In this document: positions 1 to 55,891 of the stretch, piece by piece
Layout: every line of letters starts with the position of its first letter
Position numbering within the stretch: the first letter of the stretch is position 1
DNA from: a virus
Strand: one strand, 5' to 3'
Virus record (IMG/VR): IMGVR_UViG_3300044821_000052
Coordinates: 1-55,891 of that record
Length of the DNA: 55,891 nt
Position numbers and translations under genes: made by a program
Notes under the pieces: generated by a model
What the model saw: the letters and a program-made list of their open reading frames with translations, nothing else
Told to the model about the DNA's origin: nothing
The model's database searches: none

Positions 1-219
1 CGTGCGGCAGTATCGTCACGGGCGCAGGTTCTTCGATGGTAGTCGCCGATGGATTCATCTCGGTCAAGACCACTCCGCAGTATGAGGATGGTACTGAGTT
101 CCTGCAGAAGCGCGCTGATGGCATTCTGTGTGTGAACCAGAAGGACCCGGGGCAGCTGAAGCGCGTGCAACTTGAGGCTCTCTTCTGTGTACTTGATCCC
201 GATCTTCGTGTCATGGTTG
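1..219. repeat. Terminal overlap, left copy (circular assembly)
   Basis: Bases 1-219 recur at 55673-55891 with two differences: C44 versus A55716 and T92 versus C55764. Both fall in third codon positions and are synonymous (Val and Gly). The reading frame at the window end continues exactly into the frame at the window start. The simplest reading is a circular or circularly permuted genome assembled from two slightly different haplotypes, with a unit length near 55,672 bp. Confidence 0.9.
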
Positions 220-614
220 ATGGTGCACGACTTCTCACTACGGGTGGCGTGACTGGTACTGGTGCGGTCTTTACGGATGCATTGAACACCAACCGATTCT
301 CGCTTGAAGTTTGGCAGAACGTCACTGGTCGTAATGCCTGCAATGCGTCTGGCCAGCAGCAGTATGTGTACTGGTTCTATCCGAACCTGGGCAACCCGGT
401 GGTGCAGGACTTCACGCAGGACAACAACGCTTTGCAGTGGCATGAGACCATGGAGTCCATGGGTATCGGTACCAGTTGGGGTGCATATCCGACTGTATTG
501 CCTCCAAGTACGTATCTCGGAAGCAACACGCTAGTTGCTGGTGACCATTACGGTTATAACATCACGTCGACTGCTCCGCCGACCGCCTCCTGTGGCGCGG
601 TTACAGTATCGTAA
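3..614 (+). CDS. Probable major tail protein, 3' part
   Basis: This is the body of a 224-residue protein whose start codon lies at 55612, across the circular junction. It has the style of actinophage major tail proteins that follow the capsid genes: an N-terminal CG pair, an EGTEF-like acidic segment, CVNQKDP, FSLEVWQ, then YVYWFYPNLGNP and a C-terminal APP/SCG tail. That assignment rests on remembered family resemblance, not a search. No other candidate tail-tube gene lies between the neck genes and the tail chaperones, which supports the call. It ends before a strong hairpin at 647-690. Its position upstream of the neck genes is unusual for a tail-tube gene. An alternative is another virion protein. 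Confidence 0.6.
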   Translation, partial: CGSIVTGAGSSMVVADGFISVKTTPQYEDGTEFLQKRADGILCVNQKDPGQLKRVQLEALFCVLDPDLRVMVDGARLLTTGGVTGTGAVFTDALNTNRFSLEVWQNVTGRNACNASGQQQYVYWFYPNLGNPVVQDFTQDNNALQWHETMESMGIGTSWGAYPTVLPPSTYLGSNTLVAGDHYGYNITSTAPPTASCGAVTVS

Positions 615-646
615 CCAAACAGGTACTGTAGCGCCCAGCGGGGGCA

Positions 647-690
647 CACGAACCGGATGTCGGGTAGTAACCTCCCGGGTCCGGTTCGTG
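647..690 (+). terminator. Strong hairpin after major tail protein gene
   Basis: CACGAACCGGA (647-657) pairs perfectly with TCCGGTTCGTG (680-690), and a small inner CGGG/CCCG stem can form in the loop. It sits 33 bases after the stop codon and is followed by CGTATTTA, not a clear T tract. It may be an attenuating terminator or an RNA processing/stability element that sets a high level of the upstream message. Confidence 0.5.
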
Positions 691-723
691 CGTATTTAGA
701 GGATGTTTAGACAGGGAGCGTTA

Positions 724-1008
724 ATGCCCATCATCGTGCAACTGGGTAACCCCACGCCAGTCCAGATCATCGGTGCGGATCGTCGGCAACTTGGTTTCGA
801 GTCCATGACCGAAGTCCACGTGCCAGATGCTACGCCATTAATGACGGCACTAGGTGAGGTAACCCATATCAGTTTGTGGACCGCGCATTCGGACGACAAG
901 ACACCATCCTGGGTTGCCTGCTCTGACGACACATTCGGCAAGATGCTTGCCAGCCACTGGGGCATCGAGCTTCGTCCCTTGAAGGGAGTGACCGGAGATG
1001 CTAACTAA
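724..1008 (+). CDS. Small structural-region protein, unknown
   Basis: A 94-residue protein of unknown function. The start at 724 is preferred over the in-frame ATG at 703 because GGGAG lies six bases upstream of 724, while the upstream ATG directly abuts its purine tract. The sequence is mixed alpha/beta in character with no membrane segment and no Cys pairs (one Cys). It overlaps the next gene by 11 bases, so the two are translationally coupled. Lying between the tail protein and decoration-like proteins, it is probably a virion or neck component; this is inferred from position only. Confidence 0.6.
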   Translation: MPIIVQLGNPTPVQIIGADRRQLGFESMTEVHVPDATPLMTALGEVTHISLWTAHSDDKTPSWVACSDDTFGKMLASHWGIELRPLKGVTGDAN

Positions 1009-1390
1009 CGCCGGCAAGGACATGGTCGCTGGCCAGGTCGCTGGTACCAGCGCCCAGCCGGCCGCCGCGAACTACATCGCGCTGACGGCCAACTCATCCG
1101 CAGCAGTCAACACCGACACCACGCTTACTGCGGAGATCACCACGGCAGGTGGCGGACTGCTTCGTGCGCAGGCCACGTACGCGCACACCGGTGGTACGTC
1201 CACATTCACACTGACGAAGACGTTCACCGCGAACGGATCGGACTCACTGCCAGTCACGATCGCGAAGATCGGTGTGTTCAACGCGTCGAGCAGCGGCACG
1301 ATGGCATTCGAGACGCTCCTGGGTACGACCGCCACACTGTCAGCTTCTGGTGATGCCGTGACAATCACCGAGACGGTAACCCTCTCCTGA
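998..1390 (+). CDS. Phage fibre/decoration-like beta protein
   Basis: A 130-residue, Thr/Ala/Ser-rich protein, probably all-beta. It matches a common phage structural family with an N-terminal NAGKDMVAGQ helix, then ANYIALT, a TTLTAEITTAGGGL-type strand, a YAHTGGTSTFTLTKTF segment and an IGVFNASS..FETLL core. Such proteins are usually tail-fibre or virion decoration subunits. It is markedly G+C-rich: a hand count of 1021-1080 gives 43 G+C of 60. It opens a G+C-rich block that runs into the first half of the repeat protein. Family recognition is from memory; exact virion location is unknown. Confidence 0.6.
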   Translation: MLTNAGKDMVAGQVAGTSAQPAAANYIALTANSSAAVNTDTTLTAEITTAGGGLLRAQATYAHTGGTSTFTLTKTFTANGSDSLPVTIAKIGVFNASSSGTMAFETLLGTTATLSASGDAVTITETVTLS

Positions 1391-1403
1391 TCGGGGACTA
1401 GCT

Positions 1404-1937
1404 ATGCGGCAATACTGGGCCGCGCAACTCGGGCCGCTGCACCTGGCGTCCGGGTCGGCGTTGGCATCCTCGACCACGTTGACGGACGTCAGCCCGACTC
1501 CTCCGATCCTTATCCCGTCGAACCTGCTCGACGTCGGCATGGAGATCGAGCTGTGCGCCACGCTCAACTTCAGCACGACCGGCACACCGACGCTGCTGGT
1601 CGGCTTCTACCACAACGGCGTCGCTAACACCGTCATCGGAGCCACGTCCGCCGTGACCACCGGTTCTGGCGCAGCGGCATGGCCAATCGAGATGTACTGG
1701 CGTGGCCGGGTCCGCAGCATCGGCACCTCCGGCACCATCGTCGGCAAGGGCCACGTGAAGTTCGGTACGGCGCTGACCTCGTACAGCGTGCGACCCATCC
1801 CGGAAACGTCGGCTGGTCGAACCGTCACGATCGACACCACCACGGCGAAGTCGGTCACCGTCGGCGCCCAGTGGGGCACCAGCTCCGCATCCAACACGAT
1901 CACCTGTGATGACATCGCCGTACGTATATGGACCTGA
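1404..1937 (+). CDS. Putative beta-sandwich virion protein
   Basis: A 177-residue protein rich in Thr, Ser, Gly and Val with alternating hydrophobic residues, typical of a jelly-roll or lectin-like virion protein. No catalytic motif is visible. It begins 14 bases after the preceding gene, shares that gene's high G+C content and is followed by the large repeat protein. Together these three genes look like an accessory surface module placed between the major tail protein and the neck genes. A carbohydrate-binding or decoration role is inference. Confidence 0.55.
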   Translation: MRQYWAAQLGPLHLASGSALASSTTLTDVSPTPPILIPSNLLDVGMEIELCATLNFSTTGTPTLLVGFYHNGVANTVIGATSAVTTGSGAAAWPIEMYWRGRVRSIGTSGTIVGKGHVKFGTALTSYSVRPIPETSAGRTVTIDTTTAKSVTVGAQWGTSSASNTITCDDIAVRIWT

Positions 1938-2004
1938 GCCGGACCAACACCATTGAGGACCTACTAGCCGCCGGGTCTACTAGCACGAGCATCTGAGGTG
2001 AGCC

Positions 2005-5000
2005 GTGGCTATTGTCTTTGATGCATCCAGCCCGGCGATCGTCACGGCGTCTGTTACCTCGCCAACACCGCTCACGACTGCGGCGTTCACTCCACCCGCA
2101 GGTGCCATCCTTGTAATTGCCTGGGCTGGTGACTCATCGGCTTCCGGGGTACCCGGACCGACGATCGCAGATAACCTTGCGTCGCCTCTGACGTACATCC
2201 CGTTGGATTGGCAGTCCGTAGCTGACTCACCCAACGTCGGTGGTCAGGCAGCGATGTGGGTCAGTTCACCAACGCAACATCATTCGATGACCGTGTCTGT
2301 CACGAATGGGGACACCGGTGGCAATGACTCCGGTGCGCTCAAGGTGTGGGTACTAACTGGCGCCCTTAACACGGGTGTAGTCACCATTAAGGGCGGATCG
2401 AACGCGACCACCAACGTTATTGCGCAAACCTATACAGCACAAGCCACAGGCGGCATGGGGTTTGTTGTCAACTGCGACTGGGCAGTCGCTGGCGCAGAGA
2501 CTGCCGGAACTGGGTTAGGTTTCACAGGTAGTGGCAACGTTGGTACACATATTAGCTATTTCTTTGGTCATCGAACGAATGCTGATGACATTGTTGGCGC
2601 CAATAACACAATCAATGTCACGTTTCCCAACTCGTCAGTACAATCTAACTATGTAATAAGTGAAATCATACCGGCGGACTCGCCCACCGCCGGCCCGTGG
2701 ACTGACTACACCCCCGGTCGGGGTGGTCCAACCGGATCTGCCGTTCCATTCTTGGGCGACTCGAGCGTGGTCTCCACCTCCAACTTGACCAACAGCGCCG
2801 CCGCGGACAGCTTCACTACCTCGGACACCTGCGCTGCGTCGGTTGCGCTGGGTAGCGCGCCGAGCGATGCATTCACTACGGCTGATGCCGTCACGACGAC
2901 CCTGGCTGACGCGCGGAGTATCACGGACTCGGTGACGTCCTCGGACTCGCCAACACGCGCTGTGGCTACTCCACGCGCCTCTGCTGACGCGCTTACCACC
3001 GCGGACGCAGTAACCCGCGCCGTAGGCACGCCACGTGCGACGACGGACGCGTTCGTTACTTCTGACGCCCTGACGCGCTCACTGGCGCTGTCGCGTATGT
3101 CTAGTGATGCGTTCATGACAAGCGATGCGGCCACACGCGGTGGTGTCGTTGCCAGTCGCGCAACCGCTGACAGCACCACCTCGACGGACGTCGGCGCCAA
3201 ATCAGTTACGCTGGGTCGCTCGGCTAATGACACCCTTGCCACCGCCGACTTGCCGACGCGCGCCGTGGTCATCTCACGCGCCGCCACCGATTCCGTCACC
3301 TCGGCCGACACCCCGACCCGCACCGTCACATACCCTCGCGGCGCAGCGGACAGCGCCACCGTCACTGACGGCGGTAGCCGGTCGGTTACGTGTCTGCGAA
3401 GCCCAACCGACGCGGTCACCCTTTCCGGCGCGGTCACCGCGACCAGTACTCACTCCAGGGCCACGACCGACAGCGTGACCATGAGCGATTCTGGCGTCGC
3501 CCAGCGGACCATCATTTGTACGGCCAGCGACAGCGTCACGGCTTCCGCCGCGGCAGCGGTGGCGATTGCTCAGGCCCGCGCGATCGCGGACGGCATCACC
3601 AGCAGCGACGCCGTTGTACGGAGCGGCACGCTCATCCGGGCACCCTCTGACACCGTCCACCTCGTCGACGGTGCTGCCCGCGCCGTGGCTACTCCACATG
3701 CAACTGCAGATGGATTCACAAGTAGTGATGTGCCAACGCACACGACTGCATTCACCCGAAGTACTGCGGATGGACTCACAAGCAGTGACATAGTGTCGCA
3801 TGTGACTGCATTTGCTCGTAGTGCCACTGATGCATTCACGACTGCTGATGCTGTTACTCGGTCATTGACTTGTCCCCGCGGGCCAACTGATTCGATTACT
3901 CTCGGGCAAGCAGTCAGCGCAACATCAGCATACTCTCGACCTAGGTCTGATAGCATCACTCTTGCTGATGCTGTCGGACATACTACTATATACCCACGTA
4001 CCTCTGCTGATTCCATTACGCAGGTTCAGACACTTTCTCGGCAGACTTCAGTCGCCGCTGGTAGTCTTGACACAGTCGGTCTGGCAGATGTCGCTACGCG
4101 GGTGTTACTGCTTTTGCGTGGGCAATCTGGTGCAGTAACATTTACTGATGTTGGAACTGCTGGTGCGCGTGCGATATATGCCGCAACTGACACGGTTACT
4201 CTCACAGATGCTGTCAGTCATGCTTCTACATACATACGTAGTGCTACTGATGCATTTGCTATCACGGATGTTGTCACACAGGGTGCCAATCACAGTCGTA
4301 TTACATTTGATACACTAACCCTATCAGATGTTCGAATCTTTTACTATGGTAGGTGCAGGCATCCCATGAACATTTCGCAAGGCAGCAATGCAACACTTGA
4401 GGCTTCCTTCATCCAGTATGGCACTGGTGCGCAGATCAATGTCACAGGGTTGACAATTCAGATTGTGCGCGTAGTTGACGGCATAACAGTGCTAGGACCT
4501 ACCAGTACTGGCGTGCAGCAACTGGCAACGGGTCTCTATGCATATATATGGTCGGTACCAGTTAATGCCCAACTAGGCGACTATGCTGCCATCTGGGCTG
4601 GTGATTACCTGGGCCAACCGATGCAGGTGGTAGACACACTTGCCGTTACAAGCTTTGCATCGAATACGGGTCAGAACTTGGTTGGGCCATCTGCACCGTG
4701 GCCGGTCACCTGGACCTGCGACCTTAGTGCGTATTCACCAGAGATCACTGGTGTTGCACTTCAGGCTGCAACAGAGATCCTGTACTCGCTGACTGGGCGA
4801 CGGTACGGCACAACCCAGATGACGATTCGTCCATGTCGTCGTGGGCAGTTCGATGCCATGTACCCAGGCGGTGGCAACTGGTGGATGTGGGGCCAATGGC
4901 CACGCCCACTCTTTTACAGTGGTGTGTGGTACAACATCACATGCGGAAACTGCACTGGTGGAACTTGTTCGTGTAATTACATCGATGAAGCATGGATGCC

Positions 5001-5469
5001 ATCACCAGTATCAAGTGTTGATGGTGTCATGGTCGATGGTGTTGCACTGAATCCATCTGCCTACCAACTTCGTGACTACCGGTACCTACAACGTATCGAC
5101 GGCAGTAACTGGCCATTGTGCAATGACCTGACGAAGAGTGACAGTAACGTCGGGACATGGTCTGTCACACTGACGCTGGGTGAAGCAGTCCCTCAGATGG
5201 GCCAGATCGCCGTCGGAGAGCTGGCATGCCAGTTTGTCAAGCTGCTGGCCAACGACTCGTCCTGCACGCTTCCTAAGCCAGTACAACAGCTTGTCCGGCA
5301 AGGCGTCACGATGAACTTCTTGGATCCTAACCAGATCTTCGCCAATGGACGTGTCGGGTTGTACATGTGCGACATGTTCATCGCATCGCAGAATCCACAT
5401 GCATTGATGGAACGTGCTCGTTCGTACGATGTTGATGGTGATGCCTATTCAATCCTGGGAGGGCCGTAA
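2005..5469 (+). CDS. Giant neck protein: 26x20-aa repeats fused to head-tail adaptor
   Basis: 1154 residues from a GTG start behind GAGGTGA. Residues 1-230 form a Thr/Gly-rich beta domain. Residues 268 to about 788 are about 26 tandem units of 20 residues (one of 21), consensus D-[SAG]-[FVIL]-T-x-x-D-x-x-[TS]-[RH]-x5-R-x3. Next comes an Ig-like or BppU-like domain (about 790-890). The last ~260 residues resemble gp6-type head-tail adaptors: helical start, Cys-rich CGNCTGGTCSC insert, YQLRDYRYL and a helical C-terminus. This suggests a fibre or whisker anchored at the neck. The first ~15 repeats are very G+C-rich, the rest are not. The stop overlaps the next start (TAATG). The adaptor call is moderately sure; the fibre role is inferred. 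Confidence 0.75.
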   Translation: MAIVFDASSPAIVTASVTSPTPLTTAAFTPPAGAILVIAWAGDSSASGVPGPTIADNLASPLTYIPLDWQSVADSPNVGGQAAMWVSSPTQHHSMTVSVTNGDTGGNDSGALKVWVLTGALNTGVVTIKGGSNATTNVIAQTYTAQATGGMGFVVNCDWAVAGAETAGTGLGFTGSGNVGTHISYFFGHRTNADDIVGANNTINVTFPNSSVQSNYVISEIIPADSPTAGPWTDYTPGRGGPTGSAVPFLGDSSVVSTSNLTNSAAADSFTTSDTCAASVALGSAPSDAFTTADAVTTTLADARSITDSVTSSDSPTRAVATPRASADALTTADAVTRAVGTPRATTDAFVTSDALTRSLALSRMSSDAFMTSDAATRGGVVASRATADSTTSTDVGAKSVTLGRSANDTLATADLPTRAVVISRAATDSVTSADTPTRTVTYPRGAADSATVTDGGSRSVTCLRSPTDAVTLSGAVTATSTHSRATTDSVTMSDSGVAQRTIICTASDSVTASAAAAVAIAQARAIADGITSSDAVVRSGTLIRAPSDTVHLVDGAARAVATPHATADGFTSSDVPTHTTAFTRSTADGLTSSDIVSHVTAFARSATDAFTTADAVTRSLTCPRGPTDSITLGQAVSATSAYSRPRSDSITLADAVGHTTIYPRTSADSITQVQTLSRQTSVAAGSLDTVGLADVATRVLLLLRGQSGAVTFTDVGTAGARAIYAATDTVTLTDAVSHASTYIRSATDAFAITDVVTQGANHSRITFDTLTLSDVRIFYYGRCRHPMNISQGSNATLEASFIQYGTGAQINVTGLTIQIVRVVDGITVLGPTSTGVQQLATGLYAYIWSVPVNAQLGDYAAIWAGDYLGQPMQVVDTLAVTSFASNTGQNLVGPSAPWPVTWTCDLSAYSPEITGVALQAATEILYSLTGRRYGTTQMTIRPCRRGQFDAMYPGGGNWWMWGQWPRPLFYSGVWYNITCGNCTGGTCSCNYIDEAWMPSPVSSVDGVMVDGVALNPSAYQLRDYRYLQRIDGSNWPLCNDLTKSDSNVGTWSVTLTLGEAVPQMGQIAVGELACQFVKLLANDSSCTLPKPVQQLVRQGVTMNFLDPNQIFANGRVGLYMCDMFIASQNPHALMERARSYDVDGDAYSILGGP
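2806..4330 (+). repeat. 26 tandem 60-bp coding repeats
   Basis: Aligning on the Asp that opens each unit gives 26 units between codons at 2806 and 4309: 25 intervals covering 501 residues, i.e. 24 of 20 residues and one of 21. Unit sequences are diverged at DNA level but the D..T..D...R...R frame is kept. Hand counts give 45/60 G+C at 3301-3360 and 26/60 at 4201-4260; the change occurs near 3690. Confidence 0.85.
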
Positions 5470-6020
5470 TGCCAAACGTGATAACGAATACCGCGATTTG
5501 TGACACTGCTTCCCAGTTGGTGACGGGTATCGGCGCTGCAATCAACGCTGCACAGGCACCTGATGATGTACTGCAACGAGTGCTCTTTCAGTATGGTGAT
5601 GTCGCCTGGGACAACTGTGAATGTGGTTTGTTGACCCTGGGCATTAACCGCGTATTCACATCGCGTGTGTTCCCGACAGATACGTCGCGAGAGCGCATGG
5701 GCAACTGTGACGTCGGGTACAAGGTAGTGGACGCATCACTCTACGTGATTAGATGTGTTCCTATCGAGGGTGATGACTCCAACAATGCACTTGTCACTCC
5801 ACCAAAAATCAGTGACATGGAGAACGCTGCATATCGCGCATTCACTGACGAGAATGTCGCATGGAAGACATTAAGTTGCATGCTTAGGTCGATGTACCAG
5901 ACAGACCAGATCGCCGAATGGTTAGTGTCAGACTCGGTTCCATTGGGTCCACAGGGTGGTTGCGCAGGCGTTCAGATTAACTTCATGTACGCGTTTATGC
6001 GAGATTGTGAATGTCCGTGA
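5469..6020 (+). CDS. Probable tail terminator protein
   Basis: 183 residues, translated from an ATG that overlaps the previous stop by one base. The alpha/beta pattern, the length and the place between a head-tail adaptor and an HK97-gp10-like protein fit the tail terminator slot (caps the tail tube and joins it to the head). It contains a CECG motif and a C-terminal MRDCECP tail. A hydrophobic-strand and VDASLYVIRCVP segment is typical of such proteins, but no diagnostic motif exists, so the call depends on context. Confidence 0.55.
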   Translation: MPNVITNTAICDTASQLVTGIGAAINAAQAPDDVLQRVLFQYGDVAWDNCECGLLTLGINRVFTSRVFPTDTSRERMGNCDVGYKVVDASLYVIRCVPIEGDDSNNALVTPPKISDMENAAYRAFTDENVAWKTLSCMLRSMYQTDQIAEWLVSDSVPLGPQGGCAGVQINFMYAFMRDCECP

Positions 6021-6021
6021 C

Positions 6022-6465
6022 ATGGGAACTGCCAGTGTGTCCAGTACATACAATGCTGCCGCTGTACGGCAGCTTCTGACTAGCCCCAGTGGTGGCCTGG
6101 TCAAAGATCTGATGCGCCGTGGGTTATTGGTTGAGTCAGCTGCAAAGCGGAACCTCAGGTCGTCTCCCACCCGCGTCAACACTGGGCGCCTTTCAGGATC
6201 TATCACAATGCGTGTCGTGACAGTCAATGGTGCACCAGCAGTTCGCATTGGCACATCAGTCAAGTATGCCATGTTCGTGCATCAAGGCACTGGAGTATAT
6301 GGCCCAGCTGGGCGCATGATTCACCCTGTCAACAAGAAGGTGCTGCGCTGGCGTTCACGAACTGCATCTGGTAAGAAAGGCAAGGGCTACACTTTCTCAA
6401 TGTATTCACGAGGCATGAAGCCTAATCCATTCTTGAAGAATGCACTCAAGGCCGCACGAGGATAG
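6022..6465 (+). CDS. HK97 gp10-like head-tail joining protein
   Basis: 147 residues using the ATG at 6022, one base after the previous stop; an in-frame upstream start at 5956 would overlap that gene widely and is rejected. Family signs are an N-terminal helix, AKRNLRSSPTRVNTGRLSGSI (near 33-53), then VRIGTSVKYAMFVHQGTG and a C-terminal RGMKPNPFLKNALKA. This is the usual gp10/neck-protein order with the conserved GRL-S and YA-FVHxGTG parts. It acts in head-tail joining. Translation probably depends on coupling, since no clear Shine-Dalgarno is present. Confidence 0.8.
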   Translation: MGTASVSSTYNAAAVRQLLTSPSGGLVKDLMRRGLLVESAAKRNLRSSPTRVNTGRLSGSITMRVVTVNGAPAVRIGTSVKYAMFVHQGTGVYGPAGRMIHPVNKKVLRWRSRTASGKKGKGYTFSMYSRGMKPNPFLKNALKAARG

Positions 6466-6539
6466 ATTCAAGAATACCTATATGTCCTTTCTGCCGTATA
6501 TGATAATAGTAAGTGTTACCACCGTTGCGGAGGAAAGTC

Positions 6540-6992
6540 ATGCCAAACAGTAATGGACTTGTTGAGATCAAGGACTTTGAATTTAGTCCTGACCCCAAAC
6601 GATTCCGCATGTACAAAGATGATGAATTCATCTTCGAGGCGATGCCAGTCATTCCAATTGGTCTGCTTGACCGACTGAAGAATTTGCGCAAGATTACTGC
6701 GGACTCTGATGACTCCGCGGAGATGGTTCTTGACTTCTTTGACCAGGTGCTGCTACCCGGGTCATCCATTGAATTGCGCAAGCGTGCGACTGAGCCCAGC
6801 AAGTTTCCATTCGGGATCAACCACATGCAACCCATCATGGAGTGGTTGATGGAGGCGTATGGCATGCGCCCTACACAGCCGTCATCGGACTTCTCCAGTG
6901 GCTCGGTGACGGAGCAGTCCTCTATGAGTTTGACGGATGGTGCACCAGTCGAGGAATCGACCCCTGGGGGCTCCCTGCCCACCGTTGCTTAA
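6540..6992 (+). CDS. Tail assembly chaperone (gpG-like)
   Basis: 150 residues from ATG 6540 with an excellent GGAGGAAAG ribosome-binding site. Its content (KDFEFSPDPKRFRMYKDDEF, predicted helices, then MEAYGMRPTQPSSDFSSGS) is typical of the first actinophage tail assembly chaperone, which coats the tape measure during assembly. The tail of the gene overlaps a second open frame in the -1 register (open from 6794 to 7222). The pair sits directly before the tape measure gene, the canonical place for a frameshifted G/GT pair. A possible promoter-like TATGATAAT lies at about 6499-6507. Confidence 0.85.
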   Translation: MPNSNGLVEIKDFEFSPDPKRFRMYKDDEFIFEAMPVIPIGLLDRLKNLRKITADSDDSAEMVLDFFDQVLLPGSSIELRKRATEPSKFPFGINHMQPIMEWLMEAYGMRPTQPSSDFSSGSVTEQSSMSLTDGAPVEESTPGGSLPTVA

Positions 6993-7222
6993 ATCTCATT
7001 TACGTCTTTGCTCAAGAACAAATTCGAGCGAGTGTAACTGAGGAGCAATCGAGTCGTCTTCAACAGTTTCAGGACCGCTGCACTGGGGCATTAACAACTT
7101 ACCGTACGAAGATTGAGATATTACGTAATGGCCAGCAGATTCGGCCACCGTCATGGTGGGTTGATGATGACGAAGCATCTGCATCGTCTATGGTAGCAGT
7201 TGCAGAGCTAACCGGGGGCTAA
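6794..7222 (+). CDS. Tail assembly chaperone -1 frame extension (gpT-like)
   Basis: An open frame in the -1 register relative to the gpG-like gene, open from 6794 (after TGA at 6791-6793) to the stop at 7220-7222. The conserved second-chaperone core is EFDGWCTSRGIDPWGLPAHR followed by a helical segment, which must be joined upstream of about 6900. No canonical X-XXY-YYZ heptamer was found in the overlap; the nearest homopolymer run (CCCCTGGGGGC, 6961-6971) lies too far downstream to preserve the core. Either an atypical slip or independent initiation at GTG 6842 is possible. Confidence 0.7.
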   Translation, partial: AQQVSIRDQPHATHHGVVDGGVWHAPYTAVIGLLQWLGDGAVLYEFDGWCTSRGIDPWGLPAHRCLNLIYVFAQEQIRASVTEEQSSRLQQFQDRCTGALTTYRTKIEILRNGQQIRPPSWWVDDDEASASSMVAVAELTGG

Positions 7223-7223
7223 C

Positions 7224-10200
7224 TTGACTGACATTGATACCGCGTCAGTACTCATCGTACCCGATCTTAGTAAGTTTGATTCGGAGACGCGTGAAGGTGT
7301 CACCAGTGGCCTTGCTGACATTGAACCAGCGGTCCGCGAGATGGTGGATGCAATTGAACGTGCATTCGCTGATCTCGCGGACCAGATTCATACTGACCTA
7401 CAAGACATCAAGATAACGATTCAGACTGATCTTGTTGATGGTGTTGAAGCGGCCATCTCAAGCATGGCTGAAGATGTTGACAAAAACTTCGCAGATATGG
7501 CAATGACAGCAGATACGACATTTGCTGAGATCGCGGTATCAGCGGCAGATACAGCTGCAAGTAGTAGCGCAGCACTGGTACTTGGTGCTGACGATGCAGG
7601 CAAATCATATGAGGCACTTGCTGTTAAGGCAAAGACATCACTTGACTCAATTGGTACTAGTGCCAAAACTGCAGGTGAAAAGACTAGTACTGGTATCTCC
7701 AGTTTCCTTGGAAGCGCTGCACTCCTGGGTGGCGTTATGGCTGTTGGAACTGGGCTAGCGTCTATCACGAAGTCTGGTCTTACTAGTGCAGCTAATATCG
7801 AGCAGCTTAAGATTTCGTTTGACCAGTTAACAGGTAGTGTGCAAGCTGGTGATAAGCAGTATCAAGACTTGGTCAACTTTGCTGCTGTAACACCATTCCA
7901 AATGCAGGATATCTCAGCTACTGCCCAGCGGTTCGATGCATTCTCTAAAACTGTAGGCATGACACAAAGTGACTTAATTCCATTCCTTACCACGATGGGT
8001 AACGTGGTATCTGTTACAGGTGGTGGTGCTGAACAATTCAACCAGGTGTCACATGCCATGGGTGAGATGGCATCACGTGGCAAACTGACATTGATGAATC
8101 TTAATGAAATGTCAGGTGCCATGCCTGGCTTCAATGGTGCACTTGCCATTGCGAATGTCACAGGTAAGACTGAAGCAGATGTCCTAAAGGAAATTTCTAA
8201 GGGGCAAATCAGTGCCAAGGATGGCATGGCTGATTTGCTTAAGGGAATGCAACAGTTCCCTGGTGCCGCTGGTGCAATGCAGAAGCAGAGTGAGACACTT
8301 AAGGGTGTCTTCTCAACATTCAAGGACGTTGTCGCTCAGAACCTTACTGGCGCATTCGCGACAAGTATTCCAGAAATTAAGAATGCCCTAGTGCAAATCA
8401 CACCAATCATTGGTGATGCACTTGCAAAAATCGGTCCGCAGATTGGTAACATTCTTTCATCACTGATGCAGTTCGCTGGGCCATTAGTGTCAGCACTATC
8501 GTCCATTTTGACCCCGCTACTGGGTGCACTCGCCACAGGCCTTGGGCCTATTGGTGCGGTACTCCAACCCCTAGGTGTGGCACTTGGCCAGGTTGCAACA
8601 GCTATTGCACCAGTTCTAACAATGGCCGGGCAGCTTGTTGGCGCACTAGGCACTGAACTAACACCAATCATTGCATCATTGGCACCGGCACTTTCAGGGC
8701 TAATGACTGGTCTTCAACCAATCGTGACTGCGATGCTTCCCTCGTTTAGTCTCATGGGGTCGACGCTTGGCACAGTGCTACTGCCAGTTATGCAGGCACT
8801 GGGCAAGATTTTTGCGGTGCTTGGGCCGCCAATTGGGCAACTTGTTTCATTACTGGGACAAGCATTGTCACCGATTCTTGGCGCGCTCGGTCCAATTGTC
8901 GAACAACTACTTAATGCACTTTCACCACTGTGGCCAGTTATCGCACAATTAATTGCGCCAGTTGGGCAGTTACTTGTCGCATTCATGCCATTGATTGACA
9001 TTGTTGCACAACTGCTTGTTCTTGCGGTAGACATTGCAGCGCCATTCATCAAGCTAGCTGCGGTCTTAATCAAGCTACTTACATCTAAGGCAATTGCACC
9101 ATTGCTGAAGATGATTGCTGATGCCCTGGGTTGGGTACTCAAGTGGCTTCAACCAGTTGCTGGTTGGCTTGAAAAGGTCGATGTCTGGTTCAACAAGTTG
9201 AATTGGGGAAAGATTGCTTCAGCAATTGGTCATGCGTTACTTGATGCATGGAAGGCAGTATCAGGATTCTTCAGTAAGTTACCTGGTGAAATATGGGGAT
9301 GGCTTACGTCTGTTGGTGACACTATTGGGAAATTTTTCTCAGCACTTCCTGGTAAGATCTGGGGTTGGCTTGTAGGTATCGGTGATGCTATTGGCAAATT
9401 CTTTGCATCACTTCCAGGATTGTTATGGAAGGGATTGCAGGCCATTCCTGGATTGATTGCTACAGCGGTTCAAAGCTGGTTCCATACATTCTTCTTTGGC
9501 ATCGGGTATATGATTGGCGGAATCTACCTAGCGTTCACAAAGTTGCCAGTAATGATCTGGCATGTCATTACTGATTTGTGGACAACTGCATGGAATCTAT
9601 GGGTCGCTGGTGCAACTGCAATATATAACTTCACGATGTCAATTCCAAGTCGCATTAGTGCGATATGGACATTCTTGAAGACTGCTATCATTGGCATCAT
9701 TCTTGACTTGTGGCATGGTGCAATTAACTGGTGGAATCAGTTCAAGTCCGACATTGAGAAGATTTTTGACGACGCCAAGAATGACGTCATTAACACAGCT
9801 AAAGATTTGTACAATGGCGTGCTATGGGTCTTCACTGTATTGCCCGGCAAAGTGCGAGACTACGTCGTTAAATTGTGGGATGATGCAAAGACGTTATTCC
9901 ACGATGGCGTACGTGATGTAACAAACTTCATGAATAACCTGCCATCCAATGCCTCAAAGGCAATGAGTGACATGTGGTCCGCGATTAAGAGCGCACTTGG
10001 TGATGTCGGGAGCTGGTTTGAAGACATCGGTAAGAACATGCTTAAGGGCCTTATCAATGGTGTTAAGGCTGGACTTAATGATGCTATTGGCGCTGTGAAA
10101 AGCGCTATGAATGACATTGTTAAGGGTGCTAAGTCCGCACTAGGTCAACACTCACCATCAAAAGTCTTTGCTGAAATAGGTAAGATGACTGTTGCTGGAT

Positions 10201-10454
10201 ATGTGCAAGGTGTTAATGACACCAGTGCGCAAGCTAGTACTGCGGTCACTAACATGGTCACACCAAACATCACAGCAGGTGGAATTATTGGTGCTGCTGC
10301 GGCGGCGCTATTCGGCCCAGGATCCATCAATATTTCATTTGCTGGTGTAGTACCAACTAATGGTCAAGCGATGACTGTAGGCCAGCAGGTTGGGCAAGGC
10401 ATTGCTACTGCGCTACAACAACGTGGTGTCACTGACCGGCCCAAGAGTTTGTAG
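7224..10454 (+). CDS. Tape measure protein
   Basis: 1076 residues from a TTG start two bases after the chaperone stop. It has the standard tape-measure build: N-terminal coiled-coil and TSV-like segment, a central long hydrophobic region with many repeated Pro/Gly-Leu helices (about 390-620), Trp-rich repeats GEIWGWLTSVGD and GKIWGWLVGIGD (about 685-735), and the C-terminal ALGQHSPSKVFAEIGK signature. The family sets tail length and helps DNA entry. At about 0.15 nm per residue a tail near 160 nm is expected. The hydrophobic middle may insert into the host membrane. Confidence 0.95.
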   Translation: MTDIDTASVLIVPDLSKFDSETREGVTSGLADIEPAVREMVDAIERAFADLADQIHTDLQDIKITIQTDLVDGVEAAISSMAEDVDKNFADMAMTADTTFAEIAVSAADTAASSSAALVLGADDAGKSYEALAVKAKTSLDSIGTSAKTAGEKTSTGISSFLGSAALLGGVMAVGTGLASITKSGLTSAANIEQLKISFDQLTGSVQAGDKQYQDLVNFAAVTPFQMQDISATAQRFDAFSKTVGMTQSDLIPFLTTMGNVVSVTGGGAEQFNQVSHAMGEMASRGKLTLMNLNEMSGAMPGFNGALAIANVTGKTEADVLKEISKGQISAKDGMADLLKGMQQFPGAAGAMQKQSETLKGVFSTFKDVVAQNLTGAFATSIPEIKNALVQITPIIGDALAKIGPQIGNILSSLMQFAGPLVSALSSILTPLLGALATGLGPIGAVLQPLGVALGQVATAIAPVLTMAGQLVGALGTELTPIIASLAPALSGLMTGLQPIVTAMLPSFSLMGSTLGTVLLPVMQALGKIFAVLGPPIGQLVSLLGQALSPILGALGPIVEQLLNALSPLWPVIAQLIAPVGQLLVAFMPLIDIVAQLLVLAVDIAAPFIKLAAVLIKLLTSKAIAPLLKMIADALGWVLKWLQPVAGWLEKVDVWFNKLNWGKIASAIGHALLDAWKAVSGFFSKLPGEIWGWLTSVGDTIGKFFSALPGKIWGWLVGIGDAIGKFFASLPGLLWKGLQAIPGLIATAVQSWFHTFFFGIGYMIGGIYLAFTKLPVMIWHVITDLWTTAWNLWVAGATAIYNFTMSIPSRISAIWTFLKTAIIGIILDLWHGAINWWNQFKSDIEKIFDDAKNDVINTAKDLYNGVLWVFTVLPGKVRDYVVKLWDDAKTLFHDGVRDVTNFMNNLPSNASKAMSDMWSAIKSALGDVGSWFEDIGKNMLKGLINGVKAGLNDAIGAVKSAMNDIVKGAKSALGQHSPSKVFAEIGKMTVAGYVQGVNDTSAQASTAVTNMVTPNITAGGIIGAAAAALFGPGSINISFAGVVPTNGQAMTVGQQVGQGIATALQQRGVTDRPKSL

Positions 10455-10462
10455 GAGATCAT

Positions 10463-11956
10463 ATGTCATTTCTTACCGCAACTCTTGACACTGCGCATGG
10501 CGGTGTGCAGATCATTTGTGACACGAGAGAAGGCATTGACGGCTTTAGCCGCACAGTTAGCAACGGCTGGGGCAACGCTGATGACGGGCAACCATACACA
10601 ATATCAGGCGGTTCTTCATCTAACTATAGTGTCGCGCCAGGTGTTGGCTCAATCGTAATGAGTAGTGTCAATGTCAGTCGTGAAGTAAGTGTCATTAGTG
10701 ACCATTTGAACGACTTTGATATGAAGATCACTACTGGCATTTCAGCAGTTGCGACCGGTGCACCCATTAGTGTTGGGCTGCAAACACGTAAGGTAGATAC
10801 CAGTAATTACTACCTAACAGAACTCGTGTTCAACACAGACGCAACATTACTATTGCGATTCAGTCGTATGGTAGGTGGTGTACTTACCACTGGATTCGCA
10901 TCTATCTTGGTGCCTAATCTTGCAACGACTGCTGCTGGTAACGCCACATACAATGGGTCAAGTGCCATCACTGTACGTACCCAGGTAATTGGCACGAAAC
11001 TTCGTGCAAAGGTTTGGGACAGTAGTGTCAATGAACCTACATCATGGCTGCTACAGGCCACTGACACTAATATAGCTGGGTTAGCTGGCATCGGACTGCG
11101 GGTTATTGCTAACACAGGAAATACTAACTCCAGTCCTACTGCGTACTTTGTGAACTTACTAATTCCATGTGATGCTGGCGTATCACTCTTTCGTATAACA
11201 CCCGATGGAACTACTACGCCAGTACGTGGTAATCCAGTCATATCATCGAATAATCAAGCATTATTCTTTGATGATGAAGCACCACTTAACACAAATGTGT
11301 ACTATGGAATGAACACAAACATTGGTACTGCATCGTCCAACACCGTGGTCATCACCGGTGGAAGTTACGACATTGGCTGGTTAAAGGATCCGACGACACC
11401 ATCACTTGATGTGCCTATCGTATTCCAGAATGAGCCAAAATCGGATTGCGCGTACCCAGTTGGTGTGACGCTGACCAATATCGAATCTGAGACGTTTGCT
11501 ACTGCCAATGGCATGTTTGAGATTGTTAATGCAGCAAATCCTGCTATCGTGTCAATGTTGCGTAAGTCTCTTAGTGCAACGATCCATCTAGTCACGCAAT
11601 CATTGGCTGATGCTGCAGCCCTTGAGGCATTGCTGGGTACAGGTCGTGTGCTGCTGCTACAACTGCCCAGTGAGTACGGCTGGAGCTCACAGACGTATAG
11701 CTCGACATACATCAATGTGCTTGATGTTGCACGCAATCGTATGCCGAGTCAAGATAAGCGGCACCCACAGCGTGAGTATGTCTTTACGGTGCGTGTCACA
11801 AATGTACCTGCATCAACGATTAACCTCACTGGTGCGAATGGTATTGGACTGGGCCGCTGCACCTATGGAACTATGCAAGCAACTGGTTTGACGTATGGTG
11901 CATTGAATGCCACAAACTACCAGTACATGGAAATTGCACAAGGACTGGGATACTAA
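10463..11956 (+). CDS. Distal tail / minor tail protein
   Basis: 497 residues from ATG 10463 (AGGAGATCAT before it), the first gene after the tape measure. The N-terminal ~230 residues look like a concanavalin/laminin-G-type beta sandwich (SRTVSNGWGNADDG, FLIRFSR-like strands). The C-terminal half contains FQNEPKSDCAYPVG and LLLQLPSEYGWSSQTY and REYVFTVRVTNVPAS, typical of Dit-like minor tail proteins. It likely forms the tail-tip hub and may bind surface sugars. The stop overlaps the next ATG (TAATG), marking a tightly coupled tail operon. Confidence 0.7.
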   Translation: MSFLTATLDTAHGGVQIICDTREGIDGFSRTVSNGWGNADDGQPYTISGGSSSNYSVAPGVGSIVMSSVNVSREVSVISDHLNDFDMKITTGISAVATGAPISVGLQTRKVDTSNYYLTELVFNTDATLLLRFSRMVGGVLTTGFASILVPNLATTAAGNATYNGSSAITVRTQVIGTKLRAKVWDSSVNEPTSWLLQATDTNIAGLAGIGLRVIANTGNTNSSPTAYFVNLLIPCDAGVSLFRITPDGTTTPVRGNPVISSNNQALFFDDEAPLNTNVYYGMNTNIGTASSNTVVITGGSYDIGWLKDPTTPSLDVPIVFQNEPKSDCAYPVGVTLTNIESETFATANGMFEIVNAANPAIVSMLRKSLSATIHLVTQSLADAAALEALLGTGRVLLLQLPSEYGWSSQTYSSTYINVLDVARNRMPSQDKRHPQREYVFTVRVTNVPASTINLTGANGIGLGRCTYGTMQATGLTYGALNATNYQYMEIAQGLGY

Positions 11957-13053
11957 TGGCATGGACAATTGATGCTGTGACATCTACGCTACTGGGTAAT
12001 GGTGTAGTCGTCAAGCCAATCATTACTGTCATTACACCGACACAGTCAGTTATCATATCCGTTGAAGACTCACAGTCTCAAGTGACGTACGACATTGGTA
12101 GCGCGCAAGTTCGGCAAGCAACACTCACTGTTGACAAGTCAATCATCGACGCTGGGCTGCTCAACCCGCTAACTGATCGTGTGTATATTCGTTGGCATGT
12201 AGAAGGCGGATACGACATCCCGCTCTTCACGGGACGAGTCACCAGCGTGCAAGATGTTGCGACAGGTGTTGTTACTGTTACATGCATGGACTACATGGAC
12301 GATGTGAATGCAGACCAGTTCCCAACGCCATGGACTGCCCGTGGGCCGTATGTGCGTGATGAAGTCACAAACATGATTAAGAATGTAGATGTCACATTTG
12401 GTGTTGACATGACTCAGCTGGGTGCTGCTGCGCTGATTCCTGTACTCCAACAGACATGGGAAGATGATCGTGTTGGTGCTATTAGTCAGCTAATGCAAGG
12501 TATTAATGGACTTATCCAGTCTGACCGTGTTGGCGGATTCGTTGGGTTCATCAATCCGTTCTATACTGCATCACCACCAAATGTTGCGACATTCATTGAC
12601 GGACAAAACGGCGCCATCATCACGATGCAGCACACTAGGTCACGCACTGATATCTATAACTCCATCACAGTCATCGTTGAGCGATCTGACGGAAGTGCAC
12701 CTATCAGTGTCACAGCATATGATAACGACCCATCGTCACGGACGTTCTATGGCGGACCATTTGGAAAGCGTAATAAGAATGTCAAGCTTCAGACGCCTGT
12801 CGCAACAGATCAGGCGCAACTCATGGCAGTGCGTATCCTACGGCAATCCCTAGCACTTACTGAAACCTGGCAATGGTCAGTTCCATGCAACCCACTATTG
12901 GACCCCGGTGATGTGGTTACCGTATGGTACAAGAATGTCATTGCACCAATCATGATTGAGTCAATTACGTTTCCACTTGCTGCGATCACTGCAACTAGCA
13001 TGACAGGTCGTCGGTTACAACTGCTTGACCCTTCACTCGTTGGTATTGTGTAG
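11956..13053 (+). CDS. Tail tip hub protein (gp27/gpD-like)
   Basis: 365 residues. The N-terminus (DIGSAQVRQATLTVDKSII, then VYIRWHVEGGYDIPLFTGRV) and the C-terminus (NPLLDPGDVVTVWYKN, then a strand pair ending TGRRLQL) match the phage late-control/gpD and Tal-like hub fold made of two beta barrels. It would sit at the distal tail end next to the Dit-like protein. No peptidase or lytic motif is visible, so it is a structural hub rather than a tail lysin. Confidence 0.65.
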   Translation: MAWTIDAVTSTLLGNGVVVKPIITVITPTQSVIISVEDSQSQVTYDIGSAQVRQATLTVDKSIIDAGLLNPLTDRVYIRWHVEGGYDIPLFTGRVTSVQDVATGVVTVTCMDYMDDVNADQFPTPWTARGPYVRDEVTNMIKNVDVTFGVDMTQLGAAALIPVLQQTWEDDRVGAISQLMQGINGLIQSDRVGGFVGFINPFYTASPPNVATFIDGQNGAIITMQHTRSRTDIYNSITVIVERSDGSAPISVTAYDNDPSSRTFYGGPFGKRNKNVKLQTPVATDQAQLMAVRILRQSLALTETWQWSVPCNPLLDPGDVVTVWYKNVIAPIMIESITFPLAAITATSMTGRRLQLLDPSLVGIV

Positions 13054-13064
13054 AAAGAGATCTG

Positions 13065-13316
13065 ATGCAGCCGCTGTCACAGCCCAGTATTCCACGTAAG
13101 CTCCAGAGTGTGCAGGACCAGGTCACTGCGTTGGCTGTGCGCATTGGAGTCATCTCTGCATTCAATACGACATCTGGTGGATGGACTGTCACTATTGGTG
13201 GCGTGGATACATTATTCACACCTGCATGCCTCAGTAGTTACACACCAACACTGGGTGATACGGTAGTTATTTTGAAGTATGATACCCAGTGGATCGTGCT
13301 GGGTGCTATTTCGTAG
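13065..13316 (+). CDS. Small OB-fold-like tail tip protein
   Basis: 83 residues with a short helix then a small beta barrel (WTVTIGGVDTLFTPACL, then TLGDTVVILKYDTQWIVLGAI). Many phages place such an OB-fold spike or stopper protein directly after the hub gene. There is an AGAAAGAGA purine tract before the ATG. Function as a tail-tip accessory is inferred from context and pattern. Confidence 0.55.
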   Translation: MQPLSQPSIPRKLQSVQDQVTALAVRIGVISAFNTTSGGWTVTIGGVDTLFTPACLSSYTPTLGDTVVILKYDTQWIVLGAIS

Positions 13317-13328
13317 ATCGGAGTATTT

Positions 13329-14051
13329 ATGACCACCTATAGCACTGACCAGCAATTGGTCCTACCTGTCAATACTGATGGCAATGATGTTGTCACGCAT
13401 ATTGGTCTCTTGGTAGAGGGATTTAGCAATGATGGTGTTGAGTCTCGTCTAGTCAAGCGGTACCTATCCAGTACTGATAGGACTGCACGAAACCCTACAC
13501 CCAACCAAGGTGAACTATCGTATCTTGACAATGTCAAAGAACTTGACTCATACGATGGTACTAACTGGCAGTACGTGTGGAGTTTGGCTGCACCACGTGG
13601 AATCATTGTTACACCGAATCAGACGCTGCTGGCAAGTCCAGGAACGTCCTCCACAACGGAAACCAAGGACACCTCACTGGGTGATTATACTTTCACTGCT
13701 GTAGCAGGACGACGGTATCGCGTCACGCTATCAAGTGCCATCATGTCCGGCACCGTAGCTGGTGACTGGTTCGCCATTCGTATTCGTGACGGTGGAGCCT
13801 CGTCGCCTACCAGTGCATCAACGTTCATCGGTGGAATGACCTTCCACCCTAAGGTGAGTAACACGACTGCAAGTCGTGAAAATGGCACCATGTCCTGCAC
13901 GATTAACACATTGAGCGCAGGTACACATACGCTTGGTGTGTTCATGCAGCGCACCGGAGGCACGGGTACGATGCAGTTGGACTCACCTAACTCTGATGGT
14001 GTCGGGTCGGGTTACCGCGAGCTCTACGTGGAGGACATCGGTAACGTGTGA
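13329..14051 (+). CDS. Minor tail / candidate receptor-binding protein
   Basis: 240 residues. The N-terminal 90 residues resemble phage fibre stems that open with a collar-like segment (DRTARNPTPNQGELSYL, then YDGTNWQYVW). The C-terminal part is a jelly-roll-like sandwich (YTFTAVAGRRYRVTLS, HTLGVFMQRTGGTGTMQL). It is the last structural gene before the glycosyltransferases, the normal place for a receptor-binding protein. No enzymatic motif is visible. Receptor binding is inferred from gene order. Confidence 0.55.
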   Translation: MTTYSTDQQLVLPVNTDGNDVVTHIGLLVEGFSNDGVESRLVKRYLSSTDRTARNPTPNQGELSYLDNVKELDSYDGTNWQYVWSLAAPRGIIVTPNQTLLASPGTSSTTETKDTSLGDYTFTAVAGRRYRVTLSSAIMSGTVAGDWFAIRIRDGGASSPTSASTFIGGMTFHPKVSNTTASRENGTMSCTINTLSAGTHTLGVFMQRTGGTGTMQLDSPNSDGVGSGYRELYVEDIGNV

Positions 14052-14072
14052 TGTTGCGTGGGATATGCGGAG

Positions 14073-14084
14073 TATAATATACTA
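14073..14084 (+). promoter_or_regulatory. -10 box for leaderless glycosyltransferase transcript
   Basis: TATAAT at 14073-14078 lies five bases before the ATG at 14084, so transcription should begin at or next to the start codon. There is no Shine-Dalgarno. The same arrangement occurs at 45196-45208 and 47272-47284. Leaderless messages are common in actinobacteria. No good -35 is visible. Confidence 0.55.
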
Positions 14085-14770
14085 TGCACAACTATGCAGT
14101 CATCCCCACGTACAATCGGCCACGAGAACTATCTCGCTTAGTATCTCAACTGTCAGAAATTGACGTTGCATGCATCATCATTGACAATGGGTCAAACCCA
14201 CCGGCGATTGATCAACTCGATAACGCACACACGGTATTGAGTCTCAGTGTTAAGACGAAGCCGCCTAGGCTGTATTACATGTGGAATCTCGGACTTACCA
14301 TTGCTGAAGATGATGCTATTGGTCATGGTGAGACTGAGTGGAACGTGGCCATTCTGAACGATGATGCCATCATTCCCGCTGGGTGGTGGGACATCGTTGA
14401 AGAAAATTTGCGTGGGCAACACGGACCGTATGGAAGTGTGGAGCCATGGGTGGCGAGTACACATCAATGTAATCCCATTGATGAACGCATCATTCATACC
14501 AAGCCGAACACGAACGTATTCAATCGCATGTGCCCTTGGGCATTCATGATGCGCGGCGAGACTGGGCTGCTTGCTGACCCAACGTTCAAGTGGTGGTGGG
14601 GTGATACTGATTTTGAGTGGCAGGCATCTTGTGAAGGTGGTGTCGTCATCGCCCCTGGGCCTGTCGTCATCAATGAATTTGCGAACCAGTCAACACAGGG
14701 TGAATTAGCCGTGCAAGCAGGTCTTGACCGTGAGGCATTTGCTCGTAAGTGGGGGAAGTGTCCCTGGTGA
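14084..14770 (+). CDS. Glycosyltransferase family 2-like
   Basis: 228 residues of a GT-A-type glycosyltransferase. It starts YAVIPTYNRP, has IIIDNGSNPP and a DxD-like NDDAIIPAGWW motif near residue 97, and a later WWWGDTDFEWQ acceptor-side segment. Such enzymes move a sugar from a nucleotide-sugar donor. It opens a run of five transferase genes directly after the tail fibre gene and seems to have its own leaderless promoter. Likely acceptors are virion proteins, host wall glycans or modified DNA bases; sequence cannot decide which. Confidence 0.75.
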   Translation: MHNYAVIPTYNRPRELSRLVSQLSEIDVACIIIDNGSNPPAIDQLDNAHTVLSLSVKTKPPRLYYMWNLGLTIAEDDAIGHGETEWNVAILNDDAIIPAGWWDIVEENLRGQHGPYGSVEPWVASTHQCNPIDERIIHTKPNTNVFNRMCPWAFMMRGETGLLADPTFKWWWGDTDFEWQASCEGGVVIAPGPVVINEFANQSTQGELAVQAGLDREAFARKWGKCPW

Positions 14771-15396
14771 GTGTCGTGTATGGATGCGTAACGAACTCAC
14801 TTGATCGTGTCAAGCAGTACGTGTTGCCACGGATTGGTGATCGTGAACTCATCTTGATGTGGAACCAGACGTCGATAAGCAAGGCATACAACGACATCGC
14901 TAAAATGATCGTTCATCGTCATGATGTCAAGATGCTCGTGTTGCTCCATGATGACCTCGAGTTGACCGACCCAGATGCTGAGCAGAAGTTCCTTGAAGTG
15001 TTTGATGATCGTCGAGACGTTGGTGCAGTTGGCGTGGCTGGGGCCAACAATGTTAAGAGCATCGCATGGTGGGGCGCCGAGACAGTCGGGCACCAGCAAG
15101 TCGACACTGGACTATTGACGTTCACAAGACGTGGGCCCTTATCCGTGGAGTACCTTGAAGGCAGCGTCATGGCTTTTAGTCCTGATGTGTTCCGACAGGG
15201 CTTGTGGTTTGATGAAGACTACACCGGATTCCATGGGTATGACGACATCGGAGTATCGCTGCGTCGTGCAGATTGGGACGTCGTTGTCGCAGACATCGAC
15301 ACGCACCACCATACATCATTAGGATTTAAGTCACCTGAAAGCGCAGAGTCATGGCGTACTGCTGACAGAATCTTTCGTAGGAAGTATGGACTTTAA
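14767..15396 (+). CDS. Glycosyltransferase-like protein
   Basis: 209 residues from GTG 14767, which overlaps the preceding TGA by GTGA and lies eight bases after GGGGAAG. An in-frame GTG at 14749 is possible but less likely. GT-A signs are ISKAYNDIA, LVLLHDDLELTDPDAE (HDD as the DxD), GAVGVAGA and WFDEDYTGFHGYDDIGVSLR with a late HHH metal-site-like cluster. It resembles a group of phage and capsular polysaccharide transferases. It is coupled to the next gene (TAATG). Confidence 0.7.
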   Translation: MSVVYGCVTNSLDRVKQYVLPRIGDRELILMWNQTSISKAYNDIAKMIVHRHDVKMLVLLHDDLELTDPDAEQKFLEVFDDRRDVGAVGVAGANNVKSIAWWGAETVGHQQVDTGLLTFTRRGPLSVEYLEGSVMAFSPDVFRQGLWFDEDYTGFHGYDDIGVSLRRADWDVVVADIDTHHHTSLGFKSPESAESWRTADRIFRRKYGL

Positions 15397-15959
15397 TGAG
15401 ATCTGACATCACAGTGGTGATTCCCACCATTCCTCCACGGCAGGACATGCTCGCTCGAGCGGTAGCGTCAGCCGTCAACCAGACACTGACACCAGACGCC
15501 CTCAGTGTGGCCGTGGACACCGAACATGGCGGGGCAGCAGTAGTACGCCAACGTGCACTTCGGACCGTAGACACGGTCTGGGTCGCATTCTTAGATGATG
15601 ATGATTGGTTCTTTCCGCAGCATCTTCGGACACTTATGTCTATTGCACGCGATGCCGATGCCGATTACGCTTACTCGTGGTTTGACGGCAACGATCCATT
15701 CCCTCAGCATCGTGGCAGGCAGATGGATCCTGCCAATCCTCACCACACGACGATGACGATCCTCGTGAAGACTGAGCTAGCGAAGATAGTAGGATTTGCC
15801 AACCATCCAGACGCAAATGTCGTGTGGACTGGTGAGGATTGGTTGTTCACACAGAAGTGTATCGAGGCTGGTGCTAAGTTCATCGGCACAGACCAGGTCA
15901 CGTGGTTTTACAACGTCCATAGCGGGAACACGAGTGGGTTAGGATCACGATGGTTATGA
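15396..15959 (+). CDS. Glycosyltransferase family 2, copy A
   Basis: 187 residues of a compact GT2 enzyme: ITVVIPTIPPRQDMLARAV at the start, VAVDTEHGGAAVVRQRAL, then the metal-binding AFLDDDDWFFPQHL near 65-78 and a C-terminal GEDWLFTQKCIEAGAKF. It shares its whole domain order with the next gene, so the two are tandem duplicates that have diverged. The stop overlaps the next gene. Acceptor unknown. Confidence 0.8.
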   Translation: MRSDITVVIPTIPPRQDMLARAVASAVNQTLTPDALSVAVDTEHGGAAVVRQRALRTVDTVWVAFLDDDDWFFPQHLRTLMSIARDADADYAYSWFDGNDPFPQHRGRQMDPANPHHTTMTILVKTELAKIVGFANHPDANVVWTGEDWLFTQKCIEAGAKFIGTDQVTWFYNVHSGNTSGLGSRWL

Positions 15960-16555
15960 CGGGCATCAGTGTTGTTATCCCAGTGCACCCAGCGCGCCTC
16001 TACAATGGCATGCTAACACGCGCAATCATGAGTTCACTTTACGAGCAGACATTGAAGCCAGACACTCTGCACATAGAGTTGGACACATCACGTGAAGGAT
16101 CCGCGGTAACACGTACTCGCGGACTGATGCATGTCTCCACAGAGTGGACTGCATTCCTCGATTCTGATGATGAATTCATGTCACATCATCTCAGCACACT
16201 CGTTGACAACACGAGTGATGATGTCGATGTCATCTACACTGGGTGCGAAGTTCGTGACCCCAATGGGAACTCAGTACCATTGATTGATGAGTGGGGACGA
16301 TTCGGCAAGGAGTTCGATCCTAAGCTGCTTAACGAGATGTCGTATCTGCCAGTCACATCACTTGTGCGCACAAACCTGGCACAAGAGGTCGGAGGCTTTG
16401 CATTCGAGGATGGGTCACCTTATGATGACTGGACCTTCTACAAGCGTATGCTATTCTCAGGTGCGAAGTTCATACACGTTCCCGAGGTGACATGGGTGTG
16501 GAACCATCACGGGCTCAACACATCAGGCAGTCCGTTAAAGGGTGATGCACGATGA
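15950..16555 (+). CDS. Glycosyltransferase family 2, copy B
   Basis: 201 residues, paralogous to the preceding gene: ISVVIPVHPARLYNGMLTRA, IELDTSREGSAVTRTRGL, the DxD motif in AFLDSDDEFMSHHL and a YDDWTFYKRMLFSGAKF acceptor-side segment. The start at 15950 has AGGA five bases upstream; 15956 (ATGA overlap) is the alternative. Compared with copy A it is longer around residues 90-130. Different donor or acceptor choice after duplication is a reasonable inference. Confidence 0.8.
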   Translation: MVMTGISVVIPVHPARLYNGMLTRAIMSSLYEQTLKPDTLHIELDTSREGSAVTRTRGLMHVSTEWTAFLDSDDEFMSHHLSTLVDNTSDDVDVIYTGCEVRDPNGNSVPLIDEWGRFGKEFDPKLLNEMSYLPVTSLVRTNLAQEVGGFAFEDGSPYDDWTFYKRMLFSGAKFIHVPEVTWVWNHHGLNTSGSPLKGDAR

Positions 16556-17652
16556 AGGTCTATGTCTTCCCAGCAGATGTTAGTGGATGCGGATACTATC
16601 GTCTTATCTGGCCGACACGTGTTCTGCAGGCCGCTGGGCATGATGTTCAACTCGTGTATCCACATCAACGACATGGGCTGATTAAGGCCGAAGTTGATGT
16701 CAAGACTGGGCACCCAGTTGGTGTCATTGTGCCAGATGACGCAGATGTGCTAGTCTTCCAACGAATCACGCATATCACTCTTGCGCGTGCGATACCACTG
16801 ATTCGTGCTCAAGGTAAGGCCGTTGTCATCGACATCGATGATGACCTTTCACGTATTCATCCGAGTAATCCTGCGTTCCATGCGATGCATCCTAAGAACG
16901 TGCAGCTGGGCATTAGCGAGCACTCCTGGGCTGCATGTGAAATGGCATGTCGAAATTCAACTGTTGCTCAGGTCTCCACACCTGCGCTTATTCAACGATA
17001 TGCACCAACACGTGATCGCGTATCTGTGTTGAAGAATTACATCCCAGAAAGCTATCTTGGTGTGCGACACCATGATAGCAATGTCGTTGGCTATGGCGGT
17101 GCATTGCACTCGCACTCAAATGACGTTCCTGAGCTGGGTAACTCCATTCGTCGGTTGCAGTCCAATGGCTATGACTTCATGACTATTGGTGAGATGCCCA
17201 AGACGGAACTAGTGCTTGGACTGCAGCGACCTACCATCCCGCTGGGTCCAGTACCGATCACCGAATGGGCAGGCACACTCACCAAGATTGGTATCGGTGT
17301 CGCGCCGCTTGCTGACACGCAATTCAATCAAGCAAAGTCCTGGCTTAAGATGCTGGAGATGGCGGCCGTCGGAGTGCCGTGTATAGGGTCCCCCAGAGCC
17401 GAGTACAAGGCCCTTCACAAGCTAGGGGTAGGTCTACTAGCCAACGACCCGAAAGACTGGTACAGGACGTTACAGAGCCTTATAACAGATGGCATGAAAC
17501 GGCGTGACCTTGCGGCTGCTGGGCGAGAAGTGGCGTGTCGTCTTACGATTGAGCAGAATGCATATCAGTGGCTTGAGACATGGAAGATGGCCTACGAGAT
17601 GGAACAGGTCGGTCTTCCTGACATGCTGACAGGTGCTACACGGACCAGGTGA
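16552..17652 (+). CDS. GT-B-type glycosyltransferase (GT4-like)
   Basis: 366 residues with two Rossmann-like halves. The N-terminal half has SGCGYYRLIWPTRVL and VVIDIDDDLSRIHPSN. The C-terminal half has GVAPLADTQFNQAKSWLKML and EMAAVGVPCIGSPRAEY, the E-x7-E-like donor site of GT4 enzymes. It overlaps the previous gene by ATGA. It is the last rightward gene and overlaps the 3' end of the leftward WhiB gene by 17 bases, with no obvious terminator between the converging operons. Confidence 0.75.
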   Translation: MKVYVFPADVSGCGYYRLIWPTRVLQAAGHDVQLVYPHQRHGLIKAEVDVKTGHPVGVIVPDDADVLVFQRITHITLARAIPLIRAQGKAVVIDIDDDLSRIHPSNPAFHAMHPKNVQLGISEHSWAACEMACRNSTVAQVSTPALIQRYAPTRDRVSVLKNYIPESYLGVRHHDSNVVGYGGALHSHSNDVPELGNSIRRLQSNGYDFMTIGEMPKTELVLGLQRPTIPLGPVPITEWAGTLTKIGIGVAPLADTQFNQAKSWLKMLEMAAVGVPCIGSPRAEYKALHKLGVGLLANDPKDWYRTLQSLITDGMKRRDLAAAGREVACRLTIEQNAYQWLETWKMAYEMEQVGLPDMLTGATRTR

Positions 17653-18004
17653 TCCCGCACGAGATGCAGATCTCATTCCTACCGAACACTGTGACAGATG
17701 TCGATGAGCACCCGGGGCACTTCACACGATGGCCGTCACGGCCAAGCTGCAGCCGCTGGAATCGCGATGTGCCTGCCCAGAAGCCATAGGCATCATTGTC
17801 CATTGCCCACTTCAAGCACTTGTCCTTGACTGGGCACCTGTCACACGTCTGCAGAACGACGCTGGGTACGACTACCTCAGCATCATCATTGTATAAGTCT
17901 GGGAAGAATGTTTCGGGTTCCACCGTGCCACGGCATCGACCACCATCACGAGCTGGTTCCCATGCTCGTGGCATAATGCTCACATGTACTCGATTGTCAG
18001 TCAT
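17636..18004 (-). CDS. WhiB-family regulator with extra zinc ribbon
   Basis: 122 residues from ATG 18004 (GTG 18010 also possible; GGAG of the preceding stop lies upstream). The Wbl iron-sulfur motif is complete: C24, C54-x2-C57-x5-C63, then GFWAGTS in place of the usual G(V/I)WGG turn. Wbl proteins are found in actinobacteria and their phages, bind a 4Fe-4S cluster and act with the primary sigma factor; phage versions can reprogram host transcription. The C-terminus is unusual: C96-x2-C99 and C113-x2-C116 form a second, zinc-ribbon-like unit. It is the last gene of the leftward operon. Confidence 0.88.
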   Translation of the reverse strand: MTDNRVHVSIMPRAWEPARDGGRCRGTVEPETFFPDLYNDDAEVVVPSVVLQTCDRCPVKDKCLKWAMDNDAYGFWAGTSRFQRLQLGRDGHRVKCPGCSSTSVTVFGRNEICISCGITWSV

Positions 18005-18014
18005 AGTCACCGTC

Positions 18015-18344
18015 TCACATCTCCTTGACATGCTTCAGTAGTTCGTTGTTCTGCTCTACGATGAACTTCAGTAGGCCGACGATCTCGGTCACACCGTATG
18101 CTGTGGTCTGTGCCAACCACCACTGATTGTCCGACACGGCTGCACGCCAGGCCGAGTCATTACTGAGCTCCTGGTTGAGCTCATAGTCCAGACTCATGGC
18201 ACGTGCATTCGTACGAACATCAATGGCCCGACGCCTGATGACCCGAACACGAAGTGTCTCACGACGGTCTGCCGCCTTGGCCCGTGCTGTGTCTGCCCGA
18301 GCCCGCGCAGCGAAAGCACTGCGCGGGTAGTCGTTGTCACTCAT
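18015..18344 (-). CDS. Small helical protein, unknown
   Basis: 109 residues, strongly Arg/Ala-rich in the first 60 (charged long helix) and with a hydrophobic helix near 80-100. There is a good GGAG(TTAACG) ribosome-binding site. The end of the gene supplies the Shine-Dalgarno for whiB. The basic helix could bind nucleic acid, but nothing in the sequence proves it. Confidence 0.65.
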   Translation of the reverse strand: MSDNDYPRSAFAARARADTARAKAADRRETLRVRVIRRRAIDVRTNARAMSLDYELNQELSNDSAWRAAVSDNQWWLAQTTAYGVTEIVGLLKFIVEQNNELLKHVKEM

Positions 18345-18356
18345 CTCGTTAACTCC

Positions 18357-18551
18357 TTAGTCGTCGTATGCCGCCGCTGAACCACCGAATGGAATGTCAT
18401 CACTGAACTGCTGCATCATTGCGCTCACCAGCACGCGCAGTTCATCACGACATACTGTGACCTTCGTCAACTGGTACGTGTTGTGATGGAAGATGATCTC
18501 ATAGGTGTCCATGTCCCTATCAGTTGACCGCAGAACTTCAATGTGTTCCAT
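18357..18551 (-). CDS. Small early protein, unknown
   Basis: 64 residues, acidic overall with a His-rich IIFHHNTYQL strand and a DDIPFGGSAAAYDD tail. The acidic DDIPF piece recalls SSB C-terminal tips, but the protein is otherwise unrelated. It is the first gene after the conserved leftward promoter centred at 18590-18617, and GGGAG precedes the start. Function unknown. Confidence 0.6.
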   Translation of the reverse strand: MEHIEVLRSTDRDMDTYEIIFHHNTYQLTKVTVCRDELRVLVSAMMQQFSDDIPFGGSAAAYDD

Positions 18552-18568
18552 CTCGATATCTCCCTAGC

Positions 18569-18617
18569 TCTCGTTTGCCGTACTACTTAATCATAACGCA
18601 CGATTTGAGATTTTGAC
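18569..18617 (-). promoter_or_regulatory. Leftward early promoter, family member 1
   Basis: On the minus strand: GTCAAAA, 15 bases, TATGAT (18590-18595), then TAAGTAGTACGGCAAACGAG. The same words at the same spacing occur before the genes starting at 19129 and 20304 and, less well kept, at 20671 and 21983. The shared part includes the start of the leader. Confidence 0.75.
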
Positions 18618-18654
18618 ATAGGTAGCACAAAGAATCTTGGAGAAGTTTGGCCCT

Positions 18655-18698
18655 GCATCGGCTAGGCCTGACGTTTCCGCCAAGCCCAGCCGACATGC
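18655..18698 (-). terminator. Imperfect hairpin after the 18701-19129 gene
   Basis: GCATCGGCT (18655-18663) pairs with AGCCGACATGC (18688-18698) with a two-base bulge. It lies immediately after the leftward stop codon at 18701 and before the next promoter. It lacks a T tract, so termination is only likely. Confidence 0.35.
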
Positions 18699-18700
18699 GG

Positions 18701-19129
18701 CTAACCTCGCGTGCTCGTGATGTGGATGTCAACAGGAACGTTGTTCAACTTGATGCGCTCGTCCATGATCATGCCGGGGGAGCACCCGCAGGAACATCCC
18801 GCGACACTCGAGAAGCGAAGCTTCACATCCGAGTTGATCTCTTCGAAATTCTCTGCGAGGGTGATCAAGATCGTGCGAGCCAGATTGCAGGCAACCTGAG
18901 CATACTTCCGGTTGAACTGACGGTAGGCCTTGTCGTTGACCGCATCTTCGCCCTTCATCTTCGGCTGAGGCAGCTGGGCGTCCAGTTGGACAAGCTCGGG
19001 GGTGTTGTCGATACCCGACACGTAGATGCGAGTCTTTCCGTCGAACTTCTTGAGTCCGTCCCGGTAGCGGTCACGCCCGATGATCAGTACCTTGGCCTGG
19101 GCCTCAATGTCGAACAATTCGATGTGCAT
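18701..19129 (-). CDS. Early protein with Cys cluster, unknown
   Basis: 142 residues of unknown function. Visible parts are an N-terminal strand-rich half (IEAQAKVLIIGRDRYRDG, IYVSGIDNT), a helix near 65-95 and a compact AGCSCGCSPG cluster at about 113-122 that could bind metal. AAGGAG precedes the ATG. It has its own member of the conserved early promoter. No family was recognised. Confidence 0.7.
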   Translation of the reverse strand: MHIELFDIEAQAKVLIIGRDRYRDGLKKFDGKTRIYVSGIDNTPELVQLDAQLPQPKMKGEDAVNDKAYRQFNRKYAQVACNLARTILITLAENFEEINSDVKLRFSSVAGCSCGCSPGMIMDERIKLNNVPVDIHITSTRG

Positions 19130-19140
19130 TTGGATCTCCT

Positions 19141-19204
19141 TGATCTCGTTTTTGTTCTTGTTTGCCGTACTACTTAATCATACCACGCAGCATCGACTTT
19201 TGAC
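19141..19204 (-). promoter_or_regulatory. Leftward early promoter, family member 2
   Basis: Minus strand GTCAAAA (19198-19204), 15 bases, TATGAT (19177-19182), then TAAGTAGTACGGCAAAC, identical to member 1 over the -10 and leader start. An AAAACGAGATCAAGGAG leader precedes the gene starting at 19129. Confidence 0.75.
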
Positions 19205-19287
19205 CCAGTTCTGCCAAACTTTTTAAAAGAATCTTGAACACGAGTGCTTCCCTGCAGTGAGGACACGTCCGTGGGGCTCACAGAATG

Positions 19288-19318
19288 AGCCGCCTGGTAG
19301 GTAGACTACCAAGCGGCT
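19288..19318 (-). terminator. Hairpin after DUF932 gene
   Basis: AGCCGC(C)TGGTAG pairs with CTACCA(A)GCGGCT around a five-base loop, with one mismatch. It lies between the DUF932 stop (19351) and the next leftward promoter. No T tract follows, so it may be a weak terminator or a 3' stabiliser. Confidence 0.5.
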
Positions 19319-19350
19319 GCAACATTCCTGTTACTGGCTGCACGTGCCTG

Positions 19351-20304
19351 TTAGGCAGTGAATCGTGAGAGAATCAGCGGGACGGCACGCTCCATCGCCT
19401 TGCGGCTGGTCCCCTCAAGCGCACCCAGCATCTGGGAGTGTGCTGTACGGTTGGCAGATGAGCGCTCCCACTCGTAGTACTCGTCGATCGCGTTGACCAG
19501 GCCCCAGGCCGTGCCAGCGAAGGCGACTGTCTCTCGCGTGTTCCACATGTCAATGATCTTGTCAATTGCAGCATCACGCCGGGACTTCTCGGCCTTCGTC
19601 TCACGTACGACCAGCTTCAGGATTTGATGAGCATCCTCCACGTTCAGCACCGTACTGTATAGCCGGTTCACGGTGTGTGAGAAGTCCGCTCGGTACGCCT
19701 TGATGCGCTCGATCATCTGCTCCGCAGTGGTGAGCTTGTTGTTCACGTCACCAACATGAAGCATGCTCCATCGGTTCATCGCAGTGCGGCTCAGACCAGG
19801 TAGGCCCATCATGTTCATGCATCGTTCGCGCAACGGCATGACGAAGCACTCAACGGCACGAGTACGATCGTGGCTAGTCCGCACGATAGTGTAGAGTTCG
19901 TGTGCGTCCTCAAACTCCAAGGCATCAATCTTCTCAAGGCCAGGAATCTGGACCACCATGAAGCCCTGACGGCGGTCCTTGAGAGTGCCAGCCGCCGAGA
20001 TCTTGGGGTTGATCGCCGACAGGAAGTCGAATGCCTCAGCGTACTGAAGGACGCTGTAGCCCTTCGAGACCACGTCAAACTCCTCGTCGGTGTCATCCGC
20101 AGTGACCATCACGCGGTGCTTTGACTCGAGCCACGAGCCGTCAGACAGTTGACGCTGGATGGGCCGCAGCGAGACGGTGAAGTCCATGCTGGACAACTTG
20201 ATCGCGTGCTCGACACTGACCGGCTCTTCGGTCAGCTCGCCAAGCCGGGCCCATGGTACCTGCCGTGCTGTGAACTGCTGGTCAACCTGGGTCACTTGAA
20301 CCAT
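19351..20304 (-). CDS. DUF932 phage/plasmid-like protein
   Basis: 317 residues of the DUF932 (phage/plasmid-like, TIGR03299) family. Signs are PWARLGELTEEPVSVEHAI at the N-terminus, KHRVMVTADDTDEEFDVVSKGYSVLQ, then the GTAWGLVNAIDEYYEWER motif near 268-285. The biochemical role of the family is not settled; members are abundant in phages and plasmids and are often expressed early. It has promoter family member 3 and an AACGAGATCAAGGAG leader. Confidence 0.8.
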   Translation of the reverse strand: MVQVTQVDQQFTARQVPWARLGELTEEPVSVEHAIKLSSMDFTVSLRPIQRQLSDGSWLESKHRVMVTADDTDEEFDVVSKGYSVLQYAEAFDFLSAINPKISAAGTLKDRRQGFMVVQIPGLEKIDALEFEDAHELYTIVRTSHDRTRAVECFVMPLRERCMNMMGLPGLSRTAMNRWSMLHVGDVNNKLTTAEQMIERIKAYRADFSHTVNRLYSTVLNVEDAHQILKLVVRETKAEKSRRDAAIDKIIDMWNTRETVAFAGTAWGLVNAIDEYYEWERSSANRTAHSQMLGALEGTSRKAMERAVPLILSRFTA

Positions 20305-20371
20305 CTCCTTGATCTCGTTTTTCCTTGTTTGCTGTACTGCTTAATCATATCGCACGATGTGGAGTTTTGAC
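20305..20371 (-). promoter_or_regulatory. Leftward early promoter, family member 3
   Basis: Minus strand GTCAAAA (20365-20371), 15 bases, TATGAT (20344-20349), TAAGCAGTACAGCAAAC, then AACGAGATCAAGGAG directly before the ATG at 20304. Spacing matches members 1 and 2 exactly. Confidence 0.75.
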
Positions 20372-20380
20372 ACACTTTGC

Positions 20381-20671
20381 TTAAAAAATCTTGCCCAACT
20401 TGTTGATGGCGCACGTGACGACGCCCTGAGGAAGATTCGCAACTGGGAGCTCGGCGTACCGAACAGCACCACGCTCGGAGTACATCGTGTGCTTGACGTG
20501 GACGATCTGACCGCGGAAGCCGGCGTTCATCACCGCGGTAACTTCCACCCAGCTGATGGACGCGCCGAGCAGCATGCTGAACTGCATGCCCTTGAGGAGG
20601 TCGGTCAGTACCTGGTCCATGTCGAACACCTGGCCGGCGTACTTCCGTGAGACTGCACTCTGAAGGTCCAT
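20381..20671 (-). CDS. Small early protein, unknown
   Basis: 96 residues starting at ATG 20671, chosen because AACGAGATCAAGGAG lies just before it; a longer in-frame start at 20728 would cover the promoter. Mixed alpha/beta, with GMQFSMLLGASISWVEVTAVM as a hydrophobic core and a GRGQIVHVKHTMY-like strand. A diverged promoter copy lies upstream (TACTAT at 20707-20712). Function unknown. Confidence 0.65.
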   Translation of the reverse strand: MDLQSAVSRKYAGQVFDMDQVLTDLLKGMQFSMLLGASISWVEVTAVMNAGFRGQIVHVKHTMYSERGAVRYAELPVANLPQGVVTCAINKLGKIF

Positions 20672-20753
20672 GATGTTCTCCTTGATCTCGTTTGCCCTAC
20701 AACTAAATAGTACCACGCTGTGAGGCAAATGAACACATCAGATCACAAGATCT

Positions 20754-21185
20754 TTAAGATGTCCACTCAGGTGTGCAGTCCAGGTCGATCGCCGGTGGCA
20801 GGACCTGGTCTGATGCCTCCAGATGCTCCAGGATCTCGGCTACTCGCCCGCTGGGTGGTTCCTCCAGTGTTGGCTTCGCGTGCACTCTGAGGAAGTCTGC
20901 GCGATCGTGGAATGCCTGTGCAACCATCAACGCTAGGCTGCGGCCGGGCTCCTCGTCACACTGTGCAGCAATATCGAGCCAGTGCGCCTGCGCGTCCAGC
21001 ATCGCGGCACGCGCTTCGCCGAGGACCAGCACAAGCTGCCGACCCTCCTGAACGAGTGCAGCAGACATCATCGCGACAGCCGCGTGAAGTGCATCGGTGT
21101 CACCACTATCGTAAGCCGCAAACACTTCGAGCCAGTTGTCGTCAAAGTCAAGAAGTTCGATGTTCTCGACGTGAATCTCCGTCAT
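20754..21185 (-). CDS. Acidic helical early protein, unknown
   Basis: 143 residues, acidic (many D and E), predicted nearly all helical: VENIELLDFDDNWLEVFAAY, a long Ala-rich middle and a VAEILEHLEASDQVLPP end. Acidic helical proteins in early phage operons are often inhibitors or DNA mimics, but nothing here proves that. The leader has AATGAGGATGCATC before the ATG. Confidence 0.65.
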   Translation of the reverse strand: MTEIHVENIELLDFDDNWLEVFAAYDSGDTDALHAAVAMMSAALVQEGRQLVLVLGEARAAMLDAQAHWLDIAAQCDEEPGRSLALMVAQAFHDRADFLRVHAKPTLEEPPSGRVAEILEHLEASDQVLPPAIDLDCTPEWTS

Positions 21186-21299
21186 GATGCATCCTCATTC
21201 ATTCTCGTTGGTTTCGTACTGGGCTACCCCACCCAGCCTCCGGACTACTGACGCCCACCGCTGCACCTAAAGCGACTCCGGACCGTCTTATGTCATTGC

Positions 21300-21482
21300 C
21301 TAGTCTTCACGACCGCCAGTCTGTCGATCGCCTACACCACGTGCCACACGCTCAGGTGAATTCACGAAGAAGCTTCCTTCGCGGTTCGGGTCGTCTTGTG
21401 CATTACTTGTGACGTGCCTGCCTCGTGTACCAGTCCCATACGTATTGATGTCAGCTGTCTCATCACTTGAATGCTTCCCCAT
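21300..21482 (-). CDS. Small hydrophilic protein, unknown
   Basis: 60 residues, rich in Gly, Arg, Asp and Thr, probably disordered. GGGGAG lies eight bases before the ATG, which supports translation. It sits just downstream of the tRNA in the leftward direction. Function unknown and coding status moderately sure. Confidence 0.45.
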   Translation of the reverse strand: MGKHSSDETADINTYGTGTRGRHVTSNAQDDPNREGSFFVNSPERVARGVGDRQTGGRED

Positions 21483-21529
21483 TGTGCTGCTCCCCGCTGT
21501 GAATAGATAAACAGATCATCTGTTAATCG

Positions 21530-21602
21530 TACCCGTGGTGCGATTCGAACGCACGCTGTAGCGATTTTAAGTCGCTTGCCTCTGCCGCTGGGCTACACGG
21601 GC
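21530..21602 (-). tRNA. tRNA with anticodon UAA (UUA Leu codon), short variable loop
   Basis: A complete 73-base cloverleaf on the minus strand: acceptor GCCCGTG/CACGGGT (G1-U72 wobble), D arm GCCC..AGGC, anticodon stem AGCGA/TCGCT with loop CTTAAAA, variable loop ACAGC, T arm GTGCG-TTCGAAT-CGCAC, discriminator A. CCA is not encoded. The anticodon at positions 34-36 is UAA. Bacterial leucine tRNAs normally have a long variable arm, absent here. TTA codons are rare in high-G+C actinobacteria but occur in this phage (for example in the tape measure gene). Confidence 0.85.
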
Positions 21603-21716
21603 ACTTACTTACGAGCAGGTGATCGTGCTCTTGTGTACCACGTAGTGACTGCTGACGCCGCAACCCTTCACGGCTGGGCGCCAGTACGGCTTGGCACCAG
21701 TGTCCGACTCTTCTCG

Positions 21717-21983
21717 TTACTTCTTGCAGGTAGCATTGCCGGATGCATCGATGGTGTAGTGGCTTCCAACCTTGCAGCCGTCGATGTGCTTCACCCAGCG
21801 GCTGTGCCACAGATTCTCCTTATCCGACTTGAGGTGATCCTGCAACTGCAATCCGTATGCAGTGTCATTATCCATGATCCGATCCACGACGCCAGTCTCA
21901 GGCGTGGAGTTATCACCGATGCACGATGCCGTTGCACCGGAGAATGCTAGCACCAGAACTGCAAACGCCAGGATCTTTCGCAT
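21717..21983 (-). CDS. Small secreted protein or lipoprotein
   Basis: 88 residues with a clear signal peptide (MRKILAFAVLVLAFSGATAS) followed by Cys, so either a lipoprotein with a poor lipobox (TAS-C) or a secreted protein. The mature part has three further features: HSRWVKHIDGCKVGSHYTI, a Cys pair and a C-terminal CKK. It sits in the lysis neighbourhood; possible roles are spanin-like, superinfection exclusion or envelope interaction. The leader holds AACGAGAG, and an upstream GTACAAA-N15-TAAAGT fits the early promoter spacing. Confidence 0.7.
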   Translation of the reverse strand: MRKILAFAVLVLAFSGATASCIGDNSTPETGVVDRIMDNDTAYGLQLQDHLKSDKENLWHSRWVKHIDGCKVGSHYTIDASGNATCKK

Positions 21984-22127
21984 ATTGCCTCATTTCTCTC
22001 GTTTTTCTCCTTGTTGCTTACAAGGATTACTTTACCACATGTCTCTAGGTTTGTACAGCCCAAGCATCAAGATTTTTTGACAAGCACGACAGTAGCTAGT
22101 TTAGGTACTGCCGTGCTCATCACGTGA

Positions 22128-22475
22128 TCACGAAGCGGCTGGAGGCTTGATAACTGCCTCACCTGGTGCCAACGTCACTGGTACGACACCCAGGTTGCTT
22201 GCTGGCAGGCTGACCACAAGCGTACTGGGAATGGCACCTGCTGGAGCATGTGCATAGCGACCCACGTACGATGCAATCGCTCCCATCGCCACTGTGCCGA
22301 CCATCACGAGTGCAGACGTGAACCACATCATCGTAGGCTTCACGGTGCCCAGCAGCATGAAGACGATGGGCAGTATAGCAACGATGACTGCACTGATCAT
22401 TCCCGTGACGAACGTCCGCACTGCACGCTCGACAGCATCGAATGACTTATTGTTCGTTAAGATTGTGTTGCTCAC
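22128..22475 (-). CDS. Holin-like membrane protein
   Basis: 115 residues with two membrane segments: VTGMISAVIVAILPIVFMLLG (about 23-43) and WFTSALVMVGTVAMGAIASYVG (about 51-72), a short N-terminal charged part and a Pro/Val-rich tail. Two-helix holins of this size open the inner membrane for the lysin. The start overlaps the lysin stop by four bases, so it is cotranslated with the DUF1906 lysin. Confidence 0.75.
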   Translation of the reverse strand: MSNTILTNNKSFDAVERAVRTFVTGMISAVIVAILPIVFMLLGTVKPTMMWFTSALVMVGTVAMGAIASYVGRYAHAPAGAIPSTLVVSLPASNLGVVPVTLAPGEAVIKPPAAS

Positions 22476-23374
22476 TTGATCCCGGCCTTCAAAGCCGACA
22501 CAACAGCCTCTACAATGAATGGCTCGTCCGCCGTAGTCAGTGCATCGTGGTGCTGCACGATGGCGGCCGACACCTGGGTGGCGATCGTCGCAATCTGTGC
22601 GTCTGTCAATGATGCTGTTACTCCGATCTTATCAATCTTCGCCTGCATCGCAGCTAATGTACCTGGGATCTCTCCCCATGCAGAGAACACTGCACGATAA
22701 ACATCGACGAGGAATTCGTCAAGTCCCTTGGGTTCGCCCTTAGAGTTCGTCCACTTGGTGCCACTCAAGTCAATGATTACTGGTTCGGTCACGATATCTC
22801 CTGGCATCCATGCGCCATAATTGGCGGTGGTAGCAGTGTCGAGGTCGAGGCTGACCCCGGCGATGGTAACGTCGTTCTGCACCTGACGAAGGACTGCACG
22901 CGTATCCCATTGCCCATTAGACCAGGCATATGTCTGCCAACCGAGGTCGACAAGCGCATGATCCAAGCAGTACTTCACAGTGGAGTATCCGCCATAAACC
23001 ATGTCGCTGTACCCAGCTGCATGGCATACGGCAGTAAATGCCGCAGCATACGCAGATAACATACCGAGGTTTGGGGACGGTTCATCGATGGCGAATGCAA
23101 TTGCGCAACTGGGTGGGTAACCCAGTGCCTTTGCAAGCTGCGCCGCAAGCGTGGCATTTTTATGCCCGCCATTGGCGCCTGTCTCCGCAGCAGCAGTGTT
23201 GTACTCATAGACAAGTAGCACGGCGATTCCTGCAGCATGGTACGCCTGCACTTCAGCCAGCGTTAGGTTCTTGCTAGGATCCTCTGACACGTACCCAACA
23301 ACAAACTGCTTACCGGCTGCCTTGGCTTGCGCTGGGGTGAGCCGTGCCCATGCTTCATCAACGCCGTTATCCAT
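22472..23374 (-). CDS. Endolysin with DUF1906 (Rv2525c-like glycoside hydrolase-like) domain
   Basis: 300 residues. The N-terminal ~200 match the DUF1906 TIM-barrel domain: MDNGVDEAWARLTPAQAKAA, FVVGYVSEDPSKNLT, VLLVYEYNT, IAFAIDEPSP (acidic pair) and YGGYSTVKYCLD, then a WQTYAWSNG strand. It should cleave peptidoglycan glycans. The C-terminal 90 residues are helical (IPGTLAAMQAKIDKIGV, many Ala) and may bind the wall or multimerise. Flanked by a holin and a membrane/collagen-like protein, with TAATG and four-base overlaps. Confidence 0.8.
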   Translation of the reverse strand: MDNGVDEAWARLTPAQAKAAGKQFVVGYVSEDPSKNLTLAEVQAYHAAGIAVLLVYEYNTAAAETGANGGHKNATLAAQLAKALGYPPSCAIAFAIDEPSPNLGMLSAYAAAFTAVCHAAGYSDMVYGGYSTVKYCLDHALVDLGWQTYAWSNGQWDTRAVLRQVQNDVTIAGVSLDLDTATTANYGAWMPGDIVTEPVIIDLSGTKWTNSKGEPKGLDEFLVDVYRAVFSAWGEIPGTLAAMQAKIDKIGVTASLTDAQIATIATQVSAAIVQHHDALTTADEPFIVEAVVSALKAGIK

Positions 23375-23814
23375 TAAGCATCACCACCTTGTGCAAATGG
23401 GATGTACATGCCGGTTGGACCTTGCGGACCTGGCTCACCCGTAAGTCCTTCTGGACCGGGTATTCCTTGCAAGCCTTGTACGCCTTGCGGTCCTTGGGAC
23501 TGGTGAAATACTAAGAGGTGTCGGTCAAATGTGTCGTTCAGTTGTCTCATGTCACGACTTAGCGTATTGATTGCATCACGCATACTGCCACCACCATTAG
23601 GTTGCATCTGCGCCTCTATTGCACCAAGACGCTCCATTGCGCCTGGTTCACGACCACGACCAGGGCGTGCTGCTCGCCCATACCAGTCTTCGCGGAATTC
23701 ATCATTTTGTCTTGACAAGCGTCGTAGTGGTTTGCCGACTAGTATTCCGACTGCGATCGCGCAGGATATGACTGATGCGACGGCACTGATAGCAACCCAT
23801 GTGGTTGCGTTCAT
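23374..23814 (-). CDS. Membrane protein with collagen-like repeat, lysis group
   Basis: 146 residues: one N-terminal membrane helix (about 5-27), a basic stretch RRLSRQNDEF and RPGRGR, a helical middle, and nine Gly-X-Y triplets at residues 108-134 (GPQ GVQ GLQ GIP and so on). Collagen-like triplets make trimeric stalks. Fusion to a membrane anchor immediately upstream of the lysin is unusual. It may act as a second holin/antiholin or an envelope-tethered trimer. The lysin start overlaps its stop. Confidence 0.7.
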   Translation of the reverse strand: MNATTWVAISAVASVISCAIAVGILVGKPLRRLSRQNDEFREDWYGRAARPGRGREPGAMERLGAIEAQMQPNGGGSMRDAINTLSRDMRQLNDTFDRHLLVFHQSQGPQGVQGLQGIPGPEGLTGEPGPQGPTGMYIPFAQGGDA

Positions 23815-23871
23815 TGGGTAAACATGACCTTTGTCACAGGCATTCCCCCATGTTCGTATTTACCAAACATA

Positions 23872-23917
23872 CAGACATGGTTCATGCTTGATCGAAATAA
23901 GCATGAACCCATGTCTG
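23872..23917 (-). terminator. Long hairpin between wHTH gene and lysis group
   Basis: CAGACATGGTTCATGCTT pairs with AAGCATGAACCCATGTCTG; 18 pairs with a single bulged C around a nine-base loop. It lies after the stop of the leftward gene at 23943 and before the lysis group. No T tract follows, so it may be a terminator, an attenuator controlling lysis gene entry, or an RNase III-type processing site. Confidence 0.6.
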
Positions 23918-23942
23918 CATCAGCCAATGTATGGCTTACGAA

Positions 23943-24362
23943 CTAGACGGCAACCTCAGCTGCAGCCTCAGCAGCGACCTCGGTCTCAGCCTCGACCATG
24001 GCGTCGATCTCAGTCTGGAGCGCAGCATCCGGGTCGCCATCAGTCGGCACAACGGCCTGCTGGTCGAGGACCTGGTAGCACCAGCCACCGTTACCGATAC
24101 GGTCGCTGTGCTTGAGCCGGTACAGCGACAGGTAGACCTCGTTGCTGGGCAGACCAGTTGCTTCGATGATCTCAGCGCGAGTCTTGCCGTATCGCGTACC
24201 GTCAGCAGTACGGAACTGACTGAGGTACTGGAAGACTACCTCGTCACGTGCAGCGACAGCCGCCCGGCGGGCACGACCAGCCTCACCAGGAACCGGCTTG
24301 GCGTCAGTAGTCTGCTCCGGTGTAGTCTGCTCCGGCGTAGCTTCAGTCGTCGGCTCGGTCAC
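23943..24362 (-). CDS. Winged-helix DNA-binding protein, unknown role
   Basis: 139 residues. An acidic Thr/Glu/Pro tail (1-30) is followed by a winged-helix unit: VVFQYLSQFRTADGTRYGKT, RAEIIEATGLPSNEVYLSLY (helix-turn-helix), then RLKHSDRIGNGGWCYQV as the wing. The C-terminus is Ala/Glu-rich and disordered. It is likely a transcription regulator of the leftward operon or a replication accessory. GTCGAAA upstream resembles the early promoter element; the exact -10 is unclear. Confidence 0.7.
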   Translation of the reverse strand: MTEPTTEATPEQTTPEQTTDAKPVPGEAGRARRAAVAARDEVVFQYLSQFRTADGTRYGKTRAEIIEATGLPSNEVYLSLYRLKHSDRIGNGGWCYQVLDQQAVVPTDGDPDAALQTEIDAMVEAETEVAAEAAAEVAV

Positions 24363-24439
24363 AATTACTCCCTTAGTAGATTGATTGGTTGATCAGTCGA
24401 GTACAATAATTTTAGTATATCACGTACTTTCGACAGACC

Positions 24440-24898
24440 TTACGACAGATATGGACCTACGTCGCATTTATCCGCAGTGCAGTGCACATTAGTGTCATCA
24501 AGTGCACGCTTGCATCGTCGGCACTTCGTCGACACGCCATCGTACCCTTTATCAATACGTGTGTAATCAATACGAAGTTTTGACATCAATGTTGTATGCA
24601 TTGCACCTGCAATGAATTCAGGTGTCATGTCTGGAAGTGCAGCGAACCACATATTCGTGATGAACTGCCATGTATCACTGAGTTCACAGACGAATGCAGC
24701 AGCACCAAATTGAGCATCACCAGCTGCCCATGACTTCCAAGATACTTCACTAAGTGCTTCACCAAGTTCTTGCACTGCAGCGATGTACATCTCTTTCACG
24801 TATGCAATGCGATCTCTATCATTCATTGCCGTGAAATCATGGCCTAGTTTGTCTTGGAATTGACGTTGTGCCTCAACCATTTCAGCAAGACGATCCAT
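24440..24898 (-). CDS. MazG/dUTPase-like nucleotide pyrophosphohydrolase with zinc knuckle
   Basis: 152 residues. The helical core fits the all-alpha NTP pyrophosphohydrolase superfamily: a Glu-rich EMYIAAVQELGEALSEV helix, the WKSW turn and CELSDTWQFITNMW with the second acidic site. These enzymes hydrolyse dNTPs to dNMPs; phage members include dCTPase, dUTPase and dATP/dGTP pyrophosphohydrolases. The C-terminus carries CRRC and CTADKC, a probable zinc knuckle. In this genome it could remove a normal dNTP to favour a modified one (see the ThyA-family gene); substrate cannot be read from sequence. Confidence 0.65.
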   Translation of the reverse strand: MDRLAEMVEAQRQFQDKLGHDFTAMNDRDRIAYVKEMYIAAVQELGEALSEVSWKSWAAGDAQFGAAAFVCELSDTWQFITNMWFAALPDMTPEFIAGAMHTTLMSKLRIDYTRIDKGYDGVSTKCRRCKRALDDTNVHCTADKCDVGPYLS

Positions 24899-24945
24899 TG
24901 CATTCCAATCAAGTCAAATATCTCATTTAATAGATTTCATAACAG

Positions 24946-24989
24946 TAGAGGACGGAGCAGGAAGGGGAAGTTACCTGCTCCGTCCTCTA
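24946..24989 (-). terminator. 16-bp perfect hairpin after SSB-like gene
   Basis: TAGAGGACGGAGCAGG (24946-24961) and CCTGCTCCGTCCTCTA (24974-24989) pair perfectly around a 12-base loop. It lies just after the stop of the SSB-like gene in the leftward direction. The stem is strong but lacks a downstream U tract, so it probably ends or stabilises the recombination-gene message. Confidence 0.65.
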
Positions 24990-25002
24990 GTTCATGTGAC
25001 CC

Positions 25003-25692
25003 CTAGAATGGGTCATCCGGTGGCACTGGGATGTTTCCGGCAATGGCGCTGGTCGGTGTCGTCGGAGCAACAGGCACTGCAGCGACCGGAGTGGTGACGA
25101 CAGGAGCAGGCGTTCCGGTGGCCTGTGGGGCACCAGGGCCAGCCAGAACACCAGGGCCTGTAGAAACTACTGGGGTCGGAATACCAGGTCCTACAGTTGG
25201 TCCTGAGGACCCCGGACCGACCGTGTTCATGCCAGGCAGCATAAGTCCAGCGCCAGGACCAGGTTGTGCAACACCAGCAGCTGGCTCGAATGAATCGAAT
25301 TGGTTGCGGTCTTGACCCTGGTATGGCTTGATCGACACCGTTGCATTGGCCTGCCGACCAACAAGCGCTGCAGCGAGATACGGCATGTCCGAAGCAAGAT
25401 CTCCAGATAGCGTACCGAAGAAGTCCATCGAGATGCCAAATGCCGCGAAGTTGCGGAACCACATCGCAAGAGCGAATGAGTTGTCAGGCACGAACACGAA
25501 GTTGTTCATGAGACTCTTGCCATGCTTGGGCCCACCCTGCACCTCAAGATTGACAACAATCATGTTCGCACCAGTTGATGCCATGCGGTGCTCGGCCTTG
25601 ACGCACTTGAAAAGGTACTTCCCTGGGTCAAGCGGCTTGGTAGCATCATCAGCATTTTGCTTAAGCTGACCCCACGCCACAGATGACGTCAT
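25003..25692 (-). CDS. Single-stranded DNA-binding-like protein
   Basis: 229 residues. The first ~140 form an OB-fold-like domain (LDPGKYLFKCVKAEH, IVVNLEVQGGPKHGKSL, NATVSIKPYQGQDRNQF), similar in style to DUF669/SSB-like phage proteins paired with Sak4 recombinases. The rest is a Pro/Gly/Thr/Val linker ending in an acidic PPDDPF tip, as in bacterial SSB tails that recruit partner proteins. The start overlaps the Sak4-like stop by four bases, supporting a functional pair. Confidence 0.7.
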   Translation of the reverse strand: MTSSVAWGQLKQNADDATKPLDPGKYLFKCVKAEHRMASTGANMIVVNLEVQGGPKHGKSLMNNFVFVPDNSFALAMWFRNFAAFGISMDFFGTLSGDLASDMPYLAAALVGRQANATVSIKPYQGQDRNQFDSFEPAAGVAQPGPGAGLMLPGMNTVGPGSSGPTVGPGIPTPVVSTGPGVLAGPGAPQATGTPAPVVTTPVAAVPVAPTTPTSAIAGNIPVPPDDPF

Positions 25693-26483
25693 GCAGTTAC
25701 TCCCTTAATCTGTGGGGTTTGTGCCCCAATTGATGGTAGCTCACCGAAGATGGCCTGCATCATCTCTGTGATATTCGGATTGCGAACGACATCGCCCAGC
25801 AGACCTTGTACCCGCTCACCACTTTCAAACTGCGGGTGATCACTCATGATGAGAAGCTTCTTGACCTTGACAGTGTTTTGGCCATTGGCATCTGCTTCGT
25901 TGTCTGTGTAGAGATATCCACAGATGTCAACCCAGTAGGGAAGTGCCCTACCGATTCCACCCTGCATCGCTGGGCGCCACTTACCTTCTTTCATCTCCGT
26001 CTCTGCAACGAATCCGACGAACAATGTCGGCAGACCAGGGATGAGGACCAGGTCACGCATCTTGCGGATCCAGTCGTCCATCTTGACGAGCAGATCGCCC
26101 CAGTCTTGAATCCGCATCTGATCCATGCCGCGGAGGCTGGCCTTCAGCTTACGCTGGGCTTCAGTCACTGAGTCAACAATGACAGAAATGAATGAATGCT
26201 GCGCCTGAGTCAGCCACATGTATATCTGCTGAAGTGTTTCCCAGGCACGAACATTCACGACACAGATATCCCAAGTACCATCGTACACAGGAGGTGGTCC
26301 TGATGCTGGGTCCCATGAGACCTTGCGTACTGGCGCACCCTTGAACCCAGCGGTACGAATGAAGCGCCAAGATCCTTCCACGTCAATAACAAGGATCGGT
26401 ACTGGTGCAGTGCTGAAGAGCGTCGACTTACCTGTCTTGCTGGGTGCATGTATCAGTGTCGACAGCGTTGACCGTTCAATCAT
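25689..26483 (-). CDS. Sak4-like RecA-fold ATPase
   Basis: 264 residues. Walker A is APSKTGKST (about 13-21); ILVIDVEGSWRFI follows, and SVIVDSVTEAQRK carries the Walker B-like Asp. This is the Sak4/AAA_24 phage group, a RecA-core single-strand annealing or recombination ATPase acting with an SSB. Neighbours (SSB-like protein, RecB-like nuclease, SNF2 helicase, RuvC-like enzyme) make a complete recombination module. Length is normal for the family. Confidence 0.85.
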   Translation of the reverse strand: MIERSTLSTLIHAPSKTGKSTLFSTAPVPILVIDVEGSWRFIRTAGFKGAPVRKVSWDPASGPPPVYDGTWDICVVNVRAWETLQQIYMWLTQAQHSFISVIVDSVTEAQRKLKASLRGMDQMRIQDWGDLLVKMDDWIRKMRDLVLIPGLPTLFVGFVAETEMKEGKWRPAMQGGIGRALPYWVDICGYLYTDNEADANGQNTVKVKKLLIMSDHPQFESGERVQGLLGDVVRNPNITEMMQAIFGELPSIGAQTPQIKGVTA

Positions 26484-26491
26484 GTGTCCTC

Positions 26492-27985
26492 TTAAATCTC
26501 ATTCATCTCAGGGCTGTTGTAGTACGACAGCGGATCACTCTTGACGAAGAACTGTTTCAACATATCTTCAACGCGTGATCCATCATCAAACATGGAACAC
26601 ACTGAGAAGAATGCACACTTCCACCGACAATCACGCGTCGGATTTGGATATGCCACATCAAAGTGCTCAACACCTTGATCCAACGAATTTTCTATGTCAA
26701 TGATATCAGCAACAGTCGCGATAACACGACGCTTGTAGTTATCAAGAACATGTTGGTTATGCTGCACTTCAACACGGTCGTAGAACGGCGGCTTAGCGGT
26801 ACCAGTCCGCTTAACCTTACGAATCATGTTGTAGAGCGCACCATCACAACGCTCTTCGCCCTCATTAGTGCTGAGGAACTCAAGCAGAAGATAGTGGATC
26901 ATTTGTTCGTCAATGGGCAAGATCTGTCGCACAGTGGTGAATTCAACAAGTGTCTTGTGGTCAATGAACAACCGCACACCATCACGCCGACGTTTGACAC
27001 GAACGTCTAGCTTGCCGATGAGCCTGAATCCTTGGTACGAATTCAATGCTGAAATTGTATCACCGATGTCTGCTGTGATGTCGACCTCGACATACTGCTC
27101 TGAAGCAATGACATCAAACTCACTATCACCGCCAGTCTCAGTAATCCATTCAACATAACCTGAGATCATTGCACGTTCGAGATTGGCCTCGTCATTGAAC
27201 TTCTTCTCGAATGTTGCAAGACGTTCTGGCTCACTGGCAAGTGAGTTTGATAGTGCAGTCCAGTCCTGGACAATCAACATTTCCAATGCAGTCCGCGGGT
27301 CAGTTCGTGGCAGACCTTGCGGCACATAGAACAGCTGCAGCGCACGATGGATCCTGTTACCAATGGCAAGTGCACCAGTTGGTGATTCGAACTTCGGCTT
27401 CAGCTGGCGGTACCAACCCAACCACCACTTACGACGGCAATCCTTGAACGTCCGAAGTTCACTGTTTGAGAAGAGCCGATATCCGAGTGAACGGTCAGGT
27501 CCAGTCAGCAATCCACGTTCTAGATCATGGTCTGAGACGGCACCAGCGACCGTAGACAGACCATCCCAGTCAACACTACTAACCGTGGTTGATGGGACCC
27601 CTGGGGCCGTCTGAGGCGCCGTATTGCCGCTGCCTACCAGCCCTGTCGTCGACGTACTAGCTGTCCCAGCCGACTCCGACGATGCAGGCCCACGTACGCC
27701 GTCGGCGGAACTTCCTGGGCTGGCAGTTCCCATGTCATTGGATGCTGTAGCAGTGGTGGCAGATAATTTACTGTCGCGTCCATGTCCGTCGGCACCTGAG
27801 GTTGATTCAGTTTCTCGTAGTAGTCTTTCGAGGACTGGCTCAAGTATACTACGCTCATTATCCTTGATTACTCCTTTCATCTCAATACGCCAAATAATAC
27901 CTTGCGTGAATTCACTTGCTTCTGCAATTTCACGACGTGACATACCACGTGAACGCAGTGTGCTGATGTCTTCTTGTGCGCTCAT
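26492..27985 (-). CDS. HTH plus RecB/Cas4-like PD-(D/E)XK nuclease
   Basis: 497 residues from ATG 27985 (ATGA overlap with the helicase stop). Residues 1-40 hold a helix-turn-helix (RGMSRREIAEASEFTQGIIW). A Ser/Thr/Gly-rich linker (about 60-150) follows. The nuclease domain starts FSNSELRTFKDCRRKWWLGW and GNRIHRALQLFY and has the catalytic LFIDHKTL (D342, K344) with QMIHYLLLEF, ending in a CRWKCAFFSVC iron-sulfur-like Cys cluster as in Cas4/AddB relatives. It probably resects or processes DNA ends. The HTH fusion is unusual. Confidence 0.85.
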   Translation of the reverse strand: MSAQEDISTLRSRGMSRREIAEASEFTQGIIWRIEMKGVIKDNERSILEPVLERLLRETESTSGADGHGRDSKLSATTATASNDMGTASPGSSADGVRGPASSESAGTASTSTTGLVGSGNTAPQTAPGVPSTTVSSVDWDGLSTVAGAVSDHDLERGLLTGPDRSLGYRLFSNSELRTFKDCRRKWWLGWYRQLKPKFESPTGALAIGNRIHRALQLFYVPQGLPRTDPRTALEMLIVQDWTALSNSLASEPERLATFEKKFNDEANLERAMISGYVEWITETGGDSEFDVIASEQYVEVDITADIGDTISALNSYQGFRLIGKLDVRVKRRRDGVRLFIDHKTLVEFTTVRQILPIDEQMIHYLLLEFLSTNEGEERCDGALYNMIRKVKRTGTAKPPFYDRVEVQHNQHVLDNYKRRVIATVADIIDIENSLDQGVEHFDVAYPNPTRDCRWKCAFFSVCSMFDDGSRVEDMLKQFFVKSDPLSYYNSPEMNEI

Positions 27986-29862
27986 GCTCGTCCTAGATTC
28001 GCTTGCATCAGTTTTGTCCATTCATGATCTAGGTCACCAGTTGAGACACCAGCGGAGATTAGTGTTGCACGATCTCGAGTGATCTCCTCAAGACGTGTCA
28101 TCTTGTCCATCAGACGCGGAATCTGCGCAGATGCTTCTATCGTGTTGTCAGTTACGACATCAATGATCGTGACAGAGTCATGCCGCTCACTTCCAATGCG
28201 GTGAATACGGTCTTCACCTTGGTAGTTGTCAATCAGCGACCATGATCGCTGCAAACACACCATCGTGTCTGCAGCTTGCATGTTTAACCCAGTGCCACCA
28301 GCTTTGAGCGTGAATAGCATGACCCTGTTGGTGCCATCTTGAAAACGTGCAAGTTGATGATCACGTTCGAACTGGGTAAGTCCGCCTACGATCATTGAAT
28401 GCTTGATACCTATCTTATCAAGGCGTGCTGACGCAAGCATGATGAGTTGGCGAGACTCAGCAGATACAGCAACTTGCCGTCCCTCTGGAAGTAGCTCTTC
28501 CAGGATAAGCATCAATTCATCGATCTTTGGTGATGGCTCACGCAGCCACACCTTCAGCTTCTCACGACCAAATTCGTCATATTCGCCAGTGTGCTCGATC
28601 TCGCAGTATGACGATGCAAGTTGGAGCAGCCGTATCTGCGCAACCAAGTCATTAGGTGCGACAAGAAGTGACCCATCATCCAGCTGGGTGAGAAGGCTGG
28701 ACTCAACTTCCTTGTATGCCTTCGCTTGCTTCGGTGACATTGACACAGTACGAATAACTCGAACTTTAGGCGGCAGTTGCGGAAGCACGAGTGCCTTTGG
28801 CATGCGACGATACCTCGGATCAAGAATTGAGAAGAACTCATCTCGACTTGCCGGATTGATCCCGACTACCGTGGAACCACCATCGTTAGTCCAGCCCATA
28901 AGGCAATAACGATCAACATACTGACCCTTAGATGGATATTCAGTTGGCGAAACGAAATGCATAATAGACCATAGGTCAGATGGGTCATTAGCGACTGGCG
29001 TTCCTGTTGCTGCCCAGCGGCGTTGCACCGAGTCTTGGTGGCTGACAGCCCATACTGCGCGGGTTTGTTTCGATGATGGATCCTTAATACGATGCGCTTC
29101 ATCGAGAATCACCGTTCTGAACGGAATGTCATTCAATTCCTTGTGGTGCACTTCACATCGTGAAGCACTCAACCCAGGGGCACCATGCTTCTTGTCACAG
29201 TCACGACAACGCGCAAGTCGCACTGAGCCATATGGTGCCAGTCGTGAATGCAGTCGCACTGCCTCGATATTGATGATGACAAGTGCATTTGGTGCGAGTG
29301 CTGCTGGCCCAGTCAGCAAGCGACGCTTGATTGCTGCGGATCCACCAATGACGACTGGCGTGACTTCAGGAAGCCAACGTGCTGCAGCTTCTGCCCACTG
29401 AGACTTGACGCCATTCGGGCAGATCACAAGCGCAGGAAATTGTTCATGTCTGAGCGCTCGCAGTAGTTGCACTGTCTTACCAGTGCCCATGTCATCACCC
29501 AGCAGTGCATTACCGGCGATATTGAGAAAGTCCACGCCAACATGCTGAAATGGGTACAGACCATCTAGATCTGCCGCTGGGTCAAGTGGCTCAGTCATCA
29601 TCCTGAGATTTAGCGCAGGCATAATCCGATCATTGCGATCGTTCCACGCCCAGGCTCGCAGTGCATCACCAATAACGAGACTTTTACCGAAGACACCACG
29701 CAAGATGCGACACGTTGCCCATGAGACCGGGAAGTGCCAAACACGAAGATCTGCATGCCAGCGCTTGCCTGGCACTGTCTTGATCAGTTCCTTCTCAGTC
29801 CATGCCGTTGCAACGGTTAGCCGCTGGGTGCCATCGACTGAAGAGATGTCAGCGTATGCCAT
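27982..29862 (-). CDS. SNF2-family DEAH helicase
   Basis: 626 residues from ATG 29862, which overlaps the 67-residue gene by 14 bases. Superfamily 2 motifs are in order: YPFQHVGVDFLN (Q-like), DDMGTGKTVQLL (motif I), VILDEAH (II), WAATGTPVAND (III), VGGLTQFERDHQLARF, TLKAGGTGLN (V) and QGEDRIHRIGS (VI, the SNF2 type). A Cys insert (CRDCDKKHGAPGLSASRC) forms a zinc site. It likely remodels replication or recombination intermediates; it is coupled to the nuclease gene. Confidence 0.92.
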   Translation of the reverse strand: MAYADISSVDGTQRLTVATAWTEKELIKTVPGKRWHADLRVWHFPVSWATCRILRGVFGKSLVIGDALRAWAWNDRNDRIMPALNLRMMTEPLDPAADLDGLYPFQHVGVDFLNIAGNALLGDDMGTGKTVQLLRALRHEQFPALVICPNGVKSQWAEAAARWLPEVTPVVIGGSAAIKRRLLTGPAALAPNALVIINIEAVRLHSRLAPYGSVRLARCRDCDKKHGAPGLSASRCEVHHKELNDIPFRTVILDEAHRIKDPSSKQTRAVWAVSHQDSVQRRWAATGTPVANDPSDLWSIMHFVSPTEYPSKGQYVDRYCLMGWTNDGGSTVVGINPASRDEFFSILDPRYRRMPKALVLPQLPPKVRVIRTVSMSPKQAKAYKEVESSLLTQLDDGSLLVAPNDLVAQIRLLQLASSYCEIEHTGEYDEFGREKLKVWLREPSPKIDELMLILEELLPEGRQVAVSAESRQLIMLASARLDKIGIKHSMIVGGLTQFERDHQLARFQDGTNRVMLFTLKAGGTGLNMQAADTMVCLQRSWSLIDNYQGEDRIHRIGSERHDSVTIIDVVTDNTIEASAQIPRLMDKMTRLEEITRDRATLISAGVSTGDLDHEWTKLMQANLGRA

Positions 29863-30052
29863 TAGCAGCAAATTCTTTAGCGACACGCGACAGGTTCTTG
29901 AGACGAACTGGCCAGTGGGGACGGCCACCTGGCTGGCGCGGATCGACATCCTGGTACTTAGTACCGTACCCAATACGTGCAGCTTCAGCGACGATCAATC
30001 CACGAATCAACGCACGATCTTTGTCACTTAGTACTACAACATGCACTTTCAT
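29849..30052 (-). CDS. Small basic protein, unknown
   Basis: 67 residues, with a VHVVVLSDKDRALIRGLIV strand-helix opening and a basic GGRPHWPVRLKNLSRVAKEF tail. AACGAGATAAAGGAGAC precedes the ATG, so it is surely translated. It may be a replication accessory given its place between RuvC-like and SNF2 genes. No family recognised. Confidence 0.65.
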   Translation of the reverse strand: MKVHVVVLSDKDRALIRGLIVAEAARIGYGTKYQDVDPRQPGGRPHWPVRLKNLSRVAKEFAANGIR

Positions 30053-30082
30053 GTCTCCTTTATCTCGTTTGTTTGACTAAGA

Positions 30083-30541
30083 CTATTCTACTACTCTCAA
30101 AAGTTCTGCGACGACGCTGGGTCGAAACGTCAGCAACGTCACAAGGACATGCCGTGCAGCATCGTTGGCATGTCCATGCTTTGGTGTATACAGACTGATT
30201 CGTCGCAATGTGTCATTCTTGAATCGTGCGGCTGTCGATGCTGATTGTATATCAACAGTGACCTTGTACTTTACACCAAGACTTTGCACACTGCCGATGA
30301 TCTGACTAGCTGCAGGTTGACGAGACTTCTTATGCGTGTTGGCTAAGATCGCATAACGTTGTATGCCAATGAATGTCTCATATCGGCTAAAATCACGTTG
30401 CTTGAGCAAGCCCTCAACAAATGGCTCAACATCAACCTGCTCAAGTTCATGTGTCTCGAATGATGTTGCAGTCCACACAGCAATGCCTGTCATCTTACCA
30501 GGATCAATACCAATGACACATAGGATCTTATGTTGCGTCAA
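30083..30541 (-). CDS. RuvC-like Holliday junction resolvase
   Basis: 152 residues from TTG 30541 (GGAAGAG upstream); an ORF reaching 30622 would overlap the polymerase gene heavily in sense. RNase H-fold signs are CVIGIDPGKMTGIAVW (first catalytic Asp), FIGIQRY, and the C-terminal KHGHANDAARHVLV with the last acidic site. Phage RuvC-like enzymes cut branched DNA before packaging. The first ~13 bases overlap the 3' end of the polymerase gene. Confidence 0.8.
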   Translation of the reverse strand: MTQHKILCVIGIDPGKMTGIAVWTATSFETHELEQVDVEPFVEGLLKQRDFSRYETFIGIQRYAILANTHKKSRQPAASQIIGSVQSLGVKYKVTVDIQSASTAARFKNDTLRRISLYTPKHGHANDAARHVLVTLLTFRPSVVAELLRVVE

Positions 30542-32348
30542 ACTTCCACTCTTCCTTTGCGCCCCAGCGCTGGCCGTATGACATGGACGCAGTAATCGGC
30601 ACGAGATATGTGGTGAGATCATTCATGACGCTGTGAATTGTCTGCACTGCAGCATCAAGATGCTCATTGGGTATATCAAGCACGATCTCATCATGCACAG
30701 GCATCATCATATACGGTCCTAGCCCAGCAGCATCAAGTTCAAGTAGCTTAGACTTGAAGATCTCAGCAGCAGAGCCCTGGATGAGATAATTGATCAATGC
30801 GTAGATCTTGTTGGTATCTGCAACGTGATGGCGACCAGTTACGGGGCTTGGAAAGTACGGAACACCCGTTTCTCGCTGGGCATTCCACGCGAATGATTCG
30901 ACCTGCTTAGTAAACCGCTTGGTTCCAGAATATAGTTGATTCCATCTGGCCTTGATGACAGATGCTTGCTCGGTGGGGATGCCTGCAGTTTCAGCGAACT
31001 TCGCAACACCTGCACCGTAGATTTCTGAGTAGCCGGCATTCTTGGTGATCTGACGGCGAGGGTCACCCTTAACAATACTTGAATCATCAAAGATTTGACG
31101 TGCAAGGTCAACAAAGAAGTCACCACCAGATGCATGTGCATTGTTGAATGCAGCGACCAACCCAGGGTCACGTGAAATGTGCGCAAGCAGACGCATTTCA
31201 ATCTGATCAAAATCACACATCAGCATGGTGTGCCCTGGCCGTGCAGTGATGCAGTTACGTACGACTTCCGCAGCCTTGTTCTTTTCACTCTTGCGTGGAA
31301 GCGTCTGAAACCCTGGGTCTGTGATGGTCATACGGCCTGTGCGAGTGCCCATAGGGTTAATGTTCGGATGGATCAGATGGTTGCTGTCATGCTCGTTCAG
31401 GAAGTGCTTAAGGTACGTGCTGGTCAGCTTCTGAAGCCGACGACGTTGCAACACAGTCTTTGCCAGTGGATGATCAATACCCTGCAGCACATCACTGTCA
31501 AGTGCAAGCTTGCCACCAGGAGTTTGCTTGCTGAAGTCATAACCTTCAGACTGCAAAATCTCAATAATGGCATCGTTCGACCCAGCGCGACACTGATAGT
31601 TTGTCTTGACCCATGCATCTGCATTCGCAATATATTCAAGGAACTGATTGTACTTCTCGGCAGTGTAGTCGACATCGACATGCGCGCCATATCGCATCAT
31701 GGCAAGCGTGACCCACTGGGTTGACAGTTCAAGCTCATATGACTTAGCAACACCCAGTGATTTGATCAATGGGGCATGGTGGTCATAGAGATGCACGGTC
31801 AACACTGGGTCAAGTGCACCATAGGTCCAGTATGGTTCAAAGTTGACGGGTACAGTGTCCCAACCCCAACCACCATGCTTAATTGCCTTATCAAGCGTGG
31901 TCATTCCTGCTGCAGCGTTCTCATCGATCCATCGTGAGCACTGATTCTTCAATGCCTTAGACACGTTCGGTTCAAGAACGTGACTCATTGTCATTGTGTC
32001 ATGAATGAGATGGATCGGAACTATGACGCCAGCTGCCGCAAGTTTGGGTTGGTCAAATGGTGCATTGTGGAAGACAAATGTGTTGCCATCAGTATCAGAC
32101 CAGTTGTTGGTGATCTGCTTGCACAAACCACGCCAGTCCTCGAATGGAATGGCCCAACCATGCTCATGTCCGCCTACCTGAAATAGACGAATCTTAGCAT
32201 CATGTTCCAACCCAGTGGTTTCAGTGTCAATGCCCATGACACCTTCGAGATCACGTGACCCCATCCATCTCATCAGGTCGCATGCTGCATCGAAGTTGTC
32301 GACCAGATGAAGTTGAAGGGAGTCAGGCAATCCACTACGCTGGGTCAT
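30528..32348 (-). CDS. Family A DNA polymerase with 3'-5' exonuclease
   Basis: 606 residues, T7/Pol I type without a 5' nuclease domain. The exonuclease site is GIDTETTG (D41, E43) with FHNAPFD and YGALDPVLT. The polymerase site has motif A MCDFDQIEMR (D379), motif B R432..K436...Y440...Y444-G445 and motif C VHDE (H552-D553-E554). Tyr at position 440 matches T7 (Tyr526), while E. coli Pol I has Phe762; this residue governs dideoxynucleotide discrimination. It overlaps the deaminase gene by 14 bases. Confidence 0.95.
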   Translation of the reverse strand: MTQRSGLPDSLQLHLVDNFDAACDLMRWMGSRDLEGVMGIDTETTGLEHDAKIRLFQVGGHEHGWAIPFEDWRGLCKQITNNWSDTDGNTFVFHNAPFDQPKLAAAGVIVPIHLIHDTMTMSHVLEPNVSKALKNQCSRWIDENAAAGMTTLDKAIKHGGWGWDTVPVNFEPYWTYGALDPVLTVHLYDHHAPLIKSLGVAKSYELELSTQWVTLAMMRYGAHVDVDYTAEKYNQFLEYIANADAWVKTNYQCRAGSNDAIIEILQSEGYDFSKQTPGGKLALDSDVLQGIDHPLAKTVLQRRRLQKLTSTYLKHFLNEHDSNHLIHPNINPMGTRTGRMTITDPGFQTLPRKSEKNKAAEVVRNCITARPGHTMLMCDFDQIEMRLLAHISRDPGLVAAFNNAHASGGDFFVDLARQIFDDSSIVKGDPRRQITKNAGYSEIYGAGVAKFAETAGIPTEQASVIKARWNQLYSGTKRFTKQVESFAWNAQRETGVPYFPSPVTGRHHVADTNKIYALINYLIQGSAAEIFKSKLLELDAAGLGPYMMMPVHDEIVLDIPNEHLDAAVQTIHSVMNDLTTYLVPITASMSYGQRWGAKEEWKFDAT

Positions 32349-32778
32349 ATGGTACTATGTCCTTCACTATGAGACACTCGATGCCTGCTGCTTGCAAGAC
32401 GGAAAGACCTTCGCTGTTCTGATATGCCGTCGCCGCCACAACATGGTTGATGCCGGCTGTAACGATAAGCATCGCACATACCCTGCACGGAACCATGGTC
32501 GAGTAAAGTACCGAATTTTCGATTGCCACCCCTCGACGTGCAGCCGATACAAGGGCGTTCTGCTCGGCATGTACGGTGCGAAAACAGTGGCCACGGACCA
32601 TCTGGTGGCCCACGACGTCACAGTGCGGAAACCCGGGCGGCGATCCGACATACCCCGTCGCAAGTATCTGGCGGTCGAGAACAAGAATCGCACCTGAGCG
32701 ACCACGATTGCAGGTGGCCCGCTGGGCGACGGCATCCAGCATCTGAATGAAGTATTCATCCCATGTCACCCGTGTCAT
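32335..32778 (-). CDS. Deoxycytidylate deaminase
   Basis: 147 residues. Zinc cytidine deaminase motifs are complete: TVHAEQNAL (H70, E72) and MVPCRVCAM (C98, C101). The N-terminus DEYFIQMLDAVAQRATC and GYVGSPPGFPHC are as in dCMP deaminases. The enzyme makes dUMP from dCMP for thymidine synthesis. In phages with modified cytosine it also helps drain ordinary dCMP. ATGA overlap with the ThyA-family gene. Confidence 0.92.
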   Translation of the reverse strand: MTRVTWDEYFIQMLDAVAQRATCNRGRSGAILVLDRQILATGYVGSPPGFPHCDVVGHQMVRGHCFRTVHAEQNALVSAARRGVAIENSVLYSTMVPCRVCAMLIVTAGINHVVAATAYQNSEGLSVLQAAGIECLIVKDIVPYDPA

Positions 32779-33629
32779 CTGCGCTCATCTCTGAACGGTG
32801 CAAGTTCGTTGAAGTACCACTGTGCACCGACGTATCCCAGTCGCAGATCATCGCATGTCTGATCATAAACAATGTCATGCGCACGCAGTCGCATCTCTGA
32901 CACGAGGTCACCAGGTCGTGCCAGACCTTTCGGCTGGTCTGGTGCGCCCTTTGGCGCACGAAGTTGCGTCAATAGCGATTCGTGCTGCGCATAGAGATGG
33001 AATGACCATGCCGTGTGCCGGTACTTCCCAGTCTTCACACCTAGGATTGTTGCCACGGTATGCTGCAACTGGGTGAACTGGAAGATATCATACGGTGTAC
33101 CCAGCCACACATCGTTCGACCGCATTAAGGTATTCAGTTCCAGAACTGGCTGGCCTTGGTTTACCAGTCGGAATCCCAGTGAAACGGTGCAGGGATAGTC
33201 CCGCTTTGCACCTAGTGCAGAATCCTTCTTCGGATCCCACAACGTGATGACTGCTTGCCGTGTATCTGGGTCACGACGTAACTTGTTGACGACATCGTTC
33301 AACTGATCGCCGATGCGATCACCATAGGCGCCATGGAAGGTTCCGTCGTCCTCCTGGAACGCTCTGAATGCGTCACTGGACCAGACCGTCAGGGCAGGAT
33401 CTCCGAAGCCTCCGATAAGCTGGATGGCTTCTGCTGCGGCGATATGCGAGTTGACTCGACGTCCGCATCCGATAGGTAGAGCGTTATCCGCGGATTTGAA
33501 TACGAGAGTGGTCGGACCAAGGTCCCACGTAGTCTGACCACGAGGAGCACACTGCTGTCCTCTGTCTCGCACAAGTTGCGGCAGCTTCCAGTAATCTTCA
33601 AACCCAGTCCGTAGTTGGATGATCTCCAC
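32775..33629 (-). CDS. ThyA-family enzyme, probable dCMP hydroxymethylase
   Basis: 284 residues from a GTG that overlaps the kinase stop (TAGTG). Thymidylate synthase-fold signature: catalytic Cys147 in RDYPCTVSLGFRL, phosphate-binding RSND (170-173) and SFHLY (H211, Y213). In LMRSNDVWLGTPYDIFQFTQ the position equal to E. coli ThyA Asn177 is Asp181. In the family this Asn reads uracil, while Asp is found in dCMP hydroxymethylases and shifts purified ThyA toward dCMP. So it likely makes 5-hydroxymethyl- or methyl-dCMP, not dTMP. The pairing with dNMP kinase and dCMP deaminase fits. A plain dUMP enzyme remains possible. Confidence 0.75.
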   Translation of the reverse strand: MEIIQLRTGFEDYWKLPQLVRDRGQQCAPRGQTTWDLGPTTLVFKSADNALPIGCGRRVNSHIAAAEAIQLIGGFGDPALTVWSSDAFRAFQEDDGTFHGAYGDRIGDQLNDVVNKLRRDPDTRQAVITLWDPKKDSALGAKRDYPCTVSLGFRLVNQGQPVLELNTLMRSNDVWLGTPYDIFQFTQLQHTVATILGVKTGKYRHTAWSFHLYAQHESLLTQLRAPKGAPDQPKGLARPGDLVSEMRLRAHDIVYDQTCDDLRLGYVGAQWYFNELAPFRDERR

Positions 33630-34180
33630 TAGTCGTGGTCACTCCCCATCGTGCGTCCAATTTCATGCCTACGCGCAATTCGTATGATATTCATGATGTC
33701 AAAGTCATCAACTTGCTTGCTATACCGCAGTACTGGAAGCATCGACTGCCTGATAACAAAGTCGTACCCAGCGATGATCTCACGCAATTGATGTGGTGCA
33801 ATGAGATCATCACCACGTGCTGTCAATCGCGCAATGAGAAGTGGAAGTGGTGGTTCCATATAGATGACAATGGCACCCAGGTTGCATAGGAATGTCTCAA
33901 TGTGCTGAGACACTGCATGTGACCAGCGAGTGTGTCTGCCCAGCACGTTTGGATACACCGCTTCTCCGAGGTGCCAGCGATCACAAATGACAGTCCGCTG
34001 GGTGCCTGGCTGATAGTCTTGAAGTGGTGTTTCATACTCGTCAAATGGATGCTTCGTTGGTGGCCCTGCATGTAGAATGTCAAGCTTCTCATCCGGTGAA
34101 TGCGCTAGAACTGCATCCATAAGACGTTTCACCAGTGTTGACTTGCCAGCGCCGTCAGGTCCTTCGACGATGATGAGCAT
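33629..34180 (-). CDS. Deoxynucleoside monophosphate kinase
   Basis: 183 residues with P-loop GPDGAGKST (7-15), a CDRWHLGEAVYP DR-type nucleobase site and a C-terminal lid with Arg residues (IARLTARGDD). It looks like a thymidylate/dNMP kinase. Beside a probable dCMP hydroxymethylase, a role in phosphorylating the modified dNMP (as T4 gp1 does) is suggested. AGGAGAGGATA precedes the ATG. Confidence 0.8.
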   Translation of the reverse strand: MLIIVEGPDGAGKSTLVKRLMDAVLAHSPDEKLDILHAGPPTKHPFDEYETPLQDYQPGTQRTVICDRWHLGEAVYPNVLGRHTRWSHAVSQHIETFLCNLGAIVIYMEPPLPLLIARLTARGDDLIAPHQLREIIAGYDFVIRQSMLPVLRYSKQVDDFDIMNIIRIARRHEIGRTMGSDHD

Positions 34181-34223
34181 CTATATTTATCCTCTCCTAT
34201 TCTCATTTTCTCAGTTGATCCTA

Positions 34224-34469
34224 TCACCGATATGTGATGTACCTATGTGCAGTATATCGAGCCACGTCTCCACGAGCGTAAATGATTGGAGCGTAATGCT
34301 GTGCACGGTATGACTCACGTGCTTGTATGACTGGACGTTGAGGGCGATGGATGCCTTGATATTTCACATATTTCTTAGGTATCGGTTGCGCGAGTAGCAC
34401 AAGCATCGTGACGATGACAAGGACACACCAACCGATATAGACACTGGTACCAATGTTGATGTGATTCAT
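34224..34469 (-). CDS. Small membrane protein, unknown
   Basis: 81 residues with one membrane helix (about 10-32, IGWCVLVIVTMLVLLAQP) followed by a Tyr/Arg-rich cytoplasmic tail. GGAGATAACGAG precedes the ATG. Possible superinfection or lysis-timing factor, but function is unknown. Confidence 0.6.
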   Translation of the reverse strand: MNHINIGTSVYIGWCVLVIVTMLVLLAQPIPKKYVKYQGIHRPQRPVIQARESYRAQHYAPIIYARGDVARYTAHRYITYR

Positions 34470-34495
34470 CTCGTTATCTCCATTTAGGTTAACGC

Positions 34496-34534
34496 GAGCG
34501 GGCCGCGACGCCGATGTCTACGACCCGCTCGGTT
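34496..34534. other. Inverted repeat upstream of small membrane protein gene
   Basis: GAGCGGG at the start and CCCGCTC at the end pair around a loop of about 22 bases. It lies in the leader of the leftward gene starting at 34469 and at the edge of a 470-base gene-free stretch. It may be a terminator for a rightward RNA or a leader structure. Confidence 0.4.
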
Positions 34535-34597
34535 CTGATTTCACTATACGCTATCAGTACTTCACAAGGTTGACATACCGAGGCAAATACTAAACGC

Positions 34598-34830
34598 AAC
34601 CGGAACGAAGTTCGACTTAGCCCCAGCTGTACGAACCATGGGTCATAAACCCATTGCTGCGCCCAGTACAGCCGGGGCCAAGCGCCCGCTACGTTACTCT
34701 GCAGTTTTTACGGTCATATGAGAAGGGCGAGTCGAACATCGGGACCGAACCGAGTTTAACGTCATCTTGGGACGGCAGGCCTGATGGTGTAGGCTAGGGG
34801 CCATGTGCATCAGGCGTGCGACTAAGCTGG
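34598..34830. ncRNA. Candidate structured RNA in 470-base gene-free gap
   Basis: The gap 34470-34937 has no convincing gene. It holds nested inverted repeats: GTTCGACT (34610-34617) with AGTCGAAC (34730-34737); inside, CCCCAGCTGTAC (34621-34632) with GTACAGCCGGGG (34666-34677), and ATGGGT/ACCCAT (34638-34643, 34649-34654). Downstream, CCTGATG pairs with CATCAGG (about 34780-34812). Hierarchical pairing over about 230 bases suggests a folded RNA. The strand is uncertain. It does not fold as a tRNA (loop lacks T33) or match tmRNA ends. Confidence 0.45.
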
Positions 34831-34937
34831 ATCAACTTACCCAGGTGTCTGGGGTATCACTGCTCAATTACTATACCAGGTGGCCAACACACTGTGTTGA
34901 CGTGTGCTAGTACCATTTCGTTGTCGGAATTATTCGC

Positions 34938-35420
34938 TTATGCTGTGTCGAGTAACATTTCGTTCACAGGATTACTAATCCATTGATCGAACACAAGCTG
35001 AAATTTCTCGTCATTGTCTGCTGCGTCATCAAGCGCATCTTGTGCTGGGCGTGTGATGAATGATTCGCACAATTCACCACGATCAAACTTGCGCACAATC
35101 AGTGCACTGATGACAGATGCTGCATCATCAGTACGAACCAACCGTACTTTCTGCATCTCACCCGGCACATTGGAAAGACCAGCTGTGTGCACAATGTAAG
35201 CGCCCAGTCGCTCTTCATTATGATGTGTTAGTCTAATGATCTTCACCTCAGACCACCGACATGCCTTGCATTTCTGCCCAGGCGCCGCCACGTCATTGAT
35301 GTGGCTGTGCAGATTGCTACGACTGGATCCTTGACCCAGCAGCAAGCCGTGCACAGTGACTGGGCCTTCTCGCGTCATCAGCACCATGTCCCGAGCGTGT
35401 GTCAACGCTGTCTCTGACAT
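34938..35420 (-). CDS. Protein with CxxC motif, first leftward gene
   Basis: 160 residues from ATG 35420 (TTTTGGAGGAACGC before it). Visible parts are GPVTVHGLLLGQGSSRSNLH, a KCKACRW zinc-like pair near 53-59, a beta segment RLGAYIVHTAG, and a helical C-terminus. It is the promoter-proximal gene of the leftward arm, with TATTAT and an AAACGAGAT leader upstream, so it should be expressed early. No family recognised. Confidence 0.65.
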   Translation of the reverse strand: MSETALTHARDMVLMTREGPVTVHGLLLGQGSSRSNLHSHINDVAAPGQKCKACRWSEVKIIRLTHHNEERLGAYIVHTAGLSNVPGEMQKVRLVRTDDAASVISALIVRKFDRGELCESFITRPAQDALDDAADNDEKFQLVFDQWISNPVNEMLLDTA

Positions 35421-35514
35421 GCGTTCCTCCAAAATCTCGTTTTTCTCATATGTAAGATTCGTTTAATAATACCATGTTGCGTTTCCACTGGCGTGGGATC
35501 CATTTACGTGACTA

Positions 35515-35522
35515 TGTATAAT
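35515..35522 (+). promoter_or_regulatory. Extended -10 upstream of primase/helicase
   Basis: TGTATAAT (TG directly before TATAAT at 35517-35522) lies about 110 bases before the primase ATG, in the divergent intergenic region. No good -35 is visible. Transcription would cross the TCAATTGG tandem repeat and three TGTTACA-type sites, which could act as operators. Confidence 0.45.
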
Positions 35523-35537
35523 TAAGTTCTCTGCACG

Positions 35538-35561
35538 TCAATTGGCACATCAATTGGTACA
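35538..35561 (+). repeat. Tandem 12-bp repeat
   Basis: TCAATTGGCACA and TCAATTGGTACA follow each other directly with a single difference. They lie between the presumed -10 at 35515 and the TGTAACA/TGTTACA sites. A protein-binding site, perhaps for a phage regulator or replication initiator. Confidence 0.6.
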
Positions 35562-35564
35562 TAC

Positions 35565-35602
35565 TGTAACATTTGGACACTGATTGTTACTTGACTGTTA
35601 CA
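35565..35602. promoter_or_regulatory. TGTAACA/TGTTACA sites upstream of primase
   Basis: TGTAACA (35565-35571), TGTTACT (35585-35591) and TGTTACA (35596-35602) form an inverted pair plus one copy, just before the primase ribosome-binding site. The same word is repeated after the gene at 38191-38500. Probable binding sites of an initiator or autoregulator. Confidence 0.6.
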
Positions 35603-35629
35603 AGATGTGAGATTAATGAGAGGAAACAT

Positions 35630-38131
35630 ATGCCAAATGACGTTCGTTTTGATGTAGCGAAGGATTACATCGAACGTGGTTGGAAGGTGATGCTTCTTGC
35701 TACAGATCGCACTGGCGGCAAGATTCCACCTAAGAATTGTGCACGTTGTAACTTTCGCCAAGGTGCTGAGCGGCATGACATGGAGGCATGTGATTGCTTA
35801 TTGTGTCATGGCTTCCATATGGCAACAGGTGATCTTGACCGCTTCGTACTGATGCTTGCAGCACTGCCACATGGTTCACTTGCTATTCGGACTGGTCAAG
35901 CATCACGCATCTTGGTCATTGATGCTGAGGCACATGGCGACGGTGACGGTGACACTGGTATTGATGTTATCACAGCTTGGGAGGCACACACCCAGCTGAG
36001 CACTGGACTGCCTGAGACATTGCGTGCGCGATCAGTATCTGGTGGATTGCATCTCTATTATGCGCTCCCGCCAAACGTCTACATTACGAGTGGACGAATC
36101 CTGCCGTTTGTTGATGTCAAAGCAGAGTTGGGATATGTCGGCGCGCCAGGTGTTGGTACGCGTGAGTGGTTGAACCCAGGCACTCCAGTTGCAGAACTAC
36201 CAAATGAGATTATTAAGTGGTTGACACGAGGGAAGCGACAAGGATACCGCGGACGTGGTGCTGGTACTGGTGCTGTTGGCGTTGGTGGTAGTGGTGCCAG
36301 TGGGATGTCGCGTCCTGAGGGTTATGACTTTGAGTTGTTCTCACGTGATGGTGCGCCTCGAGGATATCGCGATTACTTCATCAATGACGCGATTTTTCGT
36401 CTTCGCAAGCGAGGTGTGACTGGTCCTGCATTGGAAGAGCAGGCGTTTGAGCATTGGACGCGATTTGACCAGTCAGATGGCGAATTCCCTTGGGAAGACG
36501 TCAAATACAAAGTTGATCGCGTTGAACATGAGGTCATACCAGACGTTGATGCTGCGGAGACGTCAGGATACAGCTCCTGGATTGCGCGCCTAGGTAAACC
36601 TACTAAAAAGGGGTTTTCGGAGCCCAGCGGAGGAATGGGAGCGCCAGAACGGCCCGCTGGGCTGGGATCCGGGCCTGCGTTTGCTAACCAGCCGCCGGCG
36701 TTCGAGGTTGAGCTCACGCCGACTGGTAATGCACATCGATTCGTGAATTTGTTTCGTGAATCAACGCTGTACGTCCCAGGACTTGGTTGGCATGTCTGGC
36801 GTGGGAATGTGTGGCAGTACGACGAATTGAATGATGTCTTGGACATGACACATGAAGTGCTATTGCAACTTCGTCAAGAACAAGCGATGTTCGAGGCATC
36901 AGACGATGACCAAGCAGATCGTATTCGTGCTTGGTATGTCGCTTCATCAAGTGCTGGTGCACGGCAATCAATGTTGGAGCTCGCGGCATCTGACCCTCGT
37001 GTCAAAGTTTCAGCGAATGCACTGGACGCAGATCCGTGGACGTTAGTCGTCAAAAATGGAACAATTGATCTGCGCACGCGCAAGCACCGTGTGTCGGAGC
37101 CATCGGATTTCAACACGCGAGTTGCCAATGTGCTATATGACCCAGCGGCTGAATGCCCTCGCTGGCTGGAGCACATGAAGTTGGTATCTCAGTCAGCAAC
37201 TGGTGAGATTGACTGGTCCTGGATCGCGTTCGTGCAGCGTTGGATGGGTTACACGCTGACTGGGATTGTTGACGCGCAGAAGTTCTTCTTTGGTTTCGGC
37301 GGTGGCAACAATGGCAAGAATGTCATGATCGAAACATTGTTGGAGATCATGGGTGAGTACGGCATTCGTGGATCATCGAAGTTGTTGCAAGGCTCGGGGC
37401 AAGAACATGAAACGGTTATTGCAGACCTTGCTGGAATTCGTATGGCCTTCATCGACGAAACACCCAGTGGTCGGATCAATGAGTCTCGAGTGAAAGAGTT
37501 GACAGGATCATCTAAGGTTCGAGCACGAAAAATTGCGAAAGATTCATTTGAGTTCTCAATGCAGGCCAAGTTGTGGATTGCTGGTAATAACAAGCCGCGG
37601 GTGTCTGACTCATCAGATGGGTTCTGGCGTCGGTTAGACCTTGTGCCATTTGATGCAGTCATCCCAACAGATCAACGGATCACTAACTACATGCAGGTGT
37701 TGTTGGAAGAATCTTCAGGCATTTTGAATTGGTGTCTTGAAGGTCTGGCTGGGTATCTGGAGTTGGGTGGTCTTGGGTCACCACAACGTGTCGTCGATAT
37801 GGGTCAGACATATCGAGAAGATGAGAATGTCTTGGAATTGTTCCTAGCAGACACTTTCGCAACTGATGGTTCAACCCAGTGGTTGCCGAATAGCGTGATT
37901 CATGGAATGTATACGGAGTGGTGTGAGTCACAAGGTGTTAAAGAGATTCGATCAATGATTTCACTTGGTATGGACTTTCAACGTGCTGGATTAGTACGTG
38001 ATCCAGTAACACGTCGAATTAGATGGGTTTGGCAGGGCAAGACTCAAGTAGTACGTGGATGGATTTGCCCAGGGTTATTGAATAACATTTCTGAAATGCT
38101 TCGGTTTGAACGAACTGATGGTGGTAAATAA
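35630..38131 (+). CDS. Primase-polymerase / SF3 helicase
   Basis: 833 residues from ATG 35630 (GAGAGGAAACAT). The N-terminal ~190 residues are a bifunctional primase/polymerase domain: YIERGWKVMLLATDRTGGKIPPKNC, a Cys/His set, RILVIDAEAHGDGDG (acidic pair) and SVSGGLHLYY. A Gly-rich linker (about 205-235) follows. The D5_N/SF3 helicase part has FGGGNNGKNVMIE (Walker A, K563), RMAFIDETPSGR (Walker B) and KLWIAGNNKPRVSD (sensor Asn). It opens and primes the origin. TGTTACA clusters on both sides fit an origin next to its initiator. Confidence 0.92.
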   Translation: MPNDVRFDVAKDYIERGWKVMLLATDRTGGKIPPKNCARCNFRQGAERHDMEACDCLLCHGFHMATGDLDRFVLMLAALPHGSLAIRTGQASRILVIDAEAHGDGDGDTGIDVITAWEAHTQLSTGLPETLRARSVSGGLHLYYALPPNVYITSGRILPFVDVKAELGYVGAPGVGTREWLNPGTPVAELPNEIIKWLTRGKRQGYRGRGAGTGAVGVGGSGASGMSRPEGYDFELFSRDGAPRGYRDYFINDAIFRLRKRGVTGPALEEQAFEHWTRFDQSDGEFPWEDVKYKVDRVEHEVIPDVDAAETSGYSSWIARLGKPTKKGFSEPSGGMGAPERPAGLGSGPAFANQPPAFEVELTPTGNAHRFVNLFRESTLYVPGLGWHVWRGNVWQYDELNDVLDMTHEVLLQLRQEQAMFEASDDDQADRIRAWYVASSSAGARQSMLELAASDPRVKVSANALDADPWTLVVKNGTIDLRTRKHRVSEPSDFNTRVANVLYDPAAECPRWLEHMKLVSQSATGEIDWSWIAFVQRWMGYTLTGIVDAQKFFFGFGGGNNGKNVMIETLLEIMGEYGIRGSSKLLQGSGQEHETVIADLAGIRMAFIDETPSGRINESRVKELTGSSKVRARKIAKDSFEFSMQAKLWIAGNNKPRVSDSSDGFWRRLDLVPFDAVIPTDQRITNYMQVLLEESSGILNWCLEGLAGYLELGGLGSPQRVVDMGQTYREDENVLELFLADTFATDGSTQWLPNSVIHGMYTEWCESQGVKEIRSMISLGMDFQRAGLVRDPVTRRIRWVWQGKTQVVRGWICPGLLNNISEMLRFERTDGGK

Positions 38132-38190
38132 CTTGTGAGTTGTTGGTTGCACAGTGCATTATAACAGCTAGATATAGATGAGAATCTAAG

Positions 38191-38480
38191 ATGTTACAAC
38201 AGGTGTTACAAGATCATAAGCATCCTGACTATAGGAAATAAAGATCATGTAACAACTGTAACACCTGTAACACCTTAATGTCGGTCCGTGCGCACCATGG
38301 CGCGCAGGTATGTGATGCGCACGCTCGCACATGTGCACCCACACACATGCGCTCACACACATCGCACCATGCATGCATTGACGGTGGCAACAAGGCGTTA
38401 CAAGTGTTACGCCGTTTCATGATCTTTATTTCCTAAGGTCAGGGCATGTTTGATCTTGTAACGCTTGTTGAAACGCCTAG
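38191..38480. other. Candidate replication origin (iterons, inverted repeat, alternating tract)
   Basis: The gap 38132-38574 has no gene. It holds many TGTTACA/TGTAACA words: 38192-38199, 38203-38210, three in 38248-38273, two near 38394-38410 and copies near 38457 and 38493. TAGGAAATAAAGATCATG at 38232-38249 has a perfect inverted copy at 38418-38435. Between them lies a CA/GT-rich alternating purine-pyrimidine stretch (about 38288-38380). These are classic origin or partition traits, next to the primase/helicase gene. Confidence 0.6.
38232..38435. repeat. 18-bp perfect inverted repeat pair
   Basis: The arms at 38232-38249 and 38418-38435 are exact reverse complements (TAGGAAATAAAGATCATG), separated by 168 bases. 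TGTTACA sites adjoin both arms in opposite orientation, giving an overall near-symmetrical element. Confidence 0.85.
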
Positions 38481-38574
38481 TGGCGGCTAGATGTTACAAG
38501 CTCCTAGTGTCGACTAGATTATTGCTATTTGCAGTTGATGTGATCACTGAACGTAGTTGAAAGTAGTTGAACGC

Positions 38575-39303
38575 ATGTCTCGAGATGACAAGCGACGCGC
38601 AGACGCGCGTGCCACTGTGGAGAAGCAAGAAAGGGAAAGGGAGGAAAAAAAGAGAAGAGAGGGAGGAAAAGAGGAAGGAAATGACACACGTTTGAGCTGT
38701 GGAACGCCGACGACTGACCGTGAGGGTAAACCCGCTGGGCCATGTCCGCAAAAAGCAGGTGCCCGAACGGATCACGTAGGATTTGGACGCTGTGCTTCGC
38801 ATGGCGGTAACTCGGTGTATGAGACTGCGAGAGGAGCCTGGCTCATGGCACACGCGCTGGGTCGTGAGCTGGATATCAGTCCCTGGGATGCGCTGCTGGG
38901 TACTGTGCGACGAGCGGCAGCCAGATCAGCATGGTGGCATGACCAGCTGGGCCAGTGTGCGGGCGAGAATGAAGACTTCTTGCCAGGTGGACAACACTAC
39001 CCGATCATGCGAGAACTTGAGAAAGCCGATGACTTTCTTGCGAAGACGTCTAACATCGCCATCAAGGCTGGCATCGCAGAGAAGCTAGTACTAGCAACAC
39101 AGGTGCAAGCTACAGAACTCTTCACTGTGATGATGCAAGCGTTGGAGTCAGCTCAACTCAACGAAGAACAAATGACAGCGGTACGTGGTAAATTAAGGAT
39201 CGGATTGCTTGCACTTGAGAGTGGACCTGTGCCGAACGAGATTGAAGGCGAAGCAATCGCTAAGCAAATAGCGAATGTTGATGAAGAAGGTGAATCATCA
39301 TGA
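38575..39303 (+). CDS. Zinc-finger protein, possible small terminase subunit
   Basis: 242 residues from ATG 38575 (an in-frame TTG at 38557 is alternative; no clear Shine-Dalgarno for either). The first 35 residues are highly charged, with a purine-rich Lys/Arg/Glu run. Next is a Cys/His unit (LSCGTPT..PCPQ..GFGRCASHGG), then a helical region ARGAWLMAHALGRELDISPW and DALLGTVRRAAARSAWW, and a helical C-terminus. This looks like a protein group of Streptomyces-type phages often placed as small terminase or DNA-binding protein. Distance to the large terminase is about 4.3 kb. Confidence 0.5.
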   Translation: MSRDDKRRADARATVEKQEREREEKKRREGGKEEGNDTRLSCGTPTTDREGKPAGPCPQKAGARTDHVGFGRCASHGGNSVYETARGAWLMAHALGRELDISPWDALLGTVRRAAARSAWWHDQLGQCAGENEDFLPGGQHYPIMRELEKADDFLAKTSNIAIKAGIAEKLVLATQVQATELFTVMMQALESAQLNEEQMTAVRGKLRIGLLALESGPVPNEIEGEAIAKQIANVDEEGESS

Positions 39304-39623
39304 CAGAGATAGATGAAGCTACGCCTCTGTACACGTACATCTTCACGTTCGGTTACGACCACATGCACCCAGTCACGGGTGAACCACTACGTAACCGATA
39401 CCTTGCGGTCACTGCTGCATCAGGTAATCATGCACGCGCCTTAGTGCTAAATCACTTTGACAACAATTGGTCGTTCCAATACAACTCTGCTAAGGCAGCA
39501 GGCGTCGATCGATTTCTGCTAGTGCTACTGCCGTATGAGGATTGGCCGCCATGCACCGGTACCTGGCGAGTTGTCGACGGTGCAGTCGTTGATGACGCAA
39601 TGATCAACGCAGGAGAGATGTAG
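39300..39623 (+). CDS. Small protein, unknown
   Basis: 107 residues from an ATG overlapping the previous stop by four bases. An alpha/beta protein: LYTYIFTFGYDHMHPVTGEP, then YLAVTAASGNHARALVLNHF and a LLVLLPYEDWPPC strand. A single Cys; no membrane segment. Its translation is coupled to the zinc-finger gene, and the modification cassette begins six bases later. Function unknown. Confidence 0.65.
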   Translation: MTEIDEATPLYTYIFTFGYDHMHPVTGEPLRNRYLAVTAASGNHARALVLNHFDNNWSFQYNSAKAAGVDRFLLVLLPYEDWPPCTGTWRVVDGAVVDDAMINAGEM

Positions 39624-39628
39624 AGACA

Positions 39629-40342
39629 ATGAGTGGCAACATCGTCATCCTTGTTCCTACGCGTAAGCGTGCGCGATCCATCGTTCCATTGGCACGAGCA
39701 TTTGCTAACACTGTCACTGGCCTAATGGGCAGTGTGTGGTTGATGCTATGTGTAGATGGCAACGACAATCATGAATACAAGGATGTATACAACGAGGCAG
39801 TTGAGATTTACCCACACATGATGATAGGTACAGGTCCACGTCGAGGACTCGTCGGTACGCTCAACTATTACTCTGCACGAATGATACGACCAGAGATTCG
39901 TGCCATCGGATATATGGGCGACGATCACCGACCTATGACACAGGGTTGGGACGAACAGGTTCATGCTGCACTGGACGCCATGCAGGGCATGGGAATCGTG
40001 TATGGCGATGATGGCATTCAACACGAGACACTGCCAACTGCATGTGTAATCAGCACTCCCATCCTCATCCAGCTGGGTCACATGGCTCCGCCAGTGTTAC
40101 AGCACATGTACTGTGATAATTACTGGCGTGATCTGGGACTGGGCGCAAACTGTCTCATGTACTTGCCTGATATGAAGATCACACACTTGCATCCCAGTGT
40201 CGGTGCAGCCGACTGGGACGAGTCTTATCTTGAGTCGAATCACCCTGATATATTTGCTGCAGACAAACTGGCATATGAGAAGTACAAGCAGGATTTCTCA
40301 CTTGCTAGTGACATTGCCAAGATTTCAATACAAGGAAGATAA
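39629..40342 (+). CDS. GT-A glycosyltransferase next to base-modification gene
   Basis: 237 residues with VILVPTRKRARSIVPLARAF at the N-terminus, LMLCVDGNDNHEYK, a GYMGDDHRPMTQGWD motif (GDDH as DxD, near 110) and IVYGDDGIQ. This is a GT2-like fold. It is separate from the five-transferase run behind the tail genes and lies nine bases before the aGPT-Pplase/HMUDK-helical-like gene. That neighbourhood suggests transfer of a sugar to a hydroxymethylated base, as T4 transferases do on 5-hmC; this is inference. Confidence 0.7.
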   Translation: MSGNIVILVPTRKRARSIVPLARAFANTVTGLMGSVWLMLCVDGNDNHEYKDVYNEAVEIYPHMMIGTGPRRGLVGTLNYYSARMIRPEIRAIGYMGDDHRPMTQGWDEQVHAALDAMQGMGIVYGDDGIQHETLPTACVISTPILIQLGHMAPPVLQHMYCDNYWRDLGLGANCLMYLPDMKITHLHPSVGAADWDESYLESNHPDIFAADKLAYEKYKQDFSLASDIAKISIQGR

Positions 40343-40350
40343 CGAGACTA

Positions 40351-41322
40351 ATGACACAAATCGTCAACATTGCGCGACGAGAACTGCACACAACTCCAGT
40401 TTTTGATACATATTGGCGATTTGCAGCTGCACGACAGCACATTTACGAATCTCGGCAAGCTGGCTTGCCAGCGCCATGGACTTCTGACCCAATTCTGCTA
40501 AATCATCGATTCACTAACTGCTTTCGTGCTGCAGATCGTGTGAGTCAGTTTCTCATTCGTGATGTGCTCTACACTGGGTCACAAGATCCGAAGGAAGTCG
40601 TCTTCAGATCACTTCTGTTTAGATTGTTCAATCGTGTGTCAACATGGCAATTGCTGACGTCGCATTTTGGCCAATTGACATACAAGAATGCTGACTTTGC
40701 TGCTTATGACGCTGTGTTGTCAAAGGCATTCGCAAATAAGCAACGCTTGTACTCGGCGGCGTACATCATCGCAACACCAGCATTTGGGCAGGAACGTCGA
40801 CACTCCAATCATGTGCAATTGTTGCGTTACATGATGGAAACACGAGTGCATGAACAATTGATGCATGCGACTGGCATGGAACATGCATTTCAGGTGCTAC
40901 TCCAGTATCCGTCTATTGGCAACTTTCTGGCATACCAGTTGCTTCTTGACATCAACTACAGCAATGTCATCGACTTTGATGAGAACGAATTCTCAATGCC
41001 TGGTCCAGGAGCACGTGACGGCATTCGTAAGTGTTTCGGTGCGGTTCCACGTGGCATTGAGGACCAAATACTTCAGTATATGGTTGATACGCAAGATGAG
41101 CATTTTGCCCGGCTGGGTTTGACGTTCAATGGACTAAATGGACGTCGATTGCATCTGACTGACTGCGAAAACTTGTTCTGCGAGACAGACAAATATGCAC
41201 GTATGGCACATCCTGAGATCGCAGGATTGTCAGGGCGTACGCGGATCAAGCAGAAGTACACACCAGACCCGAAGCCATTGCAAGCTTGGTTCCCACCCAA
41301 ATGGCGTATTAATACCATTTGA
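40351..41322 (+). CDS. 5-hmdU DNA kinase helical domain / aGPT-Pplase-like protein
   Basis: 323 residues. The pattern fits the helical family seen in thymidine-hypermodifying phages (HMUDK_hel, alpha-glutamyl/putrescinyl thymine pyrophosphorylase clade): FDTYWRFAAARQHIYESR, PWTSDPILLNHRFTNCFR (42-59) with AADR, LLFRLFNRVSTW, PSIGNFLAYQLLLDINYS, SMPGPGARDGIRKC and LTDCENLFCETDKYAR near the end. The PGPGA helix-hairpin and IGNF part resemble DNA glycosylase-like folds. Known members act on hydroxymethyl-pyrimidine DNA after replication. No P-loop is visible, so it would be the helical, non-kinase clade. Flanked by a glycosyltransferase and a methyltransferase. Assigned by motif memory. Confidence 0.75.
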   Translation: MTQIVNIARRELHTTPVFDTYWRFAAARQHIYESRQAGLPAPWTSDPILLNHRFTNCFRAADRVSQFLIRDVLYTGSQDPKEVVFRSLLFRLFNRVSTWQLLTSHFGQLTYKNADFAAYDAVLSKAFANKQRLYSAAYIIATPAFGQERRHSNHVQLLRYMMETRVHEQLMHATGMEHAFQVLLQYPSIGNFLAYQLLLDINYSNVIDFDENEFSMPGPGARDGIRKCFGAVPRGIEDQILQYMVDTQDEHFARLGLTFNGLNGRRLHLTDCENLFCETDKYARMAHPEIAGLSGRTRIKQKYTPDPKPLQAWFPPKWRINTI

Positions 41323-41347
41323 TAATGATGCAAGGAGATATGAGACA

Positions 41348-41998
41348 ATGCCAGATATCGTCAAGTTGGCACCACAGGAGTCGTGGACGTTTGCACCTTT
41401 GCCTGAGTTCATGCGAGAGCACAGCATTATGCCAAGTGCAGTGGCGCACATTGGCGCGCATCATGGTGAAGAGGTTGACATCTACCATGAGTGCGGGTTC
41501 AAGACCATCTATCTCTACGAACCCGACCCGCGCAATCTCGAAGTCTTACGTTCCCGTGCAGTCAACGATCCCACGGTCAGTATCGTTGCTGCGGCGGTCA
41601 CTACGCGCTCCAAGGGGCCACAGCAGCTTCACCTCGCTGCACGCACGGTATGGAGCGGGCTTAGTCCGCACCCCACTGCAACCGGCGACACCGTCGTCGT
41701 TCCGACAGTTCCGATGTCACATCTGTCGTCACTGGTCAACGTACTAGTGCTAGACACGCAAGGCAGCGAGTACGAATTGCTACGTGCCGCTGACCTGAGC
41801 CTGCTTGACCTGGTCATCGTCGAGACAACACGACGTCGAGGTGACGGTGCTGCCTTCTACGAAGACGCGGTTGCTTACATGGAGGACTGCGACTGGGTGC
41901 CTGCCCAAGAGTGGGTCCACGACGACTCGGGATACACCGACACGGTCTTCATCAAGAACAACCGCCAGAAGTACCTACAGACGAAGGATGCCGCATGA
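41348..41998 (+). CDS. FkbM-like SAM-dependent methyltransferase
   Basis: 216 residues from ATG 41348 (AAGGAG ten bases upstream); the longer frame from 41195 overlaps the previous gene and is not used. Rossmann SAM site: SAVAHIGAHHGEEVDIYHEC, LYEPDPRNLEVL (acidic end of strand 2), then VLVLDTQGSEYELLRAADL (FkbM motif) and LVIVETTRRRG. It is more G+C-rich than its neighbours. Likely O-methylation of a sugar or base adduct made by the two upstream genes. Confidence 0.8.
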   Translation: MPDIVKLAPQESWTFAPLPEFMREHSIMPSAVAHIGAHHGEEVDIYHECGFKTIYLYEPDPRNLEVLRSRAVNDPTVSIVAAAVTTRSKGPQQLHLAARTVWSGLSPHPTATGDTVVVPTVPMSHLSSLVNVLVLDTQGSEYELLRAADLSLLDLVIVETTRRRGDGAAFYEDAVAYMEDCDWVPAQEWVHDDSGYTDTVFIKNNRQKYLQTKDAA

Positions 41999-42189
41999 CA
42001 TCACAGCGCATTAAAGGTGTTGCGGTTGGTGGATCTGTCACTATTGTCATGGGATCGATGTCGCCTATCGACTGGGATCCTGCTGCGGTTGACCCAGTGA
42101 AGTTCCTGTCTGATGTGTACACTGTCTTGGATGCTCCCATTGCGATGAACATGTTTGATGCCAACACGACATTCAAGAATGTGTCATGA
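41995..42189 (+). pseudogene. Internal-deletion remnant of the phage glycosidase gene
   Basis: A 64-codon frame (ATGA overlap). Its KGVAVGG is followed at once by SVTIVMGSMSPIDWDP and FLSDVYTVL. The intact glycosidase at 45208 has GVAVGG near residue 50 and SVTIIMGSMAPTDWDP with FLTDVYTTL near 205-230. So the fragment joins two distant parts of that protein, lacking the stretch between them and everything after. DNA similarity is clear (ATCATGGGATCGATG-type runs). It lies about 3.2 kb upstream of the intact gene. Confidence 0.75.
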
Positions 42190-42251
42190 CTAACCCAATC
42201 CCACGGCCACGTCCACCAGTTGACGAACTAGCTAGGAAGTGCCGCTCATGA
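42186..42251 (+). CDS. Possible 21-residue peptide
   Basis: ATG 42186 overlaps the previous stop and the frame ends at 42251, encoding a Pro/Arg-rich peptide (MTNPIPRPRPPVDELARK and three more). It fills the exact space between two overlapping frames, which is the only support. Too short to judge further. Confidence 0.3.
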   Translation: MTNPIPRPRPPVDELARKCRS

Positions 42252-42346
42252 AGGCTAGCGTCATCCTCCTGGCCGTCGGCCTGGCACTCGTCTCGGCATC
42301 GCTTGCTGGGTCGCTTGTACTAGTACTCATAAAGTGGCTCAAATAG
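42248..42346 (+). CDS. 32-residue membrane peptide
   Basis: ATG 42248 overlaps the prior frame by four bases and AGGAAG lies upstream. The peptide is a single long hydrophobic helix (VILLAVGLALVSASLAGSLV) with a Lys/Trp/Leu/Lys end. Very small membrane peptides are common in phages as lysis or exclusion factors. Role unknown. Confidence 0.45.
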   Translation: MKASVILLAVGLALVSASLAGSLVLVLIKWLK

Positions 42347-42347
42347 T

Positions 42348-42491
42348 ATGGGCACAATACACATCTTCCGTAAGAAGCCTGTCATCATTGAAACAGTACA
42401 GTGGACTGGTGATAATTCCGCAGAACTGCATAGCTTCGCTGGGGCAGAGGCTGCGTTCACCACAGCAGTGTACAAGTTGAGAGACTTGTGA
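42348..42491 (+). CDS. Truncated PGDYG-like phage protein
   Basis: 47 residues. The start (MGTIHIFRKKPVIIETVQWT, then GDNSAELHSFAG) is that of the common phage protein that carries an RKKPV-x-EAVQWTG opening and usually ends with a PGDYG/GDWI part. Here the frame stops after AVYKLRDL, so only the N-terminal half remains. Either a truncated gene or a minimal form; function of the family is unknown. Confidence 0.5.
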   Translation: MGTIHIFRKKPVIIETVQWTGDNSAELHSFAGAEAAFTTAVYKLRDL

Positions 42492-42541
42492 TACAGTCAA
42501 CATCGAAGTTAACGACAAGAATGAGATTGAAGGAGCTAGAC

Positions 42542-42748
42542 ATGGACATCCACACACAGCAGGTTCCCGTGCAGCAGGTTCCCGTCCAGGTGCAGATGCA
42601 GCCGATGGTTGCATATACATACCAGCGCACCAACCATGCTAAGCACATCTTCTGGAGCTTCATGACCATTGGACTATGGGCCATGACAGGGTACCCCATC
42701 TGTGTTCTGCTTAACCGTCGTGCCCGTACACGCACTGTGATCCGGTAG
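42542..42748 (+). CDS. Small membrane protein with QQVPV repeats
   Basis: 68 residues from ATG 42542 (GGAG six bases upstream). The N-terminus has tandem QQVPVQ units encoded by a repeated CAGCAGGTTCCCGT sequence. The rest has NHAKHIFWSFMTIGLWAMTG and a second hydrophobic stretch ending with Arg-rich RRARTRTV, the style of small actinophage membrane proteins with an N-H-x-x-H motif before a membrane hairpin. Role unknown. Confidence 0.65.
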   Translation: MDIHTQQVPVQQVPVQVQMQPMVAYTYQRTNHAKHIFWSFMTIGLWAMTGYPICVLLNRRARTRTVIR

Positions 42749-42755
42749 CACCGAG

Positions 42756-43226
42756 ATGCAACCGCTACCGCAGCCCAACAACCAGCCCGCAATCGCCGAT
42801 CTCGTCATTGCCGACTTCGTCAAGCGCAAGCGGATCGACATCGAGCGCAGGATCGACCAGATGCGCGAACGGCGCGACCTTGCCGAAACGGCACTGTCGA
42901 TGATCCGCGGACTGGCTAACGAGCACGTCGAGCATGCCGACGGGTGCGGCCTGCTGGCCGGTCAGATCCTCGACATGCTCGCCGCCACGCCGCTCGGCGC
43001 CGGCTTGGTGCTGCCGCCAGCCGAAACTATCGCCCAACGCTTCCATGAGGCATACGAGCGCCTCGCTCCGATGTTTGGGTACCGCACTCGTGAGGCCAGC
43101 GCGAAGCCATGGGAGGACGTGCCGGCCGACAATCAGTTGTTGATGATCGCCACGGTCACCGAGGTTCGGGAGTGGCTGCTCGGTCTCGGCCGGCCACTGA
43201 CCGCGAAGGACCCCGCGAATGGCTGA
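42756..43226 (+). CDS. Phage protein, unknown (G+C-rich island)
   Basis: 156 residues. The middle is a helical coil (RIDQMRERRDLAETALSMIR), and the C-terminus has FHEAYERLAPMFGYRTRE and AKPWEDVPADNQLLMIATV, a sequence block found widely in actinophage and prophage proteins of unknown role. Hand count of 42781-42840 is 36/60 G+C, above flanking genes. Overlaps the next gene by eight bases. Confidence 0.7.
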   Translation: MQPLPQPNNQPAIADLVIADFVKRKRIDIERRIDQMRERRDLAETALSMIRGLANEHVEHADGCGLLAGQILDMLAATPLGAGLVLPPAETIAQRFHEAYERLAPMFGYRTREASAKPWEDVPADNQLLMIATVTEVREWLLGLGRPLTAKDPANG

Positions 43227-43590
43227 GCCCACGTTGCGAGAGACAGTGCTGGCATACCTCGACGCTTATTGTAGCTTCCGCACGTACCACGTCGACGTGC
43301 GCGACCTGCCACCGCCGCCGATGTTCAGCGGTTACGTCGACCTGGCCGGAACGCACCACGTGTTGCACACGTCCGGTCGACCCGAGGTGACGGCGATCAG
43401 CCTGGAGTTGCTCGCGCTTCCCGATCTCATGTTCGGGTGGGATAAGCCGTACATCACGATGTCCGGCGAGCTGCGCTACGAACCGGTCGGACTGGACACC
43501 ACGGGCGAGTACGTGGTGTGTCGACACAGCCCCGGCGCCTTCGACCATGACGCGCTCGCCCCCAGGAAAACTGACGCGGTAACCACATGA
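43219..43590 (+). CDS. Hypothetical protein (G+C-rich island)
   Basis: 123 residues, unknown. It opens with a helix (LRETVLAYLDAYC), then strand-rich parts GYVDLAGTHHVLHTSG and YITMSGELRYEPVG. Hand count of 43261-43320 is 39/60 G+C. It is sandwiched between the preceding gene and the large terminase with overlaps on both sides (8 and 4 bases). With the previous gene it forms a compositionally distinct pair. Confidence 0.65.
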   Translation: MAEPTLRETVLAYLDAYCSFRTYHVDVRDLPPPPMFSGYVDLAGTHHVLHTSGRPEVTAISLELLALPDLMFGWDKPYITMSGELRYEPVGLDTTGEYVVCRHSPGAFDHDALAPRKTDAVTT

Positions 43591-45140
43591 CAGGATCACT
43601 GGGTCAACGTCCTGCAGTTCTTCGGCAACTCGTTGATCTGCTTGACCCACCTGACATGCAATTTCAGCGCGATCCAGTAGCATGGGCAGAAAGCAAGCAC
43701 AACCTTGAACTGTGGTCCAAGCAACGTGAGATTCTTGAAGCGGTGCGTGACCATAAGCAAGTTGCTGTACGTTCATGCCATGAAGTCGGTAAGTCCTGGA
43801 CAGCGTCATTAGTCGGATGCTGGTGGCTCTCAACACATGCACCTGGTGAAGCATTCGTCTTGACGACGGCACCTACGGACAAGCAGGTCAAGGCAATCCT
43901 TTGGCGCGAGATTAACCGTCTGCACTCAAGACTGGGTCTCATAGGCCGCACGAACCTCAGTGAATGGTACGTTGGTAAGGAACTGGTCGCATTCGGTCGT
44001 AAGCCAAATGACTACGATGCCACAGCATTCCAGGGCATCCATGCACGCTACATTTTGATCATTCTTGATGAAGCATGCGGCATTCCGACAGAACTGTGGG
44101 ATGCTGCTTCAACACTGGGTGCCAACGAGCATGCTCGCTTCTTGGCAATCGGTAATCCAGATGACGAACACTCTGAATTTGCCACGACAGTGAAGAGTCC
44201 TGACTGGCACAGCATTCGTATCTCATATTGGGATACACCGAACTTCACTGGTGAAGGCGTTAGCCAATCACTGAAAGATCTGCTTATCCACCCAGACTGG
44301 GTAGAAGAGCGTCGTCGCAAATGGGGCGATGGATCCGCTCTCTTCACATCAAAATGCACAGGTGAGTTCCCACACGGCACATCACCATTCGTGACGGTAC
44401 CCATCAGCTGGGCTGAGACATGCCGTCAACTTGAACTGCCACCAGGCTTGCCCATTGAGGCAGGCGTTGATGTTGGTGGCGGTGGCGACCGCACAATCGT
44501 GCGCATTCGTTATGGTGCTAAAGCTGGACCATCATACGAGTTCATTGATGCTGACCCAATGAAGACAGTTGGATTCATTGCTCTGAAATTGCAAGAGCAT
44601 GGTGTCACTAAGGTCAAGGTTGACAGCACAGGTATCGGTTGGGGCATCGCTGGTGCCTTGAAAGAATCTTCATCAAAGCACAATGCAGTATCAAGTGACC
44701 TTGGTGCTTTTCGTCATGATGCTGAAGTGTTGCCAGTTAACTTTGGCGCTGGGTCGACCCCTGGAACTGAAGGTCTCTATCTGAATAAGCGTGCTGAGTT
44801 GTGGTGGAGCATGCGTGAGTTGGTGCGTCTTCATCTGTGTGACCTCGAGGACGTCAATGACGACGCACTTCAAGAATTGACTACACCACTGTATGAGATT
44901 CTTGACAGTAAGGGCAAGATCAAGATTCAGCCAAAAGATGAGGTTATCAAGTTCCTAGGACGCTCACCAGACGAGGCAGATGCCCTAGTGCTGGCATACC
45001 ATCAAGTGGTCTCAGAAGGGTCTCTCGGTGTGCCTGAGGGCTTCGCAGACGTTGACCTGACACGGTCCGTTGAACCTGGCGACTGGACGCACACAGCACC
45101 AGACTGGCACAATGATGATCTCACACGCGTACGAATGTAA
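43587..45140 (+). CDS. Terminase large subunit
   Basis: 517 residues. ATPase: VRSCHEVGKSWTA (Walker A, 61-73), YILIILDEACG (Walker B), a GNPDDEHSEF coupling segment. Nuclease: EAGVDVGGGGDRT, KVDSTGIGWG and SPDEADALVLAYH carry the three metal-binding acidic sites of the RNase H-like fold. It cuts and pumps DNA into the prohead. Start overlaps the previous gene by ATGA. The overlap of genome ends cannot distinguish pac from cos cutting. Confidence 0.95.
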   Translation: MTGSLGQRPAVLRQLVDLLDPPDMQFQRDPVAWAESKHNLELWSKQREILEAVRDHKQVAVRSCHEVGKSWTASLVGCWWLSTHAPGEAFVLTTAPTDKQVKAILWREINRLHSRLGLIGRTNLSEWYVGKELVAFGRKPNDYDATAFQGIHARYILIILDEACGIPTELWDAASTLGANEHARFLAIGNPDDEHSEFATTVKSPDWHSIRISYWDTPNFTGEGVSQSLKDLLIHPDWVEERRRKWGDGSALFTSKCTGEFPHGTSPFVTVPISWAETCRQLELPPGLPIEAGVDVGGGGDRTIVRIRYGAKAGPSYEFIDADPMKTVGFIALKLQEHGVTKVKVDSTGIGWGIAGALKESSSKHNAVSSDLGAFRHDAEVLPVNFGAGSTPGTEGLYLNKRAELWWSMRELVRLHLCDLEDVNDDALQELTTPLYEILDSKGKIKIQPKDEVIKFLGRSPDEADALVLAYHQVVSEGSLGVPEGFADVDLTRSVEPGDWTHTAPDWHNDDLTRVRM

Positions 45141-45207
45141 AGGAGAATTTCATATGTGACTTTAACTACTGATAAGATTAGATCAGCAAACATAGTACAA
45201 TGTTCGC
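45141..45207 (+). other. Orphan ribosome-binding site with start-stop ATGTGA, then leaderless promoter
   Basis: AGGAG (45141-45145) stands eight bases before ATG (45154-45156) that is followed at once by TGA. This looks like the preserved start site of a gene that once followed the terminase, or a translation-stalling minicistron. TACAAT at 45196-45201 sits six bases before the glycosidase ATG, so that gene is probably made from a leaderless message. Confidence 0.5.
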
Positions 45208-46290
45208 ATGCGGTATCGACACTGGGTTGCATTCGTTACAGGCCTGCTTATCGTTGGCGTCGCTGCGATGCCGCAAGCATCGGCTAAAGCACGCACCATT
45301 GTAACGACCACTTCCTGTACACCTGGAGCGCATACTATGACTCGCTATCTCGCTGGTGTCGCTGTTGGTGGCTTACAACCATGGAACACTGAGCGTGCAG
45401 CAGATTATAAGGCGATGGCAAATGCCAATGCTACATGGATTCGTAGTGATCTGGCTTGGGAGTATCTAGAACCGTCACCAGGTAACTGGCAATGGGGGCT
45501 ATATGATCCAGTTGTGCAAGATGCAAAAGCAGTTGGGCTGAAGTATCTGGCGATCCTTCACACGGTGCCTGCTTGGGCGAATAGTGGCATCGGTGACTAT
45601 GGCATACCGAACGACACAACGAAGTATACGAACTACGCGTATCAAACGGTGAAGCATTACTTGCAACTGGGTGTCAACACCTACGAGATTGGCAACGAGG
45701 TCAATCTTACGCATCCTGGTTGGGCGCCAGATGGTGCATTCTACACAACGAATATGCTAATACCTATTGTTGATGGTGTTCGTCAAGCAGCGACCGAACT
45801 GGGTAAGTCAGTCACCATTATCATGGGATCGATGGCACCTACTGACTGGGATCCAGCTGGTGTTAATCAGTCGACGTTCCTGACTGACGTGTATACAACT
45901 CTTGCAGGTGTCGGATACTTTGATGCGATTGCCTGGCATCCATACACTGGTGCGGATAACCCAATGACTGGCGCGCAATTCGTACCAGACTCCGCTGCTC
46001 TTGCAACGATCATGTCAAGTCATGGTGATGGCGCTAAGAAGATCTGGGGCACTGAATATGGACAGGCCACAGGCGGGTCTAACTCGATTACTGAGCAAGC
46101 ACAAGCAATACTTGTAACACAAGCGTATAACACATGGTACGCACAATCATGGGCAGGTCCATTGTTCTGGTACGCAGGACGTGACACTGGCACAGATCTG
46201 ATTGACCGCGAACAGCATTTCGGATTGCTGCGATACAACGGTAGTCGTAAGCCTGCGTATTGTGCATTCCAAGCAATTGCAATGAGATAA
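45208..46290 (+). CDS. Secreted glycoside hydrolase (GH5/39-like)
   Basis: 360 residues with a signal peptide (hydrophobic 7-20, cleavage near ASA-KA at 26-28). A TIM-barrel glycosidase follows: WIRSDLAWEYLEPSPGNW, LAILHTVPAWAN, TYEIGNEVNL with acid/base Glu164, IAWHPYTG, and WGTEYGQATGG with nucleophile Glu283. It resembles GH39/GH5 cellulase or xylosidase-type proteins of actinobacteria. It probably works outside the cell on envelope or capsule glycans. Placement between terminase and portal with its own leaderless promoter marks it as a moron. A decayed copy is at 41995-42189. Confidence 0.8.
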   Translation: MRYRHWVAFVTGLLIVGVAAMPQASAKARTIVTTTSCTPGAHTMTRYLAGVAVGGLQPWNTERAADYKAMANANATWIRSDLAWEYLEPSPGNWQWGLYDPVVQDAKAVGLKYLAILHTVPAWANSGIGDYGIPNDTTKYTNYAYQTVKHYLQLGVNTYEIGNEVNLTHPGWAPDGAFYTTNMLIPIVDGVRQAATELGKSVTIIMGSMAPTDWDPAGVNQSTFLTDVYTTLAGVGYFDAIAWHPYTGADNPMTGAQFVPDSAALATIMSSHGDGAKKIWGTEYGQATGGSNSITEQAQAILVTQAYNTWYAQSWAGPLFWYAGRDTGTDLIDREQHFGLLRYNGSRKPAYCAFQAIAMR

Positions 46291-46301
46291 GTGATTTATT
46301 G

Positions 46302-46733
46302 ATGTCACATCCACGCATCGCAGAACGTGCACTTGAAGGTCCGGTCAAGGTAGCAGACCAACATCATGTTGGCAATGCGATTTATCGGACAAACGCACGA
46401 CTTGCCATATATATCTCAAACAGCGTAGGTACGATGTGGTGTGCGTACGTGTTCATGATTCTTGCTTGCATAAGCTTTCCTGCGGCACTTGCATCTGGAT
46501 CAGCACTTATCATGGTCGCCTGGGTCGCACAGACATTCCTTCAGCTTGTGCTATTGCCAGTCATCATGGTTGGGCAGTCATTACAGTCTCGTGCTGCAGA
46601 CAAGCGATCTGAGCAGATGTACTTTGACACTGATGCAATCCTGCATCAACAACAGACAATGCTTCAAGAACACCATGAAATTCGTCTGCAACTTGACACT
46701 GTCAAGGCCATATTGACTGGCGAACAACACTGA
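46302..46733 (+). CDS. Membrane protein, DUF1003-like
   Basis: 143 residues from ATG 46302. Two membrane helices (about 38-60 and 65-88: MWCAYVFMILACISFPAAL, IMVAWVAQTFLQLVLLPVIM), then VGQSLQSRAADKRSEQMY and a helical coil ending in a Gln/Glu/His-rich stretch. This is the DUF1003-like layout of two helices and a charged coil. It follows the glycosidase by 11 bases and probably belongs to the same insert. Confidence 0.65.
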   Translation: MSHPRIAERALEGPVKVADQHHVGNAIYRTNARLAIYISNSVGTMWCAYVFMILACISFPAALASGSALIMVAWVAQTFLQLVLLPVIMVGQSLQSRAADKRSEQMYFDTDAILHQQQTMLQEHHEIRLQLDTVKAILTGEQH

Positions 46734-46751
46734 TACAGCACCAATCACCCA

Positions 46752-46760
46752 TGGTATAAT
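46752..46760 (+). promoter_or_regulatory. Extended -10 for tRNA-Met
   Basis: TGGTATAAT (TG one base before TATAAT at 46755-46760) lies 13 bases upstream of the tRNA 5' end. A weak TGATAC at about 46731-46736 could be a -35. This gives the tRNA its own transcription start. Confidence 0.55.
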
Positions 46761-46772
46761 GCATATGAACGT

Positions 46773-46846
46773 CGCGGGGTAGCGCAGCTTGGTAGCGCAG
46801 GAGGTTCATAACCTCACGGTCGCGGGTTCAAATCCCGCCCCCGCCA
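46773..46846 (+). tRNA. tRNA-Met (CAU) with C1-C72 mismatch
   Basis: A 74-base cloverleaf: acceptor CGCGGGG/CCCCGCC with six pairs and an unpaired C1-C72, D arm GCGC/GCGC, anticodon stem GGAGG/CCTCA with loop TTCATAA, variable CGGTC, T arm GCGGG-TTCAAAT-CCCGC, discriminator A; no CCA. The unpaired first position is a mark of bacterial initiator tRNA (C1-A72), but the anticodon stem has only two of the three initiator G-C pairs. It may be an initiator-like or an elongator/Ile-CAU variant. Confidence 0.85.
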
Positions 46847-46879
46847 CTTCAGTACCCATACGAGGATAGGTGGTAATCG

Positions 46880-47194
46880 ATGTTGTTTGACTGCCACCGT
46901 AATGTTTGTTCTGGCCACGACGATGTGTTGATGGCTATCCACCACTCATTGGAGCAAATCATGGCTGACATCGATGGCTTGACCGCGGACTTCCAGAAGT
47001 TCGCCGCGGACGTCACCACTGCGGTGGATGAGCTCAAGACCGAACTGACCGCGGCTCTTGCTGCGCAAGGCGGAGTTCCCGCCGATGTGCAGACCAAGAT
47101 GGATGCGCTTGACGCGACCGTGCAGGCTGCGGACGCGATCCTCAACCCGGCGCCTGCCACTCCGGTCGTTGACCCCGCTGCGCCGACTGCCTGA
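46880..47194 (+). CDS. Small helical acidic protein
   Basis: 104 residues; IHHSLEQIMADIDGLTADFQ followed by a long amphipathic coil (ADVTTAVDELKTELTAALAAQ) and an Ala/Pro tail. It is more G+C-rich than its neighbours. AGGTGGT lies before the ATG. It may be a scaffold- or virion-associated coiled coil. It is followed directly by a terminator. Confidence 0.6.
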   Translation: MLFDCHRNVCSGHDDVLMAIHHSLEQIMADIDGLTADFQKFAADVTTAVDELKTELTAALAAQGGVPADVQTKMDALDATVQAADAILNPAPATPVVDPAAPTA

Positions 47195-47205
47195 CGCACA
47201 GACAT

Positions 47206-47266
47206 AGGTACAACGGCGTACCTGTGAAAAGAGGCCTACCTGGGAAGTCAGGTAGGTCTCTTTTTT
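47206..47266 (+). terminator. Rho-independent terminator
   Basis: GAGGCCTACCT (47231-47241) pairs with AGGTAGGTCTC (47250-47260), one mismatch, followed by six T (47261-47266). A smaller AGGTAC/GTACCT hairpin (47206-47223) precedes it. This is the clearest terminator of the window and separates the glycosidase/tRNA insert from the portal operon. Confidence 0.9.
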
Positions 47267-47271
47267 GTTGC

Positions 47272-47284
47272 TACAATGACCTAG
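47272..47284 (+). promoter_or_regulatory. -10 box for leaderless DUF1360-like gene
   Basis: TACAAT at 47272-47277 ends six bases before the GTG at 47284, with no Shine-Dalgarno, directly behind the terminator. The same TACAAT-N6-start layout occurs at 45196-45208. Confidence 0.55.
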
Positions 47285-47601
47285 TGTTGCCACCGTGGAT
47301 GTTGCTCGTACTTTTCTTCTTGACGGTGTATCGGCTTAGCCGATTCATTGGACAAGACACATTTCCGCCGATTGCTTATGTTCGTTCATGGCTCATTCGT
47401 AATAAGCCTGAAGGACATTGGCTAATTTATCTGATTGGTAATAACCAGGACACGGGTTGCCCGTGGTGCATCAGTCTGTGGCTAGGCGCCGCTGGGTCAG
47501 TCGGTCTCGGATTTGCAATGCACTGGCAGTGGTGGATTTGCATCATGATTGCGTCTGCATCATCTGCAGTTACTGGGTTGATGTCACAGCTTGAAAATTA
47601 G
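47284..47601 (+). CDS. DUF1360-like membrane protein
   Basis: 105 residues from GTG 47284 (a longer frame would run back through the terminator). Membrane-type N-terminus WMLLVLFFLTVYRLSRFIGQD, then PPIAYVRSWLI and the Cys pair TGCPWCISLWLGAAG, and a last membrane helix. The YRLSRFI-D start and CPWC-x-SLW motif fit the DUF1360 family seen in actinophages before the portal gene. Function unknown. Confidence 0.7.
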   Translation: MLPPWMLLVLFFLTVYRLSRFIGQDTFPPIAYVRSWLIRNKPEGHWLIYLIGNNQDTGCPWCISLWLGAAGSVGLGFAMHWQWWICIMIASASSAVTGLMSQLEN

Positions 47602-47609
47602 GGACCCCA

Positions 47610-49274
47610 ATGGCTGACCGTCGTGTGAGACATCAGACTACTGGTGAAATGATGCCATGGTCTGGCATGGATCGTCCCTATCGTGATGCACGTGAAGAGC
47701 ATGGTCTCACAGCATCTGCTGAGATTCTTGTTGTTGACAATACCCGATCACTTGTCATTCCACCACTTGAATGGCAACGTGAGGCATGGGCCTTTTATCA
47801 CACCCTGGGTGAACTGCACTTTTCCATTGGTACGTGGCTTGCTAATGCTGCATCGAAGATTCGTCTCACTGCTGCAGTAACACGCATTGGTGAGGACCAA
47901 CCCAGCGTTGTTACTGACGGTCCAATTGCTCAGATCGTTGCTTCCATGGGCGGCGGCATCAATGGCCAAGCCGCAATTCTCAAGCGACAGATCGTCCAAT
48001 TGTCTGTCGCTGGTGATTCGTATCTTGTAGGTGAAGATCCTACAGGTGCGGGCAACTTGTCAAGTATGACATGGACTGTTTACTCATCTGACGAGATTCG
48101 CATCAAGCAGCGCCAGACAAAGACTCTGATGAATGGTGGCGGCACTGTCACCTATGAAGTCAATGTGTATCGCAATGAGTGGCGGCAACTAGCACCTGAG
48201 TCAATGGTTGTACGGTGTTGGGATCCTGACGAGCAGTTCTCTTGGGCTGCCACATCTGTGTGCATGTCTGCGTTGCCAATCATGCGTGAGATTGACTTCT
48301 ACAACCGTTACATCATTGCGACGCTATTGTCTCGACTCGCAAGTAACGGATTGCTGCTAATCCCACAAGAAGTCACATTTCCAGCGAAAACACAGTTCAA
48401 GGATCAACCGGATCCATTTGTTGCGGAACTTATTGATATCGCAGCGCGATCCATCAAGAATCCTGGCAGTGCTAGTGCTGCGATGCCCATTCCATTGAAG
48501 GTACCTGCGCAGTACATTGACCAGATCAAGCATCTCGCCTTGGATACACCTCTTGGCAAAGAGGTAATGGAAAACCGTATTAAGGCATTGGAGCGATTGG
48601 CTTCAACACTGAACATTCCTGCAGAGGTCGTGAACGGCAAGACTGGTAACATGAACCACTGGGGTGCATGGCAGATGGAAGAGACATCCATCAAGCTATA
48701 CATCTCGCCGCCAGTTGAGATGCTAGTAGCATGCTACACTCAAGGATTCTTGTACCCGATTCTTGATTCACTTGGTATTTCGCGAACATCACCTGATGGT
48801 GGCCAGTATCTAATTTGGTATGACGTTAGTGAACTTGCCCAGCAACCTGACCGTTCTAAGGAAGCGGGCGACACTTACGATCGTGGTGAACTGTCGAGTG
48901 AAGCTCTTCGACGCGAGTCTGGGTTCTCGGAAGACGATGAACCCAACATGGATGACCTGAAGTCCATTGCACTTAAGAAGATTGCACTGGGTGGCGGTCC
49001 ACTATCCATGAATGCATTGGCGGCTCTTACTGGCGATGAGTCATTGATTCCGCCGACACCAATAGCTCCTGCGGCTGGAGGCGATACCAACGGTGGTAGC
49101 ACAGTTGTTGATTCCTCCCCGTCTAACGACAACCAGCCTCCGGCCGCAGGTCAATCACCTACTGATGTCAAGAAGGGTCCACCAGATACTCGTAATGACC
49201 CACCACCAGCTCCGAATGCAACGCAACAGCAAACATTGCGTATAAATCGGACAAACGGGGTTGGTATTCGATGA
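47610..49274 (+). CDS. Portal protein
   Basis: 554 residues. The N-terminal WQREAWAFYHTLGELHFSIG and LANAASKIRL, the middle VAGDSYLVGEDP with EWRQLAPESMVVRCWDPDEQF, and IMREIDFYNRYIIATLLSRL with LNIPAEVVNGKTGNMNHWGAW are typical of actinophage portals. The C-terminal ~80 residues are Pro/Asn/Gly-rich and disordered. It forms the dodecameric DNA gate at the head vertex. Stop overlaps the next start by ATGA. Confidence 0.9.
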   Translation: MADRRVRHQTTGEMMPWSGMDRPYRDAREEHGLTASAEILVVDNTRSLVIPPLEWQREAWAFYHTLGELHFSIGTWLANAASKIRLTAAVTRIGEDQPSVVTDGPIAQIVASMGGGINGQAAILKRQIVQLSVAGDSYLVGEDPTGAGNLSSMTWTVYSSDEIRIKQRQTKTLMNGGGTVTYEVNVYRNEWRQLAPESMVVRCWDPDEQFSWAATSVCMSALPIMREIDFYNRYIIATLLSRLASNGLLLIPQEVTFPAKTQFKDQPDPFVAELIDIAARSIKNPGSASAAMPIPLKVPAQYIDQIKHLALDTPLGKEVMENRIKALERLASTLNIPAEVVNGKTGNMNHWGAWQMEETSIKLYISPPVEMLVACYTQGFLYPILDSLGISRTSPDGGQYLIWYDVSELAQQPDRSKEAGDTYDRGELSSEALRRESGFSEDDEPNMDDLKSIALKKIALGGGPLSMNALAALTGDESLIPPTPIAPAAGGDTNGGSTVVDSSPSNDNQPPAAGQSPTDVKKGPPDTRNDPPPAPNATQQQTLRINRTNGVGIR

Positions 49275-52200
49275 CTCGCATTAAAGGTCTTAGTAGAAAG
49301 ACAACTGCACGGTGGGAAGATAAGCTTTCTCACCAGGTCATCGTCTCCCTGACCAAGGTGGCGACCGCAGCCAGTAGGAAACTGTCGACTGCCAGTCTTA
49401 GGGCCTCAGCGGAGGCTACAGGCACTCCAAATGCGACCCCTGGGCCAGCAGATGGGTCATCTGTCTCAGGCCAGAGCACAGATTCAGTTTCTGCATCATC
49501 TAATGACCTTGGTGTCATCAGAACGATGTGGTCGGCTGAAGTTGATAATGTTCTTGTGCCAATTGTGGCAGATCTCTACACTGCTTCTGCAAATAAGGTA
49601 CTTGCAAGTATTAGTAAGGCTGCACCACCTGATTTTGTAGCACCTGTTGTAACGAATGATGTTTCTGAGGCGTATCTTCGCAATGCGACGAACCGACTCA
49701 AGAATATCGGCAATGATCTGTGGACGCATGCATCCGCTGGGTTAGCCGATGGCATGGCGGCTGGTGAGCCCATTGAGCAATTATCATCTCGTGTACAACT
49801 TGCTGCACATGTGACCGAACCTCGCGCAGATGTTATTGCACGTACTGAAGTCAACACTGCAGCAAACTTTGGGTCCTTCACATATGCGTCAATGGCGAAC
49901 GATGCAGGTGTTGGAATGACCAAGGAATGGCTGTGCGTTCTTGACAGCCGTGTACGCCCAGACCATCGCAATGCCAATGGTCAGGTGCAGCAAATGAGTG
50001 ATCCATTCAATGTGGGTGGCTGGTCGTTAGCATACCCGGGGGACATGAATGGTCCTGCTGGTGAAGTTGCCAACTGTCGTTGTGACATCGTGTACAACAT
50101 GACTGACGCCAGTGGTGGTACGACAGAGGTCGGTGATTCAAGTACTATGGGTGTCATTGATGACACTGATGTCACTGATGTCATGAGTAGCATGGGTGGT
50201 GATATGCCAGATCTCACTGCAGCGCTTGATGTGGATGACACGTCATCTGACATCGACACTGACAACGTACCTGATGGTGACGATGATTCTGACACGGACA
50301 TCGAACCTATTCAGAAGCACACTGGTGCAATGGTCGCACTTGTACCCAGTGATGCGGACATTGCGCGTCTTGCACTACCTGGTGGTGAGACTCCAGAAGA
50401 ATTGCATCTGACGCTTTTCTTCTTAGGTGACAATGCGCAATATGACGATGTTGCTCGGCAACAAATTGTTACCAACATCCAGACGGTCATGCTGGACCAG
50501 ACGTCATTGTCAGTCACAGGTTTCGGTGTTGCGATCTGGAATCCGCTGGGTGACACGCCTGCACTTGTCATGAATGTTGGAGGCACTGGTCTTGACGAGG
50601 CACGCGACAGCGTTGAAGACGTTCTTAATGAACTCTGGCAGGTTAGCATGCCAGAGCAGCACCAACCTTGGCAACCGCATGTCTGTCTAGCATATTCGAC
50701 TGACCCAGCATCAATGGTCAATGCTGCACTTCAGTGTGTCGGACCGATCACATTCGATAAGGTCCGTGTGGCATTTGGTGCTGTCGTAACTGATATCCCA
50801 TTGGGATATAACACGGTACAAATGGCAATTCAGGCGGAGGCAACTGTGCCACCAACAAAGACTGTATTCCTTGCTACTGATGCACCATCTGTGACAGGTA
50901 CCGACACTGAAGGTGATTCGGTTGGTGCCATTGGCCAGACCAATCTCCCTGGTACAGTGCCTGCAATGGCGTCTTGGTCGACTGAGCTTGCGACACTGCC
51001 TGATGGAACATTAGCCGCTTGGGAGGGCATCCTTGTTGTCGAGGGTCAGACCACTGGTGATGGCCGTGAGTTCGCCCCTGGGTCACTAACTTGGGCTGAC
51101 CCTTGGTTGCCACTACGTTGGGCCCCTGAGGACTTCGGTGAGCACCAGGGAGCCATTAACGTCGCGCGTATCGATGAGGTCTGGCGCGATGATGTCGATC
51201 CCAACATCATTCGTGGTAAGGGATTCTTCAATGTCTCGATTCCACAAGGCCTACAGGCCTACCAGTCAGTCCAAGGGCAGATGCTTCGGGGTGTCTCGGT
51301 TGACGTCGACTCTGTGGCGGATTCAGACGTTGAACTCATCTTCCCTGTTGCACCAGATGATGGCAGTGACGATGGCACTGAGTCAACACCTGAAGACGAT
51401 ATGCTGTCGCAGTTGTTCGGTCCGCCACCGGACAAGATGGTCTTCCATGCTGGGCGGATTCGTGGCGCGACGTTGGTCGATTTGCCGGCATTTGTTGAAG
51501 CGCAGATTAGTACAGTAGCAATGGACGCCATGCCACCTGTGAAGACAGTCCCAGTACCAACGAGCGCACCTACTGCGTCAGGTACTGGTGACGCTGAACC
51601 AACCGCCAGTGTCAATGACATCGTCGCTGAACTTGGACGACTGTTGACCGACGCGACCTTGGGCATTAGTCTTGCACGTCGTCGTCAGCGGTATGACCGT
51701 TTGTCTTACGCACTGAAGCACAAGCATGGACTGACGGCGCAACCGTTCAGCGAGGATGTGCTGGGTGATGCAGTGAAGACACTCATTGCATGCGGTAATG
51801 TTGATGGATACACTGCACCAAACGCATGGATGTTCAAGCATGTGACGGACCAGCCTGTACGGCTAGGTGTCAACATCGCGGATGATGGTCGTCATATCTT
51901 CGGATATGCCGCGCTGTGGGGTACATGCCACATTGGACATCCGGATGTTTGCACAACTGCACCACGTGAAGACATGCATGCGCATTACCTGCTGGGTGAA
52001 GTCCTTACCAGTGAAGGTACTCGTATCTCTGTTGGTACTGTGACTTTGGGCACTGGGCATGCACCAATGTTCGGTGTAAATCCTCGTCAGGCCGTCGAGC
52101 ACTATGACAACACCGGTACTGCGATTGCTGATGTTGTGACAGGCAATGACGAGCATGGCATCTGGTTCGCAGGTGCGATTCGTCACGGTGTTGCCCCTGG

Positions 52201-52504
52201 ACGAATTGCTGAACTACGTGCAGCCAAACTGTCTGGTGACTGGCGTCGAATTGGCAATGACTTGCGACTAGTTGCATTGCTTGCAGTCAATGTCCCAGGG
52301 TTTGGAGTACCGCAGCTTGCGACACGTGTTTCGCATGGCACCCAGATGGCATTGATTGCCGCTGGGCTCTACGAGGTCGATGTTGATGCACAGGAACGAC
52401 ACACTGCCGTTCGTCGTATCAAGAATCGTATTGCTTCAGGCATTGGCCGTGATCTGGCTTCAAAGCGTGCGGCACTTCGGACGCAAGTTCACAGTAAGGG
52501 ATAA
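49271..52504 (+). CDS. MuF minor head protein / 2H phosphoesterase / prohead protease fusion
   Basis: 1077 residues in several domains. (1) MuF-like head domain to about 275: RADVIARTEVNTAANFGSF, LDSRVRPDHRNANGQ, NCRCDIVY. (2) Acidic Asp/Ser/Thr linker to about 345. (3) 2H phosphoesterase (about 350-520): H379-x-T381 in LHLTLFFLG and H470-x-C472 in PHVCLAYS, second Thr/Ser replaced by Cys. (4) Prohead-protease-like part, about 575-760: His625 in FGEHQGA, Ser676 in LRGVSVDVDS. (5) C-terminal block (GYAALWGTCHIGHPD, AVEHYDNTGTAIADV, SGDWRRIGNDLRL) usual in actinophage proteases. MuF and protease parts mature the head; the embedded 2H part is the unusual element. Confidence 0.85.
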   Translation: MTRIKGLSRKTTARWEDKLSHQVIVSLTKVATAASRKLSTASLRASAEATGTPNATPGPADGSSVSGQSTDSVSASSNDLGVIRTMWSAEVDNVLVPIVADLYTASANKVLASISKAAPPDFVAPVVTNDVSEAYLRNATNRLKNIGNDLWTHASAGLADGMAAGEPIEQLSSRVQLAAHVTEPRADVIARTEVNTAANFGSFTYASMANDAGVGMTKEWLCVLDSRVRPDHRNANGQVQQMSDPFNVGGWSLAYPGDMNGPAGEVANCRCDIVYNMTDASGGTTEVGDSSTMGVIDDTDVTDVMSSMGGDMPDLTAALDVDDTSSDIDTDNVPDGDDDSDTDIEPIQKHTGAMVALVPSDADIARLALPGGETPEELHLTLFFLGDNAQYDDVARQQIVTNIQTVMLDQTSLSVTGFGVAIWNPLGDTPALVMNVGGTGLDEARDSVEDVLNELWQVSMPEQHQPWQPHVCLAYSTDPASMVNAALQCVGPITFDKVRVAFGAVVTDIPLGYNTVQMAIQAEATVPPTKTVFLATDAPSVTGTDTEGDSVGAIGQTNLPGTVPAMASWSTELATLPDGTLAAWEGILVVEGQTTGDGREFAPGSLTWADPWLPLRWAPEDFGEHQGAINVARIDEVWRDDVDPNIIRGKGFFNVSIPQGLQAYQSVQGQMLRGVSVDVDSVADSDVELIFPVAPDDGSDDGTESTPEDDMLSQLFGPPPDKMVFHAGRIRGATLVDLPAFVEAQISTVAMDAMPPVKTVPVPTSAPTASGTGDAEPTASVNDIVAELGRLLTDATLGISLARRRQRYDRLSYALKHKHGLTAQPFSEDVLGDAVKTLIACGNVDGYTAPNAWMFKHVTDQPVRLGVNIADDGRHIFGYAALWGTCHIGHPDVCTTAPREDMHAHYLLGEVLTSEGTRISVGTVTLGTGHAPMFGVNPRQAVEHYDNTGTAIADVVTGNDEHGIWFAGAIRHGVAPGRIAELRAAKLSGDWRRIGNDLRLVALLAVNVPGFGVPQLATRVSHGTQMALIAAGLYEVDVDAQERHTAVRRIKNRIASGIGRDLASKRAALRTQVHSKG

Positions 52505-52506
52505 AC

Positions 52507-52665
52507 ATGTGTAATTGTGGCGGTTCAAAGGGCACTTCGGCGAACCAAACGAGCGCTACACTGGGTGACCAGACACAACAGGTGCAAGTGCCACAGTCTT
52601 CGCCTGAGGAAATTGCACAAGCACGACAATCAATTGGTAATGCTCTTAGCAATGCAAATTCCTAG
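52507..52665 (+). CDS. Small Cys-start head-region protein
   Basis: 52 residues (MCNCGGSKGTS at the start; then Gln/Thr/Ser-rich and an EEIAQARQSIGNALSNA helix). Two bases after the protease stop; AAGGGAT before the ATG. An N-terminal CNCG-x-x-K motif is common in short actinophage proteins between protease and capsid genes. Role unknown. Confidence 0.65.
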   Translation: MCNCGGSKGTSANQTSATLGDQTQQVQVPQSSPEEIAQARQSIGNALSNANS

Positions 52666-52693
52666 AGAAATTTTTTTCTTTCTCGTGTGGTAC

Positions 52694-52775
52694 TTGCTAT
52701 AGTAGGTGTAACAGCGTGAGGTCGTTGCCGTTGGCATCGATCATGTGGACACCGTGAATATACGGGGTGGGTTGT
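52694..52775 (+). promoter_or_regulatory. Capsid promoter and leader
   Basis: TGCTATAGT (extended -10, about 52694-52702) lies about 75 bases before the capsid ATG at 52776, after a T-rich GAGAAA-T7-C-TTTCTC hairpin that may end upstream transcription. The leader can pair CACCGT with ACGG..TG (about 52750-52770), which would bury the GGGGTGGG ribosome-binding site. A strong own promoter fits a capsid gene. Confidence 0.45.
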
Positions 52776-54602
52776 ATGGGGAAAGAAGTTTCCAAGTCCC
52801 GGGTTGAGATCCCGGCTGACCTCAGTACGCTGTCGGATGAAGAGTTGGACGCGCTTGAGACTAGCGCGACCTCTGAATTCGATGCGCTTGATGGTGATGA
52901 GAACACTGACGTAACTGGTCTCGAGCGTATGGGCGAACTTGCTGAGGGAATCGGCGGCATTCGTGACCATCGCACCGAGCGTGCTGCAGCTGCTGCGGAA
53001 TCGCAGGAGAAGCGCAATGAGTTGCGTGGTCGTGTTCACACCGATGGCAGCGAGGGTTCGAACGTTGCTGATGAGGGCGGTGAGGGCGACTCGCGTGAGG
53101 ATGCCGTCACCGCTGGTGCTGGTACTCGACTGCGTGGCCGTACGGATGTTCGTGATGTCCTGAAGGACAAGCGCGAGCAACTGAACGTGCGCCTGTCGCG
53201 CGCCTCTGAGATGCAGCCCGCCGGCAACAAGCGAGTGCCGACGAGCACCCAGTTCGCGAAGAGTGTTCTTGTCGCCTCGTCTGACATCGCGGGTTATGCG
53301 CCTGGTGCTGCCATCGACACGATGGACGATCTCATCAATGCCTACAAGACGCGTGGTCGGGCAATTTCGCCCAGCCGGGCGCTTGCGAGTGCTCCGAAGC
53401 AGTTCGGACGATACACGGATCTGAATTCGTCCAGGGCACTTGATTCTGACGGCTTCAACGCATTCGGTATTCTTGGGCATGATGGCGACTGGCGTTCTGC
53501 GCCTCGGTATCCCATCGCACAGATGAAGCGGAACTTCGCTTACATGCTGGATGCCAACTCCAAGCCTGAGGATGCCTGGGAGGTCATGCAGGCAGCTGCA
53601 AACCCCTCTGCACTGCTTGCTGCTGGTGGTTGGTGCTCGCCATCTGAGATCTCGTATGACTTCTACAACGTCGTTGCAATGGACGGTGGGCTTGACCTAC
53701 CGACCACTGGTATTCGTCGTGGTGGTATGCGCTGGCCGACGTCACCGTCATTCGGTGACCTTGCATCGTCCACTGGCCTGTGGCACTGGAATGAGACGCA
53801 GGATATCGCGGCCGCTACGGGCACTGGACAGTCTGGTTCCAAGACCTGCGCTCGCGTCCCCTGTGCTTCCTTCAACGAGGCGCGGCTCGAGGGTGAAGGT
53901 ATCTGCATCACAGCAGGTAACCTCACGACTGACGCCTGGCCTGAGCAGATTGCAAACTTCCTGCGGCTGGTTAATGCGACGCACTTCCACCGCGTGAACT
54001 CGTACTTCATCAACCAGCTCATCTCGCAGTCAACTGCGGTCACGCTGACACAGACGAACACCAGCTTTACCTCCGCGTTGTTCGCTGGCATCGAGCACCA
54101 GGTGTGGGACTACCGCACTAAGTTCGCGATGGCAGATGCTGACATCCTTGAGGTGGTACTTCCCAACTGGGTACTTGGGCAGCTTCGCGCTGACATCTCG
54201 CGTCGTAACGGTTTGGACGAGCCCAACTCGGCCAACGCGGTGACTGACGCAATGATCGCTGCGTGGTTCTCAATGCGGTATGTCCGAGTGCAGTTCGTGC
54301 AGGACTTCGATGTTCGCGCCTCTGGTCAGTTTGGCCAGTCTTCACCACTGTCGACCGCATGGCCCACTGCAGTGCGGTTCCTGATCTACGCAGCTGGCAC
54401 ATTCGTCCGAGGCAACGGCCTCAGCCTGGACCTCGGAATCATCCGTGACTCTACGCTGAACGCCACCAATGACTACACCGCGGCCTGGTCTGAGGAGTTC
54501 TTCCTCCTTGCCAAGATCGGTCATGAGTCGCGGATTGTGACGCTGGGTGTCTCGGTTCCGACCGGCCTCACGGGCGCGACGGCCACCGCCACGGGCATTT
54601 AA
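52776..54602 (+). CDS. Major capsid protein with acidic N-terminal scaffold-like region
   Basis: 608 residues from ATG 52776 (GTG 52767 is possible). Residues 1-170 are charged and coiled (LSTLSDEELDALETSATSEF, IGGIRDHRTERAAAAAESQE), like a delta/scaffold domain removed by the protease. The HK97-type body follows: AAANPSALLAAGGWCSPSEI, PTSPSFGDLASSTGLWHWNE, CARVPCASFNEARLE, ADILEVVLPNWVLGQLRADI and TAWPTAVRFLIYAAGTFVRG. The length and order fit large actinophage capsid proteins. Hand comparison suggests higher G+C than nearby genes, usual for strongly expressed genes. Confidence 0.85.
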   Translation: MGKEVSKSRVEIPADLSTLSDEELDALETSATSEFDALDGDENTDVTGLERMGELAEGIGGIRDHRTERAAAAAESQEKRNELRGRVHTDGSEGSNVADEGGEGDSREDAVTAGAGTRLRGRTDVRDVLKDKREQLNVRLSRASEMQPAGNKRVPTSTQFAKSVLVASSDIAGYAPGAAIDTMDDLINAYKTRGRAISPSRALASAPKQFGRYTDLNSSRALDSDGFNAFGILGHDGDWRSAPRYPIAQMKRNFAYMLDANSKPEDAWEVMQAAANPSALLAAGGWCSPSEISYDFYNVVAMDGGLDLPTTGIRRGGMRWPTSPSFGDLASSTGLWHWNETQDIAAATGTGQSGSKTCARVPCASFNEARLEGEGICITAGNLTTDAWPEQIANFLRLVNATHFHRVNSYFINQLISQSTAVTLTQTNTSFTSALFAGIEHQVWDYRTKFAMADADILEVVLPNWVLGQLRADISRRNGLDEPNSANAVTDAMIAAWFSMRYVRVQFVQDFDVRASGQFGQSSPLSTAWPTAVRFLIYAAGTFVRGNGLSLDLGIIRDSTLNATNDYTAAWSEEFFLLAKIGHESRIVTLGVSVPTGLTGATATATGI

Positions 54603-54647
54603 GTCCAGGGGTGACCACGACGAAAACTGCGAAGGGAGGCTGATGGC

Positions 54648-55601
54648 ATGTCAAGAAGCGCACGGTTGCTTGTGCCATCGCCTACCTGGCAGCAGTCACC
54701 ATACGGGCTACTAGCATCTGCAGATATTCGTACTGATGACAACCATTGGCAAATGGGTGTCACATGGGAAGACATCTGCGCTGGCACCGGTACGACCATC
54801 GCGGATTGCGACACATCTGCTCCGGTCGTTACCGGTTCGGGAATGATCGCCGGTCTTTCGGCAACGACGTCACGAACCGTCTGGGGTGCAACTCCCTTCA
54901 CGATTTACTGTGAAGTGGACTGCTCTCCTGTTGACTTCTATGACAATGCTGATGTCCTCACTGCAGCGACACTTGCGAAGTTCGAGGACTATCAGGTAGA
55001 GCGTGCTTTCTGGACTGGTGTTGCAGGCGATCGCAATAACGTCGGTGGGTACGCGAATGCCGTACTTCCGCATCTAGCTGCCAATACTGCAGTCACTGAA
55101 CCACTGGACCTAAATGGCATTGCCACTCGTACTGTGACGCTTCAGATGGCTGCCACGGTTGTGACTGGTGCTGCGCTCAATGCCGTTGACGCGCTGGGTG
55201 TCTTGGAGGGTGCATTAGTCAGCACCCTGGGTGGCCAGGGCATGATTCACGTTCCGCAGGCATTGGCACCGACTCTTGCCCTGTTGCTCAAGCAGCAGGG
55301 CGGCAAGCTTGTGTCCCCCAATGGCAATACGGTAGTCATCGGTGGCGGGTACCAGGGTACTGCCCCAACAGGAGCTATACCGACCACTGGGACCTGCTGG
55401 ATGTATGCCACAGGTCCTGTCATGGGATATCGCACGCCACCCAAGTTGTATGCAGCTAACCCAGCTGAGCGTTTTGACCGTAGTCTCAACACGATGAAGG
55501 CGATTGTCGAGCGGACCTACGTGCTGGGTTACGACTGCTCTCTCTACGCGCAATTGGTCAATACTGCCAGCTTTATCGCCACGACGACAACTGGTCCCTA
55601 A
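54648..55601 (+). CDS. Capsid-associated protein, possible degenerate HK97-fold
   Basis: 317 residues from ATG 54648 (GGGAGG upstream). It contains FTIYCEVDCSPVDFYDNAD, QVERAFWTGVAGDRNNVGG, IHVPQALAPTLALLLKQQGG, GNTVVIGGGYQG and IVERTYVLGYDCSLYAQLV. This block order recurs in Streptomyces-type phages directly after the major capsid gene; the FWTG turn and ERTYV end recall HK97-fold subunits. Could be a minor capsid or neck component. Assignment is by pattern memory. Confidence 0.6.
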   Translation: MSRSARLLVPSPTWQQSPYGLLASADIRTDDNHWQMGVTWEDICAGTGTTIADCDTSAPVVTGSGMIAGLSATTSRTVWGATPFTIYCEVDCSPVDFYDNADVLTAATLAKFEDYQVERAFWTGVAGDRNNVGGYANAVLPHLAANTAVTEPLDLNGIATRTVTLQMAATVVTGAALNAVDALGVLEGALVSTLGGQGMIHVPQALAPTLALLLKQQGGKLVSPNGNTVVIGGGYQGTAPTGAIPTTGTCWMYATGPVMGYRTPPKLYAANPAERFDRSLNTMKAIVERTYVLGYDCSLYAQLVNTASFIATTTTGP

Positions 55602-55611
55602 GGGGGATTGA

Positions 55612-55891
55612 ATGGTTTCACAGTGCGTGACCCCCATCAAGGGTCGTGTCATCCGTGTAATGAAGCTGGACACGTGCGGCAGTATCGTCACGGGCGCAGG
55701 TTCTTCGATGGTAGTAGCCGATGGATTCATCTCGGTCAAGACCACTCCGCAGTATGAGGATGGCACTGAGTTCCTGCAGAAGCGCGCTGATGGCATTCTG
55801 TGTGTGAACCAGAAGGACCCGGGGCAGCTGAAGCGCGTGCAACTTGAGGCTCTCTTCTGTGTACTTGATCCCGATCTTCGTGTCATGGTTG
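55612..55891 (+). CDS. Probable major tail protein, 5' part
   Basis: Start codon ATG at 55612 behind AAGGGGGATTGA; the frame runs off the window and continues in the copy at 1-614, giving 224 residues (MVSQCVTPIKGRVIRVMKLD, then TCGSIVTG). See the left-end entry for family discussion. It begins 10 bases after the preceding gene. Confidence 0.6.
   Translation, partial: MVSQCVTPIKGRVIRVMKLDTCGSIVTGAGSSMVVADGFISVKTTPQYEDGTEFLQKRADGILCVNQKDPGQLKRVQLEALFCVLDPDLRVMV
55673..55891. repeat. Terminal overlap, right copy
   Basis: Identical to 1-219 except at 55716 (A, versus C44) and 55764 (C, versus T92). See the left copy. Confidence 0.9.

Follow-up and report, generated by a model that had tools for sequence, protein, structure and literature searches.

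The window analysed here, a 55,891-base metagenomic contig from an uncultured virus, encodes enzymes that likely form a T4-type pathway for 5-hydroxymethylcytosine (hmC) precursors, and it combines them with a protein, HMUDK_hel, whose closest kin on a phylogenetic tree are bacterial. The system appears to be a variant form of pyrimidine hypermodification in phages, one that includes a base-handling protein of bacterial origin, and no plain copy of T4. The lysin type and the relatives of the contig point to Actinomycetota as the host group.

The initial annotation, covering positions 24,440 to 41,998, had proposed a split pathway in which four leftward genes make precursors and a rightward cassette with several glycosyltransferases (GTs) decorates the DNA. 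Pfam matches bear out the genes for ThyA, kinase, deaminase, pyrophosphohydrolase, HMUDK_hel and FkbM (Table 1). Only one GT lies in this interval, however, and five more form a cluster beside tail genes outside it. Replication genes run leftward in the window (helicase, nuclease and RecA-like genes besides PolA) and late genes rightward. The four precursor genes are indeed all leftward, but they are split: the genes for kinase, ThyA and deaminase adjoin one another, and the pyrophosphohydrolase gene lies ~7.4 kb off, behind the replication genes. GT, HMUDK_hel and FkbM make up a rightward operon between the terminase genes, with tight spacing and good ribosome-binding sites. The terminase large subunit is 53-62% identical to its counterparts in five relatives. 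At the nucleotide level, the interval matched none of the named phages searched.

Table 1. Features of the window, with the observation behind each assignment
Feature	Coordinates	Strand	Support
ThyA-superfamily enzyme, predicted dCMP hydroxymethylase	32775..33629	-	PF00303 E=6.5e-23; C146/T147/D177 (E. coli ThyA numbering)
P-loop Thymidylate_kin-like kinase, predicted hm-dCMP/dNMP kinase	33629..34180	-	E=2.9e-6
dCMP deaminase (ComEB-like)	32335..32778	-	PF00383 E=1.7e-21; ComEB 1.7e-32
dUTPase_2/MazG-superfamily pyrophosphohydrolase, predicted dCTPase/dUTPase (T4 gp56-like)	24440..24898	-	E=1.8e-6
Family A DNA polymerase (PolA), in ThyA operon	30528..32348	-	PF00476 5e-61
GT-A glycosyltransferase, putative, acting on hmC in DNA or another acceptor	39629..40342	+	PHROG 14945 E=4e-41
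Stand-alone HMUDK_hel, predicted DNA-base-flipping/recognition protein	40351..41322	+	PF18723 E=1.3e-111
FkbM-type methyltransferase, putative sugar O-methyltransferase	41348..41998	+	PF05050 E=2.3e-9; ORF open from 41195, but translation most likely begins at 41348, with a good Shine-Dalgarno sequence ahead
Putative terminase-small-subunit-like protein, left border of cassette	38557..39303	+	position; homologues in relatives
Putative terminase large subunit, right border of cassette	43587..45140	+	ATPase/nuclease-like sequence; position
Five glycosyltransferases, tail-arm cluster beside tail genes	14084..17652	+	Pfam; synteny conserved in relatives

Several observations together make dCMP hydroxymethylation in this phage likely and uphold the T4-like precursor set of the initial annotation. 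First, when the window ThyA is aligned to the E. coli enzyme, to T4 gp42 and to homologues from other phages, it shows the residues C146, T147 and D177, that is, the T147/D177 signature of T4 gp42; the MAFFT alignment puts the T4 Asp one column off, and gp42 itself combines T147 with its known Asp179. N147/N177 is the state in the ThyA proteins of the thymidine-hypermodified phage M6 and of LuckyBarnes, Montesquieu and Vibrio K471. An Asn-to-Asp change at residue 177 switches the substrate from dUMP to dCMP and is a mark of cytosine-modified phage contigs, and positions 147 and 177 are the best separators of the ThyA homologues of such contigs from others (PMC8670742). Second, the nearest solved relatives of the window enzyme are the CMP 5-hydroxymethylase MilA and the dCMP-type N229D mutant of L. 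casei thymidylate synthase (TS; 1njc/1njd). Third, the window holds a single ThyA, of the Asp type, and no second copy. Fourth, hhalign matches the family of the pyrophosphohydrolase with T4 gp56 (97.9%), and the family has the motifs ExxDxxHFxxN and RQxxGY in common with it; the MazG-like enzyme of the window classes as a predicted gp56-family dCTPase. Finally, the order kinase-ThyA-Asp-PolA is kept in G053, G054, G055, G056 and G058 (the loci L092, L094, L095, L091 and L096) and in Actinomycetia phage DSL-LC01.

The resemblance to the T4 toolkit (gp42, gp56, cd, gp1, alpha/beta-GT) that had been proposed is partial. It holds for the gp42 and gp56 types, and a dCMP deaminase and a nucleotide kinase are also present. 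The window kinase, however, is dTMP-kinase-like and belongs to a P-loop family different from, and non-homologous to, that of gp1, and no gp1-type hm-dCMP kinase was found in the window. Neither a phmmer search for T4 beta-glucosyltransferase homologues nor the AGT/BGT Pfam profiles run on the scanned GTs gave a match, and HMUDK_hel and FkbM are additions relative to T4. Kinase relatives carry an extra C-terminal domain of ~130 aa that is lost in the window; orthologues adjoin ThyA-Asp in L091-L096 and DSL-LC01, and L288 also has a kinase and a ThyA homologue. A close counterpart is found in DSL-LC01 and G053-G058, which have a MazG-like enzyme and share the gene order kinase, ThyA-Asp, dCMP deaminase, PolA, helicase, nuclease, RecA-like. 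These phages differ from the window in having no HMUDK_hel, and DSL-LC01 has a GT and a UDP-galactopyranose mutase instead.

The family of HMUDK_hel has so far been linked to the hypermodification of thymidine (5hmU). Its profile match spans positions 1-280 of the 281 in PF18723, and it keeps every residue of the 13 columns that are invariant in a 69-member alignment, including R28, R59, D62, Q196, D200, N274, C277, E278 and K281. When bacterial homologues were added to the tree (513 candidate loci confirmed, 80 kept), the window protein fell inside an actinobacterial chromosomal clade with support of 100/100; the nearest protein by identity, at 62%, is from Mycobacterium sp. ST-F2. Five relatives have the ThyA-Asp module yet lack HMUDK_hel anywhere in their records, and L288 and L289 lack it in the terminase slot. 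As the tree placement shows, in line with these absences, HMUDK_hel was captured from an actinobacterial gene cluster, probably from a host. Its GC content (0.47) now equals that of the phage. The bacterial homologues are located in a mobile regulated cassette, and the capture ties phage DNA modification to a widespread uncharacterised bacterial gene cluster.

Family-wide partnerships were drawn from an alignment-based IMG/VR scan of 80 HMUDK_hel loci, with ThyA sought within about 10 kb. ThyA is present within 10 kb at 52 of the 80, compared with none of 80 loci of an unrelated phage gene, the GT, with similar flanks (Fisher p=1e-21). Among the 52 partner enzymes, 41 are N147/N177, seven T147/N177 and four T147/D177 (L041, L069, L078 and L081), so that Asn177 is kept in 48 and Asp is rare. 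Asp-type partners nevertheless arise in three separate HMUDK_hel lineages, namely the window, a group of Kojivirus (SirVictor) with L069, L078 and L081, and L041; parsimony places six ThyA-type changes in total on the HMUDK_hel tree. The initial annotation had named co-occurrence of ThyA-Asp, HMUDK_hel, GT2 and FkbM across phages as a check. The pairing of HMUDK_hel with ThyA in general does recur, though rarely with ThyA-Asp (4 of 52); neither this GT nor FkbM follows it, and the four-gene combination was found in the window only.

The predicted structure of HMUDK_hel suggests what such a partner might do. The top PDB matches of its AlphaFold2 model (pLDDT 96.3) in Foldseek are 8z2n/8z2m, a PaMx11-type 5-PmdU glycinyltransferase of the ADDT family (prob 0.96, E 0.015, with a modest TM of about 0.34), followed with weak scores by HhH-GPD DNA glycosylases (EndoIII/OGG). 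In a viral model library the top match is the SP10 5-hmdU DNA kinase, with a TM of 0.82 over the helical half of that kinase. This ADDT-like and weakly glycosylase-like fold suggests base flipping: on the model, HMUDK_hel is probably no kinase and rather a domain that flips out and holds a hydroxymethyl-pyrimidine, and the kinase activity of the HMUDK family should reside in the separate P-loop domain PF18748. Its company suggests a base-presenting module with exchangeable partners. It is fused to a GT-B domain (PF00534) in L023, beside ThyA, to a thymidylate-kinase-like domain in L011 and to PF18748 in L045. Across 44 HMUDK_hel records, TAGT occurs in 10 and PF18748 only alongside ADDT (5/5; p=2e-4); TAGT and ADDT seem to exclude each other, but this trend does not reach significance (p=0.41). 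Pelagiphages likewise carry TS, aG/PT-PPlase1 and a GT (PMC9599517). In Aeromonas phage 31, a beta-GT likeness at the N-terminus of ORF233c was too weak for use; the C-terminus has a diverged HMUDK_hel fold.

The GT and FkbM genes are less readily tied to DNA. The GT has no Pfam match at E<0.1, and by Pfam is therefore not a TAGT (PF20691); a profile search against PDB sequences returned nothing, and its AF2 model (pLDDT 94) has a GT-A fold with Foldseek GT2 matches at E 4e-9. Single-sequence IMG/VR scans returned no match for GT and two weak ones for FkbM. At the best 80 IMG/VR loci of the GT family, neither ThyA nor HMUDK_hel occurs in the 10 kb around the gene, and the family clusters with other GTs. 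One homologue in G058 sits inside the tail-arm GT/methyltransferase cluster, others are in Streptomyces phages (PF00303 is absent from the single record tested), and a homologue is also present in L028, L031 and L032, HMUDK_hel contigs that all belong to a single clade. The nearest phage homologues of FkbM, too, are in Streptomyces phages, beside a GT and near lysin and tail genes, and FkbM homologues occur in phages with ThyX and without PF00303. The set GT-HMUDK_hel-FkbM is specific to the window contig. The 5hmU-pathway affiliation of HMUDK_hel, its capture and its absence from five relatives, and the lack of a link between this GT family and hydroxymethylases, speak against the proposed finishing cassette as one that evolved together with the precursor genes.

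We tentatively favour, at somewhat below an even chance, a model in which the virus is a siphophage of Actinomycetota with an hmC genome and a captured base-flipping module that presents hmC to the GT. Cytosine, in part or entirely, would very probably be replaced by hmC at the nucleotide level. ThyA-Asp would make hm-dCMP and the kinase would start its activation, while the gp56-like enzyme would clear dCTP/dUTP and the deaminase would supply dUMP/dTMP; signatures, homology and conserved gene order suggest these steps. In the most economical, though unproven, mechanism, HMUDK_hel would hold out hmC bases of the DNA to the GT encoded next to it, and this GT would add a sugar that FkbM may O-methylate. 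Since both families occur mostly in phages without a hydroxymethylase, it is operon position that suggests DNA as the substrate of GT and FkbM, an assignment that is likewise unproven.

A broader proposal is that HMUDK_hel is a modular hydroxymethyl-pyrimidine base-flipping adaptor for kinases or glycosyltransferases, not bound to 5hmU kinases, and that the bacterial-cassette copy is used here on 5hmC to yield a new, possibly O-methylated, glycosyl-hmC. The ThyA-Asp partners in three lineages, the GT fusion and the glycosylase/transferase-like fold suggest such a general module hidden by the HMUDK_hel name. The characterised 5-HMUDK phosphorylates hmU, not hmC, in DNA (PMC6457204), and use on hmC would therefore require altered specificity. 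We regard the proposal as rather unlikely; if it is true, cytosine modification or sugars may be present in many phages whose genomes are now annotated for thymidine hypermodification.

The chief competitor, possible though on balance doubtful, accepts the hmC genome, perhaps glycosylated by the tail-arm GTs, and treats GT-HMUDK_hel-FkbM as an unrelated moron, in which HMUDK_hel would serve in counter-defence or host interaction, and GT and FkbM would decorate host glycans or proteins of the virion. The occurrence of GT and FkbM relatives in phages without hydroxymethylase, near tail genes and other GTs, fits this account, as do the host derivation of HMUDK_hel, its absence from related phages and the mobile cassette of its bacterial homologues; an aGPT-Pplase domain is, moreover, flagged as predicted defence (PMC13092281). 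Against it, all invariant residues of HMUDK_hel are kept, its operon with the GT is tight, and elsewhere the family is strongly tied to ThyA and sometimes to GTs.

A pathway of the M6, ViI and SP10 kind, which hypermodifies thymidine (5hmU), is improbable. In this scheme ThyA, alone or with the dCMP deaminase, would give hm-dUMP, and HMUDK_hel with a kinase would phosphorylate 5hmU in DNA. Pseudomonas M6, Salmonella ViI, SP10 and PhiW-14 do combine HMUDK_hel and a ThyA homologue in one genome, as the window does, the usual partner ThyA has Asn177, and hm-dCMP might conceivably be a substrate of the dCMP deaminase encoded next to ThyA. The sole ThyA of the window, however, is Asp177 rather than the dUMP-type Asn177, its HMUDK_hel comes from a different, bacterial branch, and neither the PF18748 P-loop kinase nor ADDT (PF18724) was found among the window proteins scanned against Pfam. 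The window kinase was ruled out as the missing HMUDK kinase, its orthologues occurring in ThyA-Asp phages without HMUDK_hel. TET was set aside as an hmU supplier, the TET_JBP search having found no match in the window, though it found none in control genomes either.

Classical TS has a C-terminal tail that keeps water out, and its PVAI ending was not found in the window ThyA. This, together with T147 as in gp42, makes it very improbable that ThyA-Asp is instead a dCMP methylase or a 5-hydroxy-dCMP synthase giving 5mC- or 5-hydroxyC-derived DNA, although hmC is not the sole possible product, since TS N229D is reported by Liu and Santi (1992, cited in PMC8670742) to be a deoxycytidylate methylase, an N177D TS can make 5-methyl-dCMP, and RB69-type/Mosigvirus homologues produce 5-hydroxy-dCMP (PMC13390438).

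Among phages that have HMUDK_hel, Brevibacterium phage LuckyBarnes and the Pelagiphages share with the window the set of ThyA, GT(s) and HMUDK_hel. The LuckyBarnes operon, ThyA-TAGT-TAGT-HMUDK_hel, is without ADDT and differs from the window in its Asn-type ThyA and its TAGT-family GTs. Microbacterium Kojivirus (SirVictor) has a T/D-type ThyA with HMUDK_hel, as the window does; its ThyA, however, is of the T4-like subfamily, a P-loop kinase gene overlaps HMUDK_hel, and the related contig L081 carries a TAGT.

Several viral genomes join HMUDK_hel to other enzymes. One GT-B glycosyltransferase-HMUDK_hel fusion gene (locus L023) adjoins a ThyA gene and a CTP_transf_like gene, and the Microbacterium Kojivirus with the kinase/HMUDK_hel overlap also has a T4-like T/D ThyA, its P-loop kinase being a candidate 5hmC DNA kinase. 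ORF233c of Aeromonas phage 31 ends C-terminally in a diverged HMUDK_hel fold, and its N-terminus bears a faint beta-GT likeness.

The kinase of the window's relatives has an additional C-terminal domain of approximately 130 amino acids, which the window kinase lacks. This domain has no Pfam match, and by eye it looks UDG-like. In the relative DSL-LC01, a glycosyltransferase/UDP-galactopyranose mutase pair lies close to the ThyA-Asp module, hinting that this phage may carry galactofuranosyl-hmC. The window's five-glycosyltransferase tail cluster is kept in the relatives, with two methyltransferases added in contig G058.

About 60 of the 80 bacterial loci surround HMUDK_hel with a conserved cassette, comprising carrier-protein-like, XRE regulator, M78/ImmA peptidase, uncharacterised (~247 aa), HMUDK_hel, MazG_C (PF18722) and ACPS genes. 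It is spread over many phyla, and the Bacteroidota copies adjoin ParA- and mobilisation-like genes. An aGPT-Pplase, MazG and MazG-C count as predicted defence domains in PMC13092281.

Coordinates of features in the window and in compared loci
Feature	Location	Strand	Remark
tRNA-Leu(taa)	window 21529-21602	-	
tRNA-Met(cat)	window 46773-46847	+	
Five-glycosyltransferase cluster	window 14084-17652		adjoins tail genes
Glycosyltransferase + UDP-galactopyranose mutase	L102:19912-22048		DSL-LC01
Kinase with additional C-terminal domain	L102:11009-12004		DSL-LC01
Kinase with additional C-terminal domain	L111:6387-7352		
Kinase with additional C-terminal domain	L122:9387-10346		
GT-B glycosyltransferase (PF00534)-HMUDK_hel fusion	L023:8447-10957		likewise in L027
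P-loop kinase gene overlapping HMUDK_hel	L006:1352-2822		Microbacterium Kojivirus
ORF233c	L291:26184-28571		T4-like Aeromonas phage 31
Bacterial HMUDK_hel cassette	L249:5742-9929		example
Bacterial HMUDK_hel cassette	L262:5645-9930		example
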